A stretch of 64,000 bases of DNA from Megaleporinus macrocephalus (Eukaryota > Chordata > Actinopteri > Characiformes > Anostomidae), in NCBI GenBank assembly GCA_021613375.1, contig CM038726.1, positions 9,028,148-9,092,147 on the forward strand, read 5' to 3'. The notes under the pieces were generated by a model that was not told the DNA's origin, did no database searches, and saw only the letters and a program-made list of their open reading frames with translations. The position numbers and the translations under genes are program-made. This document shows positions 1 to 64,000 of this stretch, one piece after another. Each line of letters starts with the position of its first letter. Position 1 is the stretch's first letter.

Positions 1-2087
1 GAAAAATGATTAACCCCTCTTACAAATATGATCAAAGAAGCTTTTCAAAAGGCATCACTTCCTCAGTCTTTGGAGCTTGCAACAATAACATTACTTCCCA
101 AACCTGGAAAGGACCCTCAGAGGTGTGGTAATTACAGACCCCTGAGCCTTCTCAATTCAGATTATAAGGTACTGTCTAAAATAATACCATCTCGATTAGA
201 GATAGTTATTCCTAAAATTATCCATGCAGACCAAACAGGCTTTGTTAAGAACAAGCAAGGGGCAGATAACATTAGAAGGCTGTGTCATATAATTGACATT
301 GCCAAAAGACAGGGACATCCCTTAGTGATATTGTCCATGGATGCAAGGCGTCAAGACAGAATTGAACCTGGTTTTTGAGACTTTGAGGACCATGAATTTT
401 GGAGACAGTTTTATTAGATATGTTAAAACACTTTTTAACGGCCCTAGGTCACAGATCCTGATTAATGGAGTCATGTCGGACGCCTTCACACTTTCCCGAG
501 GTTGTAGGCAGGGGTGCCCAAGTTCCCCTGGCTTATTCTCCATTGCTATAGAGCCATTAGCCATTGCAATCCGCTCTGACTTATCTATCACATGAATTAA
601 AAAAAGGGACAGAGGAGCATAAATTGGCGCTTTATGCAGATGATCTGTTAGTATTTATATCTCAACAGGCCAAATCCTTCCCATCTTTTCTTACATGTCT
701 TAAATCATACAGTGCAGTTTCAGGCTATAAAATTAATTACGAGTGAAGGATTTCCAATGAATATGACAGAACAGCAGATAAAAGTACTACCTGGTTCATC
801 TAAATGGTGTCTTGATAGTTTCAAATACCTTGGTGTTATTGTTTGTTCCTGTGTTTGTTTGTAACAAAGTCTACCAAGAGAATTACATATCATTAATTAA
901 CAAATCTAAAGCAGATTTACAGCGATGGATGGACCTTCCTTTATCTTTAATTGGTAGAGTCAACACAATTATATATTTCATTGTATTCCCCTAAAAGTTC
1001 CAGTAACATTTTTTAAAGAATTAGACAGAGCAGTATCTTTATTTTTATGGCGTAAAAAGGTCCCAAGAGTCAAACTTCTTACTTTGCAGGCTCCCTATTC
1101 TAGGGCTGGTTTAAACCTTCCAAATTTTAGAATCTATTATTTGGCCTCCCAACTCTGCGTGCTGTAGATGTGGATTTTTTCAAAGGCTAATGATGTAAGG
1201 TGGATCTCGATAGAGCAGCAAGAATTAAAATCTACATCATTAGCAGTTATCCCTTTTCTGGGCTCAAAAAAGCAACTTTCTACAATCACAACAAACACAC
1301 TGATTTTGGCTACTTTTGATGCATGGCAGCAGTTACACTCTGTTCTGGGCCTAGATATACAGTTTTTGGTTAACACACCTCTTAAAGGCAACCCTAACGT
1401 CCCTGCAGCTGTAGCAGATGGAATATTACAAACTTGGGTTTGGAAAGGCATTAGATCGATCAGTGACCTTTATACTAATAATGTATTTGCCAGCTTTGGT
1501 GAACTATGTGAGTTCTATGGGTTACACAGACATAATCTCTTTGAATATTTGCAGATCAGGCATTGGGTCAGAAGTCAGTCATTAGGGATATTCCCAAATA
1601 AACCAGAGGAAACCTTACTCAAAACGTGTCTGTTGGATCCTAAACGTATTTCCACTAAACGCCTTACTGCTTGTGTCTATAAGACTGTTATTGATAACTT
1701 ACCAGCTTATGAGAAGTGTTCAAAAAAATCAAAATGGGAAACAGACCTAAGCTGTACGTATGAAGACGATAGCTGGAGCAGATTACTGAATTTACCTCAA
1801 ACAGTCACTCTTTACTGGTCTTCTCGTAGCTTTCATATTTTATTTTTAATGACTATGTCAAATGTAAATGTCAAATTTAATTTAACTGTGTATACACAAT
1901 GATTTAGAGAGAGGGGTGGGGCGGGTGGATTAATTAATTAATTAATTAATGTATTTATTTTATTCTTATTTTTTTCTCTCTTCTTTACCTTTCTTTTTTT
2001 TCTTTTCTCTTTAAAAAAAGTGTACTGTTGTGTTTACTGGTTGTTGACCTCTGTTGAGGTTTGTACATTTTCAATAAATATATCTAT

Positions 2088-2088
<1 letters not shown>
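1..2088 (+). pseudogene. Decayed L1-type LINE, reverse transcriptase half and 3' end
   Basis: Broken non-LTR retrotransposon ORF2. Pieces of one reverse transcriptase lie in successive frames at 28-378 (motifs LLPKPGKDP and NYRPLSLLN), 341-595 (GCRQGCPSSPGLFS), 564-746 (catalytic LYADDLLVF near 628-657), 812-994, and 1168-1902, which is the long L1-type C-terminal region. Frame changes near 350, 590, 750-810 and 1000-1165 show it is dead. The endonuclease half is missing, either because of 5' truncation or because it lies before the window. The 3' part after 1902 holds a TTAA-repeat run, T-rich sequence and TCAATAAATA before an (AT)n tract that probably grew from the tail. The motif order fits the L1/Tx1 group common in fish; the exact family was not resolved. 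Confidence 0.9.

Positions 2089-2089
<1 letters not shown>

Positions 2090-2154
<65 letters not shown>
2090..2154. repeat. (AT)n microsatellite
   Basis: About 32 uninterrupted AT units directly after the 3' end of the L1 remnant. It probably expanded from the element's A/T-rich tail. Confidence 0.97.
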
Positions 2155-2157
<3 letters not shown>

Positions 2158-2600
2158 GCTCTAAAATGTACTTTATCTACCTTTCAGTTTCAAACTATCT
2201 ATGTATCTATGAATAAGCCTTACTATTGGTCAGTCTGTAACTGTTTATTGGTTAGTCTACCTGTCTGGTTGGGTTGCCTAGCCACTGATTGGCTGGGGCG
2301 CTGGGGACGAGGCGGGGCACTCTCAGAGAGAGACAGGAGGAAAGAGCATGGCTGGACTCCGAGCTCCGGCGGTTTTAAGGGATAAACTTCTGTCCCAGCT
2401 CAGTTGTACGTAACGCGCTTTCATGTGAGAACTTGTACAAGTAGTTGTTTGGACTCAGTAGTTATTTTACTGACATATTAGGCCTTAAAACTATTGTCTA
2501 CCTCAGTGCTCTGCTGTAGTAGCATTAGCCTCCTTAGCTTAGCGGCTACGAAGACGCTCACCGCTCAGATAGCCCTTTTTTTTTCTTGGTGTTGAGTAAA
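2155..2600 (+). other. GC-richer segment, possible old promoter or first exon
   Basis: This stretch is clearly richer in G+C than its surroundings. It has an inverted CCAAT-like motif (GATTGGCT near 2287) and a short ORF from ATG 2348 (starting MAGLRAPAVLRDKLLSQL) that stops at about 2413. It could be a promoter with a first exon, or the 5' part or LTR of a mobile element. No downstream exon joins to it convincingly, so no gene is called. Confidence 0.25.
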
Positions 2601-2654
2601 AACCAGTACTGGTGTTAATGTTTTGTCTGTTTGTGTGCACCTAATGTCATTTTA

Positions 2655-2804
2655 AGTTTAAGCTCCCATACGCTCAGTCCTTTGATTGAGAGAGTTTCTA
2701 GTTATTTTGTAAGAAGTATTAAGTTTATATTTGTTGGAGTTTAAGCTCCCATACGCTCAGTCCTTTGATTGAGAGAGTTTCCAGTTATTTTGTAAGAAGT
2801 ATTA
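2655..2804. repeat. Two-copy tandem repeat, 83-bp period
   Basis: A 67-bp unit beginning AGTTTAAGCTCCCATACGCT occurs at 2655-2721 and again at 2738-2804 with one clear base change. The copies are separated by 16 bp. It is a recent local duplication in non-coding DNA. Confidence 0.9.
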
Positions 2805-4111
2805 ACTAAGTTTAACTAAGGACATTTCTTAATGTTGTTGATTTATTTTTGGTCTTTAAATTCTATTATTTTATTCTTTAAGTATACTCCCTAGATTTTA
2901 CATCAAAGTGAATGTTTATTTTCTATATTTTTTTCTTTCCTACAGCTAAAAATAAATCTCTGTTTTTTTAAAGGGAAACCCCGGCTGGTAACACTTGTAA
3001 GCCTTTATATAGTTTAATGACTCTAAATTGTTAAGACACTGTAAAAAATCACAAAAAGTAGCAGATTTATTTGATTTTCTGTAAAATGCCGCTGCACATA
3101 GGTTGTCATTGCTGTAACTACTTACATGCACAGCAGGTCTAATGGTTGCAGTAGCCACCCGTCGCGCTTGAGCACAGCTAGCTAGCTAAACATGGCTACT
3201 GTTCAGTCTTTGCAGTTTGAGCCAGTACGCAACATTTCTGACATCAGCTATGACATCACACACCACGTTAGTGTAAATGGTGAACAGAGAGGGTGGAGGA
3301 GAGAGTGACACAGTGCTGGAGTTGTTGTGAAACTGTGTGTTGGTGTTGACGGAGAAGGAGAGTGTCTGTTAAAGGAGCTCCGCTTTCTAGCAGGAAACAT
3401 TCACGCTCAGTAAACAGCTAGATACACTGAACGGGAGTGTCTCTGAGCTTCACACTCCTTTATTAGTGAAGTAGTATGTTCACTACTAAGACTGTACTTT
3501 CACCTTCAGGATCCACAAATGAGGAGAAGCAGCTGACGCTAACGCTAAACGTTCTCAGGAGAGAATCCAGCACATGTTCACGTTCACGGTTCTTCTCGTG
3601 GTTCTCCATAATCTGGAGCTTTTGGACTTCCTGTGTGGGGAAACTGTGGCACTGCATTGTGTTTTAGTCTACGCTTAAAACCAACAGCCTCCGTCAAGTC
3701 TCTCACCAGTGGTGGTCTACTGAACCACTCAAACTCATCCAGACTGAAGTGAGGAGAGCAGAGCGGGGGTCTTTGGGTAGCTGTGTTCGTCCACACGCTG
3801 CTTCACTAACTATTCTCCTTGTTTATGTTTGTGAAGCTGTTTAGACTATCAGTCTCTCCACTGCCTTTCACTGAAACAACATCAACAACACAATGAGCCA
3901 CTGTTTTCTTTAAGTTAGGTTAGCTAAATATCACTCTTTTTTTTACAAATATTTCTCATTACTGGCTTCACTTTTTCATACGTCTCCTACGTTTATCTGT
4001 GTAGTACAGAAGTCTGTGTGGACTAAACTCTACAGAAGTACAGAAACCGTATTACTCTGGATTTGTACTGTGAGGCTGATAACAGTGTGAGTTGCAGATC
4101 TTTATCTTCAA
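2805..4111. other. Non-coding stretch, no gene recognised
   Basis: All open frames here are short. A small frame from ATG 3192 (starting MATVQSLQFEPVRN) is reminiscent of N-terminal fragments seen in fish multicopy genes, but it closes after about 30 codons and has no clear splice donor. The stem GCTAGCTAGCTA occurs near 3177-3188. Nothing else could be assigned. Confidence 0.5.
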
Positions 4112-4531
4112 AGTTATTAATCAGCAGAATCTGTTTCTGACTCATATTCTGTGTTAGATTTTGGGGGACGTGAGTAATTAAACAGCAGCTTCACTGTAGT
4201 TACTATATGAAGGACACGTGACTGGAGCTCCTCCTTCATTTATCAACAGTGAGCATAATGGAATGTTGGTGGACACCTGAGCTCTGATGTCATAATGGAC
4301 TAAAGGCTACACGTTGTGATGTCATAAAGGTGAAGGTGTGTCTAAGTTCTATGTGCGGCTGACGTTTCATCCCAGTCTGTGTTATGACAGTAAAGAGAAC
4401 AGCTGCTACGATGAGTTGCATCTGGTTCTGGTGCTGCAGAGTCCATAACACCGACTCAGACACAGAATGAGAAGGAAAGGAGGAGCGACTGAGTGAAGAT
4501 GGAGAGCAGATTGAGAGGAGAGAGAAGAAGA
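4112..4531 (+). repeat. Duplicated block A, left copy (partner 54243-54641, direct)
   Basis: About 420 bp aligns in the same orientation with 54243-54641. The match runs from AGTTATTAATCAGCAGAATC through TGACTGGAGCTCCTCCTTCA to a GA-rich end. Identity looks roughly 85-90 percent by eye with small indels. No intact reading frame is shared, so this is a non-coding segmental duplicate or a member of a dispersed repeat family. Confidence 0.85.
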
Positions 4532-4680
4532 AGTAGAGAATGGTAAAATCAATAAATGTGTGTTCTGTTTTATCTTTTTCAGTGTACCTCAAAAGTGTGC
4601 AGTACCTTTTGCTGGGTGAACAATGCAATATTTAGTGGCATCAACAACGCACAAGCTTTTGCTCTGTCTCAAAACAGTGG

Positions 4681-5264
4681 CCTGAACATGAAACAGCAGA
4701 GTGGCATCAGATCTCAGATCAGTGGAGAAACACTGTTAGAACTCTGCTGCCACCTTGTGGATTAACAGTAGCAGCAGTGATACGTGTTTAATGTAAAGAA
4801 ACGTTTAGAGAATCAAATCTTCAAATCATTGCTGCTAATATTGCAGCTTTTAACTGCTACAGTTAAGAACACTGTCGACTCTCAGCTCATCAGCTTTCCT
4901 GTGACTGCAGACAAGCTCACATACACACAGTGTAGCAGCTCAAATACACAACCTGCACATCAGATTCAGGAAAGTAGATTTACAGAAACTACAGCGCATC
5001 ACTAAATAACTACTAACATTCTGAATCATATCAGAGCTGAGCTGCTTTTCCTCTGCTGTGTTGTATATACCACATTTTTAATCTTCTCTTTATCTTCTAA
5101 ACTAATACTTTTCATGTACTTTCATCACATAAACATACGTATAACTGCATATCAGACTCACAGCGCGTGGCTGAGAGGAGGATCAGGAAGATAGAAAAGT
5201 GAGAGATGAGAGGGATGAGAAAAACTGAAACTTTTTCCCCCTTTCATATTTACAGAAGATCACA
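4681..5264 (+). repeat. Duplicated block B, left copy (partner 56781-57303, inverted)
   Basis: About 580 bp matches the reverse complement of 56781-57303. It includes AACTCTGCTGCCACCTTGTG, CTCAGCTCATCAGCTTTCCT and a final GATGAGAAAAACTGAAAC-type segment. Short open frames occur at the same place in both copies but differ by indels, so I do not call them coding. Confidence 0.88.
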
Positions 5265-5900
5265 CTGTAATAAAAAAACATTTTTTACAGACATTTACCG
5301 CAAATGAATAAAAAAAGAATTCTGTCTTTTTCCAAATAAGAGAATATACCTGTAAAATACAGGAAAATTACATATTTAAATAAATCTGCTGTAAAAGTAC
5401 AGTCAAAATCTGTATTTTTAAATTACAAAAATCCTTTGTTTTATAATGGGATAGTACCATTTTTTAAGGGTCTTGGGTGTTTAGTAGTAATTTAGTAGTT
5501 ATTACTGTAAAAACGCAGTTATCAGTGTGTTTATTTAAAAATGCTGAATATTGTGGATTTTTTTTTTTTTTTACCATTTTTAAACCGTAAAATCATGGTA
5601 AATCAAAGTTCCATATTATCAAAGAAATTATATTTAACTGAAAACGGCAATTGTCTGCATTTGACCAAAGCTGGAATGTTAAGATTTAAAGTGAAAAATA
5701 TTTGTTACACTTCCCCCTTTCCTGTTCTCTAATGTACATTAATATCTCTGCTACCAAACCAGCTGTAAACTTAATTAAATACACAAAGTACTAAACAACA
5801 GCCATTTATTTGAAATAACAAGAATAGTACGCTGTGCGCAGCTGCTAGTGTTATTTCTTTAACTCTGATGCTGAATGTTTGCTTCTCAATCCAGATTACT
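5265..5900. other. A/T-rich non-coding stretch
   Basis: A/T-rich sequence with repeated TTTTTA/ACTGTAAAA-like strings and a poly-T run at about 5559-5573. Only short chance ORFs. Probably old transposon debris. Confidence 0.5.
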
Positions 5901-6085
5901 ATTTTCCAGACGTGTGGACTCGAGTCTCGTGACTTGGACTTGTGTCCAATTCGAGTCACTAAACTGATGACTTGTGACTTGACTTGACAACATCACTAAA
6001 GACTTGCGAATTGACTTAGACTTTACCTTTACTGACTTAGACTTGGAATCGAACTTGAGCTTTAAGGCTTGAAAAGACTCGCCAC
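5900..6085. repeat. Dispersed GACTTG-rich repeat
   Basis: Dense GACTTG and GAGTC strings (GTGACTTGACTTGACAAC and similar) of a kind common in fish genomes. A related sequence in the opposite orientation (CAAGTC-rich) occurs at about 40290-40400 and a GTCAAGACCGAG variant at 55630-55720. Family name not determined. Confidence 0.6.
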
Positions 6086-8177
6086 CCTATTTCAACATAA
6101 TAAATAAGGACAACTGGATGTAACCTGTTTAAAACAAGCACGCTATATCTACCTGAACCCCTACTGAGCATGCACAGTGTTTTTTTTCTCCTCCTCCTCT
6201 TCGCTCGCTCTCTCCCTCTGTTGGTGTGTGCGCGCGTCCTCTGGCAGAGAAACGTGTGCTGTTAATATTAGTTAAAATTGGCTAATATTCACCTATCGTG
6301 CTGTATTCTTGAGCTTTACCTCAAGCTTAGTTCGCCCTGACATCAGTGTTTTTGAAACTCCGGTAAGTTGGGGTGATTTTAAGAAGTGAAATAAGAATTA
6401 ATGTGAGTATGTGTGAGGTGCCCAAAGCGTTTATGAGTTGAATAAAAGTGTGTGGAATAAAAATAACCGGAGTATAAAGAGTATATATGATGACTAAGAG
6501 AGTCAGGCAGGTATTAACTGGTGTGTTAGCATGCCTGTGAGCATTAGCGTCCTAGTTACGGGCACTAATATAGACTTATAGTCCGAAGAGCAGTTAAATA
6601 TTGGTCTACTTTTTATTTTGAGTTAATTATGCTTCGAGTACAGTGTGTTGAACGAAGTGCTGCATTGCACAGGTTGTTTTAAAGACGGGTTGAAATCTCA
6701 AGCTTGCTGAGTCCACGTTGATGAGCCAGTAGAAAACTACAGTTCCCAGCGGGCTGTGCGAGGGACATCGGCTGCTCATGCGTCAGACCAACACAACCAC
6801 CACACACACACATAAGAAATAAGTCTACCCGGGTAGTGAAGAACACTTTCAGACATTAAAAAACCAGAACGAAAAGGAGGAACATTGAGGAAAAAAACAT
6901 TACATACATACGAAACACGAAGAATTAAAAAAAAGAATAATAGTGAATAAAAGACTCAAGTGTTAAAAAATACTTATTATTTGTTCTGATTGTTAAACGA
7001 GTGCTGTTGTGTAAAAACTAGTTTTCTTGCGTCAAGGTACTGTTAACTGTGGGAAACAAGAACTTTGTATTTTTTCCTTATATGTTGTTGAAAAGCACTG
7101 ACTTGCTTCGTTGACTAAAAAAGCTCTATTTGCTATTTCTATTTAATTTTTTTTTCTTTTCCTCAAGCCAAGAGAGAGCTATTTCATTTGTATTTTTTTC
7201 CCATTTTTATATCGACTGAGACTGCTCTTTTCACTTTTCTTGCATTTATACTCAACATTCCACATACATATCTATCTCACAAATGATTTGAAGGACTCAG
7301 ATCTTTTTTTATTAGTCAATAAATACATAGTTGTAACTCCAGAGCCTTGCATTCTGTCTTCTGCATATTAGTCAAAGCCCTCCTTATCGAACCTAGTGTG
7401 ATTTTGAAGCTGGTCCATATGAACTCACAGAAGAAACGTTGTGGTAACTAAGGTCTAGGTATAAGCATTACGTGTCATTGTTATTTTGATCTGCAGTAGT
7501 AACATTACTGTGATCCACGCTGTGCTGTGTTACATGAATCACATAACTGGATAATTTTGTAAATTAAATGGTGCTGTAACGCTAGGGAGCTAAGCTGCGC
7601 CGCTCAGTTTATCCATAACCTAGCAACAAGTGAAGTTCTGTAGCCAATCTTGGGAAGCTTTTGGGGGGCGCCTATTTTAACTCGGTAATGGACTGGTAAT
7701 GAGGTGATTAGTGATTAGAACAGCTTGAAATGATCTAATTTCATATGCAGGTTATTTTTGTTATAATATAAACTGAATATAATGTTATATTAATGTTAGT
7801 TTAATATTCTACTAATCAACTGCATCAATTGTGTTAAATACTGAAATGATGTTACATCTGGTGACTTGTTATATTTTATATATTTTATATATTTTATTAT
7901 ATTTTATAGTTTTACTTTATGTACATCAGTACATTATTGTCTGTTTGTTTTAAGATGTTCTGTTTGTAAAAATTTATTTGTGTCTAAATGCTTGTTTACA
8001 TTATTGATTTCAGACTTCAGACAAAAATATGTTAGTTATTTTTATTATTTTGTCTTTATCTTCAAAAGTGTAACAAACAGTGACTGTGAGGCGACTATAG
8101 CTGACAGTTACTGTATATGATGAAGTTTCTCTTATTTAACATGAGTAAATAAGATGGAAACTGCTGAACTGATAGAT
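6086..8177. other. Non-coding, possible old LTR or promoter remains
   Basis: No credible coding region. A GC-rich, CpG-containing part at 6210-6240, a donor-like GTAAGT at 6363, an ACTACAGTTCCCAGCGGG motif at about 6737-6754 (like the ACTACAATTCCC promoter element) and TCAATAAATACATAG near 7316-7331 suggest a retroelement terminal repeat or a decayed promoter. 7740-8160 is very A/T-rich and holds only chance ORFs. Confidence 0.35.
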
Positions 8178-8462
8178 TGTGGTGAATCAACAGAAAAGAA
8201 AAAGAGGGACAAGAAGACATTAAAGTCATAATATCTCTCAGTTTAAGAGAAGTAAAGGAACGAAAGCAGGTTCAGTTCATTTAGATGCTGCTGCCCCCTT
8301 GTGGTCAGAGAACAGATTGAATGGTTTAAATGTTCTAATTGTCTCCAGATATAGTTTAATACAAAACCTCATTCAAAAGAAAAAGAGCTTTTTCTTCAGT
8401 CTGTAACATCACAATGTAGAACAACTCTCAGTTCAATAGAAGTATAAAGATTTTATATTACA
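8178..8462 (+). repeat. Duplicated block C, left copy (partner about 54985-55255, inverted)
   Basis: About 285 bp matches the reverse complement of 54985-55255. It includes TTTAGATGCTGCTGCCCCCT, TTTAAATGTTCTAATTGTCT and AACAACTCTCAGTTCAATAG. With blocks A and B it shows that 54.2-57.3 kb is a rearranged relative of 4.1-8.5 kb. Confidence 0.82.
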
Positions 8463-9130
8463 GTATAAATACAGTATTCTGAAGACTATGAATAAACACA
8501 GAGCTGCTTTAGGAGTGACTTGTATGAAGCAGATCATTCAGTTTCCTCATATGAAAACATATTTTTGTCTGTTATTGTTATTTAGATTAGAAAGTAAATA
8601 AATCATGTCATTCAGATGGACTGAGGTGAGAAAGAGCTGCCAGATATTTACAGATATTCCCACATTTAACTCTGTAATTAAAGTCTAAATGGATTATTTC
8701 CTTTAGTTTTATTAAGTTCATCACTAAATATGCTTTTATATGCAGTTAAAGCAGAACAGAAAAAGTGCTAACCTGCCTGTATTTATAAATCACATCATTT
8801 TTAACACATATACTCTGAAAAAGAAATAATAAAAACTGTTATTTTAATAGAGAATAAAACTGAACGTTATACTGAATATGTAACAGAAACACATCTCACT
8901 GTTATTACTGTTATTAATATAGTTTGTGTTTAATTTAATATTTTGAAATAAATGATTAGATATGATGACAGTAGGTAAACTGTAGATATACTTTGTTTAG
9001 CTTTTTTTTTGTTGGTCATTCACACAGTGATCTGATCTAATCTGCACTCCTGCCTGTTTCTGATTCATAGAAAAGTTGTTTTGCTGGAAATTGTAGAACA
9101 AATCTGGTAAACCAAGTCTGGCTCAAACGC
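8463..9130. other. A/T-rich non-coding stretch
   Basis: No open frame of note and no recognised repeat. It is the immediate upstream flank of the candidate promoter at 9149. Confidence 0.5.
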
Positions 9131-9148
9131 AGTGACTGGAATGAAGGT

Positions 9149-9160
9149 GGAAGTGAAAGT
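9149..9160 (+). promoter_or_regulatory. IRF/ISRE-like site upstream of candidate first exon
   Basis: GGAAGTGAAAGT differs at one position from the repeated GAAAGT pattern bound by IRF and PRDM1-type factors. It lies about 170 bp before a candidate first coding exon of the Ig/GIMAP gene. An interferon-linked promoter would fit such a gene, but a 12-mer can occur by chance. Confidence 0.3.
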
Positions 9161-9317
9161 AGCTGCTGCTTCTTCCGCTCTGGACGCTAAAACGGAGAGT
9201 GTTGTGTGAGATTAGTGTAAAGTTTAAACTCTCTTATTATTCTGATCTGCTGTTATAAGATAAAAAGCTGATATGAACTGATTTAAAATGTGGACATATT
9301 TCACCTGAAGCAGCGAC

Positions 9318-9341
9318 ATGACTGTATGAAGACCAGCAAAG
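9318..9341 (+). CDS. Alternative first coding exon of the Ig/GIMAP gene (candidate)
   Basis: ATG at 9326 gives ATG AAG ACC AGC AAA G and then a donor GTAAGA at 9342, leaving phase 1. Joined to the V-set exon at 11681 this would give an N-terminus of MKTSK-D followed by the Ig domain. A short upstream frame (ATG 9318, stop TGA 9327-9329) overlaps the start. The alternative is the start at 11530. Joining 9341 to the exon at 11487 would reach a stop at once, so the two starts would be alternatives. Neither supplies a signal peptide. Confidence 0.35.
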
Positions 9342-9803
9342 GTAAGAGCAGTTAGCATCATGCTAATCCTCATAAACACCACTGTAAACATCAGACTGTT
9401 ATTAAAACACACATAAACAACATTATTGGATTTATATAGTTATAACTGTAAATGAAGCTTGTTTGATTACATTTTATTTCGTAATGATCTCTCAGTGTGT
9501 GTGTTTCCCTTTGCTGTTTTTTTGTTTTCTCTCTCTCTCTGTGTGTTTGTGGTGGATGTGTGAGTGGACTGGACTTAAATCTGGGCGTGAGCAAATCCAG
9601 ACAAACCACATGAGGTTTCCAATAAAAAAAACATGCTTTATTAATATCATTTAAAAAATACACAATCTAAAACTACAGGAGCTGGACTTTACTGGCTGAG
9701 AGATTTACAAACACAATTCAGTTAGCACACAGTTCAGATCAACTATTAGTCAAGTGAGTATGGAAGTAAAATGCACAAACAGCCACCATCAAAAAAAAAC
9801 CTT

Positions 9804-9905
9804 CACAAATATCCATCCATCCATCCATCCATTATCTGCCACTTAATCCCGCTAGTTGGGGTCACGGAGGGGCTGGAGCCGATCCCAGCATCATCATAGT
9901 ACAAA
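9804..9905. repeat. (CCAT)n and flanking dispersed repeat
   Basis: A short ATCCATCCATCC run is followed by TATCTGCCACTTAATCCCGC and GGGGTCACGGAGGGGCTGGA. This is the widespread fish repeat that reads as steps to the north of a wrapped row of sequence tags; its family was not resolved. Confidence 0.6.
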
Positions 9906-11429
9906 TGAGCAGCGGGAATAACTGCATGGAAGGTCTAACGACAGCAGTCTCCTCACTCATCTCCCAAGTGAACCAGCCTCATCAGATGCCTTTGGTTCCT
10001 CCGTCTCAGACACCGCTGTGGCTATTTGCTCATCATCAGTTAGTTTATCACTCCATCGTTTCTGCTTACGTTGAATACATGTGACTCTTGCCTGTGTGCT
10101 GGCTCAAAATTTGCTGTGTGGTGTGATCTTCACGGCATCATCGGCCTCGCTCACCCGCGTCACTGGTTTCGTTCTTGCCCTGTGCTCTGTATGCCATTGC
10201 TCCTAGCAATCTCTCCTGCAATCACCATTGGCCAAGATGTCTGTACTGTAGCTCGAGGATAGGTCTGTTCCCCACCTGTCTATACACCTTATTAGAGGTA
10301 GATTCTTCAGTCATTGTCCATGTTTAGTGAAGACATTTTCAAACACTCAAACATTTCAAACTAAAAGAAATTTTAAACAAAATTATAAATCCACACAATG
10401 TGCTTTAAACTTGGTACCACATTTAGCTGTCTGACACGAGCATGCGCTGCTTTTAATGTGGGCAAGGTGAATATCTTGTCCGTGCTTACCCTGAGGCGGG
10501 TAATGTTAACACGGACGGGCCCGAGACTGGGGACGCTGGGGCCTGGCGCAGCTGATCGAGCAGTGGCCGTTCCACCTTGCTCCTGGGCGAGCTGCACGGG
10601 TTCCCAGCTGCGGAGACTGTTAAAGATAAAACCACACTGGATACAGACAAACTGTCTTCAATTGGTTTTACTGAGGTGACTTGGTTATCTGAAACAGCAG
10701 TGAAGACAGTGTTTAGCAGAGACCACAGGAGGTCGAGGGCATTTTGAAGATCCCAAAAGTAAAAAACACACCATGGCATCATATACTGAGACTGTGTGAG
10801 GATGTTAAGCCAAAATGGATATCTTTGCACAAACCACTGTAAACTAAAGAAGCTGCTGACATGCAGTGAAGGATTTTACACAGTGTTGTGTCTGTTACTC
10901 CTCTATCTGTATTTTAAACAGATACCCGACTGTCCCTTCTGCTCCCAGAGAGAGACATTTTACACTGTTGTAGGCTTCGTCCCCTGTTTTATGTAATGTC
11001 TTTATGTCTTTTAATGTAACTTTTACTGTTCAGACTTTCATCTTTGGTTTTAAATACATCAGGAGAGAACAGTCAAAGTGTCAGCTGCTTAGTTTTACTC
11101 TAAGCTGGGCTAAAATGGTGATATACATCAGCCAGAAGAACGAGGTGGCTCAAAGCTCAATAGGATTTTCTCCAAACGGATAAACTCAATGATTTTAATA
11201 TATTTTAAATACTACTAGTGTATGAGTAAGTATTTTAAAGAGGTGTGGTGCTGCAGGGAGGCAGTGTGTTCAGTGGCCGATGGTGAGTTAATCTTTGCCC
11301 CGGAGTTTGGTTGATACACACTGCTGACCTGCAGCTGCTCAGTGTTGTTTCTATGTGTGATACTGCTGCTCTTTGTTTATTAATTTATTATTTTAAACTG
11401 CTGATAATTTAGCGTGTGACTAATTTGTA
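9906..11429. other. 5' intron or flank of the Ig/GIMAP gene, no gene recognised
   Basis: Short open frames on both strands at 10070-10830 overlap each other in a locally GC-rich patch (10440-10620). None has recognisable motifs or convincing splice sites. From 11220 the sequence is ordinary intron-like DNA up to the CT tract at 11438. Confidence 0.45.
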
Positions 11430-11437
11430 TTCTAACA

Positions 11438-11447
11438 GATTGAACTC

Positions 11448-11482
<35 letters not shown>

Positions 11483-11486
11483 GTAG
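11438..11486 (+). repeat. (CT)n tract serving as splice-acceptor polypyrimidine
   Basis: A long CT run ending CTGTAG at 11486. It is both a microsatellite and an unusually long polypyrimidine tract for the acceptor of the exon at 11487. Confidence 0.7.
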
Positions 11487-11548
11487 GACTGTGTTAGTGA
11501 GAGTCTTTAGGAGGAGATAAAGAGATAAGATGGCGACTGCAAGTAACA
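11487..11548 (+). CDS. Start exon: 5' UTR plus first 19 coding nt
   Basis: Acceptor CTGTAG at 11481-11486 and donor GTAAGT at 11549. ATG at 11530 encodes MATASN plus one base (phase 1), which joins the V-set exon as AAT. An in-frame TAA at 11518-11520 prevents N-terminal extension. The start is chosen because it is the first ATG after that stop and gives the right phase. Confidence 0.55.
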
Positions 11549-14500
11549 GTAAGTTAAACTTCCAGAAGCTACAAAAGGTTTTTACTGTGAACATCATTAA
11601 ATTATTTTCTATCAGAGATTTTATTTTTATTGTGGAGACACACGACCTACAGGTATTAATGTGTGTGTGTTTCTACACAGATCAGTTTCAACTCTCTGGA
11701 CCGCGTGGTGGAGATAGACAGTCTGGCTCTGCGGTCACTCTCTACTGTCACCTGTCTCCTGAAATCAGTGCTGTTACCATGGAGATCAGGTGGTTTAAGG
11801 AGACGGACTGTGTTTGTCTGTATAAGAACAGGCAGGTGACAGAGGGGAGGGGCTACGAGGGCAGAGTGAGTCTGATCACTCAGGAGCTGCAGAGAGGAAA
11901 CGTCTCCTTGCAGATCAGAGACTGCAGAGAGTCAGATACAGGACATTATCTGTGTCAGGTCATCAACGGAGACACAAGAGAGGAGTGTTCAGTAAGAGTA
12001 GATCCGAGTAAGTATTCAGAAGTTCACTGTACATAAACTCAATGTCATTATCAGAGTCTGATCTCAGAACAGTTTTATATAAAAAATGTAAATAAATAAG
12101 TTCTCCAGTTTGTAGAACTAGTGATGATATTTACACTAAATGTACAGATTGATCTTAATAAACTCCAGAAAGTCTGTCTCTGTTTCAGGGCTGATATATT
12201 TGATGTCTTGTTTCTGCATAATTACTAGTTTATTAATGAACTTTACTGTAAATTGTTATCAGTTATTTCTGTAAGTGTTGAGTTTCTGCTGTAGGTTTAT
12301 ACTTTAACTGTTTAGCTGAACATCTTCATGAAGCTGTACTGAAAGCATTGAGTGACAGTTCAGTAGTGAAGGATGAAAAAGGACAGTACAGATGAGAAAA
12401 GGAGATTTCTGATAAGGAGATAAAGAGATTCTGAACTTTTCTAATTGTAAATGATGTTGTGGATGTTTTTATCTAACATTGTCTCTTTCTGTTGTTTAAA
12501 CAGGTGGTTGGGTAAGTAAATGATATTTCCTCCTCCTACTGACAGCTGATACTCACATACACCACATTTTAAAATAACAGTTTTATTTAATGATCATGTG
12601 ATGAACAAAGTCTCTGATCACAGAATGAAGGTTATTGATCTCCATCTCCCTCCTTCCTTCCCACAATGCACCTGTACATAATCCCACTGCACTGCAGAAA
12701 TGTAGAGACAGTGAAGTTCACTGATGAGAAACACACACAACACATACAAGCAGTCTGGACTCTGTTAGGCAGAGTTCTAGCAGTTCTAGCTAAGTTCTAG
12801 ACACATTCTGGCCGAGTCTTAGCCCAATCTTAGCCATCATAGAGTTCTGTCAGTGGTCTAGCAGTGTTGTAGCAGAGTTTTAACAGAGTTCTAGCTATGT
12901 TCTAGCCGGGTTCTAGCAGAGTTTTAACAGCGTTCTAGCCGGGTTCTAGCAGAGTTTTAACAGTGTTCTAGCCAAGTTCTGCCTGAGTTCTAGCAGACTT
13001 TTTTAACACAGTTCTAACAGAATTCTAGCAGAGTTTTAACCAAGTTCTAGCAGAGTCCTAGCAGAGTTCTAGCCGGGTTCTATCAGAGTTTTAACAGAGT
13101 CCTAGTCGAGTTCTGGCTGAGTTCTAGCTGAGTTTATCAGAGTTCTAGCCGAGTTCTAGCACAGTCCCAGCAGGGTTCTAGCCAGGTTCTAACAGAGTTT
13201 TGACAGTGTTCCAGCCAAGCTCTGGCTGAGTTCTAGCAGACTTTTTACACAGTTCTAACCAAGTTCTAGCAGAGTTTTAACAGAATTCTAGCAGAGTTTC
13301 AATAGTTCTAGCAGAGTTTTAACAGAGTTGTAGCAGTGTTTTAAAAGATTTCTAGCAGAGTTTTAACCAAGTTCTAGCAGAGTCCTAGCAGAGTCCTAGT
13401 TGAGTTCTGAATTTTATTGCTCTGCTAACCGAGTCTCAACAGAGTTAAAGCAGAGTTCTAGCCGACTTCTAACTGAGTTTAACAGAGTTCTAGCCGAGTT
13501 CTAGCAGAGTCCTAGACGAGTTCTAGGCGAGTTCTAGCAGATAATGTATGTCATATGATTATAAATTATGGGTTCATTTAAACACTGAAAGGTTTCTGGT
13601 GAATGTATTTCTGACTCATCACTGCTGAAACTGATAGACTCAGTTATATCTGAGACTCTTTTACTGAATGACTGTAACTCTAAAAAGCAGTGAGTGAAAA
13701 TCTCACACTGTCTCCAGTTTATACTCAGAAATCTGCTCACTTTAATCTTCTCTCTGAGTTTCTTGGAGGAACAGGCTGGTAGTTTAGTGGATGGAGTAGA
13801 GTGTGAGTTGTGCTGTGTGTGTTTTGTGATTGGTTGTTTGGCTGAATGGTTAAGTTACTCGTCTCCTGTGTGAGAGAGTGAAGTTCAGTCAGCACAGAGA
13901 AGAACTTCTAGTGGTTTGTACTGGTAATGTAATGGTGTCTCTCTGGTGATGTGTGTGAGGTCATTTAATCTGATCTGTCATCAAAGACTGACAGACCGAC
14001 AGAAAAAGAATCAGACAGACAGACAGACATAGAGAGAATCAGACAGACAGACCGAGAAAATCAGACAGACAGAAACAGACAGACAGAGATACAGACAGAC
14101 AGAGATACAGACAGACAGAGATACAGAAAGACAGACGGACAGACAGAGAGAGAATCAGACAGACAGACAGAGGGACAGAGAGGAGACAAAATTACAGTAA
14201 ATAATATTAAAATTACTGAAATAAAAATCTGAAATATGAGGTTCAGTCTGTATCAGATCCTCATAAAGAAAAGAAACTCTACAAACAGTGCAGTGTTTTC
14301 TACATACACTGTGTTGTTAAATCTCCAGCTTTACTGATATTTACATCTAATAATTCACTTATGATTCCATACATGAAACATTCACTACATATTATTTTCT
14401 TCACAGCGGCGTCTACTGGAGCGTGAGTATAAATCAGTCACAAATCTGATCTTCACACTTATACACACCATTAATAACACTGTTACCCCATTAATAACAC

Positions 14501-17500
14501 TGTTACCTCATTCACACACACACACACACACACACACAAAGACACACATACACACACACATACATACACACACATACATACACACACACCTCATTTATAC
14601 ACTGATACTGACACACCATTAATAACACTGTTACCTCATTCACACACACATACACACACACACACACACACACATACACACATACATTTACATTTTACAT
14701 TTACATTTATGGCATTTAGCAGCCACTATTATCCAGAGCGACTTACAAAAGTGCTTAGTGTTCGGTTAGAGTATGAATCTCTTTCTAGTACAAACAGGAT
14801 TAAGTCCAAGGGCTCGAGGTGCGGTTCGACTTTTGACCATTGCCATAAGGTCAGGAGGAGCTGCTCCATTCTTGGCTTTGTAGGCATCAGAACTTTAAAC
14901 TGAATGTGAGCAGCTACAGGAAGCCAGTGAAGGGAGCGCAGCAGTGGTGTGACATGAGTGTACTTGGGAAGATTAAAGACGAGCCGTGCTGCTGCATTCT
15001 GGATCAGTTGTAAGGGCCTGATGGCCTGCAGAGGAAGACCAGCCAGGAGTGAGTTGCAGTAGTCCAGCCTTAAAATGATAAGAGACTGGACGAGCACCTG
15101 TGAGGCCTCCTGAGAGAGAAAGGGTCGGATGCGTCTGATGTTGTGGAGAATGTATCTGCATGACCGGGTCAGGTTCGTAATATGAGTTGAGAACGATAAC
15201 TGGTCTTCCAGAGTCACCCCAAGGCTTCTTCAGACAGAACAATTAGAGTTCCCGAATGAGATGGCAAGATCCTGCTGAGGACCTGTAGTTCCAGGGATGA
15301 ACAGCAGCTCAGTCTTGCTGGGATTGAGCTTCAGATGATGAGCTGTCATCCATGAAGAGATGTCGGTCAGACATGCAGAGATACGACTGCAAACCTGAGT
15401 ATCAGACTGTGGGAAGGAAAGCATTAGTTGAGTGTCATCAGCATAGCAGTGGTAAGAGAAACCATGAGAGGTAATTACATTACCAAGAGAACGGGTGTAG
15501 AGTGAAAAGAGGAGAGGACCTAGCACTGAGCCTTGGGGGACACCAGTAAGGAGCCTGCAAGGAGCAGATGTAGACTCTCTCCATGTTACCTGGTACGACC
15601 GCCCCTCTAGATAGGACTCCAACCACTTCCATGCAGAGCCCGCGATTCCCAGGTCAGCGAGGACGGATAGAAGGATCTTCACCATGTCGAAAGCTGCAGA
15701 GAGGTCCAGAAGGATCAGAACCGATGACAGTTTGGATGATCTTGCAGTCTGGAGCTCCTCAGTCACCGCTATGAGGGCTGTTTCTGTTGAGTGCACTGGT
15801 TTGAAGACGGACTGGTTGGGGTCCTGGAGCAGGTTCTGGGTGAGAAAGAGAGACAGTTGGTTATAAGTCAAGTCAAGTCAAGTCAAGTGGGTTTTATTGT
15901 CATTTCAACTACATACAGAGTACACAGTGAAACGAAACAACGTTCCTCCAGGACCATGGTGCAACATAGACAGTGTATACAAGACACAAGTGCAACACAA
16001 ACAAACAAGTGCGGACAGACAACACAACACAGTACAGACAGAGAATAATAAATAATTGCTGGTAGTGCAAATTGTGCAATGTGTAATAAATAGAGTCCAG
16101 TGAGGTAGTAAAGTTATCAGTGCAATGCTTTGTGCAAAAATGCTTCCCTTTTTTTTTCTAGGGTAAATGGTTGGAGAGAGAGAGAGAGTGTACATGTACC
16201 AGAAGATATCAGTTCAGACGTTGAGTTGTGTTGAGAAGTCTGATGGCTTGGGGGAAGAAGCTGTTGCAGAGTCTGGTCGTGTTGGACCGGATGCTGCGGT
16301 ACCTTCTTCCTGATGGCAGGAGGGAGAACAGTCTGTGTGAAGGGTGGGTGGGGTCATCCACAATGCTGGTTGCTTTGCGGATGCAGCGGGTGGTGTAAAT
16401 GTCCAAGACGGAGGGGAGAGAGACTCCGATGATCCTCTCAGCTGTCCTCACAATGCGTTGGAGGGACTTGCAGTCAGAGGCTGTGCAGGTCCCAAACCAG
16501 GCAGTGATGCAGCTGCTTAGGATGCTCTCTATGGTTCCCCTATAGAAGAGGGTGAGGATGGGTGGAGGGAGACGGGCCTTTCTCAGCTTCTGGAGGAAGT
16601 AGAGACGCTGCTGGGCTTTCTTGGCTGTAGAGCTGGTGTTCAGGAACCAGGTGAGGTTCTCCGCTAGGTGGACACCAAGGAACTTGGTGCTCTTAACGAT
16701 CTCCACAGAGGAGCCGTTAATGTTAACCGGAGAGTGGACCGGTCTTGATTTCCTGAAGTCAACAACCATTTCCTTGGTCTTCTCTACATTCCAGTGAAGG
16801 TTGTTGACTGTACACCAGTCTGTCAGCTGCTGTACCTCCTCCCTGTATGCTGACTCGTCGCCTTTGCTGATGAGACCCAGCACAGTTGTATCATCGGCGA
16901 ACTTTATGATGCTGTTAGAACTGTGTTTCGCAACACAGTCATGAGTCAGCAGGGTGAACAACAGAGGACTCAGTACACTGCCCTGGGGTGCCCCAGTGTT
17001 CATGGTGATGGTGCTGGGGCTGCTGTTCCCGAACCGGACTAACTGGGGCCTCCCTGTCAGGAAGTCCAGGATCCAGTTGCATAGGGGGGTGTTGAGGCCC
17101 AGCAGGCTTAACTTCCTGGTGAGATTCTGTGGGATGATGGTGTTGAATGCTGAACTAAAGTCTATGAACAGCATTCTGACGTAGGTGTCCTTCTTCTCCA
17201 GGTGGGTAAGGGAGAGATGAAGGGTGGTGGTGATGGCATCGTCCGTGGAGCGGTTGGGTCTTGATGTTCCTCATGACTAGCCTCTCAAAGCACTTCATGA
17301 TGATGGGCGTGAGAGCTACGGGACGGTAGTCATTGAGGCAGGACACCGTGGACTTCTTTGGCACGGGGATGATGGTGGTGGTCTTGAGGCACGTTGGGAC
17401 AGTGGAGCTGCGCAGGGAGATGTTGAAGATGTCCGTGAGAACATCTGTCAACTGGTCTGCACACTCTCTGAGCACTCTGCCAGGGATGTTGTCTGGTCCT

Positions 17501-18498
17501 GCAGCTTTCCGTGGGTTGACTCTGCGCAGAGTTTTCCTCACGTCCACTGCAGTCAGGCACAACACCTGCTCGTCTGGCTTGGGTGTGATCTTGCTCACCA
17601 ACGTGTTGTTCTGTGCCTCAAACCGTGCATAAAAGTCGTTTAGGGCATCGGGGAGGAAGGCATCACTGTCACAGGACGGTGGCATTGTCCTGTAGTGTGT
17701 GATTTCCTGGATGCCCTGCCACATACGCCGCGTGTCACCCGTGTCCTTGAAGTGGTTGTGGATTCTCTGGGCGTGTGCGCGCTTTGCCTCTCGGATGGCT
17801 TGTGACAATTTGGCTCTTGCTTTCCTTAGGGCCGCCTTGTCACCCACTCTGAAGGCCGAGTCGCGGGTCCTCAGTAGCGCACGCACCTCAGGAGTCATCC
17901 ACGGCTTCTGGTTTGGGCGTATGGTCATGGTCTTGGAGACAGTGACATCATCAATACACTTGCTGATGTAGCCAGTGACTGATGCTGTGTACTCCTCCAA
18001 GTTAACAGAGTCACCTTCAGTCGCAGCCTCCCTGAACATGTCCCATGCAGTGCACTCAAAACAGTCCTGAAGGGCAGAGATGCTCCTGCCGGCCAGGTTT
18101 TCACCGGCTTCTGAACTGGTCTGGAGCGTCTGATGAGGGGTGTGTAAGCTGGAGTCAGATACACAGACATGTGGTCCGAGAACGCGAGGTGGGGGCGGGG
18201 CTCCGCCCGGTACGCGCTGGGTATGTTCGTGTAAACAAGGTCCAACGCATTCGCTCCTCTCGTGGCAAAGTCCACATGCTGATGGAATTTAGGGAGGACT
18301 AGAGGGGGGTTTGAGAAGAGAGAAAATACTAAGGAGCTTGCATGGATCAGATGATGATACTTCCATTTTCTCCTTGTAGAAGGATGACTTGGCAGCAGTA
18401 ACCTCCGTTGAGAACACACCTCATCTACACACTGATACTGACACAACATTAATAACACTGTTACCTCAATCATACACACACACATACACATACACACT

Positions 18499-18541
<43 letters not shown>

Positions 18542-18550
18542 ATACACACT

Positions 18551-18585
<35 letters not shown>

Positions 18586-19844
18586 CTTATCTTCATTATT
18601 AACAAAGTTTAATACATAATTAATTATTAATGTTTAATATATTAATTAATAAACTGTTACTGCATAATTACTAGTTTATTAATGAACTTTTACACTTTAA
18701 CTGTTTAGCTGAACATCTTCATGAAGCTGTACTGAAAGCATTAAGTGACAGTTCAGTAGTGAAGGATGAAAAAGGACAGTACAGATGAGAAAAGGAGATT
18801 TCTGATAAGGAGATAAAGAGATTCGGAACTTTTCTAATTGTAAATGATGTTGTGGATGTTTTTATCTAACATTGTCTCTTTCTGTTGTTTAAACAGGTCG
18901 TGTGGTAAGTAAATGATATTTCCTCCTCCTACTGACAGCTGATACTCACATACACCACATTTTAAAATAACAGTTTTATTTAATGATCATGTGATGAACA
19001 AAGTCTCTGATCACAGAATGAAGGTTATTGATCTCCATCTCCCTCCTTCCTTCCCACAATGCACCTGTACATAATCCCACTGCACTGCAGAAATGTAGAG
19101 ACAGTGAAGTTCACTGATGAGAAACACGCACAACACATAAAAGCAGTCTGGACTCTGTTAGGCAGAGTTCTAGCAGTTCTAGCTAAGTTCTAGACACATT
19201 CTAGCCGAGTCTTAGTCCAATCTTAACCTTATTTCTAGAGTTCTGTCAGTGTTCTAGCAGAGTACATGCAGAGTTCTAGAAGTGTTCTGGCAGAGTCCTA
19301 GCAAAGTTCTAGCAGTGCTAGCTGAATTCTAGCTGAGTTCTAGCCGAGTCCTAGACGAGTTCTAGCAGATAATGTATGTCATATGATTCTAAATGATGGG
19401 TTCATTTAAACACTGAAAGGTTTCTGGTGAATGTATTTCTGACTCATCACTGCTGAAACTGATAGACTCAGTTATATCTGAGACTCTTTTACTGAATGAC
19501 TGTAACTCTAAAAAGCAGTGAGTGAAAATCTCACACTGTCTCCAGTTTATACTCAGAAATCTGCTCACTTTAATCTTCTCTCTGAGTTTCTTGGAGGAAC
19601 AGGCTGGTAGTTTAGTGGATGGAGTAGAGTGTGAGTTGTGCTGTGTGTGTTTTGTGATTGGTTGTTTGGCTGAATGGTTAAGTTACTCGTCTCCTGTGTG
19701 AGAGAGTGAAGTTCAGTCAGCACAGAGAAGAACTTCTAGTGGTTTGTACTGGTAATGTAATGGTGTCTCTCTGGTGATGTGTGTGAGGTCATTTAATCTG
19801 TTCTGTCATCAAAGACAGACAGACAGACAGACAGACAGAGAGGC

Positions 19845-19883
<39 letters not shown>

Positions 19884-22800
19884 GAGGACACAGATAAAAT
19901 TACAGTAAATAAAATTAAAATTACTGAAATATAAATCTGAAATATATGGTTCAGTCTGTATCAGATTCTCATAAAGAAAAGAAACTCTACAAACAGTGCA
20001 GTGTTTTCTACATTCACTGTGTTGTTAAATCTCCAGCTTTACTGATATTTACATCTAATAATTCACTTATGATTCCATACATGAAACATTCACTTCATAT
20101 TATTCTCTTCACAGGAGCTTCTACTGTCACGTGAGTATAAATCAGTGTGTAATGTGTGTGTTTAGATGAGCGGTGAGTATAAATCAGTGTGTAATTTGTG
20201 TGTTTAGATGAGTGGTGAGTATAAATTAGTGTGTAATGTGTGTATTTAGATGAGTGGTGAGTATAAATCAGTGTGTAATTTGTGTATTTAGATGAGTGTG
20301 AGTGTAAATCAGTGTGTAATGTGTGTGTTTAGATGAGTGTGAGTATAAATTAGTTTGCAATGTGTGTGTTTACACGCATTTTCTGAAAGCATGCCTCATA
20401 CTCTCAGAACTCTACACACAAATCAAAAAACACACACACAATGGGCAGAACCACTCAGTTCTCCTGCAAAATAAAACTTTACATTCAAAACAATGTTCTC
20501 TCTTCTCACAATGCTACTTTGTTTTCAGATGACACACACAAATCATCATATGAACAGATTTTTAAAAGGACCAGTTGAACACTGATGTGCTCAGCATAAA
20601 ACACTATGATGAATGGAAGACACTTCTACATTCACCATAATGCTGTTTTTTCTTCAGTGTTACAATCAATACAGACATACAGACATACAGTAAGTGTGTT
20701 GCAAACTATTTTAGAATTTTATTTTATACTCTGAACACACAAATACATGGTAACAAATATATTGTATTTTTCCCACAAAACAATGTAAACCAAACCAAGT
20801 TGCACATACAGTGGTCTACATAAAAAAAACGAATTTACTGTTTCATGGTAAAAAAAAAAAACTATGCTGCATCCCCTCTTTTGTTTCAGTCTGGCCACCG
20901 CACCTCATCCACATCACAAGCAATGTGAGAGTCTTTCATCTTTTTGTGAGGTTGAATCTAACCTCATCAAATAAGATGAACTGGTTTGCCACTGCAGCCA
21001 CTTCTAGCTTAAGAAATCAATACATGACAATATCAGAAATAGACATGGAGTGATCACTATTGTGAAGCACAATTATGATTACAATACGTATATGTAAATG
21101 GATTAGGGAACAATTTATACAGTGTTGAGAGTTTGCATCAATTGTGGGATTGTATAGGACATACATAGTCATGTCACAATTCCTTGACACAATTCTTTGA
21201 CTCTTTCTGGATTGCATTCCAATGGCACCCTGTAGACCTGCTTCATCCTCAGATTATTTCTGCGCAAGACATGGTCCAGCGTTGGTAAGCTCACCCTACC
21301 AACCCAACCTATCTCTTTTTTTTTTTTTTTTTTCTTTGTATTTGCTGTAATGTTATGGTGTTATTTTCTAGGGCCATGTTCATGATTTCAGTTTCCTGTT
21401 CAGGAGACAGAAGATGTTCCTGTCTACCTTGTGTTGCTAATCTTTCAGTTCTGCAATACAAAGAGTAAAATACTGTAAATACTGTGTAGGAATACAAAGC
21501 ATGAATACATTACTTGAAATACTTGAAACATACTTTATTTTTACAGTCCTACTGAACAGTCCACAGGCAGTACTGTACTACTGTACTCATTGAGTACTGT
21601 ATTGATGTGCAGTATCAGTAACAGTGTACCTGCTCAAATTTGGCTGTACTCGTTGCCCAGCCTCCCTCATTGTTAGACCATGGCAAAGTGGCTCAGATCT
21701 CATCAGAGATTACAGTCCTTGGCCTTCCTCGTCCTCCCCATCCTCCTCCTCTTACTCTCACTCCTATGGCTCTGCCTCTGTTTCCAATGTTGGTATCCAT
21801 TGCTCCAAAACAGAAGAGCTTAAAGTTCTGATTGCTAATTGTAAACCTATGTGACATGTGTTTGCTCATGTGATGAGTCAGTGTGCATAGTAGGGCAATT
21901 AACTTTAGGGTTATGAATAATAGTGTGTTCCTTGTGAAAACAAGTGATTTTCTTCATGAAAATTGTGTGTAGTGTTTTGAAAATAGTGTATTTGTGCGTT
22001 AACACTGTAAAACTGTAACTACATTATTTCTTCATTAATCAGTATTACAGTTTTTCTTGATTGTTTACGCACAAATACTGGTACTTGAAACACAATAACC
22101 ACAACAACTCATGCACCAACCCCCTGAACCAATTCTGCTAAACTACAAGCACAGTTCCTGCTTTACACTCAAACTACAGTTCTAAAACACACTATTTTCA
22201 AAACACTACACACAATTTTCATGAAGAAAATCTCTTGTGTTCACAGGAAACACACTATTATTCATAACCCTAAAGTTAATTGCCCTACTATGCACAGTGA
22301 CTCATCACATGAGCAAACACCTGTCACATAGGTTTACAATTAGCAATCAGAACTTTAAGCTCTTCTGTTTTGGAGCAATGGAAGCCAACATTGGAAACAG
22401 AGGCAGAGCCATGGGAGTGAGAGTAAGAGGAGGAGGATGGGGAGGACGAGGAAGGCCAAGGACCGTAATCTCTGTTGAGATCTGAGCCACTCTGCCATGG
22501 TCTAACAATGAGGGAGGCTGGGCAAAGAGTACAGCCAAATTTGAGCAGGTACACTGTTACTGATACTGCATATCAATACAGTACTCAATGAGTACAGTAG
22601 TACAGTACTGCCTGTGGACTGTTCTGTAGGACTGTAAAAATAAAGTGTCTTTCAAGTATTTGGGAAATGTATTCATGCTTTGTATTCCTACGCAGTATTT
22701 ACAGTATTTTACTCTTTGTATTGCAGAACTGAAAGATTAGCAACACAAGGTGGACAGGAACGTCTTCTGTCTCCAAAGAAAAATAATAGAAAGCAATGAG

Positions 22801-25800
22801 ATAAGTTGGGTTGGTAGGGTGAGCTTAACAACACTGGACCATGTCTTGCGCAGAAATAATCTGAGGATGAAGCAGGTCCACAGGGTGCCATTGGAATGCA
22901 ATTCAGAAAGGGTCAAAGCAACGTGTCAAAGAATTGTGACATGACTATGTACGTCCTATACAATCCCACAATTGATGCATACTCTCACCAGTGTATAAAT
23001 TGTTCCTTAATCCATTTTCATAGTTTTGTATTGTAATCATAATGATAGTGCTTCACAATAGTGACCACATGTCTATTTCTGATATTGTCATGTATTGAGT
23101 TCTTAAGCTAGAGGTGGCTGCAGTGGTGCACCAGTTCATCTTGATTGATGAGGTTAGATTCAACCTCACAAAAAGATGAAAGACTCTCACATTGCTTGTG
23201 ATGTGGATGAGGTGCGGTGGCCAGACTGAAACAGAATAGAGGATGCAGCATAGTTTTTTTTGCCATAACTTAAAAAAGCAGTACATTTTTCTGTTGTTTT
23301 TTTATGTAGACCACTGTATGTGCAACTTGGTTTGGTTTACACTGTTTTGTGGGGAAAATACAATATATTTGTTATCGTGTATTTGTGTGTTCCGAGTATA
23401 AAATAAAATTCTAAAATAGTTTGCAACACACTTACTGTATGTCTGTATGTCTTTAGTGAGTGTAACACTGAAAAAACGGCCTAAGTCTATTATGGCAAAT
23501 GGAGAAGAAGCGTTTTCCATTCATCATAGTGTTTTACGCTGAGCACATCAGTGTTCAACTGGTTCTTTTAAATGTCTGTTCATATGATGGTTTGTGTGTG
23601 TCATCTGAAAACAAAATAGCATTGTGAGAAGAGAGAACATTGTTTTGAATGTAAAGTTTTATTTTGCAGGAGAATTGAGCGGTTCTGCCCATTGTGTGTG
23701 TGTTCTTTATTTGTGTGTTTCTGAGAGTATGAGGCATGCTTTCAGAAAATGCATGTAAACAATCAAGAAAAACTGTAATAATGAAGTATTAGTAATTGAT
23801 CAGCTGGAATATGAAGTAAATACAGAACAAACAGGTTACAGACAGTCAGAGAAGTGCAGCAGAAAGTCAGACTTATTGAGATGATCGGGTTCACTTCTCA
23901 GAAGATACAGAACATCTCACACTTTAAAACAGCTTAATTTTTATCTCTTTAAGCTTAGAGAGACGCAAGCTTCTTAATTCAGAAATTAACTGCAACCAAA
24001 TATACTTTAATGGCAGAGGAGCAGATGGAGTGCTGTGAGCTGACTGATGTCAACTCCAGCCCAAATAGTGTGAGGAGATGGCTGAGAGTATTGTATCCCC
24101 ATTTTCAATGGGTTGTTAGATGTTTCAGATGGTACTGGTGTGGGGTGATGATCTGTTTGAGGTGCTAAAAATCTGAATTTCTGAGATAGAAATGAGAAGA
24201 GAGTCAGTGGTTATATCTAAATAGCCTGCAATGAGAACGGCTCTGTGGATAATTTAGTGTTGTACTGGATGACATGTGAGACAATGAATGAAGAGCATGA
24301 AAGCCTTGTTATGATATGGATGACAGAAAGTGTCTGAGTGAATAAAGATCACTTTCCTGTCTGCTCATGCCCCAGAAGGCACTGACAATGGGTAAAGTTC
24401 CTATGTGAGTTGTCAGGCCTAGTGGCTTTAAAGGGTAAGTAGCGTTGACCAGGTAAAGATAAACCAAGGACTACCATGGTAACTGTCAAAACTGACCAAA
24501 GATTAGCATAGTTGAGGTGACCCAGAAGAGATAGAAGCTGCTGTTTGGTACAGTAGAAATATCATTGAAAGCATAAAGCATGGGTGATGTGATCAAGTTT
24601 TCCAGAGGAAGGGAAGCTTGGAATGAAAGAGTCCAGAATGAGACTGAGAGAAAAACTAAAAAAAAACCTGAGGCAGCAAAAAGTGTTAGACAGAACGCTG
24701 AGGCTGCGTGCTGGAGGTGAAAATGGGAAATTGGTAATCAGTTGTTGGTTGAGGAAGTGGAGAAAGAAGGAAGTTTACACATTGGGCATGATTCAGCAGA
24801 GGGCTTCTGGGAGGTTGTCAAATATTTGGATTACTTTGCAGTCAAATGTAAGACAACAGCAAAATAATATTTGCCATTCAGCAAACCCAAGAGAGGTGCC
24901 AGGATTCATGGTGGAGTAGAAGGACCTTAAGACAGGCACTGTGATGAACAAGCTTGAACCAGTCAATGGCATGGTCCGCCATCGCTAGGCAAAGTGAGAA
25001 GTCAGATCTGAGTATGAGGCTGTTGCAGAGGGTACCACAGGTCCATGAGGGGCGAAGAAGTTGACAAGGCGCTGGGGGAAAAACAGAGAGTCAATGATGC
25101 ATTGCCAGCACCAATGGCACGAGAAGCCAAAGGACCAGAAGAAGGGAGCAGTGATGGGGAAAGAGTTGTACCCATGCTTTCGATAAAAGGGTGGCAGGAG
25201 GAGGAGCTAATGAGAGGAGCAGCCAGTGATTGGAGAGTCAGCTGAACCAGTGGTAGAGGAGGAGGCACGGCAGTAGGTAGACCTGTAAAGAAATGGCAGG
25301 AAGATTGAGGGAAGTAGAATTGAATTGAGTGAGGGAGGGGGAGGGATGATTGAGGCATGCAGGATGATAGTGGGGAGGTGAATTTAGGGAGCAGGATATG
25401 GGCTGATTGAGGGAAGGGGTGGGATGATTATCGTAGAGAGCAGAAAGGGAAGGGGTGATTAAGGGAAAGGGACAAGGGTTGATTGAGGGATGGGGAAGGT
25501 TGATTGAGCAAGAGGGAGAAATGACTGAGCTTGAGGTAACGACACTGGAAGGGGCAGGAATGAGGAGAGGACCTTGCCAACACAGTTACGTTGTCATAAC
25601 CTTGTGACATCCTGTGGTTTCGGTGTCTGTGGTGGCGTGATGACACTGATGTTATTTCTCAGAAGCTGTGACAGCATTATACAACAATCCTGAGACTACA
25701 TAGTGGCAACATTTGTCAGTACATAGGAATCGTTCATGCATTCCAGTATGTCTTCATGAAATTTGTCAACTTACCAAGAAGTAGTCATAATACCATAAAA

Positions 25801-28800
25801 AAACATTATGTAGTAGTGAAATTGTTACATAGATAACAAAGCACGACTTGTTGATGTTGTAGCAACATTGTAAGAAAGTAGATATTGGTGTGACAACGTG
25901 TGTTCGCTGAGAGCGGCACTGAGTCAGAATTAATGTTCATATTTCCAGCCTCTCTTTAGCACTTACAATTAAACACACTGTTTATGTTACTCTGTCTTTA
26001 AGACTGATATATGTAAATGACTTCTGATTGGTCAGTATTGTGTCTTACTAAAAACACTTGCCTGAAACACTTCAGTGTAGGTGGGCGGAGCTAAACTGCT
26101 GTACGAATAGACAGATATATATTTGGATATATATAGTTGGTTTTTGTGACATCACAAGCTCAGTGGTCTCAAAACAGGCCGTATTTGCAGCTTAGTTTCC
26201 ATATATGGACTGTATGTATGGAGTCAAAATAGGGTAATAAAGATTTTGAGTAAATAAAACAATAGTCACAAATGTACTGAAACTTGCAGCTGTTTAAACA
26301 ACTACATGCACGTAAAATCCAAATCCACAAATGAACTGGAATGTGCAAACATGAAACAAAAAGTAATATTAATAATAATTCAAATGTACAAATGTGGAAA
26401 AATATTTTAAATATATAAAAATATATATTTTTTAATTTGTAGAAAAGATTTGCATTTGTAAATCCAATGTTGTGAATGTGTGAATCAGTACTGCTGAAAG
26501 TGTGGAGGTAAAAATCCTCACATTCACCTTCTCTGCTGCAGTTGTGGAACTCTTGCTGCAGTTGTGAATTTTGACCCTGTTTTGACGGCTAATTCATGGA
26601 CCAATAGGAAAACTTAAGCTGGACCAATCAGATTGCGAGGTTTGGTTAACCAATCAGACCACTGATTTGGTGCTGTCACTTCTACATGCTGTTGGAACGC
26701 CCAAACTCCGTCATGGCGCTTCCAGGCACAGATACAATGCTAGTTTATGTTTTTTTTAGCAGAAAGTTGGTTTTAAAGAAGATAACAGGCCGGCTCTGTG
26801 CAGTGGTTTTGCAGTGGCAGTTGTTAGTTAACTAACACAGGCATTTGCTGAGCTTTGGTCAGCTTTTGCAGTAAAACACTGTAGGACACCAGTTAGCCAG
26901 TATATCAAAACACACAAAAATTGTACAGTACCTGTTTTACTAGTAGTGAGCATGATCAACATAACTTTTAATGAACTGACTTCAGAAATTCTGAAAATGT
27001 GTGAAATTACTCATCTGTCCAAAAAGCTTAAGAGTAATAAGAGCAATTATTACTGTGGAACTTGGCCTCTTTCTTCTGCTCTCTGCCTCCCTAGCTGTTT
27101 GTGTGTTTACTGGTATGAAAGCAGTACGTTTTGTTCCTTTGTGGTTTAAATAGTCCAGATTTTCTAATAAGCACCACAGTTACTCTAAACCAGGGGTGTC
27201 AAACTCATTTTGAGGGCCACATCGGCATAATGGCTTTCCTCAAAGGGCCAGATGTAACTTATAAAAGTAACAAAATGTAACCAAATGTAATATAAAATGA
27301 ATGTAACTACTCCTTAATGTTAAATTACTCTAAATGTATTACTTATTCAATTAAAACATTACAGCTGCATGGAAAAAATATGTTTGCTTGTTGCTCTGTT
27401 TTAACATAAATCCTTTTAATTTGTCATGTCAAACCACAAACTCCATCAATCAAGGATCAAACTATTCAAGTGAATAAAAAATATCATCAAACAAGAAAAG
27501 TTATAATATTAACTTTGATCAAAATGTTTGACATATTGAAATGAGGCTTAATTAGTATAAAATCGAAAATTGTGAGCTGCTAAGAGCATGTGTGACAGAT
27601 AAAAAAAAAAACATTGCTTTCATTACAATAAAAACATAAAACCTGCAAACACTAAATACAAAAGCAACTACACGTATCTGTGCTTTCATCAACAGCTAAT
27701 GAAAAAGCTGTGTAGCTGCGTGACTCCTCGGCCAGCTAGTTCCTGCTAGTTCCTTAACTCGGTCAGCGATGGTGTTTCTTGGCAAACTGACATTGTTAGA
27801 AGTCTGTATCTGGTCGGGACACACCTGCTCACAGACCTTCAGCATGCACTGCTTCAAAACACTTTGAAGCATGGGCGATTTCTTCAGCCACAATAAAGCT
27901 AGCTTTCACTGCCGCATTGTTTTTGGCTTTGGTGAACAGATTCTGCTGCGACTTCAGTTTGCCTTTTAATTCTTTTGCAATCTGTTGCTTTTCTTGAAGG
28001 CTAGCTTTGCCGTACTGAGCTCCGTGCTTGGTGTCAAAATGCCGGCGTAGATTGTCTCTTTAATAACCGACATGTTGCTCTGTAACACAAAAGGCATACC
28101 GGTCTTTTGCCTTGAAGCACTTTGTTGAAACAGCCGTCCATCTGCATCAACTTTTCTTTTTCTGCACATTATGGGATCGGCCGCATTATCACATCAATGA
28201 CTACACTGTCCTCTAGTGGCAGTAAGTTGTAACACAATCGACATGCATTGTGGGAAATTTAGTTTTTGGTCAAAGCACGCTTCTGACCTATTTATTTTTA
28301 GACACTAAGACCTTTCAAGCTCTCGTGGGCCACATAAAAGGAAACTTTACCAATTTTTCCAAACTACATCAAAGTCTTTCATTTAAAAAACTATTTTATA
28401 TTAAAATTAAAATTTTCATGATACGGCTCTTTAAAACTTTTACACAACATCTTTCAGTGATATAATGGTTTAGTATATATTTTCAATATTGTAAAGTTTT
28501 CTTTTCTCTCTAATCTGTTATAGATGTCATCATTTCTCAGGTGAGTACATTATTCTAAATAGACCACATTTCCTTAATAATCTGCTTTAATATGAATTTA
28601 ATAAATCTATGAATATAAACATTATTGTGTGTAAATGTGTGCAGAGTTTATTCTTCATAAAGTTTACATTAATTGAGCTTCTTTGATGTTGATTTCTCTT
28701 TCATGGTGTTGAGTTGATGTTATTATAGTGTTAATGCTGATCAGTGTTCTGTAAGTGATCATGATCCTCAGACGCTGCAGAGCTGGAACTAGTTTTAATT

Positions 28801-31800
28801 CCTCTTTTCTGATTTGGGTGTTTCTGTGGATCTGATACTCTCTTCCCATGAGGTCCTGATTGATGAATGATTTATTCTGAAAACTGAAAGTATAAGATGT
28901 AAAATAGCTTTTATTCAGTTCTTAATTAAATATTGTGTGTGATGATCACAGCACAGTCTCTGTAGTGTATGTGTGAACTCTGTCTCAGTCAGACTGTGTT
29001 TAAAGTCCCACAACTGTAAACAAATAATGAACATAATGCTGATTAAACACGACTTTAAAAGATGCTGATTTTCAAACACAATATCAGTTTAAATCAGTTC
29101 AACTCATCAGAGTCTCTACTGTTATTAATATCAGCTCTCAGTGATTCATACTGACACACCAACAGTGATTTAAACAGAGAAACACTTACTGATCACATAA
29201 CATACAGAACGACGTCATACATAAAATCTTGCACTGTTTTATTCAGAGAGAAAGAAAATGGAAAGAAGAGGAAAGAATGAAAATGGAGGAATCTACTCTG
29301 CTGACTGGTGAGGATGATCATGTTTATTTTTGTAAGCGTGTGTGTTTTAAGGTGATTTTGGTATGATGTATAGTTTAGACTGCTTGTGAGTTTAGTTGTT
29401 TGATTCATGAGATTTAATATAAAACTATTATCCATGTGATACACTTATAATAAAGAAAATATATGTAACTAGGATCTGATTAATCTTAAATAGATTCCTT
29501 TTCACAGTTTTTTCTCTCTTCTACATATTAACACCTCAGATTTTTAGTAGTGAGTAAATGTTTGGTCCTTTGATCTAAATATTAACACACCTCCGACAGA
29601 GGAAACACTTCTGCATATTTTAATGCACAATCATTGTTTATTAAAATAAAATAAAATTTGGATTTCATTGTATTTTATTCTGAAAAATATATATTTTTTT
29701 CTCTGTACATGTTAACTTATTTTCACCAGGATTGCTTCAACATTTTCATTCAAGTTCAAATTTTTTTTGTAGGCAATTTTTTAAATAGCACAATTTAGTG
29801 TTCTTGAAATAAATGAAAGCTTAAGGAAAATCAAAAGAAGAAATAAAAGATATTTTTAAAAATGAAGAAAAAAATGTTAGGGTTAAATGTTAATATTATT
29901 TAAATGTTAAATAATATGCAAATGGAATCCTGAGAACTAACACCTCAGGGACGCATTTTGAAAAACAGATTCACTAAAATAAACGTAAAGACTTAAAGAT
30001 ACAGACAACAAAATAAAGTATAAAATATTGAATGAACAGAAATGAAAATAGTGTTTAAATCAAGTGTAACAAAAAAGGTAAAATGTTAAAGGAAAATGTT
30101 TATGGGGTGAATTACCATCCAATAAAACAACAAAAACAATTAGTTTTATTTGTCAAGTAGTTTTTTAACCCTACGTTACTCCAGTTACCCTCTTACACCA
30201 TGTTTACGCTACATAGCCTGCACTTAAAATTCAGTCCACACACATTCAGTTCATCAGCGTTAATACAGAGTTTTGCATTATCCAAGAAAGTCCAAGTCCA
30301 CCAATAATGAAAGACACGCTCACTTTGAATTCCTAGAAAAGATGATATGATCCGCTACCAGAACTAAACAGTTCCTCAAACAAAGGTCTAAAGAAGAAGG
30401 ACACTCTCTTTTCTCCCCCCCCCCCCTCCATGTTCATCTCTTGTAGATAAATACACTCAACTTAAACAACACTGCCCCCTGGTGTCCAGATAGCTAAACG
30501 TGTGTCTGATACTACTAATACTGATAATATTAGGTAAATACCTGCAGAGACTGATATAAATATAATACAGTACATAGTATTACACTGTAGTCTGTCTGTA
30601 AGTTATAGATGTGAAAATGTTGAACTAGCTGTGCATCAGTGTTTATTAGTGTTAGTGCTTGTTTATAAACAAAAAACATAAGTGTCTTTATTAAAAAACA
30701 GTGAATAACATCAAACAGAAAACTGATAAACTCCTAAATGCAAAAACTATTTTAACAGTTCAGAAGAACTTTATCATAAATTGTTTCTTTAGTTGATAAA
30801 TTATATCAGATTAAACACACACAGTATAAAGTAACACACTGTAACACTACACTGTTCAATTACAGAATTAAGAGAGGAGAGGTTTCCTGGACCTGTACTG
30901 AAGAACTTAATGAGCTTAATTGAAGAAAAGAAAGTTCTGGATGAAAAGCTAAAGGAAGCGGAGACTGAACTGGAGAAAACAGTCAAACAGGCAGACAGTA
31001 AAGAAGAGGAGGAACATGTGGGGATAGAGAAGATCAGAGAGATCAGCCTGGAGATCAGAGAGATGCAGGAAAGAAGAGTGAGAGAAAGAGTGGAGATGAG
31101 ACAAACAGAGGAAGAGGAGATAAAAAGAAATATGAAAGCTGCTGTGGATTATTTGAGGAGCTCAGAGGAAGAAGTTAAAAACATAGAGGAGAAGATAAAA
31201 CAGCATAAAAAACAGAAACATGAATGTGAGGAAAAGTTCTCAGAGGAGAGAAATGAAGAGAAGAGGAGAGAGCTGGGGAGAGAGGTGGAGAGAGAAGATG
31301 AGCAGATGAAGGAGGCTGAAGATGAGCTGAAAAGAATACAGGAGGAAAGGAGGATAATGGTGAAGAAACTCAAACTGGAGATGGAGATCAGAGAGAAGAA
31401 TGCAGTAGAAGATACTCACTTCATCAGGAAGCTGCCTGAACTCATTACTCACACGTTTCTAACCAACAGACAGAAAGAGTTTGATAGTAAGATAAATGCA
31501 AAAGAGAGAGAGTTAGAAACACTGAAAGAAAACATCTCAGAGATAGAGAAAGATAAAGAAAAACAACTAGAAGAGAGAAATAAGACTTTAGAAGAGAAAA
31601 ACAAACAACTTGAACAACAAGATGCTGAATTAGAAAAAAATACAAAAACAATAGAAAACAAAAATAAAACAATAGAGGAGAAGAATGAACAGCTGAGAGA
31701 GAAAGAGAGTCTACTGGAGAACACAGTGAAAGAGGTGGACAGCAGTAAAAAACAACTGGACACACTGAGAAAGGTACTGCAGGACAAGAGCAGCAAACTA

Positions 31801-34800
31801 CAGGAGATGATGATCCCACTGGAAGAACAGAAAACTGAAGTCACTCGTCAGCAGAAAGAGTTTGAAGAGAAAGAACAACAACTTAAACACACAGGTAAGA
31901 ATTTAACACACAGACTGATTAGAAAATATCTGAGTGATCAAATTAATATTGTCTTTATCATTTCAGCACAGCAGAATTCTGACCTACAGACTGAAACTGA
32001 AACCCTGAAAAGTATCATTTCATCACAGATGACTGGTGAGTTTTCAGGTTTAAGCTCAGCAGTTTCAGTCTTTATTAACTGTGTTCATTAATGTACCTGA
32101 ATCATTGTCAACACACACTAGCAGTCAAACCTTTAGCATATCAGCATATGTATGAGTTCAGTCCTGCTGGAAAATCACCAGGAGAGAGAATTTATAGTGA
32201 GGAGAACTGACACTCAGTGTGTTGTAGGTCTGTTAGACGCTAGAGGGCGCTCCGCTCCCGAGACAGTCCAGAATGACTGACAGAGAACAGCATGAAAATC
32301 TTCAGCACTGCTGTTATTTTTCTGATATATATTATTAAAAAAAAAACATTAAAATTCTACTTTCTGAAATGAAAAATAATTCCAACATAAAATGAAAAGT
32401 AAAGTAAAATTTTTGTTAGCCTTTTATTTCCATAAACTCCCATTTATTAAGGATTTACTCAATGGTGCCCTATAGTGTTCTGCAGTCATGTGTTTAGTAC
32501 AATGGGAGAGATATGAACTGATCAGGATCCCCTTAAACTGATTCTAACTTGAGAGAATGTCAAGAGTATGTAAATCAGCAAACTAGTGAATTAGAAGATA
32601 TATTTGATTTGTTTATATTCTTTGGTGTGTGTATAATTTGGTGTGTATTATATTAGAGTGCTGATTTTTTCCAGGTTTTTTTAAGAGATAAAATCTGCAT
32701 GTCTCTTTAGCAGCTAATAAACTTACTGCTGTTAAATCTCAATACTGTATATCTGTAAACTGACTAATTGTTTCCAGACTTTGTTAAATAGAAATAAAGT
32801 CTGTTTTACTTTAATGTGTCCTTTTCAGCTAATAAACTTACTTTCTCTGAATTGATGTTTTCTTACAGATTTAACTGAAAAGAACAAAAAGCTCAAAGAA
32901 ACAAATACTATTATAACTGAGAGAGACACACAGTTAATGGAGAGAGAAAAACAAGCTGAGGAGAAAAACAGACTTCTGACTGAAAATACAGCAACACTTC
33001 AGATGAAGAACAAAATATTAGAAGAGAAAGAAAAACTTCTCACAGAGACACAAGATGAACTGATACAAACAATAAAGAAATCAGAGAATCATAGAATACA
33101 AAGAGAAGAAATGGAGAAAAGACTTGTGGAGAAAGATGAAGAATTAAAAGAGATAAAACAACAACTGAATGATAAAGAAATAAAACTGAAAGAGAAAGAC
33201 GCAACTATAAAAGAACATTTAGAGATTATTGAACAACAGAAAACTGAACTGAGTGAAAAAGACAAACAGCTGGAAGAGAAGGAGAAACTTCTAAGTGAGA
33301 GAAACACACAGCTAATGGAAAGAGAGAAGCAGGTTGAGAAGAAAGACAGACTTCTAGAGGAGAGAAACAAGCAGCTGAAGGAAAGAACAGATTCAGACTC
33401 ATCAGGTCCAGCCTGTAAGTAACTGTTAGAATTGTGTGAAGTTACAAACAATTAAAATAGAAATATTACATGTTTAATTATTCATATTAACATTGATCAC
33501 ACACTGTAGGTGTTACACTAGAATACATGTTTAAATATGAATAAAAATAATGATATAATAATATACGATATATAAAACATTATAATCTAATAATAAACTA
33601 AACATACTAAAATATAATGTACTGTCCTTATTTTATAATAATTACACAGCAGGTCATTAAACTCATACAGAGATTTTACACTATATACCATCTACAAACT
33701 ACTCAATAACAATCTTCATTATATGTGGTTCTTCTGTTTCATAGTCAGTGGAGAGACTCCAGAATCTGCAGCACCACTCAGGAGAAGAAACAGTAAAGAA
33801 CATCCTCCAGATAGTAAATAATTTCAGTTTCATACAGTCATATACATTTCTCTGAACAGAATGATCATCAGGTTATAATAAGTGATTAAAATCCTCATTC
33901 TTGTTGATCTGCAGTGAGTGGAGAATCCTCTAGTTCAGCCTCTCCAGTGTCAGTTCCTGGAGCAGAACTCAGGCTGGTGCTGCTGGGGAGGACTGGATGT
34001 GGGAAGAGTGCAGCAGGAAACACCATCCTGGGCAGAGAGGAGAGGAGCCAGGCTGGAGCGTCTACAGTGAGGCAGCAGAGTGAGAGCAGACAGGGGGAGG
34101 TGGCTGGGAGGCAGGTGACTGTGGTGGACACTCCTGACTGGTTCTGCCCTGGACTCTCTCTGGAGGACCTGAGACAGGACGTGGGAAGCTGTGTCCATCT
34201 GTCTGCCCCAGGACCCCACGTCTTCCTCCTAGTCATACCAGTGAAGCAGTCTACAGGAGAGGAGAGAGGGATGCTGGAGAAAATGGAGGAGATCTTTGGA
34301 GAGAGATGTTGGAGGAACACCATGATCCTTTTCACTGTTACTGATGAAGTCCAGGAGAAGAACATTGAAGAGTTTATCCAGTCAGGAAAGCAGGAGGTCC
34401 GGAGACTTGTAGAGAAATGTGGGAACAGGTTTCACTCTCTCAGCATTAAGGACAGTGGAGATGCTTCTCAAACCTCAGAGCTGCTGGAGAAGATAGAGAA
34501 GATGGTGGAAGGAAACAAAGAGAAGTTCTACAGCAGTGAGATCTACCTGGAGATCGAATCTCAGATCAAAGAAATAGAGAAAAGAATTGTGAGAGACATT
34601 GTGAGAGAGAGAGGAGATAAGAGAGAGAGAAGAAAGAGAAACTAGAGAGAAACTGGAGAGATGTGTACAAGAGACGTTCATGAAGTTTACAGAATTGACT
34701 GCTGACTTCCATACAAAACTAAATCAGCATGAAGAGCGAATAGTTAAACTAGAGAAAACGCTGAAAGAGGAAAGAGATGAGAAGAGAAAAATAGAGCTAG

Positions 34801-35297
34801 AGAGAGAGATGGAAAGAGAGGTTCAACAGAGGGATGAGGTTCAGTTGGAGTTAAAGAGACTGAAAGAAGAGAGTGAAAAGGAGAGGAGAGAGATGGAAGA
34901 GAGACACAGACAGGAGATGGAGGAGATCAGAGAGACATATGAAGGAGAAGATAAGATGGAGGCAGAGAGAAACCTCATGAAGATCATCCTGCCTGAACTC
35001 CAGCGGAGAACCTGGGAGCTTTTAACGAAGAAACAGAAAGATTTTGATTGTAGGATGGATGAAAAGGAGAGAGAGATAGAAACACTGAGGTGGAGAATCA
35101 GAGAGGGAATCACAGCAGGAGGAGATGATCATCAGGAGGACACTAGAGGAGTGTTCAGCAGGTTAACACAGCTGCTGTTTTGGTGGACAGGCAGAGATCC
35201 AGTTATGATCACTCTGTCAGATCAGTGACTTGATACACATTTAAAGTGTTCAAAAACAACAACATTACTCATGTTAACACTACTAAAACTACTACGG

Positions 35298-35339
<42 letters not shown>

Positions 35340-35400
35340 TTTAAGAAATATAATATATTATTATATGTAGGTCTTTTATATGAGTAGTCTGCAATAAAAA
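11487..35400 (+). CDS. Multi-exon gene: V-set Ig, coiled coil, GIMAP/AIG1 GTPase
   Basis: Predicted gene of about 24 kb. Coding exons, with phases that all agree: 11530-11548, 11681-12007, 12504-12511, 14407-14422, 18897-18904, 20115-20130, 28524-28540, 29247-29307, 30866-31894, 31967-32035, 32869-33414, 33745-33813 and 33915-34645. Coding length to the first stop is 2916 nt (971 residues). Order: short N-terminus, V-set Ig, basic linker from micro-exons, about 580 residues mostly coiled coil, GTPase. An in-frame TAA at 11518 lies upstream of ATG 11530. The N-terminus has no hydrophobic signal peptide and I see no membrane segment, so the product is predicted to be cytosolic. A coiled-coil tail continues out of frame to 35228, and AATAAA lies at 35393. 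GIMAPs are immune GTPases that bind GTP and often assemble on membranes. The role of the Ig domain is inferred only. Exon joins need transcript evidence; no name is assigned. Confidence 0.75.
11681..12007 (+). CDS. V-set immunoglobulin domain exon
   Basis: A 327-nt symmetric phase 1-1 exon between acceptor ACACAG and donor GTAAGT. It encodes one complete V-type Ig domain: GSAVTLYC (B-strand Cys), EIRWFK (core Trp), a CVCLYK segment with two extra cysteines, [27 protein letters not shown] (D-x-G-x-Y-x-C, F-strand Cys) and a C-terminal strand ending SVRVDP. The pattern is closest to the butyrophilin/MOG/B7 type of V-set. No leader peptide is encoded upstream, which is odd for an Ig domain that normally forms a disulfide in the secretory pathway. 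Confidence 0.92.
12504..12511 (+). CDS. Micro-exon 1a (8 nt)
   Basis: Eight bases between TTTAAACAG and GTAAGT. It enters in phase 1 and leaves in phase 0. Its duplicate at 18897 keeps the same length and both splice sites, which supports it as a real exon. It must be included or skipped together with the 16-nt exon at 14407 to hold the frame. Confidence 0.6.
12775..13545. repeat. GAGTTCTAGC-type minisatellite (long allele)
   Basis: About 770 bp of imperfect 10-20-bp units (GTTCTAGCAGAGTTTTAACA and variants) inside the intron after micro-exon 1a. The duplicated intron at 19165-19375 has a much shorter array. Spacers are not unique and units vary, so this is not a CRISPR array. Confidence 0.93.
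13775..13920 (+). repeat. tRNA-like, SINE-derived sequence (copy 1)
   Basis: TGGCTGAATGG at 13839-13849 fits a pol III A box and GTTCAGTC at 13883-13890 resembles a degraded B box at near-tRNA spacing. No cloverleaf with paired acceptor stem can be drawn, so this is at most a fossil tRNA-derived SINE. The duplicate lies around 19603-19748. Confidence 0.3.
13988..14180. repeat. (ACAG/ACAGAC)n minisatellite
   Basis: Tandem GACAGACAGA and AGAGATACAGACAGAC units. The equivalent array in the duplicate segment is at about 19814-19882. Confidence 0.93.
14407..14422 (+). CDS. Micro-exon 1b (16 nt)
   Basis: CGGCGTCTACTGGAGC between TTCACAG and GTGAGT. It is read in phase 0 as RRLLE plus one base. 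Its duplicate at 20115 (read ELLLS plus one base) keeps length and sites. Confidence 0.6.
14470..14700. repeat. (CA)n and short minisatellite at LINE insertion site
   Basis: CACACA and CATACA runs alternate with copies of ATTAATAACACTGTTACCTC. The same unit resumes at about 18440 beyond the LINE block, so the two LINEs inserted inside this array. Confidence 0.9.
14688..15868 (-). mobile_element. 5'-truncated L2-type LINE (C-terminal RT, 3' end)
   Basis: The minus strand reads from 15871 to 14729 through an L2-clade reverse transcriptase: [47 protein letters not shown], then the thumb region ([35 protein letters not shown]). The reading switches frame near 15225 and decays after about 14880. 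The 3' end has the L2 hallmark GTAAGTCGCTCTGGAT followed by an ATGTAA-type tail (plus strand 14688-14708). The 5' end abuts the tail of the next LINE, indicating nested insertion. It lies antisense in an intron of the Ig/GIMAP gene. Confidence 0.92.
15862..18365 (-). mobile_element. CR1/L2/Rex1-type LINE, partial endonuclease, full RT and tail
   Basis: The minus strand carries an ordered non-LTR ORF2: C-terminal apurinic endonuclease part ([28 protein letters not shown]) near 18290-18120, linker and RT N-terminus at 18039-17155 ([36 protein letters not shown]), and RT core plus C-terminus at 17174-16209 ([54 protein letters not shown]). Frameshifts occur near 18040 and 17160-17230. The 3' UTR ends with TTTTATTGTCATTTCAACTA-related sequence and an (AAGTC)n-type tail at 15862-15890. 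The 5' end is truncated inside the endonuclease at about 18365. Clade assignment is from motif memory. Confidence 0.9.
18425..18585. repeat. (CA)n / CACACATA microsatellite
   Basis: Resumption of the ATTAATAACACTGTTACCTC plus CA array that the LINEs interrupt. An open frame through it (His-Thr repeats) is an artefact of the CA repeat. Confidence 0.95.
18897..18904 (+). CDS. Micro-exon 2a (8 nt)
   Basis: GTCGTGTG between AAACAG and GTAAGT. Paralogue of micro-exon 1a (GTGGTTGG). Phase 1 in, phase 0 out, giving R-R-V with the preceding base. Confidence 0.58.
19165..19375. repeat. GAGTTCTAGC-type minisatellite (short allele)
   Basis: About 210 bp of the same units as 12775-13545, in the paralogous intron. 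The difference shows contraction or expansion after the duplication. Confidence 0.9.
20115..20130 (+). CDS. Micro-exon 2b (16 nt)
   Basis: GAGCTTCTACTGTCAC between TTCACAG and GTGAGT. Phase 0 in, phase 1 out (ELLLS plus one base). Paralogue of 14407-14422; the two pairs together add 8 codons each. Confidence 0.58.
20131..20362 (+). repeat. Donor-containing minisatellite, about 40-bp period
   Basis: About six copies of GTGAGTATAAATCAGTGTGT plus TTTAGATGAG. The first copy begins exactly at the 5' splice site of micro-exon 2b, so every unit repeats a GTGAGT donor-like string (the fourth and later units vary). Confidence 0.9.
20366..22044 (-). mobile_element. IS630/Tc1-mariner-like element, left inverted arm
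   Basis: About 1.68 kb matching the reverse complement of 22045-23780. Degraded transposase pieces are visible (minus strand 21309-21497 reads [26 protein letters not shown] sequence). The outer end lacks the last ~20 bp of the terminal repeat and about 100 bp near the inner end are deleted. A poly-T run sits at 21318-21333. Non-functional. Confidence 0.75.
22045..23780 (+). mobile_element. IS630/Tc1-mariner-like element, right arm with TIRs
   Basis: The ends are CAGTTTTTCTTGATTGTTTA at 22049 and its reverse complement ending at about 23775, flanked by TA, the target of this superfamily. Plus-strand fragments resemble the fish IS630-like transposase: [10 protein letters not shown] at about 22450, then [20 protein letters not shown] at about 22820-22890. 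Stops and frameshifts remove any intact transposase. With the left arm it forms a 3.4-kb inverted repeat inside an intron. Confidence 0.78.
23781..25700. other. Intron sequence, unclassified purine-rich repeat remnant
   Basis: No recognisable exon. 24600-25660 is G/A-rich on the plus strand, giving frames at 24623-24919 (plus) and 25002-25358 (minus, Pro/Ser/Leu-rich) without known motifs and without matching splice sites. It reads like decayed mobile-element sequence of unknown family. Confidence 0.4.
25900..26165. repeat. Dispersed non-autonomous element (MITE-like)
   Basis: Contains ATGTAAATGACTTCTGATTG, GTAGGTGGGCGGAGCTAAAC and TTTTTGTGACATCACAAGCT, strings I associate with a common fish dispersed repeat. 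Terminal repeats were not resolved. Confidence 0.5.
26166..27186. other. Intron sequence, no gene recognised
   Basis: A/T-rich; 26270-26500 has repeated CAAATG/GTGAATGTG strings that look like an old MITE. Only chance ORFs. Confidence 0.45.
27187..28345 (-). mobile_element. hAT-type transposon fragment
   Basis: The left end CAGGGGTGTCAAACTCATTT with GGGCCACATCGGCATAATGG is a typical hAT terminus; the right side has GGGCCACATAAAAG at 28327 but no clean terminal repeat. The minus strand encodes transposase pieces at 28169-27966 ([13 protein letters not shown], a start like that of ZBED/GTF2IRD2-type hAT proteins) and 27893-27696 ([31 protein letters not shown]). The pieces are in different frames with the middle and C-terminal parts missing. 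Confidence 0.78.
28524..28540 (+). CDS. Micro-exon 3 (17 nt)
   Basis: ATGTCATCATTTCTCAG between TGTTATAG and GTGAGT. It takes one base from micro-exon 2b and ends in phase 0 (reads H-V-I-I-S-Q). Flanking intron is not similar to the duplicated pair. Confidence 0.5.
29247..29307 (+). CDS. 61-nt linker exon
   Basis: Acceptor TTTTATTCAG, donor GTGAGG. Phase 0 in, phase 1 out. Encodes a highly charged helix start ([16 protein letters not shown]). Confidence 0.6.
29308..30865. other. Intron, A/T-rich
   Basis: No gene. Notable only for an A/T-rich block at 29600-30170 and a poly-C run at about 30413-30426. Confidence 0.5.
30866..31894 (+). CDS. Large coiled-coil exon
   Basis: A 1029-nt phase 1-1 exon (acceptor AATTACAG, donor GTAAGA) encoding about 343 residues, almost all Glu/Lys/Arg/Gln-rich heptads with one break near the middle ([20 protein letters not shown]). 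The stretch around that break resembles the tail after the GTPase (34950-35090: [27 protein letters not shown]), so the coiled-coil module seems duplicated. Long minus-strand Ser/Phe/Leu-rich frames here are shadows of this exon. Confidence 0.85.
31967..32035 (+). CDS. 69-nt coiled-coil exon
   Basis: Acceptor TTTCAG, donor GTGAGT, phase 1-1. Encodes [20 protein letters not shown]. The same length and phase as the exon at 33745. Confidence 0.65.
32869..33414 (+). CDS. Second coiled-coil exon with internal repeat
   Basis: A 546-nt phase 1-1 exon (acceptor TTACAG, donor GTAAGT), 182 residues of coiled coil. The start and end repeat a segment: [17 protein letters not shown] at about 32928 and [17 protein letters not shown] at about 33306, indicating an internal duplication of heptads. 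Confidence 0.8.
33745..33813 (+). CDS. 69-nt hinge exon before the GTPase
   Basis: Acceptor TTTCATAG, donor GTAAAT, phase 1-1. Encodes a flexible, basic Ser/Pro stretch ([20 protein letters not shown]) that probably separates coiled coil from GTPase. Confidence 0.6.
33915..34645 (+). CDS. GIMAP/AIG1-type GTPase exon
   Basis: Acceptor GATCTGCAG. Encodes a complete AIG1-type G domain: [16 protein letters not shown] (G1 P-loop, 33986-34033), a conserved Thr for G2 in [15 protein letters not shown] (G3 at about 34127, Asp in place of the usual Gly), the GIMAP hallmark strand [23 protein letters not shown] (G4 at about 34334) and a helical C-terminus ([12 protein letters not shown]). Catalytic features look intact. 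In GIMAPs this domain binds GTP and drives oligomerisation. The first splice codon A|TG could also act as a start in a shorter transcript. The frame ends at TAG 34643 after a GA-rich stretch. Confidence 0.95.
34640..35228 (+). pseudogene. Coiled-coil tail of the GTPase, displaced by a frameshift
   Basis: In the frame one base on from the GTPase, codons from about 34620 run open through [18 protein letters not shown] to a stop at 35226-35228. The tail is a coiled coil ending with [19 protein letters not shown]. The break lies in a GA-rich run at about 34600-34640, where a one-base gain or two-base loss would explain it. Either the tail is lost in this allele or the assembly has a slip. The ATG at 34680 is internal and unlikely to be a real start. 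Confidence 0.7.
35302..35338. repeat. (ATA)n microsatellite in the 3' UTR
   Basis: About 12 ATA/AAT units about 75 bp after the tail stop codon. A poly(A) signal AATAAA follows at 35393-35398. Confidence 0.95.
35393..35398 (+). terminator. Poly(A) signal of the Ig/GIMAP gene
   Basis: AATAAA 165 nt after the tail stop at 35228, the first canonical signal downstream. Confidence 0.5.
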
Positions 35401-35569
35401 TCAGTGCCATTAATCACTGATTCAGGATCAGCTCTCAGGAGTGCAGCGAATGTAAAACAGCATGCTAGAACTATAGGTTATGTAAGCAGCGCCAGTCGCT
35501 GCCTACATAACTTATCTAAAAATCTAAAGATGTTTTATAATACACACAGTAGATGTAATGTATATTAAA

Positions 35570-36400
35570 TTTTGTGAACATTAAAAATAGTTTTGTGCAT
35601 ATGAATTGTCTTAAACCCCATTTTTATTTTCAGTGGTGAAGTTAATACATTGTTCAGCACACAGCGCATGAAAGTATTGAACACGTCACCAATTTTCTAA
35701 AGGTGCAATGGACATGAAATTCTCACCATATATCAGTAACAACCCATCCAATCCTCCCATGCAAAGAAATCAAAACATTGATGTCCATAAATTATGTGTA
35801 ATAATGGGAAATGACACAGGGAAAACGTATTGAATATGCTTACTGAAATTTATTTAATACTTCGTACAAAAGTCTTTGTTGGTGATTACATCTTCAAGAC
35901 AACTCCTGTATGGAGAAACCATTTGCATACATTGCTCGGGTGTGATTTTGGCCCATTCTTCCACACAAACACTTTTCAAATCCTGAGAGCTCAGTGGGTT
36001 ACTTCTATGAACTCTGAGCTTTAGTTCCTTCCATAGATTTTCAGGTGGATCCAGGTCAGGTGATTGGGTTGGCCATTCTAGCTGCTTTATTTTCTTTCTC
36101 TGAAACAAAGTAAATTTCCTTGTCTGTGTGTTTGGGATCATTGTCTTGCTAAAACATTCACCCTGGTTTCATCATCATTCTGGTAGATGGCAGGCTTCAC
36201 TGTTGGTATGGTGTTTTTGGGGTGATATGCAGTGCCTTTTGGCCGCCAAACATGGTGTGTATTATGGCATCCAAAGAGTTCAATTTTGGTCTCGTCTAAC
36301 CAGACTATATTCTCCCAGTATTTCACAGGCTTGTCTAAATGTTGTTGAGCAAAATTGAAATACGCTCTAATGTGCTTTTTATTCAGCAATTAAGTCTTGC
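35570..36400 (-). mobile_element. Tc1/mariner transposase remnant
   Basis: The minus strand reads the C-terminal half of a Tc1 transposase: AYFNFAQQHLDKPVKYWENI, WLDETKIELFGCH (first catalytic Asp, then the F/G strand), PKNTIPTVKPA at 36389-36138, and WPTQSPDLDPPENLWKELK (second catalytic Asp with DLDP-EN-W) at 36141-35854. The two pieces differ in frame and the sequence between them is missing. The flank near 35640-35790 (AACACGTCACCAATTTTCTA) is typical of the 3' end of fish Tc1 copies. Confidence 0.88.
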
Positions 36401-36404
36401 GTGG

Positions 36405-38574
36405 TGAGCGTGTATACAGGCCCTGGCCATTACTAAAGGGAAACCTTTTGTGGTTGAAGTAGATGCTTTTAATGTAGGAGTGGGTGCTGTTTTGTCTCAG
36501 CACAGTGGTTACCCCTCCAAAATTAAAGCCTATTGCTTATTTCACTCACAAATTATCACTAGCAGAATGAAATTATGGCAGGCAAGGAATTTCTGGCAGT
36601 TAAATTAGCATTTGAGGAGTGGCATCACTGGCTGGAGGTTGCTCAACATCCATTTTAGGTACTTGGAATACTTATTTGGAATACTTATGAATTTGGAATA
36701 CTTATGATCTGCTAAAATATTGAATTCTTAGGCACGTTGGTCACTATTCTTTTCTCAATTCGATTTCTAAATCACTTATCATCCAGGACTTGCAATACCA
36801 AGGCTGATGCTCATTTTTTTTAGATTGAATCCAGTGAAGAGACTAACCCAAAACATATCCTGGAATCTAAAATGTTTTAAGCTCCTATCAGATGAGAAAT
36901 TGATGATGAGATTGAGGGAGTAAATTCAGCAACACACATCCTGAAGGCATGTCCCCCCACTAGGATATTTGTACCACTCCAATTCTGAAATCGTCTTATT
37001 ACCTGGGTTCATAAACCACTCACTTCAGGTCATCCCGGAGAGACCAGAACTCTTCAATTTCTCTCCGGGAAGTACTGGTGGGAAAGTATGAGTGCTGATG
37101 TTTACCGTTTCACATCGTTGTTCTCCCATTCGCATGCACACACACTTTCATACACCTTCACCTACACCTGCCGGTGATTAGTGCCAACGGGCAGCGGCTG
37201 CTGCACATTAGCATACCACCATATAAGCCAGCCACACGCTAGCCTCAGCGTGTGCCGTTGTTTTCAGTTTTTTGACACTGTGAGGATCAGAACTTTCCAG
37301 TCAGTGGTTTTCTGGGCTAGCGTTCATCGAGTCTGTTCCCTGCCAACCTCCCTGGAACCCGAGAAAACCAGCAGACTCCTGCTCCTACCTTCGCGCTCAC
37401 CTCCAGTCAGCTGATCCTCCCGGCTGCAGACACCGAGGAGTGAGGTCAGCGTCACCACGGACTCCCGGACTCGTGGCTACCATCGGGTTTGTTTCCCCAG
37501 CTCCCGCCGGTCCCTTTAAATACTTTATTTCCACTGCACTGAACGCTATTCGGCTTCCGCCAGTCGCCTTAAAGACTGTTTTCCACTGCACAGTTCATTG
37601 ACTTTGATGCCTTCGTTGAAGGTACACTGCTCTACTCTGTCCATACAGGCCTGAAACTGGTTTTGCCGCATCGCCAGGACATCCATACTGGCTCTGGTTC
37701 CCCAGCTCCACCAGGCTACCAACGGAGGCGCTTGTGAGAAGCCCCATCTACATTGGCGATCTCTTCTACCATCTAGCCAGCTCCTCGGAGTACCAGCGGC
37801 TTCCCCAAGTCCTCCTGCTCCTGGTCCAGTGGACTCTCTCGCTTTTGCAAGCCCTTTGTATTGTTTTGTTGATTTCTGCACTGATCACACGCATTAAAAA
37901 GCCTTGCGAATGGATCATCTGTCTCCCATTGACTCTGAGGCCTTACACCGACCTTCCAGAGTCACAAGGTAACACAGTTATCTTCACAATTATCTGTCGT
38001 TTTTCTTGTGGTGTTCGATTCTGTCCGTTTCCTCAACTTCCTACTGCATTCCAAACGGCTGAATGCCTAGTCAATTATGTGTTTCGGTTCTTTGGTGTTC
38101 CAGAAGATATAGCATCTGACAGAGGTTCCCAATTCACTTCACAAGTCTGGAATGCTCTCATTAATCAGTGTATTTACCTTGGGCTGAAATGGCATAGAAC
38201 TCTCTTATTAGTTCTACCACTGAGCTCACACTCTTTCAAAGTAGGCTTTGTTATCAGCCCGCTCTTATGCCCTGGTCAGGTCAATCTTCTGAGGTGCCCG
38301 TTGTGGACCACTGGATGAGATGGAGTGAGGAGGTTTGGAACAGACTCATCAGCATATTGAGGACACCTTGAGGCAACAAAAGCGTAAGGCTGACAGACGC
38401 AGAGGTGACACCCCCTTATACAATCCGGGAGATAGGGTTGATGGTTATCATCCAGGAATTTCAGGCTTCTTGAGGGGAGCAGAGTATTGAATCAGAAATA
38501 TTATTGTCCGTTTGAAATCTTGAGTAAAATTAACATTTACATATAAGCTTGAATTGCCAGCACATTACCGCATT
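36405..38574 (+). pseudogene. Gypsy (chromovirus-type) retroelement, pol remnant
   Basis: Plus-strand pieces of Gypsy pol in order. RNase H: KPFVVEVDAFNVGVGAVLSQ at about 36435-36495, then a degraded RELLAVK-like and EEWRHWLE-like segment to 36660. Linker/integrase N-terminus: HPGETRTLQF-like at about 37020. Integrase core: [49 protein letters not shown] at 37970-38150. C-terminal domain: TPLYNPGDRV at about 38410-38440. Stops and frameshifts throughout. About 0.9 kb at 37080-37950 does not fit pol and looks inserted. gag, protease and most of RT are missing. Confidence 0.88.
37080..37955. other. Insert within Gypsy pol, possible foreign LTR
   Basis: GC-richer sequence that replaces the end of the H2C2 region and start of the integrase. 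Strings such as GCACATTAGCATACCACCAT and ACACGCATTAAAAAGCCTTG suggest an LTR of another retroelement, but no matching ends were found. Confidence 0.3.
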
Positions 38575-39092
38575 TGTCAGGCCTATGGTCTCTCCCAAAA
38601 TCTTCCAGGCTTCCCAGCATGCACTCATGGATGATGTCACACTCACATGTTCACAACACAACAATCATACACCATTCTCTCGGTCAGCAACTCCGGAATA
38701 CTGATCGCACACACCATGTATACACAGTCACACCATAGACATGTTGCAAAGTTTTGCCAAACAATGCTTGCAATTCCCAGTGGTTACCATTGTCTTTCTA
38801 TCTGTTTATCTGGCTTTCTACTAACTTTAATCTTTTAATCTTTAACTTACTCTCTCTTTTACTCCCTTTGGCTTTGGTTACTTGGTCTGATGTGCTCTCC
38901 TGGTTTTCGATTATCCTTCCGTTTACTCTTTTGCCTCTCCCTAATTGACTTGTTTACTTGATTATTTGATCTCCTTGTTCCATTTGCCCATTTGTCTTCA
39001 TTCATTCCTTGCTGTTTTGTGTGATCACTGTAAATAAATCCATTTAAACTTTTAGCTCTGTGTGCGTCGTACAGAGTTCTTTGTTTCTTACA
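38575..39092 (+). repeat. Candidate 3' LTR of the Gypsy element
   Basis: Begins TGTCAGGCCT and ends TTGTTTCTTACA, with a poly(A) signal AATAAA at about 39032 near its end. Length 518 bp. It sits just 3' of the integrase C-terminus. The 5' LTR is absent from the window, so the pair cannot be compared. Confidence 0.55.
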
Positions 39093-39360
39093 CCCTTGTG
39101 AATTGTTCAGATATTGATTCTAACATGAAATGCCTGTTTCAGCAATGTGTCCATCCTAAATGAACTGAAGTCAGTAATTACACAGGCTGTCTGAATATTT
39201 TTGGACATATCATGCTCAATGATTGTGAGAAGGCTCATATTTAACCCTTTCATGTTCTTCCTAACTTCTTGGTAGAGCATATTTTGAGTTGCTATATCTC
39301 ACTAAAGGAGTTGAAGCTCAACCCAACCTAGTTGTGGCATCTTTACCAAACGGCAGGTAT
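39093..39360. other. Non-coding, no feature recognised
   Basis: Short A/T-rich segment between the LTR candidate and the next repeat. Confidence 0.4.
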
Positions 39361-39640
39361 GTGTCACATCCTGCCCTGTTTCCCTTGTCCTGTCCTGTTT
39401 GTTTACGTTCCTGTTTGTAGTCATGTGCTTGTGTTTACGTCTTTCACCATGTGGTTCTGTTTGTAGTCATGTGATCCTTGTCTCCGCCCTACACCTGGTT
39501 CCCATCCTTGTCATCTCCCATTGTCACCAGCTGTCTCCTGTTTCCTCTCATTATCCTGTGTATATAGTCTGCCTGTTTTGCAGACTATATACACTCTATA
39601 AAATATAGCTGTATAAATACAACTGTTTTGTACTCCATCA
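39361..39640 (+). repeat. LTR-like dispersed repeat (relative inverted at 46640-46982)
   Basis: TGTCACATCCTGCCCTGTTT at its start, then pyrimidine-rich sequence with GTTTGTAGTCATGTG twice, and TATATACACTCTATAAAATA near its end. A related sequence on the other strand lies at 46982-46640 (TGTCACGTCCTGCTCTGTCA). TG start and TATA-like element suggest solo LTRs. Confidence 0.55.
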
Positions 39641-40630
39641 CTTTGCTTTGCTTAAATTTTATATATATTTTTTTTACTTAAAGAGAATTTCTTTGTTCTT
39701 AAGCTCTTTTAAACTTTTTTAGATTATAGAGCAAACTAAAAGTGAAAAACAACTGCTGGTTACATAATAATAAAACTTACTTTACAACTTAGACTTAAGT
39801 AGGGTTGGCAGTGGGTTCAGTAGGTCCTAAATGTTTACCAAGCACTGCTATCACATTTCTAGCAAGAGTCTAGCCCGATGAGGATGCATGATGGGGGGAA
39901 AAAATAATTTATATAATAGCTGTATTGACAAAGTGGCTATGCTAGTGTAAAGTAAACAACCCCCTGGTGTCTTCTCAGATGCCTTATGAAGTTTGGTGTG
40001 GTCATACCAGTATCTTCAATTTGTTTCCCACGTTCTTTACACGTTGCCACTGTTTGAAGGCTGTCATGTACAGTACTCCAGCCGTAGCCATGCCACCCTC
40101 GTTTATTTACGTTTGACTCTTTGATTTTCCGCTCGCAATTAGCTGATGTTGTGATACGTCATGAAAGAGGGGGCTGCGTCCAAGGCCCCAAATCAAAACT
40201 ACAGAAAAATGGCGACATATACACACAACGGAAGTTTTTTTTTTTTTTACAACTTTCACGCACAGTGCCTGGATAACGGACTGACTCTTATTGTTCACAA
40301 GTCGCGTCGAGAGTCATTAGGGACGAGTTTCAAGTCAAGTCTGAAGCCTTTTTCTAGGCGACTTCGACTCAAGTCGCTCACTCGAATGCCCATCTCTGTA
40401 TACACTGCATGTCATTAAAATGTGCATTTGAGGTGGAGTGGCTCCGACTGCCACATTCGCTGAGCTGAGCTTGGGGCCAAAAGCAGCATCAGGTGACGGT
40501 GCCATGGAGGATGCGGTAATTTTAATGCCTGACTGGCCCATTAATTCTATTTCTTTGGCTGTGGTGTGGCACAAGGATACTGCACTCGTCCATCCAGTGT
40601 GCATCCTGCGTATTCAGGGTGGCTAGGGGG
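39641..40630. other. Non-coding with repeat fragments
   Basis: Includes a CAAGTC-rich segment at 40290-40400 related to 5900-6085 in opposite orientation. The frames at 40438-40626 and 40335-40604 overlap on opposite strands and have no known motif. Confidence 0.45.
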
Positions 40631-40639
40631 TGACCTGTG

Positions 40640-40942
40640 AGCATTAGAATTTAGAACTATTTGCCACTTGTGTTTGCACACCGTGGCATTTGACCTCCAC
40701 ATTTAACCCATCCGTGCAGTAAAACACCCACATATACACGCACACTAGTGAACATACACCATCCTGGGCTGTGAGCACTCTCACCCAGAGCAGTGGGAAG
40801 CCCTATCCAGAGCCCTGCACCCAGAAAGCAGGTGTTTTGCTTAAGGGCACTTCAGTCGTGTCCCTACGGTTCAGGGGATCGAACCAACGACCTTTCGGGC
40901 ACAAGACTGGTCTCCTAACCTCCAGCCCACGACTGCCCAAAG
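40640..40942. repeat. Common fish dispersed repeat
   Basis: CATTTGACCTCCACATTTAA, CCCTATCCAGAGCCCTGCAC, GCTTAAGGGCACTTCAGTCG and GGGATCGAACCAACGACCTT form an ordered set I recognise as a high-copy element in fish genomes. The GATCGAACC string mimics a tRNA B box but no tRNA is present. Confidence 0.7.
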
Positions 40943-41218
40943 GTAATATATTTTTAAAAAATTAAACAACCCTTTTACTTACTGAAGTTAAGAAGTAAAT
41001 ACAGCCTGGCTAAGCATGAGCAAAGCATCATGTGAACGAAAAAGGTAAAAGAGGCTCCACCTGCACAAGAAGCTGCTGCCTAAGAACCATCTTCTCATAA
41101 AGCTGAGCTATAAGCTTTAAGCTCATAAGCTCATAAAGCTACATGAAAACAGCTATATTGTCATTTATTACACTTCTCTTTCTGTCTCATTCTAATTTAA
41201 TTAAACTATATAATATGG
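40943..41218. other. Non-coding, no feature recognised
   Basis: Contains a short repeat of AAGCTCATAAGCTCATAAAG at about 41116-41140 only. Confidence 0.4.
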
Positions 41219-42180
41219 TCTCATGAACACCGCCCACAGGACACTGTTGTCTGGATAGTTTTGGTTGGTGGACCATCACAGTGACACAGAGGTTACCAGC
41301 ACAACACACACTAACGCATCACCATCACATCAGTGTCTCTGCAGTGCTGCAAATGACCCACCAACCAAATAATATCTGCTCTGTGGTGGTCCTGCATGTG
41401 GAGGTGTACTGTTCTCCTTGTGTGTATGTGTACACAATTTAACAGCAAGCCAAACTCCATTCAAAAGAATGCATGGAAGTCAGGAAATAGCATCCAAGCT
41501 CCAGTGCTTTACTGAGTTGAACCTTCACGCATCAAGTGAAGCGGAGTGAAACTATAAAGAAGAATAACAATACTAATGTAAGCGATACTGTTGTATGTTC
41601 AGCTTTGTACTAATGCAACACATATCCCTGATATGAACAACCAAAATGTATGCTTATACGTTTCTAGAAAGCTTAATTCTAAACACAGGCTCAGACAGTG
41701 GTAGAAAGAAGACAAAATGGCATCACATGTTTCACCATGACTGTGGATAAAACATTCTGAATATTTCACAATACACAAAATAACTATAAAATATTAATCT
41801 AAAGTCAGCATGGTGTATTAAACACTTACAGACTATGCTTTCAGAGGCAAAAACAATGAAGATTACAGTGGATTAACCCAATGCAACAAGAGTGGTTGCT
41901 AGACTGCTGAGCTAAAGCATTTCCTGCCCTTTTTTTTTTAGCCTGCCAAACTAAAAGTCCCAACTAGGTGAAGCTATTTGACTTAAACTGAGAACAAAAC
42001 AGGAGGTCCTGACGATTAAAGAACAGGGTAACAAAGTATAAACAGAAACAGATGAACTACAGTCTGTAAGTGTAGAACTACAAAGTGATCCTTTATTGTA
42101 AATGGAGCTGATAATGACTGTATAAACAAGATGTTCCTGATAAATTGTAGATATATTTTGCAAATTAATAGACAGAAAGA
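41219..42180 (+). repeat. High-copy fish MITE split by a ~580-bp insertion
   Basis: 41219-41425 matches the first half of a familiar fish repeat (GTTGGTGGACCATC, AATGACCCACCAACCAAATA, CTGCTCTGTGGTGGTCCTG). 42005-42130 carries its second half (GGTCCTGACGATTAAAGAAC, CAAAGTATAAACAGAAACAG, AGTGTAGAACTACAAAGTG). The 580 bp between them is unrelated A/T-rich DNA with no gene. Confidence 0.65.
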
Positions 42181-43570
42181 TGAACTAAATGTAGTGATAA
42201 ACTAATAAAGTAAGTAAGACTAAAGAATGAAGAAGGAACCTGGAAGAGATCATGACCAAGCATATTAAATATTCTTGGTACAAAGTATGAACACACATGG
42301 TAAATATTAGTAATAAATTATGTTTCTGTGATTTGTCATGAATGAATATGGAAGACAAATGTATTTAGCACTGACTGTGCAATTAAATTAAGATACCTAA
42401 TGGTAAATGAATAAAGAGTAATGCTAACTAGTGACATACTATTTCAAAACATAATGAACTTAATTGAACAGACTAGTGGATTATTTAGTAAAATATGAAT
42501 AGTACAGTAATTCATAATCAAAGCATTATGAAAGAAAAAAAGAAAGAAAAAACCCCCACAAATAATGTAAATGTATTCACCCCCTTTAACTTGCTAAGGG
42601 ACATTTAACTGAGTATCAGGTGCGCTGTACATACACTTTTGAACCTGTATACTCCATACACAGAATTTTTGAAGTGGTAATGCAAGTTTTTGTTTTATTT
42701 CGCTGAAGCCAAAACCATATTTCAGAGAACGCTACATCTCTCAACACAGATAGTTCCTCAGAGCTTGACGTCTTTTACAACCATCTTAAAGTCATATAGT
42801 TGTAACTGCCAACTGAAACATGCGACCAAATTTTGCATTGAGTGATGTATTACTTGTATAATGCGCTGAGTGAACTCTTGTCAGTGTGGGATAGGACTAC
42901 TGCCAGACTGCCCCATTATGAGAAAGTAAACTCTATTGAACTACTGGACAGTTTCTAAAGCTGATAATATGTTTAACCAGTTTTTCATATTTACCATAGA
43001 TCTGCATTACTATGTTGCTTCCTTTGGTAAGCACTTTTGGTAAATGAGATGTGTGAGTGTGATGAATCAGGATAAAGTCTAAAGAACTCCAAATGAACAT
43101 ACACTACATTTTAGTGAACATTTTTTTCTTTTATCATACTGGAGAAAAGCAAAACATAAAATATAGTGTGCCATATTAAAAGTTTTATTACATTTCAGAA
43201 AAAAAAATGTTATTTTTTTTTACTTATAATAAAAAATATTAACAAAACATGTAATTTGTGATTGATCATGGGGCTCTTGGGCCAGAGTATCTTTGTTCTA
43301 CATCGTTCCAAACAATAAAGAACATAAACAAATAACTAAACTAAGCAACTTCAATTAATGTATTGATTGTTTATGTTTAAACAGAATAAAACTAATGTTA
43401 AAACATTTATTTTAATTTTAGACATTTATTTCATTTATTTTGTCATTATGGCCAAGTTTTGTATGTGCAGTGAACTGTGCTCTGTCTTTGAGTTGCCTTA
43501 AGCCTGGTGGCCTATTTTAAACTCATGTTGACATGATGAGAAGCCGAACAGAAGGAATTTAGAAGGATTC
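42181..43570. other. A/T-rich non-coding stretch
   Basis: No ORF of note, no recognised repeat family. Confidence 0.5.
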
Positions 43571-43578
43571 ATAGCGCC

Positions 43579-44218
43579 GCTGTCCAAAGAAAAACAAGAA
43601 TCTCCAAAATGGCAACTTTACAGGAGAGGTGAGCAATCTACATTATTTATAATGGAAGTCAATTTTGGAGCATTTCTATTACTCCATTCATCACGAAATT
43701 ATCACACAATGTAAACGGCAGCTGCTGCAAAGAAATGGGTGGGGGGCATTCAAATAATCAGTGGAATCTCTAGTATGGAACAATACTTTCATACCAATGG
43801 ATGGGAAGCCCTTCTTTCTAAGGCCTGGTCAGACCAAGGGGTTCATACTCTTGGGGATGTTTTTAACTGTCAAGGTCTACAGTCTTTTCAGGATCTAAAA
43901 GAATCATGCAGTCTTACTGTCTTACTCGATGGCTAGGATTAATAAAGCCAATTCTAGGACACTAAGTGACTGGTCAGGTATTTTTGATAAATTGTTGGCT
44001 TTAAACTTTTGACAATGCTTGTAACAGGGGGGAAGCATGGGATTTTATTCTGGTGTTTTTTTTTTAGTTTGTTTTGTTTATTGTCCTTCTTATTATATTT
44101 CAGCAATTCTGGCCTTTGTATAAAGTTTATTTTTTATGTATATAGTTTATGTATTTGATGTGTATAATTCTTTTTGATAACAAAAAGAAAAATGTTGCAT
44201 GTTTTTCTTTGGACAGCG
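43579..44218. mobile_element. TIR-bounded element carrying an L1 3' fragment
   Basis: A 19-bp perfect inverted repeat CGCTGTCCAAAGAAAAACA at 43579-43597 and its complement at 44200-44218. The left arm continues with AATCTCCAAAATGGCAACTT, typical of a fish MITE. Between the arms, 43740-44190 is the 3' end of an L1-type LINE on the plus strand (frames reading SLVWNNTFIPM and DQGVHTLGDVF), then a T-rich 3' UTR. Confidence 0.65.
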
Positions 44219-44222
44219 ATGA

Positions 44223-44577
44223 TATTCTGAAAGACAAGTGTGTAATTTATGAGTTAATTAAGAAATCAACCTGAAATTCTCTAAAACAAAAGGTCCAACA
44301 AACTAAAAGTATTTACCGTTAGAAAAAAATGTAAACCCTTTGGTGGCTACGGCACATATCAGATCCGCAAAATGTGTAGCTCTGAATGCTCTTGCCTTTC
44401 ACTGCATTGACTAATCATTGCCATGTAGTCAAATTTTTTAGGGAGTATTTTCATAGTAAGAATTTTCAATTCATGTTTGAAGACGTTGGAGACGTTCGTA
44501 GATCTGGATATGGTTAATAAAGAACTATATAAATGAGAAGGAATCGATTGAGACCTCCCTAGTTAGTCAGAGGACAA
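44223..44577. other. Upstream flank of the cationic peptide gene
   Basis: A/T-rich, no ORF, no repeat recognised. Presumed 5' regulatory region. Confidence 0.4.
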
Positions 44578-44578
44578 G

Positions 44579-44630
44579 CGTATTTAAAGCCTGCCTTGGC
44601 CACGTTTCAGTGGTCACAGCAACTACTCTG
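44579..44630 (+). promoter_or_regulatory. TATA box and non-coding first exon (candidate)
   Basis: TATTTAAAG at 44581-44589, then about 25-30 bp to a possible start near 44611, and a strong donor GTAAGT at 44631. The next acceptor, GTTTTTGAG at about 45784-45792, lies five bases before the ATG of the peptide gene. This gives a typical non-coding exon 1 and 1.16-kb intron 1. Confidence 0.45.
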
Positions 44631-45797
44631 GTAAGTCCTCTTCATTTTGACCTTTTTAGGTCTATGGATGTCTTTATCAATAGTATTAATATTCAATGCA
44701 GTTTTTAAAGCTTTATTCACTTTTGTATTACCAGCTGTTATTAGGAGGTTATTAAAATGATATAAATAGAAAAGAAGTGCAGATTCTTACACAAACTGGT
44801 TATATATTGTCTGGTGTGAACGTGTGATTTGGGCTTGTATACAGCTCTTTTTGGTGAAATGCACAGAAATTAAAATAAGATGAATTTGAATAAGAATGAA
44901 TAAGATGGAAGTTTACACTCCGATTTAAGGTACTTCGGCTCGACAGACAGACACCGTTGCACATACCTTGTCTCAGGGCAGACCCCAGACCACGACTGCA
45001 GTGTTGGGTTAACATCTGTTTGTCATTTTTTTCATCCCTGTTTTCTTCATAGAGTCCAATTCATTTTTGCTTAAATCTAAACATCGAGGTTTCGTTAAAG
45101 CTACAGCCTCAAAACTTCATGTACACACTGAGTGCGGAACCCCAAACTCTAATTCATTGACATACTGACCTGCACTCCTCTATCTGTCATGTATTCCATC
45201 CCTGGTTCCTCCAATATATGTTTTCAACCCCACAAAAACATTAAGGTTTCGTTAAACCTACAGCCACTAAAAAGCATGTATTCACACAAGGGCAGATCCC
45301 CAAACCCACTGATCCGCACCGCTCTACTTGTCGTTTATTCATCCCTTGTTTCTCACACTTGTTAAGCTGCGCAACCATCCTGCGTTTCCTTCCTTATTAT
45401 TATTATAAATTGATTGTGAGTAATGCAGAAGTAATGATGTTGCTTTTTCCCAGTAATGCTATTCCATTACATTATTGAGAGAAGTTGATTTTTTTTAAAC
45501 CACTAACTATTTTAAACAATTCTAACATTAGCACCATATACGGTCAGCAGAGCCAGTGCAGCACAACACAAAGTTTGAGAGTGTTTTGCTTTCCTCCCTC
45601 TTTTTTTGTTTCTTTGCTGCGCTTTGTTTTTTTTTCTTAACAGGAAATCACACTGAAGATGTTCCTCTTCATAATGTGAAATATTCCATATTTACCTGGT
45701 TTATACTCACCTGTCTTTACACAGCTTTGTCAGTTTATAACCATATGTAATAATCCATTATGACCGTGACTAGGTTTCCACCTTGTTTTTGAGGAAA

Positions 45798-46350
45798 ATG
45801 GCAAAAATGGCTTCAAAGAGTACAAAGTTCCTTCTGGTCACTCTGCTGGTGCACCTGAGCCTCATCATGCTGGCCGTGCATGCAGAGGAGGAAGACAAGG
45901 TCAGAGACTCTCTTGTAAACCTGTAAAATACTGTATTATGTACAATTCTACATTCAGAAATGAGTCATATCTGATCATTTAGTTCTGAAAACAAGAATTA
46001 ATAATTAATCCTGAAGGTGTTCCAAAGTCTTTACTTTCTGTTCTTCTTATCCAGGAGGAAGAAGAGGCTGAGCTGGAAGCACGGGGGGCGAAAAAGTTTT
46101 TCAGGAAAGTGTTTGGATGCAAAAAAGTGCGTAATTGATTTGCATTAACCACATGATCTTTTTTTTTTTAAATCATGTTGAAAGCATATTTTAGATGAAA
46201 TCTTCTCTGACAGGCTGTTTTGCTGACGCGAATGTTTTACAGATCGGAAAATTCATTAAGAAAATCTGCAAGAAGTTACAAAAAGGTGATGCAGCATCTG
46301 ATGCTTCTCCTTCTGCTGAAGCTCCTGCAGAAGAACCTCCTGCAGAATAA
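45798..46350 (+). CDS. Secreted cationic peptide precursor, candidate host-defence peptide
   Basis: Three coding exons, all joined in phase 0: 45798-45899, 46055-46126 and 46243-46350, 93 residues. Residues 1-29 are a signal peptide (hydrophobic FLLVTLLVHLSLIMLA, likely cleavage after VHA). Residues 30-44 are an acidic propiece ending in a single Arg. Residues 45-73 are a cationic core with 12 Lys/Arg, no acidic residue and two Cys (56 and 67), with motifs KKFFRKVFGC and FIKKICKKL. Residues 74-93 are an acidic Ala/Pro/Glu tail. A second in-frame ATG lies at 45807. Poly(A) signal AATAAA at 46429. The layout matches precursors of linear amphipathic antimicrobial peptides, with neutralising acidic segments. 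I do not recognise the family. It could also be a skin-secretion or venom-type peptide; no test of activity can be read from sequence. Confidence 0.85.
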
Positions 46351-46428
46351 GCTACAACATGAAAACTCCACTCTTATTGCTGCATTCTTGTTTTGGATTA
46401 CTTTTCCTCACTTTCTACATCTGCTCTT

Positions 46429-46434
46429 AATAAA
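46429..46434 (+). terminator. Poly(A) signal of the cationic peptide gene
   Basis: AATAAA 79 nt after the stop codon at 46350, the normal distance for a short 3' UTR. Confidence 0.75.
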
Positions 46435-46634
46435 GCTGAGACTTTGCAAGACAATTGATTTTTGCCAATTATTACAGTTCTCCATCTGTGGAATCCTAAT
46501 TTAACTGTATTGTACATACCTTGCAGAAATTGATTTCTTTCATTTAGTACTCATCAGAAATCGTCATCACTTTCAATTTCCCAATAGTAATTTATAAGAT
46601 CATTTATTTAATCATATTCATTTGCGCTGAAGGC

Positions 46635-46982
46635 TGGAGCAGGCGAGAGAGAGTGGCGGACACACTCGCAAGCTTTCAAACACACAATACTTTTAATAAA
46701 GAAACAAAACAAACGGGTAACAAAGACAGAGTAACAACAACTGGGATACTAAAACAAGTTATGACAATGACTGACCGGGACAGACTGCAAACACAGGGTA
46801 TAAATAACACAGGTTAGCAAGAGGGCACAGGTGATGGGACTAAACACTAATGGGGCACAGGTGAACGAGGCAGGGCATGAACAGAGACACAGGAGCACAT
46901 GACAAACATGAGAAACGTAAACAGTAACACATGGGAATGACAGGATGTAAACAGACACGTGACAGAGCAGGACGTGACATAG
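46635..46982 (-). repeat. LTR-like dispersed repeat (relative at 39361-39640)
   Basis: On the minus strand it begins TGTCACGTCCTGCTCTGTCA and shares order with 39361-39640. Its other side includes ACACTCGCAAGCTTTCAAAC and TTTTAATAAAGAAAC. Probably a solo LTR or a cut-and-paste relic. Confidence 0.5.
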
Positions 46983-48524
46983 CTATTTATCATATTTGTT
47001 CAATTTTCTCATGTAATATGAAATTCATTATGTTTGAGTTACAGTCATGTTAGTTTATGAACCCTTTAGAATTCTCTAAATTTCTACCTACTTAAATATG
47101 ACCAGGTTCTCTAAATTTCTACCTACATTTGAGTTAAATATGAGCAGGTAATCATTTACAGGTACAAATAGAATGCAATTAACAAAAACACACAAGCAAG
47201 GATATTTTTTGTTCATTTATCGAACTAAATTATCTGAAATGAATTTATTAGCCAAACCATGCTATCAGTATCTTGTATAAACAGTAATATTTTCAACCAA
47301 ACTCATGTTGATCAGTCCTGCACACGGAATTTTTAGGAATTTTGTCCTATTTCTCTTATTTTAAATGGGAATTTTGTCTCATTCAACTCAACTCAGCATG
47401 CCAACATGTATGAAATTATATTATATTATATTAAACTTTCCTACAGTATTTGCGACAAATCTTCATTTTCTGGTAGCAACACACTAAGACAGCGCCAACA
47501 TGCATAGTATTTGACATCATGTTTATAAGGTATCATCGGCCCCTAGTGGGCAGGCAGTAGTCAGTATTCAAAAGTCTGTCCTTCCCATGTTAAAGGACAG
47601 ACTTTATAAAAAAAAAAACCCTGCTGGTGTGGGTGAAGATTGTTTAAAATGGGCTGGACACCGAGGCCCCTCAAAAAACCTGCTCAGGCCCCCCCTAAAC
47701 GTTATCCACCCCATCCTAATTATTTAACAGTGCTATGATAATTCCAAATTCACAGGACCCTGTAATAGCAGGGTGTGAACTGGAGGAGGCGCTGCTGTTA
47801 TTTTAGTTTCCCAATACAATAAAAGAGGAGACGGCTGAAAAATATATTATAACAGAGTGTTATGTCTCTAATTTCTTTAACCTGGCAGCTCCACTTGAGG
47901 TCAGTCAGGTCAGAAGGCTTGATCTCTGACTGAAAGTTTAAAACATTACAAGCTTTACAAAAAAAGTACAATATGACAGATTTTTAGTTTAAAACACTCT
48001 AAATGGCATTTAGGAAAGCCAGTTTGGTGTGCATGAATGAGGTGTATATCATGAACTAACGGTTGTTAAGGCCTGCATGATTGTTAGTTGTGTTTGTGAT
48101 TTTCACTTTTACACATGGCATTTAGTTTGCGGTTGTAGTGAGATATTACTTTGTAGCTGAAGCAATTAAAGTTACAAAATATATAAGATTTTTATTTTAA
48201 AACATTTCAATATGAACAAAAATGATCAACTATTATGAGAACTAATACTGCTCAGTACTTCATTAAGCTAAATCAAGATTGCTGCTGAAAGAACTGAACA
48301 CATTCATACAATGTCTGGGGCGTCCAGGAGAAATCTGGAACTACACTTTGTTCTTCAAACTGGAGCTCAAGATATGACCTACTTCTCTCACAATAACATA
48401 TTTATGTTACTTTATATTGTATGTATGATTATTTACATCTGTTCTAATCATATCTGGTGTTCTTACTGGTGAACATACATTTATTGATGTAAGACATTTG
48501 CACAGCAGTGTATATCATAAGTTA
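46983..48524. other. A/T-rich non-coding stretch
   Basis: A small direct repeat of GGTTCTCTAAATTTCTACCT lies at about 47065-47130. 47490-47660 has CCCCTAGTGGGCAGGCAG, a possible fish repeat. No gene. Confidence 0.45.
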
Positions 48525-48528
48525 TTAA

Positions 48529-50234
48529 CCTCTTAACCGTACCCCCCTTTTTTACCAATTTCCGCCTGAAAATACATACCCAAATCTTGAAGCTTTTCAC
48601 TGAAACACTGCATAAATTAGTGTAATTTTCAAGATGTAATGTTCCTGAAAAGCCTTCAAATTTGTACTAGAAGCACTAAAAGGCATTGAAATTAATCTGC
48701 AATGCTCCAAATATGCTGAAAACAGCAAAAAAAAAAAAAACAGGCGCTTTTCTAATTTTTATTTTAAAATTTAAATTTTAGTGCCTACCAAAAATAGAGT
48801 TTATGTGTCCCCAGACTTTTTCCTTTAGAAAAGTGTTTCTGCATGTGTCTAAAGTCACCAGAAAAAAATTTGAGTTGATTTCTTTTACTGATTTGAAGTT
48901 ATTCAAGCTGGAGTAGAGAGTGAACAGGGGGTCCCCCCCACTGGTCTATTGGGGTGTCCAAGGTCCCCCAACCTCCCCAAAATGAAAACAGCTGATTTTA
49001 CTGCAAACAAATATGTATATATGTGTATAAGTTATATTCTTACAACTCCCACATCTAAAAATGTGTTTATTCACTTTCCTTGACAAAATAATGTCATGTA
49101 TGATTTTTAGGCCATTTTTACCATATTTTACATGTTTATTATAAGTCCATAACTAAATTATCTTCTTGGAAAAAACTCAGTCAGTTTATAACCTCAGACT
49201 GTACTTTTATTTTGGTATCGTTTGGAGCTGTTTATCTGGTGTAAAACTCTCTCTGCTGCCCGATTTCAGTAGATCGCCGCCGCTACTCTTCCTTTTGAGC
49301 TTTACTAATCACTCTTAAACATCATAAAATATCGTTTTCTTTGGTTTGGGACTTTGTTTAGGGTTCATAGTTAATGTTTTGATCGTTGTTTTGTGCCTGT
49401 GTATCTCCTGCGCGGCGCGTTTTCTCTCTGCGCTCTGCGCACTGAATGCGCTGAGTCTCAAAAACCCACCCGTTTTCCTGACCCACCGGCCTTCTCGGTT
49501 ACGCGTCCAGATATCTCCGCACCTGATTGGTCCACAGACTTGGTTGACACGTTTTTGGAAAGAGGAAGGGCGGGACTATTAGGGGAAAGTGGCGAAAATG
49601 CGGATTTCGAACTGTAAAATATTTTTTAATTCGAAGGTTTTTGTTCTGACCTGTCGAAAATCCGGAGTACTTCTTCCACAAAATGGCGGATTATTAACGA
49701 TCGGATTGATGGAAAAACACAAGTTTGGTCTCGTTTTGAAGCTGAAACCCGGAGGTACGTGGCTGGTCTGTTGTGGTTTTGGTGGTGTGTCCCTGTGGCG
49801 GCTGAGAGCCTTTACGCGTGGGAGAAACGCAGAAGTAGTGGCGGCGCTAGGGGGCGTGTTACTGTTCGGAAAAGCTATTCTTTATTTTTTATTTAAATAC
49901 TGCTACATTTCAGAGTATAATAGCTTACACCATCGTAATCCTGAGGGTCTCCCCGTTCGTTTGATGTGTAATATGTCCAGATTGGCCAAAAGATGGCTTT
50001 ACGAAAAATAAAAATGTTCGTAGTGTACCTAATATTTTGTCATACTAACGCTAGTTTTTGACCAAAATATTTATTTTCTGAATGACAATAAAGAATAAAT
50101 GGCAAAACGACCGAAAAGTAGAGATTCTAAGCTTTCATATGGTACCTTGATTGTCTTTGGTGGTACTAAAGATCTTCAGATATATCCTTAAATATATTTA
50201 TTTTTGATTCCTGGCCCGCCGGCGCGTTAAGTGG
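48529..50234. mobile_element. piggyBac-type element with TTAA target duplication
   Basis: TTAA at 48525-48528 and 50235-50238 flank a 1706-bp element with inverted ends CCTCTTAACCGTAC and (complement of right end) CCACTTAACGCGCC. TTAA duplication and CC-starting termini are the signature of piggyBac. The inner 49250-49900 is GC-rich and has a 140-codon frame (49589-50011) with no transposase motif. It looks non-autonomous. Confidence 0.7.
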
Positions 50235-50789
50235 TTAAATACATTATACAATATATAGGTTAAGTAAACTAACATACAGAGAGAAGTGCAGGCCTGTTAA
50301 CTTGTATAATGTACTTAAGTAGCTCTCCAAATAGTTCTATATTTGATATTCTTTTCTGTTAATTTTGTTTTTAGAATGTTTGATATTGTCCACTATTGCC
50401 CAATTCACCAGTGCAATTACCCCATATACAGCCTCATATAGAATAAACATCAATATACAACCTGAAACAAGGCTTGTTCGCATGTTCTTTTAGTTTAGCA
50501 TGTTCTTTTATTGATAATAAATTAGGATTAAATTAGGATTAATTTAAACTCTAAAGAATTGCACAGTTCCTTTTCTTATGGCATACAAATGAGCTTGAGC
50601 TACTCGACTATTAAATCTCATTATATACACCCAAAGCAACTTACAAACTGTTAGAGGAACGAACACTATTACGTAGATCTTATGCTGACTTCATCCACAC
50701 TCATCTCTTTATGTATTTACATAGAACACTGCTAACTCCGGCTGTTCAATTCCAGTTTACCCAGCATCCTCAACCAGGATAGAATTAAC

Positions 50790-51258
50790 CAGAGATTCAA
50801 CAAAGACACCAAACATAACACTGAAAGGCCTGCAAGGATCCACAGTGGAGAAGGTAGGATCTATACATAGGTCCACTTAAAGCCATACACTCTACAGAGC
50901 AGAGCTTTATGGAAGAGTCCTGAAACAATAAGAGAACACATTTGGAGTTTGGACAAACAGAATGTGAGTCCCTAAACACATAATCTCTGTTCAGAAGACA
51001 CTGAAATGTAACTTTTTGCCCATCAAGTAATGTGTGGTGCAAATATGCACTTCCTGTCACTGCAAGATAACCATTTCCACAATGAAACATGGTGGTGGCA
51101 GCATTGTAACGTAAGGATGCTTTTTAATGACAGGGACAGAAAAACTGGTCAGTACTGAAGGAATGATGGATAGTCAGTCTGCTAAAGATTCTGGACTGGG
51201 TTGGAGGCTCGCCTTCTAGCAGGACGACGACTGTAAACGCACAGCTAAAGCTAAACTA
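50790..51258 (+). mobile_element. Tc1/mariner remnant
   Basis: Plus-strand strings NMVVAAL, QGQKNWSVLKE and ILDWVGGSPSSRTTT are the usual decayed reading of fish Tc1 copies around ATGAAACATGGTGGTGGCAG (51085-51104). No ends identified; many stops. Confidence 0.72.
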
Positions 51259-51264
51259 GTTTAA

Positions 51265-52254
51265 CCCACTGGGGTCGACAGACGCGGGGGCGCGTTTCTA
51301 TTAATATTTTTGCAATAACACGGTGCAGAAATACAGTTTAAACATTTCCTGAATCAACAGAGTCTGTCCTTGCATTACACCCAATCCTGAGTCTGTACAT
51401 CACTCACGTCCGGAGTTATGAGCCTATAAATAAAAAGCAACCCAGTCAGCCTCTTGTCTGACTGGTGGATGCTCCGTTTCGTGTGAAGCTGACCAATGGG
51501 CCTTTATAAAATCACTAATGACCCGCCCACACATCAAATCTATCAATATTCATCAGAGAGACGTACCAGGGAGCAGAAAGTTCACAGCTGCTGAAGCTGC
51601 AGCAGCACTACTGAAAAGCAGGGATGATGATAGCGGTGCACCAGAGCCTGAGGCTTTGATTCATATGATGGGAGATAGGAAGAATATGAAAACAATCTGG
51701 ATCCATTTGAAGATCGCTAAGTGTATTTATAAAAACGTTTTTATGATGTGAGCTAGCTAGCAGGCTAAAGGGTGTTTCTGTATGTGAGGAATTGATTTGT
51801 GAGCTGTTTATGACCACTGATGGATACAGTAAACATTTACTAATGTATTTCTTCATGTTTATGTCCAAGTTTATGGCTGTTGGCTGTTGTATCAAGTAGA
51901 GTGGCAACATTCTACTCAATAAACGTTTTTGAACACTATTTTATTCATACATTCAACTATTGATGTGAAGCTAAGGCTCTGGTAAATCCATTTCAAGCAC
52001 CAAAACAGTTTGACCACATTTTTTACAAGATATATAAAGAATTTTAAAATTGGACTTTTTTTTTTGGAAGTTTTTCAGGTTTAGGACCAGATAATCTCCT
52101 CATACTTTCTCTAGGTCACTAATTATTCTCATTATTGAGACAGCAGAGACTGTTCTGAATATTTTGATATAAAATATGTGGGTATCATGTTGCATGCAAG
52201 TGTCTTTAAAGTATATATTCAAAAATCGAGATAATGCCCTTAGACTGCAAAGGG
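51265..52254 (+). mobile_element. Short piggyBac-type element with TTAA target duplication
   Basis: TTAA at 51261-51264 and 52255-52258 flank 990 bp with ends CCCACTGGGGTCGACAGACG and (complement) CCCTTTGCAGTCTAAGGGC. A plus-strand frame at 51518-51751 begins near KFTAAEAAAALLKSRDDDSG, an acidic N-terminus like that of piggyBac transposases. The catalytic domain is absent, so this is an internally deleted copy. Confidence 0.75.
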
Positions 52255-52258
52255 TTAA

Positions 52259-53430
52259 AACACACATAGATGCTTCTCAAATGGCTCTCTGCCACAATAT
52301 ATAGTGCACAAACTGTCTGATTTCTTGCCCGTAAGGTGTGTAGGTCATTTGTGCCTCTAAATGTCCAGTCAGAGTGTAGACTTTTTAACCATTTATAGAA
52401 CATGTGAGTTTAAGGTACCCTTTAATACATTATGTCTAAGATGGCCATGCATTTTCATCCTAACACACTCACACAATTAGTCATTAGATTAATCAACTCA
52501 TCGAAAAAACAATCATTAGATTAATCGATTATGAAATTAATCATGAGGTGCAGCCCTAAGCCCTTATGATACAGTTATACAGGAACCATATAACTTGATC
52601 AGAGGAAGCTCTGTATGACATAACAAATATACTTTTTTGCTGTATTTCCAAAGTTTTAGAGCAGAAATTACTGTATTACTCATTACTGCACGAGTTCACA
52701 TTTCTGTATACATGACAAAATAAAATCAATTATCTGAATATACTAAAACCATATTAAACCTCATATGAAATGCTAGCCTGTGTGAATGCTTAAATATGCT
52801 TATTATATTTACTGAAAGTGGAACAAAAATTCTGGCATTTGAAAATATGGCAGATTATTATGATTATGGCGCAGTTCTGCTCGGTCCTGTTATTACTGCT
52901 ACAGTTATTTTTGTAAACCTGACCTACATAGACCTTAACATTCTGAATGAAAACCTACTACATATTTTACTATGTGTCCCACCTTTATCATGTTTCCTGA
53001 GAATAACAGTTAGAAGACACTGTATCAGTTGTTAGTGTCATGATAACCAAACCTTAAACTCACTCACCATCAATGTTGATATCACCCGAACTCTTCCACC
53101 GGCTGTTTAGATTTATCTGCTTTGGAGCAAAGAGAGACGTGTGTGTTGTCACCAGTTCTCTTCTTAAGTGTCCTTTACAGAAAACTGTTAGTTTAATCTA
53201 GTTTAGATCTAGAACTTGGCTCTTGAGCTCCACTACTGAGGTAACGTTCCTCACAGCGAGGCTAACGTCAGACAACGTCAGCTCTTACGGGTCACAGCTG
53301 TTAGCTAGATAAACGCTGTTCACATCAATGAGGTAAACAAACATAAAAGTCAGTAAAATATCAAATACAATATTAAATATAAAAAAAAACATTAAATGTT
53401 CTTTATTTAAAAACGAGCGAAACTGGATTA
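52259..53430. other. Non-coding, with a possible minus-strand exon end
   Basis: 52440-52560 has ATTAATCGATTA-type strings of a common repeat. On the minus strand an AACATTGATG with donor GTGAGT (plus 53062-53067) could be an exon end of the gene starting at 53.7 kb, but the acceptor is unclear. Confidence 0.35.
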
Positions 53431-53437
53431 AACTCAC

Positions 53438-53745
53438 CGCTAACACGACACGGCCAGCGTTCAGTTTCTGCTGAGGGAACCTGTTTCCACAAGATGTAGC
53501 TCCAATTCTCGTTTGTCCCGCAGGTGAAGAAGTGTCTCCGGCTTGAGTTTGTACATGTCCGGGAGCTTCACTTCTGATATTTCACACTTATGAAGTGTAT
53601 TATCTGTGGAAAAGTCCACTAAAGCGCTCCGCGGCGAACGTCCCGTCAGTTTAGCTCTGTGTACTTTATCAGAGTGTCTGTTACAATATTCGGTCGCGAG
53701 ACTTGATTTAAACGTTCCGCGCGCCTGCTGTCGTTTAAATACGCC
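53438..53745 (-). promoter_or_regulatory. Candidate promoter and first exon on the minus strand
   Basis: A CpG-rich segment. On the minus strand GTATTTAAAC (53735-53744) could be a TATA box, followed about 30 bp on by an exon running to a strong donor GTGAGT (plus 53432-53437). A frame from ATG 53556 (starts MYKLKPETLLHLRDK) closes at 53461, before the donor. The longer open frame from 53760 begins upstream of the TATA and is probably not translated. Downstream exons were not found in the transposon-rich DNA to the left. Confidence 0.35.
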
Positions 53746-54242
53746 TGGCGTGATCCTCATTAGCGACCGTTACAAACATCACACTTCCGAGATACATCCA
53801 GCCTACAAAGTGTTTCTAGAAACATCCTGAAATAAAAACCTCTTAAAAGAAGAGACCAGTACAAATAATTTCTTGAAGACTCTTTTTATCAAAACACGAA
53901 AACTTTCTTTAGAAAAATCATTTTATTTGATTTAATAGTCGAATAATCAAAAATATTTTTATTGTATAATCACCTTCTGGGTGTTTGTATGAATGAAAGC
54001 AACATGCTGAAACACTTTACACACAATAATGAATTATTTGTGGGATTATGAACATCTTTATCATGTAATAGATTCTTCAACAAGGTCTTACTTACTAAAC
54101 TAGATTTTAAATTATTGCTATTTGGTGATACTGAAAATATTTTTTGACAGTTCATACTGTAACATACTGCAGTATTATTGCTGTTAACGTCATAGTAACT
54201 GCAGTTATTTTTTATAGTTTTTCTTTGTCATTGCAGCTGCTG

Positions 54243-54641
54243 AGTTATTAATCAGCAGAATCTGTTTCTGATACATATTCAGTGTTAAATTTTAGTGGAT
54301 GTGAGTAATTAAACAGCAGCTTCACTGTAGTTACTACATGAAGGACACGTGACTGGAGCTCCTCCTTCATTTATCAACAGTGAGTTTAACGGAATGCTGG
54401 TAAATCCCTGAGCTCTGATGTCATAATGGACTAAAGGCTGCACTTCATGATGTCATAAAGGTGGAGATATGTGTAAGTTCCATGCGGGCTGGCGTTTCAT
54501 CTCAGTCTGTGTTACGACAGTGAAGAGAACAGCTGCTATGATTAGCTCTGGTGCTACAGAATCCATAACACAGACTGGGAAAGAAAGGAGGAGCAACTGA
54601 GTGAAGACTGCGAGCAGACTGAGAGGAGAAAGAAAGAGAAG
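54243..54641 (+). repeat. Duplicated block A, right copy
   Basis: Direct relative of 4112-4531. It is followed by a (GAA)n run at about 54658-54682. Confidence 0.85.
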
Positions 54642-54984
54642 ATGATGTTAAGAACAAAGAAGAAGAAGAAGAAGAAGAAGAACACAAACCAGCATCCAGT
54701 AAATGTGGAGGACGAGAGAGAGGATCTAGAGTTCGGCTGAGATACTCGAGAGCGCCAAACTTCCAATTCAGTAAAGCGTTAATGAGTATTAAACACACAC
54801 AGCTCAGCTAACATCACTACTGTTATCACTCTTACCAACACTTTCAGACTCACAATAAAGTTCTGAATATTTAGTTGTTCAGCAAAGTGATAGAAATAAA
54901 TATGGAATCAACAGCAGAGAATCAGTGAATATTACACTGTAGATACTGAGAACTTTATAAAAGCTCTTTCAGTTTCGTATCAAT

Positions 54985-55255
54985 TATAATGCAGAGAACT
55001 GCTGACACTATACTTCTATTAAACTGAGAGTTGTTCTACATTGTGATGTTAAAGACTGAAAAAAAGCTCTTTATGAATGAGGGTTTGTATTAAACTACAT
55101 CTGGAGACATTTAAACCATTTAATCTGTTCTCTGACCACAAGAGGGTAGCAGCGTCTAAATGGACTGAACCTGCTTTCATTTATTTCTTCCTCTTAAACT
55201 AAGAGCTTTTATGGCTTTAATGTTTTTCCTCCTTTTCTTTTCTGTTCAGTCACCT
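54985..55255 (-). repeat. Duplicated block C, right copy (inverted)
   Basis: Reverse complement of 8178-8462 with scattered substitutions. Confidence 0.82.
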
Positions 55256-56780
55256 CAAAGTAAAATGTTTGTTACTTTTATAAAGATAACTGCACTGACA
55301 AAAGAATAAAAAATAACTAACACAATTTAAATAAATAATGCAAACAAACATTTAGTCACAAATAAATTCTGGTAACTTCTTTTTCAAACAGAACACGTCT
55401 TAAAACAAGCAGACAATAATGTACTGATGTGCATAAAATAGAACATTAAAGTTTAGATGTTTCAGTAAGGTCTTGGCAGCTAAGCCACCTCAAAGGGCAA
55501 ACGCTAACTATTCATTACAGTTTCATTATAGCTGCCAAGTGTTCATCACACAGACCGAGGGTCTCACAACAATGATGGAGTAAAACTTCTTACAGTCACA
55601 GTTCAGCATTAAACTGCGCAAGATAAGCAACTAGTGTTGTAGTCAAGACCGCTAGATCCAAGTCCCAGTCAAGACCGAGACTTCTAGCAGTTGAGTCAAG
55701 ACTGAGACCAGATTAAGGGTTTTTAGTCGATTGTATATTAATTGCAATTAATTTTATGTTCTATATTTTAAGACATATCACATTTTATAATCTATTCGGT
55801 AAAACATTAAATAATATATCAATAGAAATATATTGTAGTCTTGGTCAAACTTTGCATCGTAACTAGATGCTGTGGTGAAATTGCTTACGGCTTTGTGCTA
55901 TTTAGTCAGGGGTCTTTACAAGTGAAGCTTTAAAACCCAGCAGTTTACCGTGTCACTGTGAGGGTGTATATATGCCCTAATTCTAATAATATTCCCTTTA
56001 AATTATAACTTATTTCAGGAAAGAATAAAGATAAAGTGAAAAATGTAAAATGGTCAAGTGGTCATACCGAGCATCAGCATATCATTAGTACAGTGTAGAG
56101 ACCTCCCCCGGTTCTACAGACCAGTTCTAAAAGAGGTCCAGACTGATACCGGCTAGTTTGTACTGAGGATGCAGGTATATGGACAGTCAGGACGTGTTCC
56201 TGTCAGCATTAGAACAAACTCCTTCCATTAGAAGTTTAATTTTTTGGGAAATGATGGAAACTTGTGGTGGAGTTGAACTTCTGACATGAGCTGTGAGTTA
56301 GAGATGAAACCACTGTTAGAATTGTCCTGCTTCTGGTACTTTACTGGTCTTGATAAAGATATTTCCTTGTTGTAACTAATATTAAATATTAAAATCTAAT
56401 AAAACTGTAATATTAAAAGCACTAGCTAGGTTAGCTGATTAGCTATCACAGTCAGTTCATACTGCACGTACTGTCTTCTCCAAAAACCAGACGTGAAGAT
56501 GCAGTTTTCAGTTTCATATTTAAACTACTTTACTGAGAGTTTATACCTGTAATATAAAAGTGTTTGTTTTTCTTATGAAAATAGACTGACTTCTGTGTAA
56601 ATTAATCTTTATCATGTGTTTTAACATAAAATCCTCCAAATGTCTGTTTGTGAGCAGCTGCTCAAAATGCTTTACTGCTTTTAAATGACTGTGAATTTAT
56701 TATATTATTATATTTATTTAAATAAGTAAATAAGAAAGTGTTTCTTAAACATGTGCTTGCTTTATATATTTTTAATAATT
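55256..56780. other. Non-coding stretch between blocks C and B
   Basis: No gene. 55630-55720 has the GTCAAGACCGAG-type fish repeat. The rest is A/T-rich and does not obviously match 5265-8177. Confidence 0.45.
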
Positions 56781-57303
56781 GATCTTCAGTAAATATGAAA
56801 GGAGGAAAATGTTTCAGCTTTTCTCATCCCTCTCATCTCTCACTTTTCTATCTTCCTGATCCTCCTCTCAGCCATGCGCTGTGAGTCTGATATGTAGTTA
56901 TACGTATGTTTATGTGTTTATGTGTATATACGTCACAGCAGAGGAAAAGCAGCTCAGCTCTGATATGATTCAGAATGTTAGTAGTTATTTAGTGACGCGC
57001 TGTAGTTTCTGTAAATCTACTTTCCTGAATCTGATCTGCAGGTTGTGTATTTGAGCTGCTACACTGTGTGTGTATGTGAGCTTGTCTGCAGTCACAGGAA
57101 AGCTGATGAGCTGAGAGTTGACAGTGTTCTTAACTGTAACAGTTAAAAGCTGCAATATTAGCAGCAATGATTTAAAGATTTGTTTCTCTACATTAAACAC
57201 TTATCACTGCTGCTGCTGTTAGTCCACAAGGTGGCAGCAGAGTTCTAACAGTGTTTCTGCACTGATCTGAGATCTGATGCCAATCTGCTGTTTCATGTTC
57301 AGG
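56781..57303 (-). repeat. Duplicated block B, right copy (inverted)
   Basis: Reverse complement of 4681-5264. The order A, inverted C, inverted B equals the left order A, B, C with the B-C segment flipped. Confidence 0.88.
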
Positions 57304-58060
57304 TCACTGATTTGGTGTTGAGGAATAACAGTGCAGGTGTTGTGGAGCTCTAGACTTCACTGTGTGCAGCTACACTTACAAGAGATCCAAAGCGTCTAAT
57401 GAAAGAGTAGCACACGAGGGAGTTTCATCAATTATAAGTAAGAGTCTTCTAATATTATATAAAGAGAATCTACTATTTAAGACGTCTGTCTGATCAGAGT
57501 GTATAAGTGAGTGTATGTATAGTTACAGTCATAAAGCTGGTGCCTTTGCAAAGATTTTCAATCAGAACTGATAAGGCTGAGTAGTCTGCAGCTGCTGCAC
57601 TGTAGAGGGTCTTTACTCCTGTTTTAAAAAGAGAGAGATTACTGAGATTTTTTGGTCACAGAGAAAGAAAACATGGTAGATTTTGTAATTAATAAAATTA
57701 AAAAATAATGAACCAATCATATTCCACATCAAGCAGCAGCTCAGGTGGAATTCCTTCAAGACCACAGTGTAAACATGTAAATATAACACAAACAAACTGT
57801 ATAACATTTACATTAAATAATCCAGTCGTCAACTGCATTGGGTAGTTTTGTGTCCACACTGTTACCTGAACTGTGGCAGTAATAAACATACTTCAGAGAA
57901 GTCTTTAAACATTACTAAACATTGCGCACATCATGCAGTGAAAACATTAACATCAAATCACCTGCAAATGTTTCACAAATGTAAAGTACTGTTAGAGTTA
58001 AGGGTTAAAATGAACATGCGATGTGGTCTTTAAAACATGTATATTGAAGATTTAACTTGA
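57304..58060. other. Non-coding stretch
   Basis: A/T-rich with chance ORFs on both strands; no motif recognised. Confidence 0.45.
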
Positions 58061-58064
58061 CAGT

Positions 58065-58640
58065 TTTTCCACATTGTATACACACAAAATGTGGAACTAT
58101 GCACACAAATCCAAAAACAAGAAGCTCATGTTTCAACATTCCTCCAAACTACTAAACCCTAAGCACAATTTCATATGTTCTCATTCATATTTCATTCTAA
58201 ATCACAGCTTTGCAAATCACTAAACACAAATTGCATCATTGAGCACATTTTGGTCACTTAAGAAACCCTGACCTTCAAGTCCAAAATGATAATTACAGAA
58301 TAGTCTCTCACAAGTTGCACCTTGTGGAAACTTATTTAGAAGAACGTTACAATCATTTGTCAGAGTATAAAATATGCCTCAAGTGACTGATACAGGTGGT
58401 TAGGTGAGAGCAGCAGGAGCACAGAGGAAGAGTGAGAATAAGAGGAGGCCTAGCAGGCCGCAGAGGACGAGGAGGAGGAAGGCAATCTTTCAAATGAGAT
58501 ACATGCAACCTTAGTTCACCATATAATCAATCATGGCCTAACCATGACTGAAGCTGGGCAAATTAGAGCCGCTTTACAGTAGCCTCGGTTATCCAGGCTG
58601 TTAGAGAAGAGAACAGGTAAGTAACCATTGATTAGTTCTA
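58065..58640 (+). mobile_element. IS630-like transposon fragment (5' part)
   Basis: Begins near GACAGTTTTTCCACATTGTA. The plus strand at 58430-58620 reads GRRGRGGGRQSF followed, over stops, by NHD*SWAN and STVASV-like FTVASVIQAVRERTG, the N-terminal DNA-binding part of the same type of transposase as in 20.4-23.8 kb. The rest is missing. Confidence 0.55.
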
Positions 58641-60350
58641 CAGTAATTATGGTATACTTTATGGTTTCAGTGCTTACAGAAATGTAGACTATAGTGCAAC
58701 ATTTATGTAGCAATCTAGTAAAATAAGTTTCGTATAATGCGTGTATATATACTTTTCTCAGAATAGAAAGACTGCCAGCAAGAGGTGGCAGACACCAGAA
58801 ATTCACTTTCTTTGCATTTTGCAGTAAATACATTTTTGTTACCGCTTTGTATGTGAACTGATTTTCCTCGTCATGTTTCTCATTGTACTTACATAAGTGA
58901 AAATTATAGTTTTGCAACAAATACATACAGTAACAATGGCTTACATTTGTTAAATTGGTTAAACTCGACTCAAAAAACATGGAACAAAAACTTTTATTTT
59001 ATATTATTATTACTTTTTTGGTAACTTATTTTTTTTGGTAATTAATTTGCTTTCTAACTTTGCTAAGTGTTGTACATTAAAAAAACCATACAAAAACTAA
59101 ACTTGCCATGTACATAATACCTCACCAAGATGTCTGACAGACACTTAAAAAATTACTCAGGCAAGCACTGACTGTGAAGATCTACTTTGAAAAGGAGAAA
59201 CAGAAAAAACACAATTAATCACACAAAGTTATGCTATACACTGTCCAAAATAAATTTAGCTTGTATTCTAACAGCCCTGAAAAGCTTGTACCTGACTGAG
59301 GTAGTCAAAGCATCACACACATATACAACTATAACAATAAAACCACTTTGTTTCTATACTTATTATCCATCTTATCAGTGCCAAATATATAATAACATGA
59401 TTATGTCCAAACGTCTTTACAAGTCAACAGTACATCAGTCAGGTACATTACTATTTGTTTTGAAAAACTAACCTATAACAGAACATTTCACATAAAACTC
59501 TTCTGTATTACTTTGTTTACATCACAGTGACTGAACTATTGGAGGCAATTTGTAAAGTCAGTGAAATTCTGACTGTCCATTACTGTGTGATGCACATATT
59601 AGTTTTAGAAGACAGTACACATTACTAAATAATAAAGATTAGTAACTAAATAACAAACCTAGTGGCTAACGACCTTTAAATAATGTTTTGTTCAAGTAAA
59701 AAAGTCTTACTTACTCAGGTTAGCGGTACAGCCGAATCTCCTGTTAAATACAGAGAAACACTCAAAAACAGGAAAAATAAAGCATATGGAATATCTTACG
59801 TCAAGACTAGGCCAGTAAGAGATAAGATAGCCCTGGTAAATGTTATATCATATAATACACGGTACATTAGAGTTTCTAAAACGTGTTCAGGGTCTTACAT
59901 TAGCTTAGCTAGGGAGTGACTCAGGTTAAAGTTTGTGTCAGGTTAAAGCAGCCTGCTAACGTATACTTACCACAGCTACAGGCTATTGACTGTGATTACA
60001 CACCAAACAGACAAACTAAGACTCTTTATGTAGCTATAATTTTAAACAAGTGGTGAGCTTCATACAACTATTATAATAACTTATAGACTACAATAACCTA
60101 TAGACTATAATAATAACCGTCCGAAGCTGAAGTCAGGAGTTAGTCGGTTAGCTAACGCTAGCTGGCTAGCCGCCACTCGGTTGGCTTGTTAGCTTAGCAA
60201 CGAAACTTAAATGGTTTAAGTTAAAACCACTACACACAATGCCCACATCTATCACAATATACCACAGACACCATACGAAACGTAACTTAAGGTAATGTAC
60301 TTCGTGTAAATCGTGTAAAAGCTTGTATCAGAGCTGGAGAAGCCGTTACT
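58641..60350. other. Non-coding stretch, no gene recognised
   Basis: A/T-rich to about 59900. From 60100 CpG and GCTAGC/TTAGC strings rise toward the candidate promoter. ORFs at 58531-58980 (minus) and 59187-59471 (plus) have no motif and atypical composition. Confidence 0.45.
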
Positions 60351-60356
60351 ACTCAC

Positions 60357-60470
60357 CTCAGAAAGCAGAGGCGAAATGAGCGAAACGTTGCGCGCGACCA
60401 ATCCAATTCCTGAACTGATTCTTTTCAGTGAATCAGTCGAACCGATTCACACGGGTATCTGAACTCGTGA
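60357..60470 (-). promoter_or_regulatory. CpG-rich candidate promoter and non-coding first exon (minus)
   Basis: GCGCGCGACCAATCC (CCAAT box, 60390-60404) with a minus-strand exon ending GCTTTCTGAG and a strong donor GTGAGT (plus 60351-60356). It would start a gene read to the left, none of whose coding exons could be recognised. Confidence 0.35.
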
Positions 60471-61174
60471 CACCTTCACAGTTCAGCGTCGAAGTCTCCA
60501 AAATGTTCTTCACGTAACAAAACATTTGTCCGTCGCTCGATCGCCTTCTTGTACATTCACTTTTGAACCTTTTCCAATTTAATACATTCGAAATCTAATG
60601 TGTTCAGGTCTGTGTGTGTGTTACGGAAAGTAACAGATGATCAGAATGTAGACCAATCGCCAAGGAGCTAAGCTTGCAGTTAGGCAGGTGATGCAGACCG
60701 GGACACACCGAAAGGTGGATTCAACGTCAACACAAGAAGAAAAAAGGAAAATTCGCATTTTTATTTTTTTAGTCTTGTTTTATAGTTTATAATTGAAATG
60801 AGTGGATTTTAACTGTAATTTTGTTTACTTTCTTCAAAATGAGGGACAATGGAAATGGAAATTTGAATTCACACCATTTAATTTCAACAAAGTTCAAAAC
60901 ATTGACATTTTTCCCAACACTTTTTTCAATTTGAGGAATGAAAAGAAAAATGTTTATTCTTACTAACATTTGCTAAAATATTTTTTGGGAAAATGCAGAA
61001 AATAAATTGCTTAAGATTTAAAGGTATTTAAAGGTACTGTATTTATAACCATTTACTGTAATAACTTTCTGTGAGGGAGCTTTTAGAGGTAGACCTCTGG
61101 TTCCATTTTAAATATGATGTTAAACATCGTATTAGTACATAACAAATTTACATTTCAGAAACTACCATACGTAC
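60471..61174. other. A/T-rich non-coding stretch
   Basis: No coding potential seen. It would hold the 3' part or further introns of the minus-strand gene at 61.2-63.2 kb. Confidence 0.4.
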
Positions 61175-61375
61175 TTCCATAATTTCATGACCCCTTTTGG
61201 TTATCGATAGGTCTACTGGCAGCTTGGAGAATATTTGTTCTGTATCTCCAGACCAGAGCCCAGAGGGGACGCTCAGCTCCTCCAGATCTTCTGTCAGAAG
61301 AACTAAACTGCCATTATCTGAGGTAGCCACTCCCACAAGCTTTATGAGGCTTCTTTCCGGCTCAACTGTAGTCTC
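61175..61375 (-). CDS. Internal exon of an unidentified minus-strand gene
   Basis: A 201-nt exon (67 codons, phase 0-0) between acceptor GTGCTGCAG and donor GTACGT on the minus strand. It encodes ETTVEPERSLIKLVGVATSD, a balanced globular sequence, ending SITKRGHEIME. Codon use and clean splice sites make it look like a real coding exon. The LVGVATSDNGSLVLLTED-type strand pattern could be part of an OB-like or similar beta barrel, but I do not recognise the protein. It probably belongs with the exon at 63017-63169. Confidence 0.6.
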
Positions 61376-61435
61376 CTGCAGCACAATAGGCAAAAACAGC
61401 TGTGTACTGGACACTCATATGTATACAGTTAACTC

Positions 61436-62095
61436 CATGATCACTACCATCCACAGCTACCTTCCCCCATCCACAGTTACCTTCCCCATCCACAGCTAAC
61501 TTCCCCTATTCAGAGCTAACTTCCCGATCCACAGCTACCTTCCGCATCCACAGCTACTTCCACAGTTACCTTCCCCTATCCACAGCTACATTCCCCTATC
61601 CACAGCTACTTTCCCCATCCACAGCTACCTCCCCTTATACACAACTACATTCCCCCATTCACAGCTACCTCCACAGTTACCTTCCCCTATCCACAGCTAC
61701 ATTTCCCCATCCACAGCTACCTCCACAGTCAGCTACCTCCACAGTCAGCTTCCTCCATCCACAGCTTCCTCCCCATCCACAGCTACTTCCACAGTTAGCT
61801 TACTCCATCCACAGCTACCTTCCTTCAGCCACAGCTACCTTCCTCCATAGCGACCTTCCTCTATCCACAGCTACCTTCTCCCATCCACAGTTACCTCCAC
61901 ACCTACCTCCACAGAAACCACAGCTACCTCCACAGCTACCCCCTACCATCCACAGCTACTTCCCTCCATCCACAGCTACCTTCCCCGTCCACAGCTACAT
62001 TCTCCCGTCCACAGCTACATCCACAGCTACCTTGCCCCATCTACAGCTATCTCCACAGCTATCTTCCCCCATCTACAGCTACCTTCTCTCATATC
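61436..62095. repeat. CCACAGCTACCTTCC-type minisatellite
   Basis: About 660 bp of imperfect repeats of CATCCACAGCTACCTTCCCC and shorter CCACAGCTACCT units. It lies in the intron between the two minus-strand exons. Confidence 0.95.
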
Positions 62096-63016
62096 GCCCT
62101 TTATTCATCCACTTGATTTACATCATCTAACTGCTAACTGCTCACAGTTAACACAGCTTATCATGAAACACTTCATATGAAGAGGGTGTGCAGTGATATG
62201 GAACATTATAAAAATCTCACGAAAACATGTTATGTTAATCTTATTATTGAGGTTAGTTAAACTACATTTATCTTTTTATATGGTAAGCAATTATTTCCAG
62301 TGATATTGGTCATGTGAAGTGTACAAAAATAGGTTGCTTGCAAATGATGCCATGTCACTGTGTTACTATGGTGTGAACTGCAAATGGAGGCTGGGAAGTG
62401 ATTTTCCACATAAGGGGCTCCGTCACAAACTCTTCAAATGTCTGTGGTTTACATCATTTAGGATTACTGAAATCGGTTTACTGAGAAACTACAAGCTTTT
62501 GTTGAGTAACAAAAGCTGTTCATGAGGAGAAAAAGGCAAGAAACTGAATGAAAGCAGCGAAGTTGTTCAAACCCCAGTCTGTAATCATGTTCCTGTTCCA
62601 GGTTCTTGTAGCTGTAGTTTTAAATTTCTCACCAGTGACCAGTCACATCACTCACAGACTAACTGTTCACTCTACAATACTCAGTCCTACTGACCACACG
62701 AGGGTAAAGCAGCTCATTCACCAGTTTTCATGTTCCACCTTAAACAGAGCAGCAGGAACCAGAACGTACCTGCGTAAAGTAAAGTAAGTAAACAGCGTAG
62801 CATTAATGACGAAAGGGGCGGAGTTGAGTGCATGTTGCTGGTTAATCCACAGGACAGTAAAAGAAAACCAAACCACAGACGTTGTGGAGCTCCTCAGTAT
62901 TGAGGTCCACCAACTGTTAACGTCTCATCCATTCTATTTTTCACTGACTGCCCTGCGTCATCAGAATCTGGTTAGGCAGGTATTGATGGAGATGGAGATA
63001 AGTTCACAATACTCAC
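62096..63016. other. Intron of the minus-strand gene, no exon recognised
   Basis: Plus-strand frames at 62548-62787 and 62806-63045 have no supporting splice sites or motifs; the latter overlaps the real-looking minus exon. Confidence 0.4.
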
Positions 63017-63169
63017 AGAAATATTTGTGTAGGCAGTTGAATTGAATCTTTTAATGTAGCCTTCACTCTTTCCTACTTTCAAATGGGTGTTGACAACGGT
63101 CTGTCCTGTCTGTAGTATATCTGTGGCTGCCTCCCTCCAAAATGACACTGCTGCTGCCACACCGTCTTT
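63017..63169 (-). CDS. OB-fold-like exon of an unidentified minus-strand gene
   Basis: A 153-nt exon (51 codons, phase 0-0): acceptor ATGCTCGAG (weak pyrimidine tract) and strong donor GTGAGT on the minus strand. The sequence KDGVAAAVSFWREAA, then VVNTHLKVG and IKRFNSTAYTNIS, follows the pattern of the middle strands of OB folds in RPA-like single-strand DNA-binding proteins (a D-G-x-x-x-V-x-x-W turn, then a second strand and an N-S-T loop). The identification is by pattern only. Same phase and strand as 61175-61375, so one gene is likely, with its 5' exons beyond the window. Confidence 0.55.
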
Positions 63170-64000
63170 CTCGAGCATAAGGTCAACAATTAACAATTAA
63201 TGAAATTTTAATGAATTTAATTCCACATTTAAAATAAATACACAAATATAGGCCCTTATTTTAGTAGTTGTTTTACATTTATTGTGTATTGAGTGCAGCT
63301 GTTTGTAAATATATTTGAATAATGTTTTCTGCGTTTTGCTAATGAAATCTAAGTTCTAATGAATTCTAATTAAAATGTATTAAATATATAAGTGTTGTTA
63401 ATTACTGTTTATAGCGAAGTTAAAGATGGTTAGCTTCATTTTATGTTCAATTAGATTCCATTGTGTTCCTTTGTTTCCTGTTGTTTAATTATGCAGAAAT
63501 TTAGAACACATTGGTGGAATTCCCCTTAAACGTGAAGCTTTTATTTTATTAGTGATGTAGTATTTGCTTGTTAAGTTCTAGGCTTAAAATGAGGATCTAA
63601 ATTCAGTGCTGATTTTTTTTTATTTGCTATTTGGAATACTAATATTGACATATAGTTTATAGAAAGACAGTTAAACTTTAAATTAAAAAGTACTAGCATA
63701 GCTGCACTGTTCTGCTTAAAGCTAGTTTGCGACAGTGATGCCAAAGTGAGCTGTTTGGATGCTTGGCTGACGACTCACACCCAGAGGGTTTGTGATTGGC
63801 TTGTCCATGACTAAGCAAAACACACTTCACTTCACTTAGACCACTTCACTTATTAGCGACAGTGCTAATGAAAATTCCTGTCAGAAATGTTCTGGTTAGC
63901 ATAGTGGCTAATAAGAAAAAGATTTGGATGGATTTGAAAAACTAACAATCATCAAAATATTCCACGAGAAGTTTTTCATTTATAACACATATAAACATCA
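63170..64000. other. Non-coding right end
   Basis: A/T-rich sequence with no exon or repeat recognised. It is presumed intron of the minus-strand gene. Confidence 0.45.

Follow-up and report, generated by a model that had tools for sequence, protein, structure and literature searches.

A 64,000-nt stretch of the Megaleporinus macrocephalus genome (GCA_021613375.1, contig CM038726.1, 9,028,148–9,092,147, forward strand), hereafter the window, contains a gene predicted to join an N-terminal V-set immunoglobulin (Ig) domain, a coiled coil and a GIMAP (AIG1) GTPase. Judged from sequence, with splicing predicted, this V-set–AIG1 fusion is real and recurrent, and the chain looks like an undescribed kind of intracellular immune protein. 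Ig variable-type domains are viewed as modules for recognition outside the cell, and GIMAPs as GTPases of the lymphocyte cytosol whose trigger is unclear. On balance, we lean towards a tandem fish family in which a head of leaderless V-set and short helix would bind an intracellular partner, followed by a coiled coil and a GIMAP domain as multimerising output.

The exons from V-set through coiled coil to AIG1 all lie on the forward strand; they have splice sites, and their phases are open (Table 1). The V-set exon matches Pfam V-set with an E value of 1e-13, and the GTPase exon matches Pfam AIG1 with an E value of 5.4e-51 (173.4 bits against a curated cut-off of 27). The window GTPase carries a canonical P-loop (GxxxxGK[ST]) and the switch motif DTPD. 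The coiled coil, judged by eye, comprises long, charged, heptad-like exons before the GTPase, with the tail out of frame; the sole Pfam match in this part is Tropomyosin, below its cut-off. No transmembrane segment was found in the window model, in which the largest 19-residue mean hydropathy is 1.46 against a threshold of 1.6. Upstream, the acceptor before 11487 probably marks a preceding noncoding exon.

Table 1 Features of the V-set–coiled coil–GIMAP gene, in window positions
Feature	Position	Strand	Remarks
First coding exon	11487..11548	+	5' UTR, in-frame stop TAA 11518-11520, start codon 11530, MATASN, no signal peptide
V-set (butyrophilin/MOG-like) exon	11681..12007	+	Phase 1-1, 109 residues; Pfam, PDB matches of P0065, paralogues
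Alternative 8-nt micro-exon (SGW)	12504..12511	+	Counterparts in relatives: SSW or GPW
Large intron	12512..28523	.	Reverse-transcriptase ORFs, tandem duplication, inverted repeat
Alternative 17-nt exon	28524..28540	+	Best read NVIISQ, phase 1 in, 0 out; P0145 NVFIYQ, P0072 KVIISQ
Signature helix exon, 20 residues	29247..29307	+	Family consensus WTEEERxKMEES
Coiled-coil exon	30866..31894	+	Phase 1-1
Coiled-coil exon	31967..32035	+	Phase 1-1
Coiled-coil exon	32869..33414	+	Phase 1-1
Linker exon	33745..33813	+	Donor 33793 or 33814, phase equal
AIG1 (GIMAP) GTPase exon	33915..34645	+	P-loop GRTGCGKS; premature stop at end
Frame-shifted C-terminal coiled-coil tail	34605..35228	+	Long tail in frame in 19/23 cluster copies
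AATAAA, likely polyadenylation signal	35393..35398	+	

The earlier note had counted thirteen exons; we find ten coding exons with every micro-exon included and nine in the paralogue-supported variants. It had also relied on phase agreement across the joins. The phases are indeed open, but this is weaker support than it seems, since three different micro-exon chains are all open. The 8-nt exon is in frame with the signature helix exon only when the 17-nt exon is skipped, and a phase-0 acceptor equivalent to 29247 occurs in five of six compact paralogues, the alignment of the sixth stopping short of that site. The better reading treats the two micro-exons as alternatives. A chain containing both, which served as the query in the search for relatives, is open but requires acceptor 29249 and yields MSSFLR; it was rejected because relatives and paralogues read VIISQ or VWVYQ into 29247.

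The window chain ends at 34645 by a frameshift in a GA-rich stretch. The tail continues in another frame, where positions 34662–35225 share 79% identity with the Colossoma relative P0065. We considered programmed frameshifting at the end of AIG1 and set it aside, as 19 of 23 paralogues need none. The window copy may be impaired through its missing C-terminal coiled coil; alternatively, the indel may represent an allelic variant or a fault in the assembly. A decaying pseudogene within an otherwise functional family is a serious possibility, though one we do not favour: the frameshift removes a tail that is open in most copies, and the gene has a 16-kb intron carrying transposon remnants, whereas the exons, splice sites and P-loop show no other defect, no further stop lies inside the model, and a single indel in a repeat could be allelic or an error of assembly.

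The placement of V-set, coiled coil and GIMAP GTPase in one gene is supported by relatives with both domains and by tandem V-set/AIG1 pairs in the same genome. Among the 276 relatives listed, 69 from 26 fish genera have both domains in a single chain, and all 69 bear fish names, in keeping with the fish restriction that had been suggested. Within the M. macrocephalus cluster, 19 of 23 AIG1 copies are directly preceded by a V-set exon on the same strand; 20,000 shuffles gave a mean of 6.2 and a maximum of 14. In a tree of 168 AIG1 rows, all 64 V-linked rows fall inside one starred group of 141. The available gene models of 104 rows have no V-set, so that the head is either not obligatory or frequently missed in models. 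Two Colossoma models on one contig (P0067 and P0174), one with and one without V-set, have a common C-terminal part, as judged by eye. The public database names of relatives (trichohyalin-like, golgin-like, kinectin-like) are misleading and hide V-set–AIG1 proteins, and a literature search returned no title or abstract describing them. P0048 and P0168 carry an extra segment, for which Pfam gave no family. Obvious mis-joins are present in some of the database chains.

The same head, a leaderless V-set with the WTEEERxKMEES helix, is also N-terminal in FIIND–CARD (inflammasome-type) genes, one of which lies within the cluster. P0144 is such a V-set–FIIND–CARD relative, and equivalent exons occur in order in the M. 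macrocephalus cluster. The CARD is nearest to the zebrafish GBP CARD (PDB 4irl) and the FIIND to NLRP1. A strict regular expression for the helix matched 43 of 70 V-set–AIG1 chains, 4 of 5 V-set–CARD chains and 14 of 94 other V-set chains; it skips variants such as LTEEER, and an alignment of 45 chosen fusion chains was used instead. Across the window, the best matches per 500-base bin to 167 proteins, including P0144, P0074 and P0103, contained neither FIIND nor CARD, apart from one 24-residue match of P0144 (53082–53153, E 0.088). An AlphaFold model of P0144 from 10 rows had a mean pLDDT of 34.8 and was set aside.

The common architecture, absent signal peptide, clustering and reuse of the head on FIIND–CARD genes are evident from the sequences. 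We propose that the V-set head would bind an intracellular partner, either something made by a microbe or a host protein that is under microbial attack. The coiled coils would multimerise the protein, and the GIMAP domain would build septin-like, GTP-regulated assemblies or dock onto them, perhaps at membranes. Sister genes would couple the same head to an inflammasome-type FIIND–CARD output, and in lineages with a degenerate P-loop the GIMAP part may act as a scaffold or pseudo-GTPase. Overall, a shuffled head, cytosolic and used for sensing or docking, would sit on interchangeable self-assembling outputs. More tentatively, fish might possess a cytosolic Ig-V sensor system, in which a cluster-diversified cassette of V-set and WTEEERxKMEES helix, placed on coiled coil–GIMAP or on autoprocessing FIIND–CARD, would provide germline-diversified NLR-like receptors, with catalytically degenerate GIMAPs as scaffolds or decoys. 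If true, the leaderless Ig–GIMAP chain and the reuse of its head on FIIND–CARD would be a new way for fish to achieve immune sensing inside the cell. The fused head makes the question of the GIMAP trigger directly testable.

The idea of a recognition module wired to an oligomerising GTPase cannot simply be carried over to the whole family: although the P-loop of the window gene is canonical, 30 of 64 readable V-set-linked GTPases have a non-canonical P-loop, and GTP-driven oligomerisation therefore cannot be assumed for every member. The V-set is more variable than the GTPase (dN/dS 0.91 versus 0.34, with similar dS), and its ratio near 1 could reflect relaxed constraint. The C-W-C core is present, with the canonical cysteines C29 and C98 in 50 and 52 of 52 sequences, respectively, and an additional conserved Cys52. 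Residues 31–78 vary little (mean pN 0.03–0.05), and variation is found in the first strands and near the domain end. The would-be CDR1 and CDR2 stretches are conserved, which speaks against a diversified ligand site. An AlphaFold model of P0166 shows a V-set fold (TM by target 0.74–0.80 for the single V-sets of MOG and BTN3A1), a GIMAP fold (GIMAP2, E 4.5e-13) and long helices that flank the GTPase on either side. In an alternative that we consider rather unlikely, the V-set would serve for constitutive docking or self-association, and the protein would be a scaffold with a structural or regulatory role, partly a pseudo-GTPase, varying mainly by relaxed constraint. The little-changing central V-set residues and the many non-canonical P-loops would suit such a scaffold, but the same head on FIIND–CARD proteins fits a sensor position, and tandem expansion with a V-set that changes faster than the GTPase also favours a partner-sensing head.

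The sensing reading places the V-set inside the cell. Of the 27 V-set copies inspected, 22 have a MATASN-type exon ahead of the V-set and 5 showed none; in 21 of the 22, an in-frame stop lies just upstream of the start. Copy L012 has an altered acceptor AG before the V-set. Across 70 fusion chains, the V-set begins at most 25 residues from the N-terminus in 47 (39 of which start with MA) and lies further inside in 18, and 14 have a hydrophobic 19-residue stretch (mean hydropathy >1.6) somewhere. A V-set receptor with a signal peptide was rejected on the strength of the MATASN exon and the upstream in-frame stops. The V-set is without a signal peptide, and the protein is therefore probably cytosolic; an extracellular receptor is unlikely. 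Canonical Ig cysteines are unusual in a cytosolic domain and fit an oxidising compartment, and their conservation would agree with a V-set that reaches the secretory pathway or exterior by way of a different first exon or by unconventional export. We regard this as quite improbable given the MATASN exon with its upstream stops, the MA starts of the fusion chains, and partners, GIMAP and FIIND–CARD, that are known as cytosolic domains.

The distance between V-set and AIG1 in the cluster reaches 72 kb, and six copies span 3.7–8.0 kb with unchanged exon order. That V-set and coiled coil–GIMAP are mostly separate transcripts, the fused chains being prediction joins across neighbouring genes, would accord with the long gaps, the models without V-set, the mis-joined chains and the many intervening AATAAA motifs (though expected in AT-rich DNA), but is very improbable: the compact copies and the order statistic led us to reject an accidental join as the main explanation, and both domains occur in the short 461-aa Labeo chain P0166, with short N-termini and a helix linker similar across genera.

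Zebrafish Gbp4 is a GTPase–CARD protein required for Salmonella clearance (PMC4932187). It combines GTPase and CARD in one chain, with no V-set described in the available part of that paper; the window gene itself shows neither FIIND nor CARD, and its sister genes place the V-set head on a FIIND–CARD part akin to Gbp4/NLRP1-type proteins. In Biomphalaria glabrata, AIG1 proteins encoded in tandem arrays carry a death-fold (DD-CARD), kinase or ARM domain at the N-terminus (PMC7053062); added N-terminal domains and tandem arrays are shared with the fish family, whereas an Ig domain is absent from that account, whose main text has 0 occurrences of "immunoglobulin". Like butyrophilin/MOG-type V-sets, the domain has the V-set fold and a C-W-C core, and sequence matches in the PDB include BTN1A1, BTN2A1, MOG and CD276; it differs in its missing signal peptide, extra Cys52, cytosolic fusion partners and lack of a hydrophobic stretch above the cut-off. 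Solved AIG1 relatives are GIMAP1, 2, 4, 5 and 7. The window gene resembles GIMAPs in its AIG1 domain with P-loop and DTPD, putative flanking coiled coils and cluster expansion; unlike them, the family adds a leaderless V-set at the N-terminus and, ahead of the GTPase, a coiled coil several hundred residues long, and the P-loop is degenerate in many V-set-linked relatives.

To determine whether one gene joins the V-set and AIG1 domains, as the earlier note had proposed, we took the best 120 proteins from each of three homology searches (131, queried with residues 1-160 of the spliced model, 162 and 1142 passing proteins), giving 276 different proteins, and scored domain presence using the window's own V-set and AIG1 as queries. 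The proposal held: both domains occupy a single chain in 69 of these 276 listed relatives and in the window model. Among the matches listed, many of the 131 relatives are precomputed in the database as V-set plus AIG1, under names such as trichohyalin-like, golgin A6-like, kinectin-like or hypothetical. The 69 fusion relatives, again among the matches listed, come by name from 26 genera, which we take to group as characiforms, catfishes, knifefishes, cyprinoids and loaches, milkfish and Salmo. Two Colossoma models lie on one contig, P0067 (isoform X2) containing a V-set and P0174 (isoform X4) lacking it; by eye they appear to have a common C-terminal part, and they carry different product names.

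In the window, the V-set, coiled-coil, linker and AIG1 exons follow one another in that order; their splice sites match the consensus and their phases are open. Against the window, tblastn with 167 proteins (best match per 500-base bin) gave a single strong V-set site and a single strong AIG1 site. The phase agreement earlier cited for the gene model is real but weaker as support, since three micro-exon chains are all open: from the V-set exon through 28524-28540 (17 nt) to 29247-29307 (25-residue reading), via 12504-12511 (8 nt; 16-residue reading), and with both micro-exons, given an acceptor shift to 29249. Linkers in related proteins read SSWDKPYFCVWQSNREWTEEER (P0065), SSWSNREWTEEER (P0067) and KVIISQWDRVWTEQER (P0072), compared alongside the 22 residues of P0145. 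Six compact paralogues all keep the helix exon, two (L011 and L012) keep the 17-nt exon plus an 8- or 11-nt micro-exon, and five show a phase-0 acceptor equivalent to 29247, the alignment of L010 stopping short of the site. When 45 chosen fusion chains are aligned, helix residues W140, E144, K147, M148 and S151 (P0166 numbering) are each at least 90% invariant. Of 94 V-set chains that have neither AIG1 nor CARD, 14 also carry a helix version such as WTEEETNKMDES.

Features of the window and of the FIIND-CARD locus on C25
Feature	Position	Strand	Remarks
V-set exon	11681-12007	+	Pfam V-set E 1e-13
Coiled-coil exons	30866-31894, 31967-32035, 32869-33414	+	splice sites, open phases
Linker exon	33745-33792 or 33745-33813	+	splice sites, open phases
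AIG1 exon	33915-34645	+	Pfam AIG1 E 5.4e-51
Reverse transcriptase	10-378	+	flanks gene
DDE transposase match	35854-36168	-	below Pfam cut-off; flanks gene
Integrase-core match	37620-38318	+	below Pfam cut-off; flanks gene
V-set exon (L044, L057, L065 locus)	C25:10428554-10428871	same as helix, FIIND, CARD matches	
Helix exon RKWTKEEREKMEKS	C25, 3' of V-set exon 10428554-10428871	same	
FIIND exon matches	C25:10441110-10444333	same	match bounds
CARD exon match	C25:10447843-10448088	same	

The exon ahead of the V-set codes MATASN, and an in-frame TAA within that exon precedes the ATG by 12 nt; in the predicted window protein the V-set is without a signal peptide. Among 27 V-set copies (26 fetched plus the window; L033 and L034, repeats of L045 and L047, left out), 22 have a MATASN-pattern exon, 21 of these with an in-frame stop at most 30 nt upstream. 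The five others include L009, with a variant MATNTR exon, and L054, whose V-set is only partial; in L035 the acceptor ahead of the MATASN-type exon is altered. The V-set begins within 25 residues of the N-terminus in 47 of 70 fusion chains (69 listed plus the window model), 39 of which start MA; it starts later in 18, and five are N-truncated. At least 4 of the 18 late-start chains contain an internal MATASN-like start, which suggests mis-joined models. The highest 19-residue mean hydropathy is 1.46 in the window model and exceeds 1.6 somewhere in 14 of the 70 chains. An N-terminus lacking an evident signal peptide (MAARSSNDFQ or close to it) is also seen in cyprinid relatives such as P0014, P0018 and P0027, which are named "butyrophilin-like 2" and have three V-sets.

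The fusion gene belongs to a tandem cluster on C25. Our search of the 1.28-Gb own-genome assembly, in which the window is C25:9028148-9092147, returned 62 V-set rows (best 150 of 155 candidates scored), with at least 28 copies on C25 at 78% identity or more, one split across two rows; AIG1 counts are lower bounds because 150 of 332 candidates were scored. Along C25 we ordered 25 V-set copies lying at 8.1-10.9 Mb together with 23 AIG1 copies lying at 8.1-10.6 Mb; three AIG1 rows at about 10.78 Mb were omitted, as were three V-set copies at about 7.2-7.35 Mb. In this order a same-strand V-set is the immediate 5' neighbour of 19 of the 23 AIG1 copies, at distances of 3.7-72 kb; over 20,000 label shuffles this count averaged 6.2 and reached at most 14. 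In each of the six compact copies examined, the V-set is followed by the helix exon and then by AIG1, and coiled-coil matches lie between V-set and AIG1 in every copy except L012, where the acceptor AG ahead of the V-set is also altered, which counts against the fusion reading. A second dense AIG1 cluster, with open frames of ~220-350 aa, adjoins the V-set cluster at C25:6.3-7.4 Mb.

In the window copy, the AIG1 frame stops at 34645, and family-typical coiled coil continues in another frame to 35228 (79% identity to P0065 over 34662-35225). From the P-loop region onward, 19 of 23 cluster AIG1 copies are open for at least 398 residues (L031, a repeat of L010, left out), the shorter runs being those of the window (226), L014 (281), L021 (293) and L030 (34). 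The broken window tail may reflect an allele, an assembly error or decay.

The same head, V-set plus helix, is joined to FIIND and CARD in P0074, P0103, P0139 and P0144. P0112, with V-set and CARD and no helix motif, may be a chimeric prediction. P0144 scored 1.4e-43 for FIIND, 4e-28 for UPA-FIIND and 1.2e-12 for CARD; its CARD is nearest to the zebrafish GBP CARD (4irl) and its FIIND to NLRP1. In this FIIND the histidine (AHF) is kept, as is the serine that aligns with the NLRP1 stretch PSFSPLG, presumably the self-cleavage site, with L rather than F before the serine. At C25:10428554-10448088, inside the V-set/GIMAP cluster, V-set, helix, FIIND and CARD exon matches follow in order on a single strand; as judged from these matches, the locus pairs the shared head with an inflammasome-type output. 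Nine V-set exons, this one included, had no AIG1 partner among the copies counted (twelve 10-kb stretches searched); FIIND and CARD were not found beside the other eight within 10-20 kb, which may be too short. By eye, P0048, P0112 and P0168 have a common segment, VVLHHTFDPD...VDCLFHEDRGLL-like, beside V-set, AIG1 or CARD parts, and no Pfam family was found for it.

An AlphaFold model of the short relative P0166 (45 rows; mean pLDDT 77.7, pTM 0.45) predicts a V-set, an extra strand (128-136), a helix (142-158) and a GIMAP domain, their relative placement being unreliable. Foldseek matched the model best to human GIMAP2 (E 4.5e-13) and its predicted V-set to single-domain chains of MOG and BTN3A1 (TM by target 0.74-0.80). 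In 52 near-full-length two-domain chains, C29 is kept in 50, W44 and C52 in 51, and C50 and C98 in 52. The window P-loop is canonical (GRTGCGKS), as in 21 of 23 AIG1 copies of its own cluster. Among fusion chains it is readable in 64 of 70, 34 canonical and 30 non-canonical (a simpler count of GxxxxGKS at any position gives 36 of 70); among 108 AIG1 chains without V-set it is readable in 98 and canonical in 69. The commonest non-canonical form is GKR (Colossoma, Acnodon, Serrasalmus, Pygocentrus and Metynnis); loaches and Labeo have EKS or EKR, and Salmo trutta has GRS. These lineage differences suggest repeated loss of normal GTP handling.

A FastTree phylogeny of 168 AIG1 domains placed all 64 V-linked rows within one starred group of 141, the remaining rows being 26 that are GIMAP8-like and one on a long branch; because rows were picked by similarity to the fusion AIG1 or V-set, the tree cannot exclude a V-set on other GIMAPs. 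The starred group mixes V-linked and V-less rows, with 36 label changes on the tree, 5 forced by well-supported branches. Median pair identity is 0.70 for V-set versus 0.79 for AIG1, the V-set being lower in 1299 of 1326 pairs. By Nei-Gojobori, with non-independent pairs, 26 own-genome V-set copies gave mean dN 0.088 and dS 0.096 (ratio 0.91; dN > dS in 133 of 325 pairs); for 23 AIG1 copies the means were dN 0.031 and dS 0.090 (ratio 0.34; 1 of 253 pairs). Within the V-set, residues 31-78 change little, and residues 7-30 and 103-114 change more. The high V-set ratio may reflect relaxed constraint or diversification.

The architecture, leaderless start, clustering and head-swapping are established at the level of gene sequence. 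In a working model, the head would dock onto an intracellular target, the coiled coils and septin-like GIMAP domain would provide assembly, and the sister FIIND-CARD genes could supply inflammasome-type output. In the portions of the sources available, GIMAP2 and GIMAP5 are described as binding GTP without hydrolysing it alone, with GTP-bound scaffolds proposed (PMC8201404), and inflammasome-dependent Salmonella clearance as requiring zebrafish Gbp4, a GTPase-CARD protein (PMC4932187). The available portion of an anchovy genome paper reports GIMAP8 expansion and does not mention a V-set-AIG1 architecture (PMC13403563). Titles and abstracts of open-licence literature among the matches listed, a set mostly outside subscription journals, describe no V-set joined to AIG1.

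The large intron of the window gene holds a tandem duplication (12296-14438 and 18689-20146; 91-94% identical, in pieces) with reverse-transcriptase ORFs between its copies (15230-17270, minus strand), and a large inverted repeat (20367-21993 / 22185-23761; arms 90-96% identical). About 64 copies of the 11-bp tandem repeat AGAGTTCTAGC occupy 12841-13541, and it is present too at 19237-19369. Weak V-set-like tblastn matches at 59274-59387 (minus strand; 19 query proteins, best E 0.002, internal stop) are perhaps chance or a relic.
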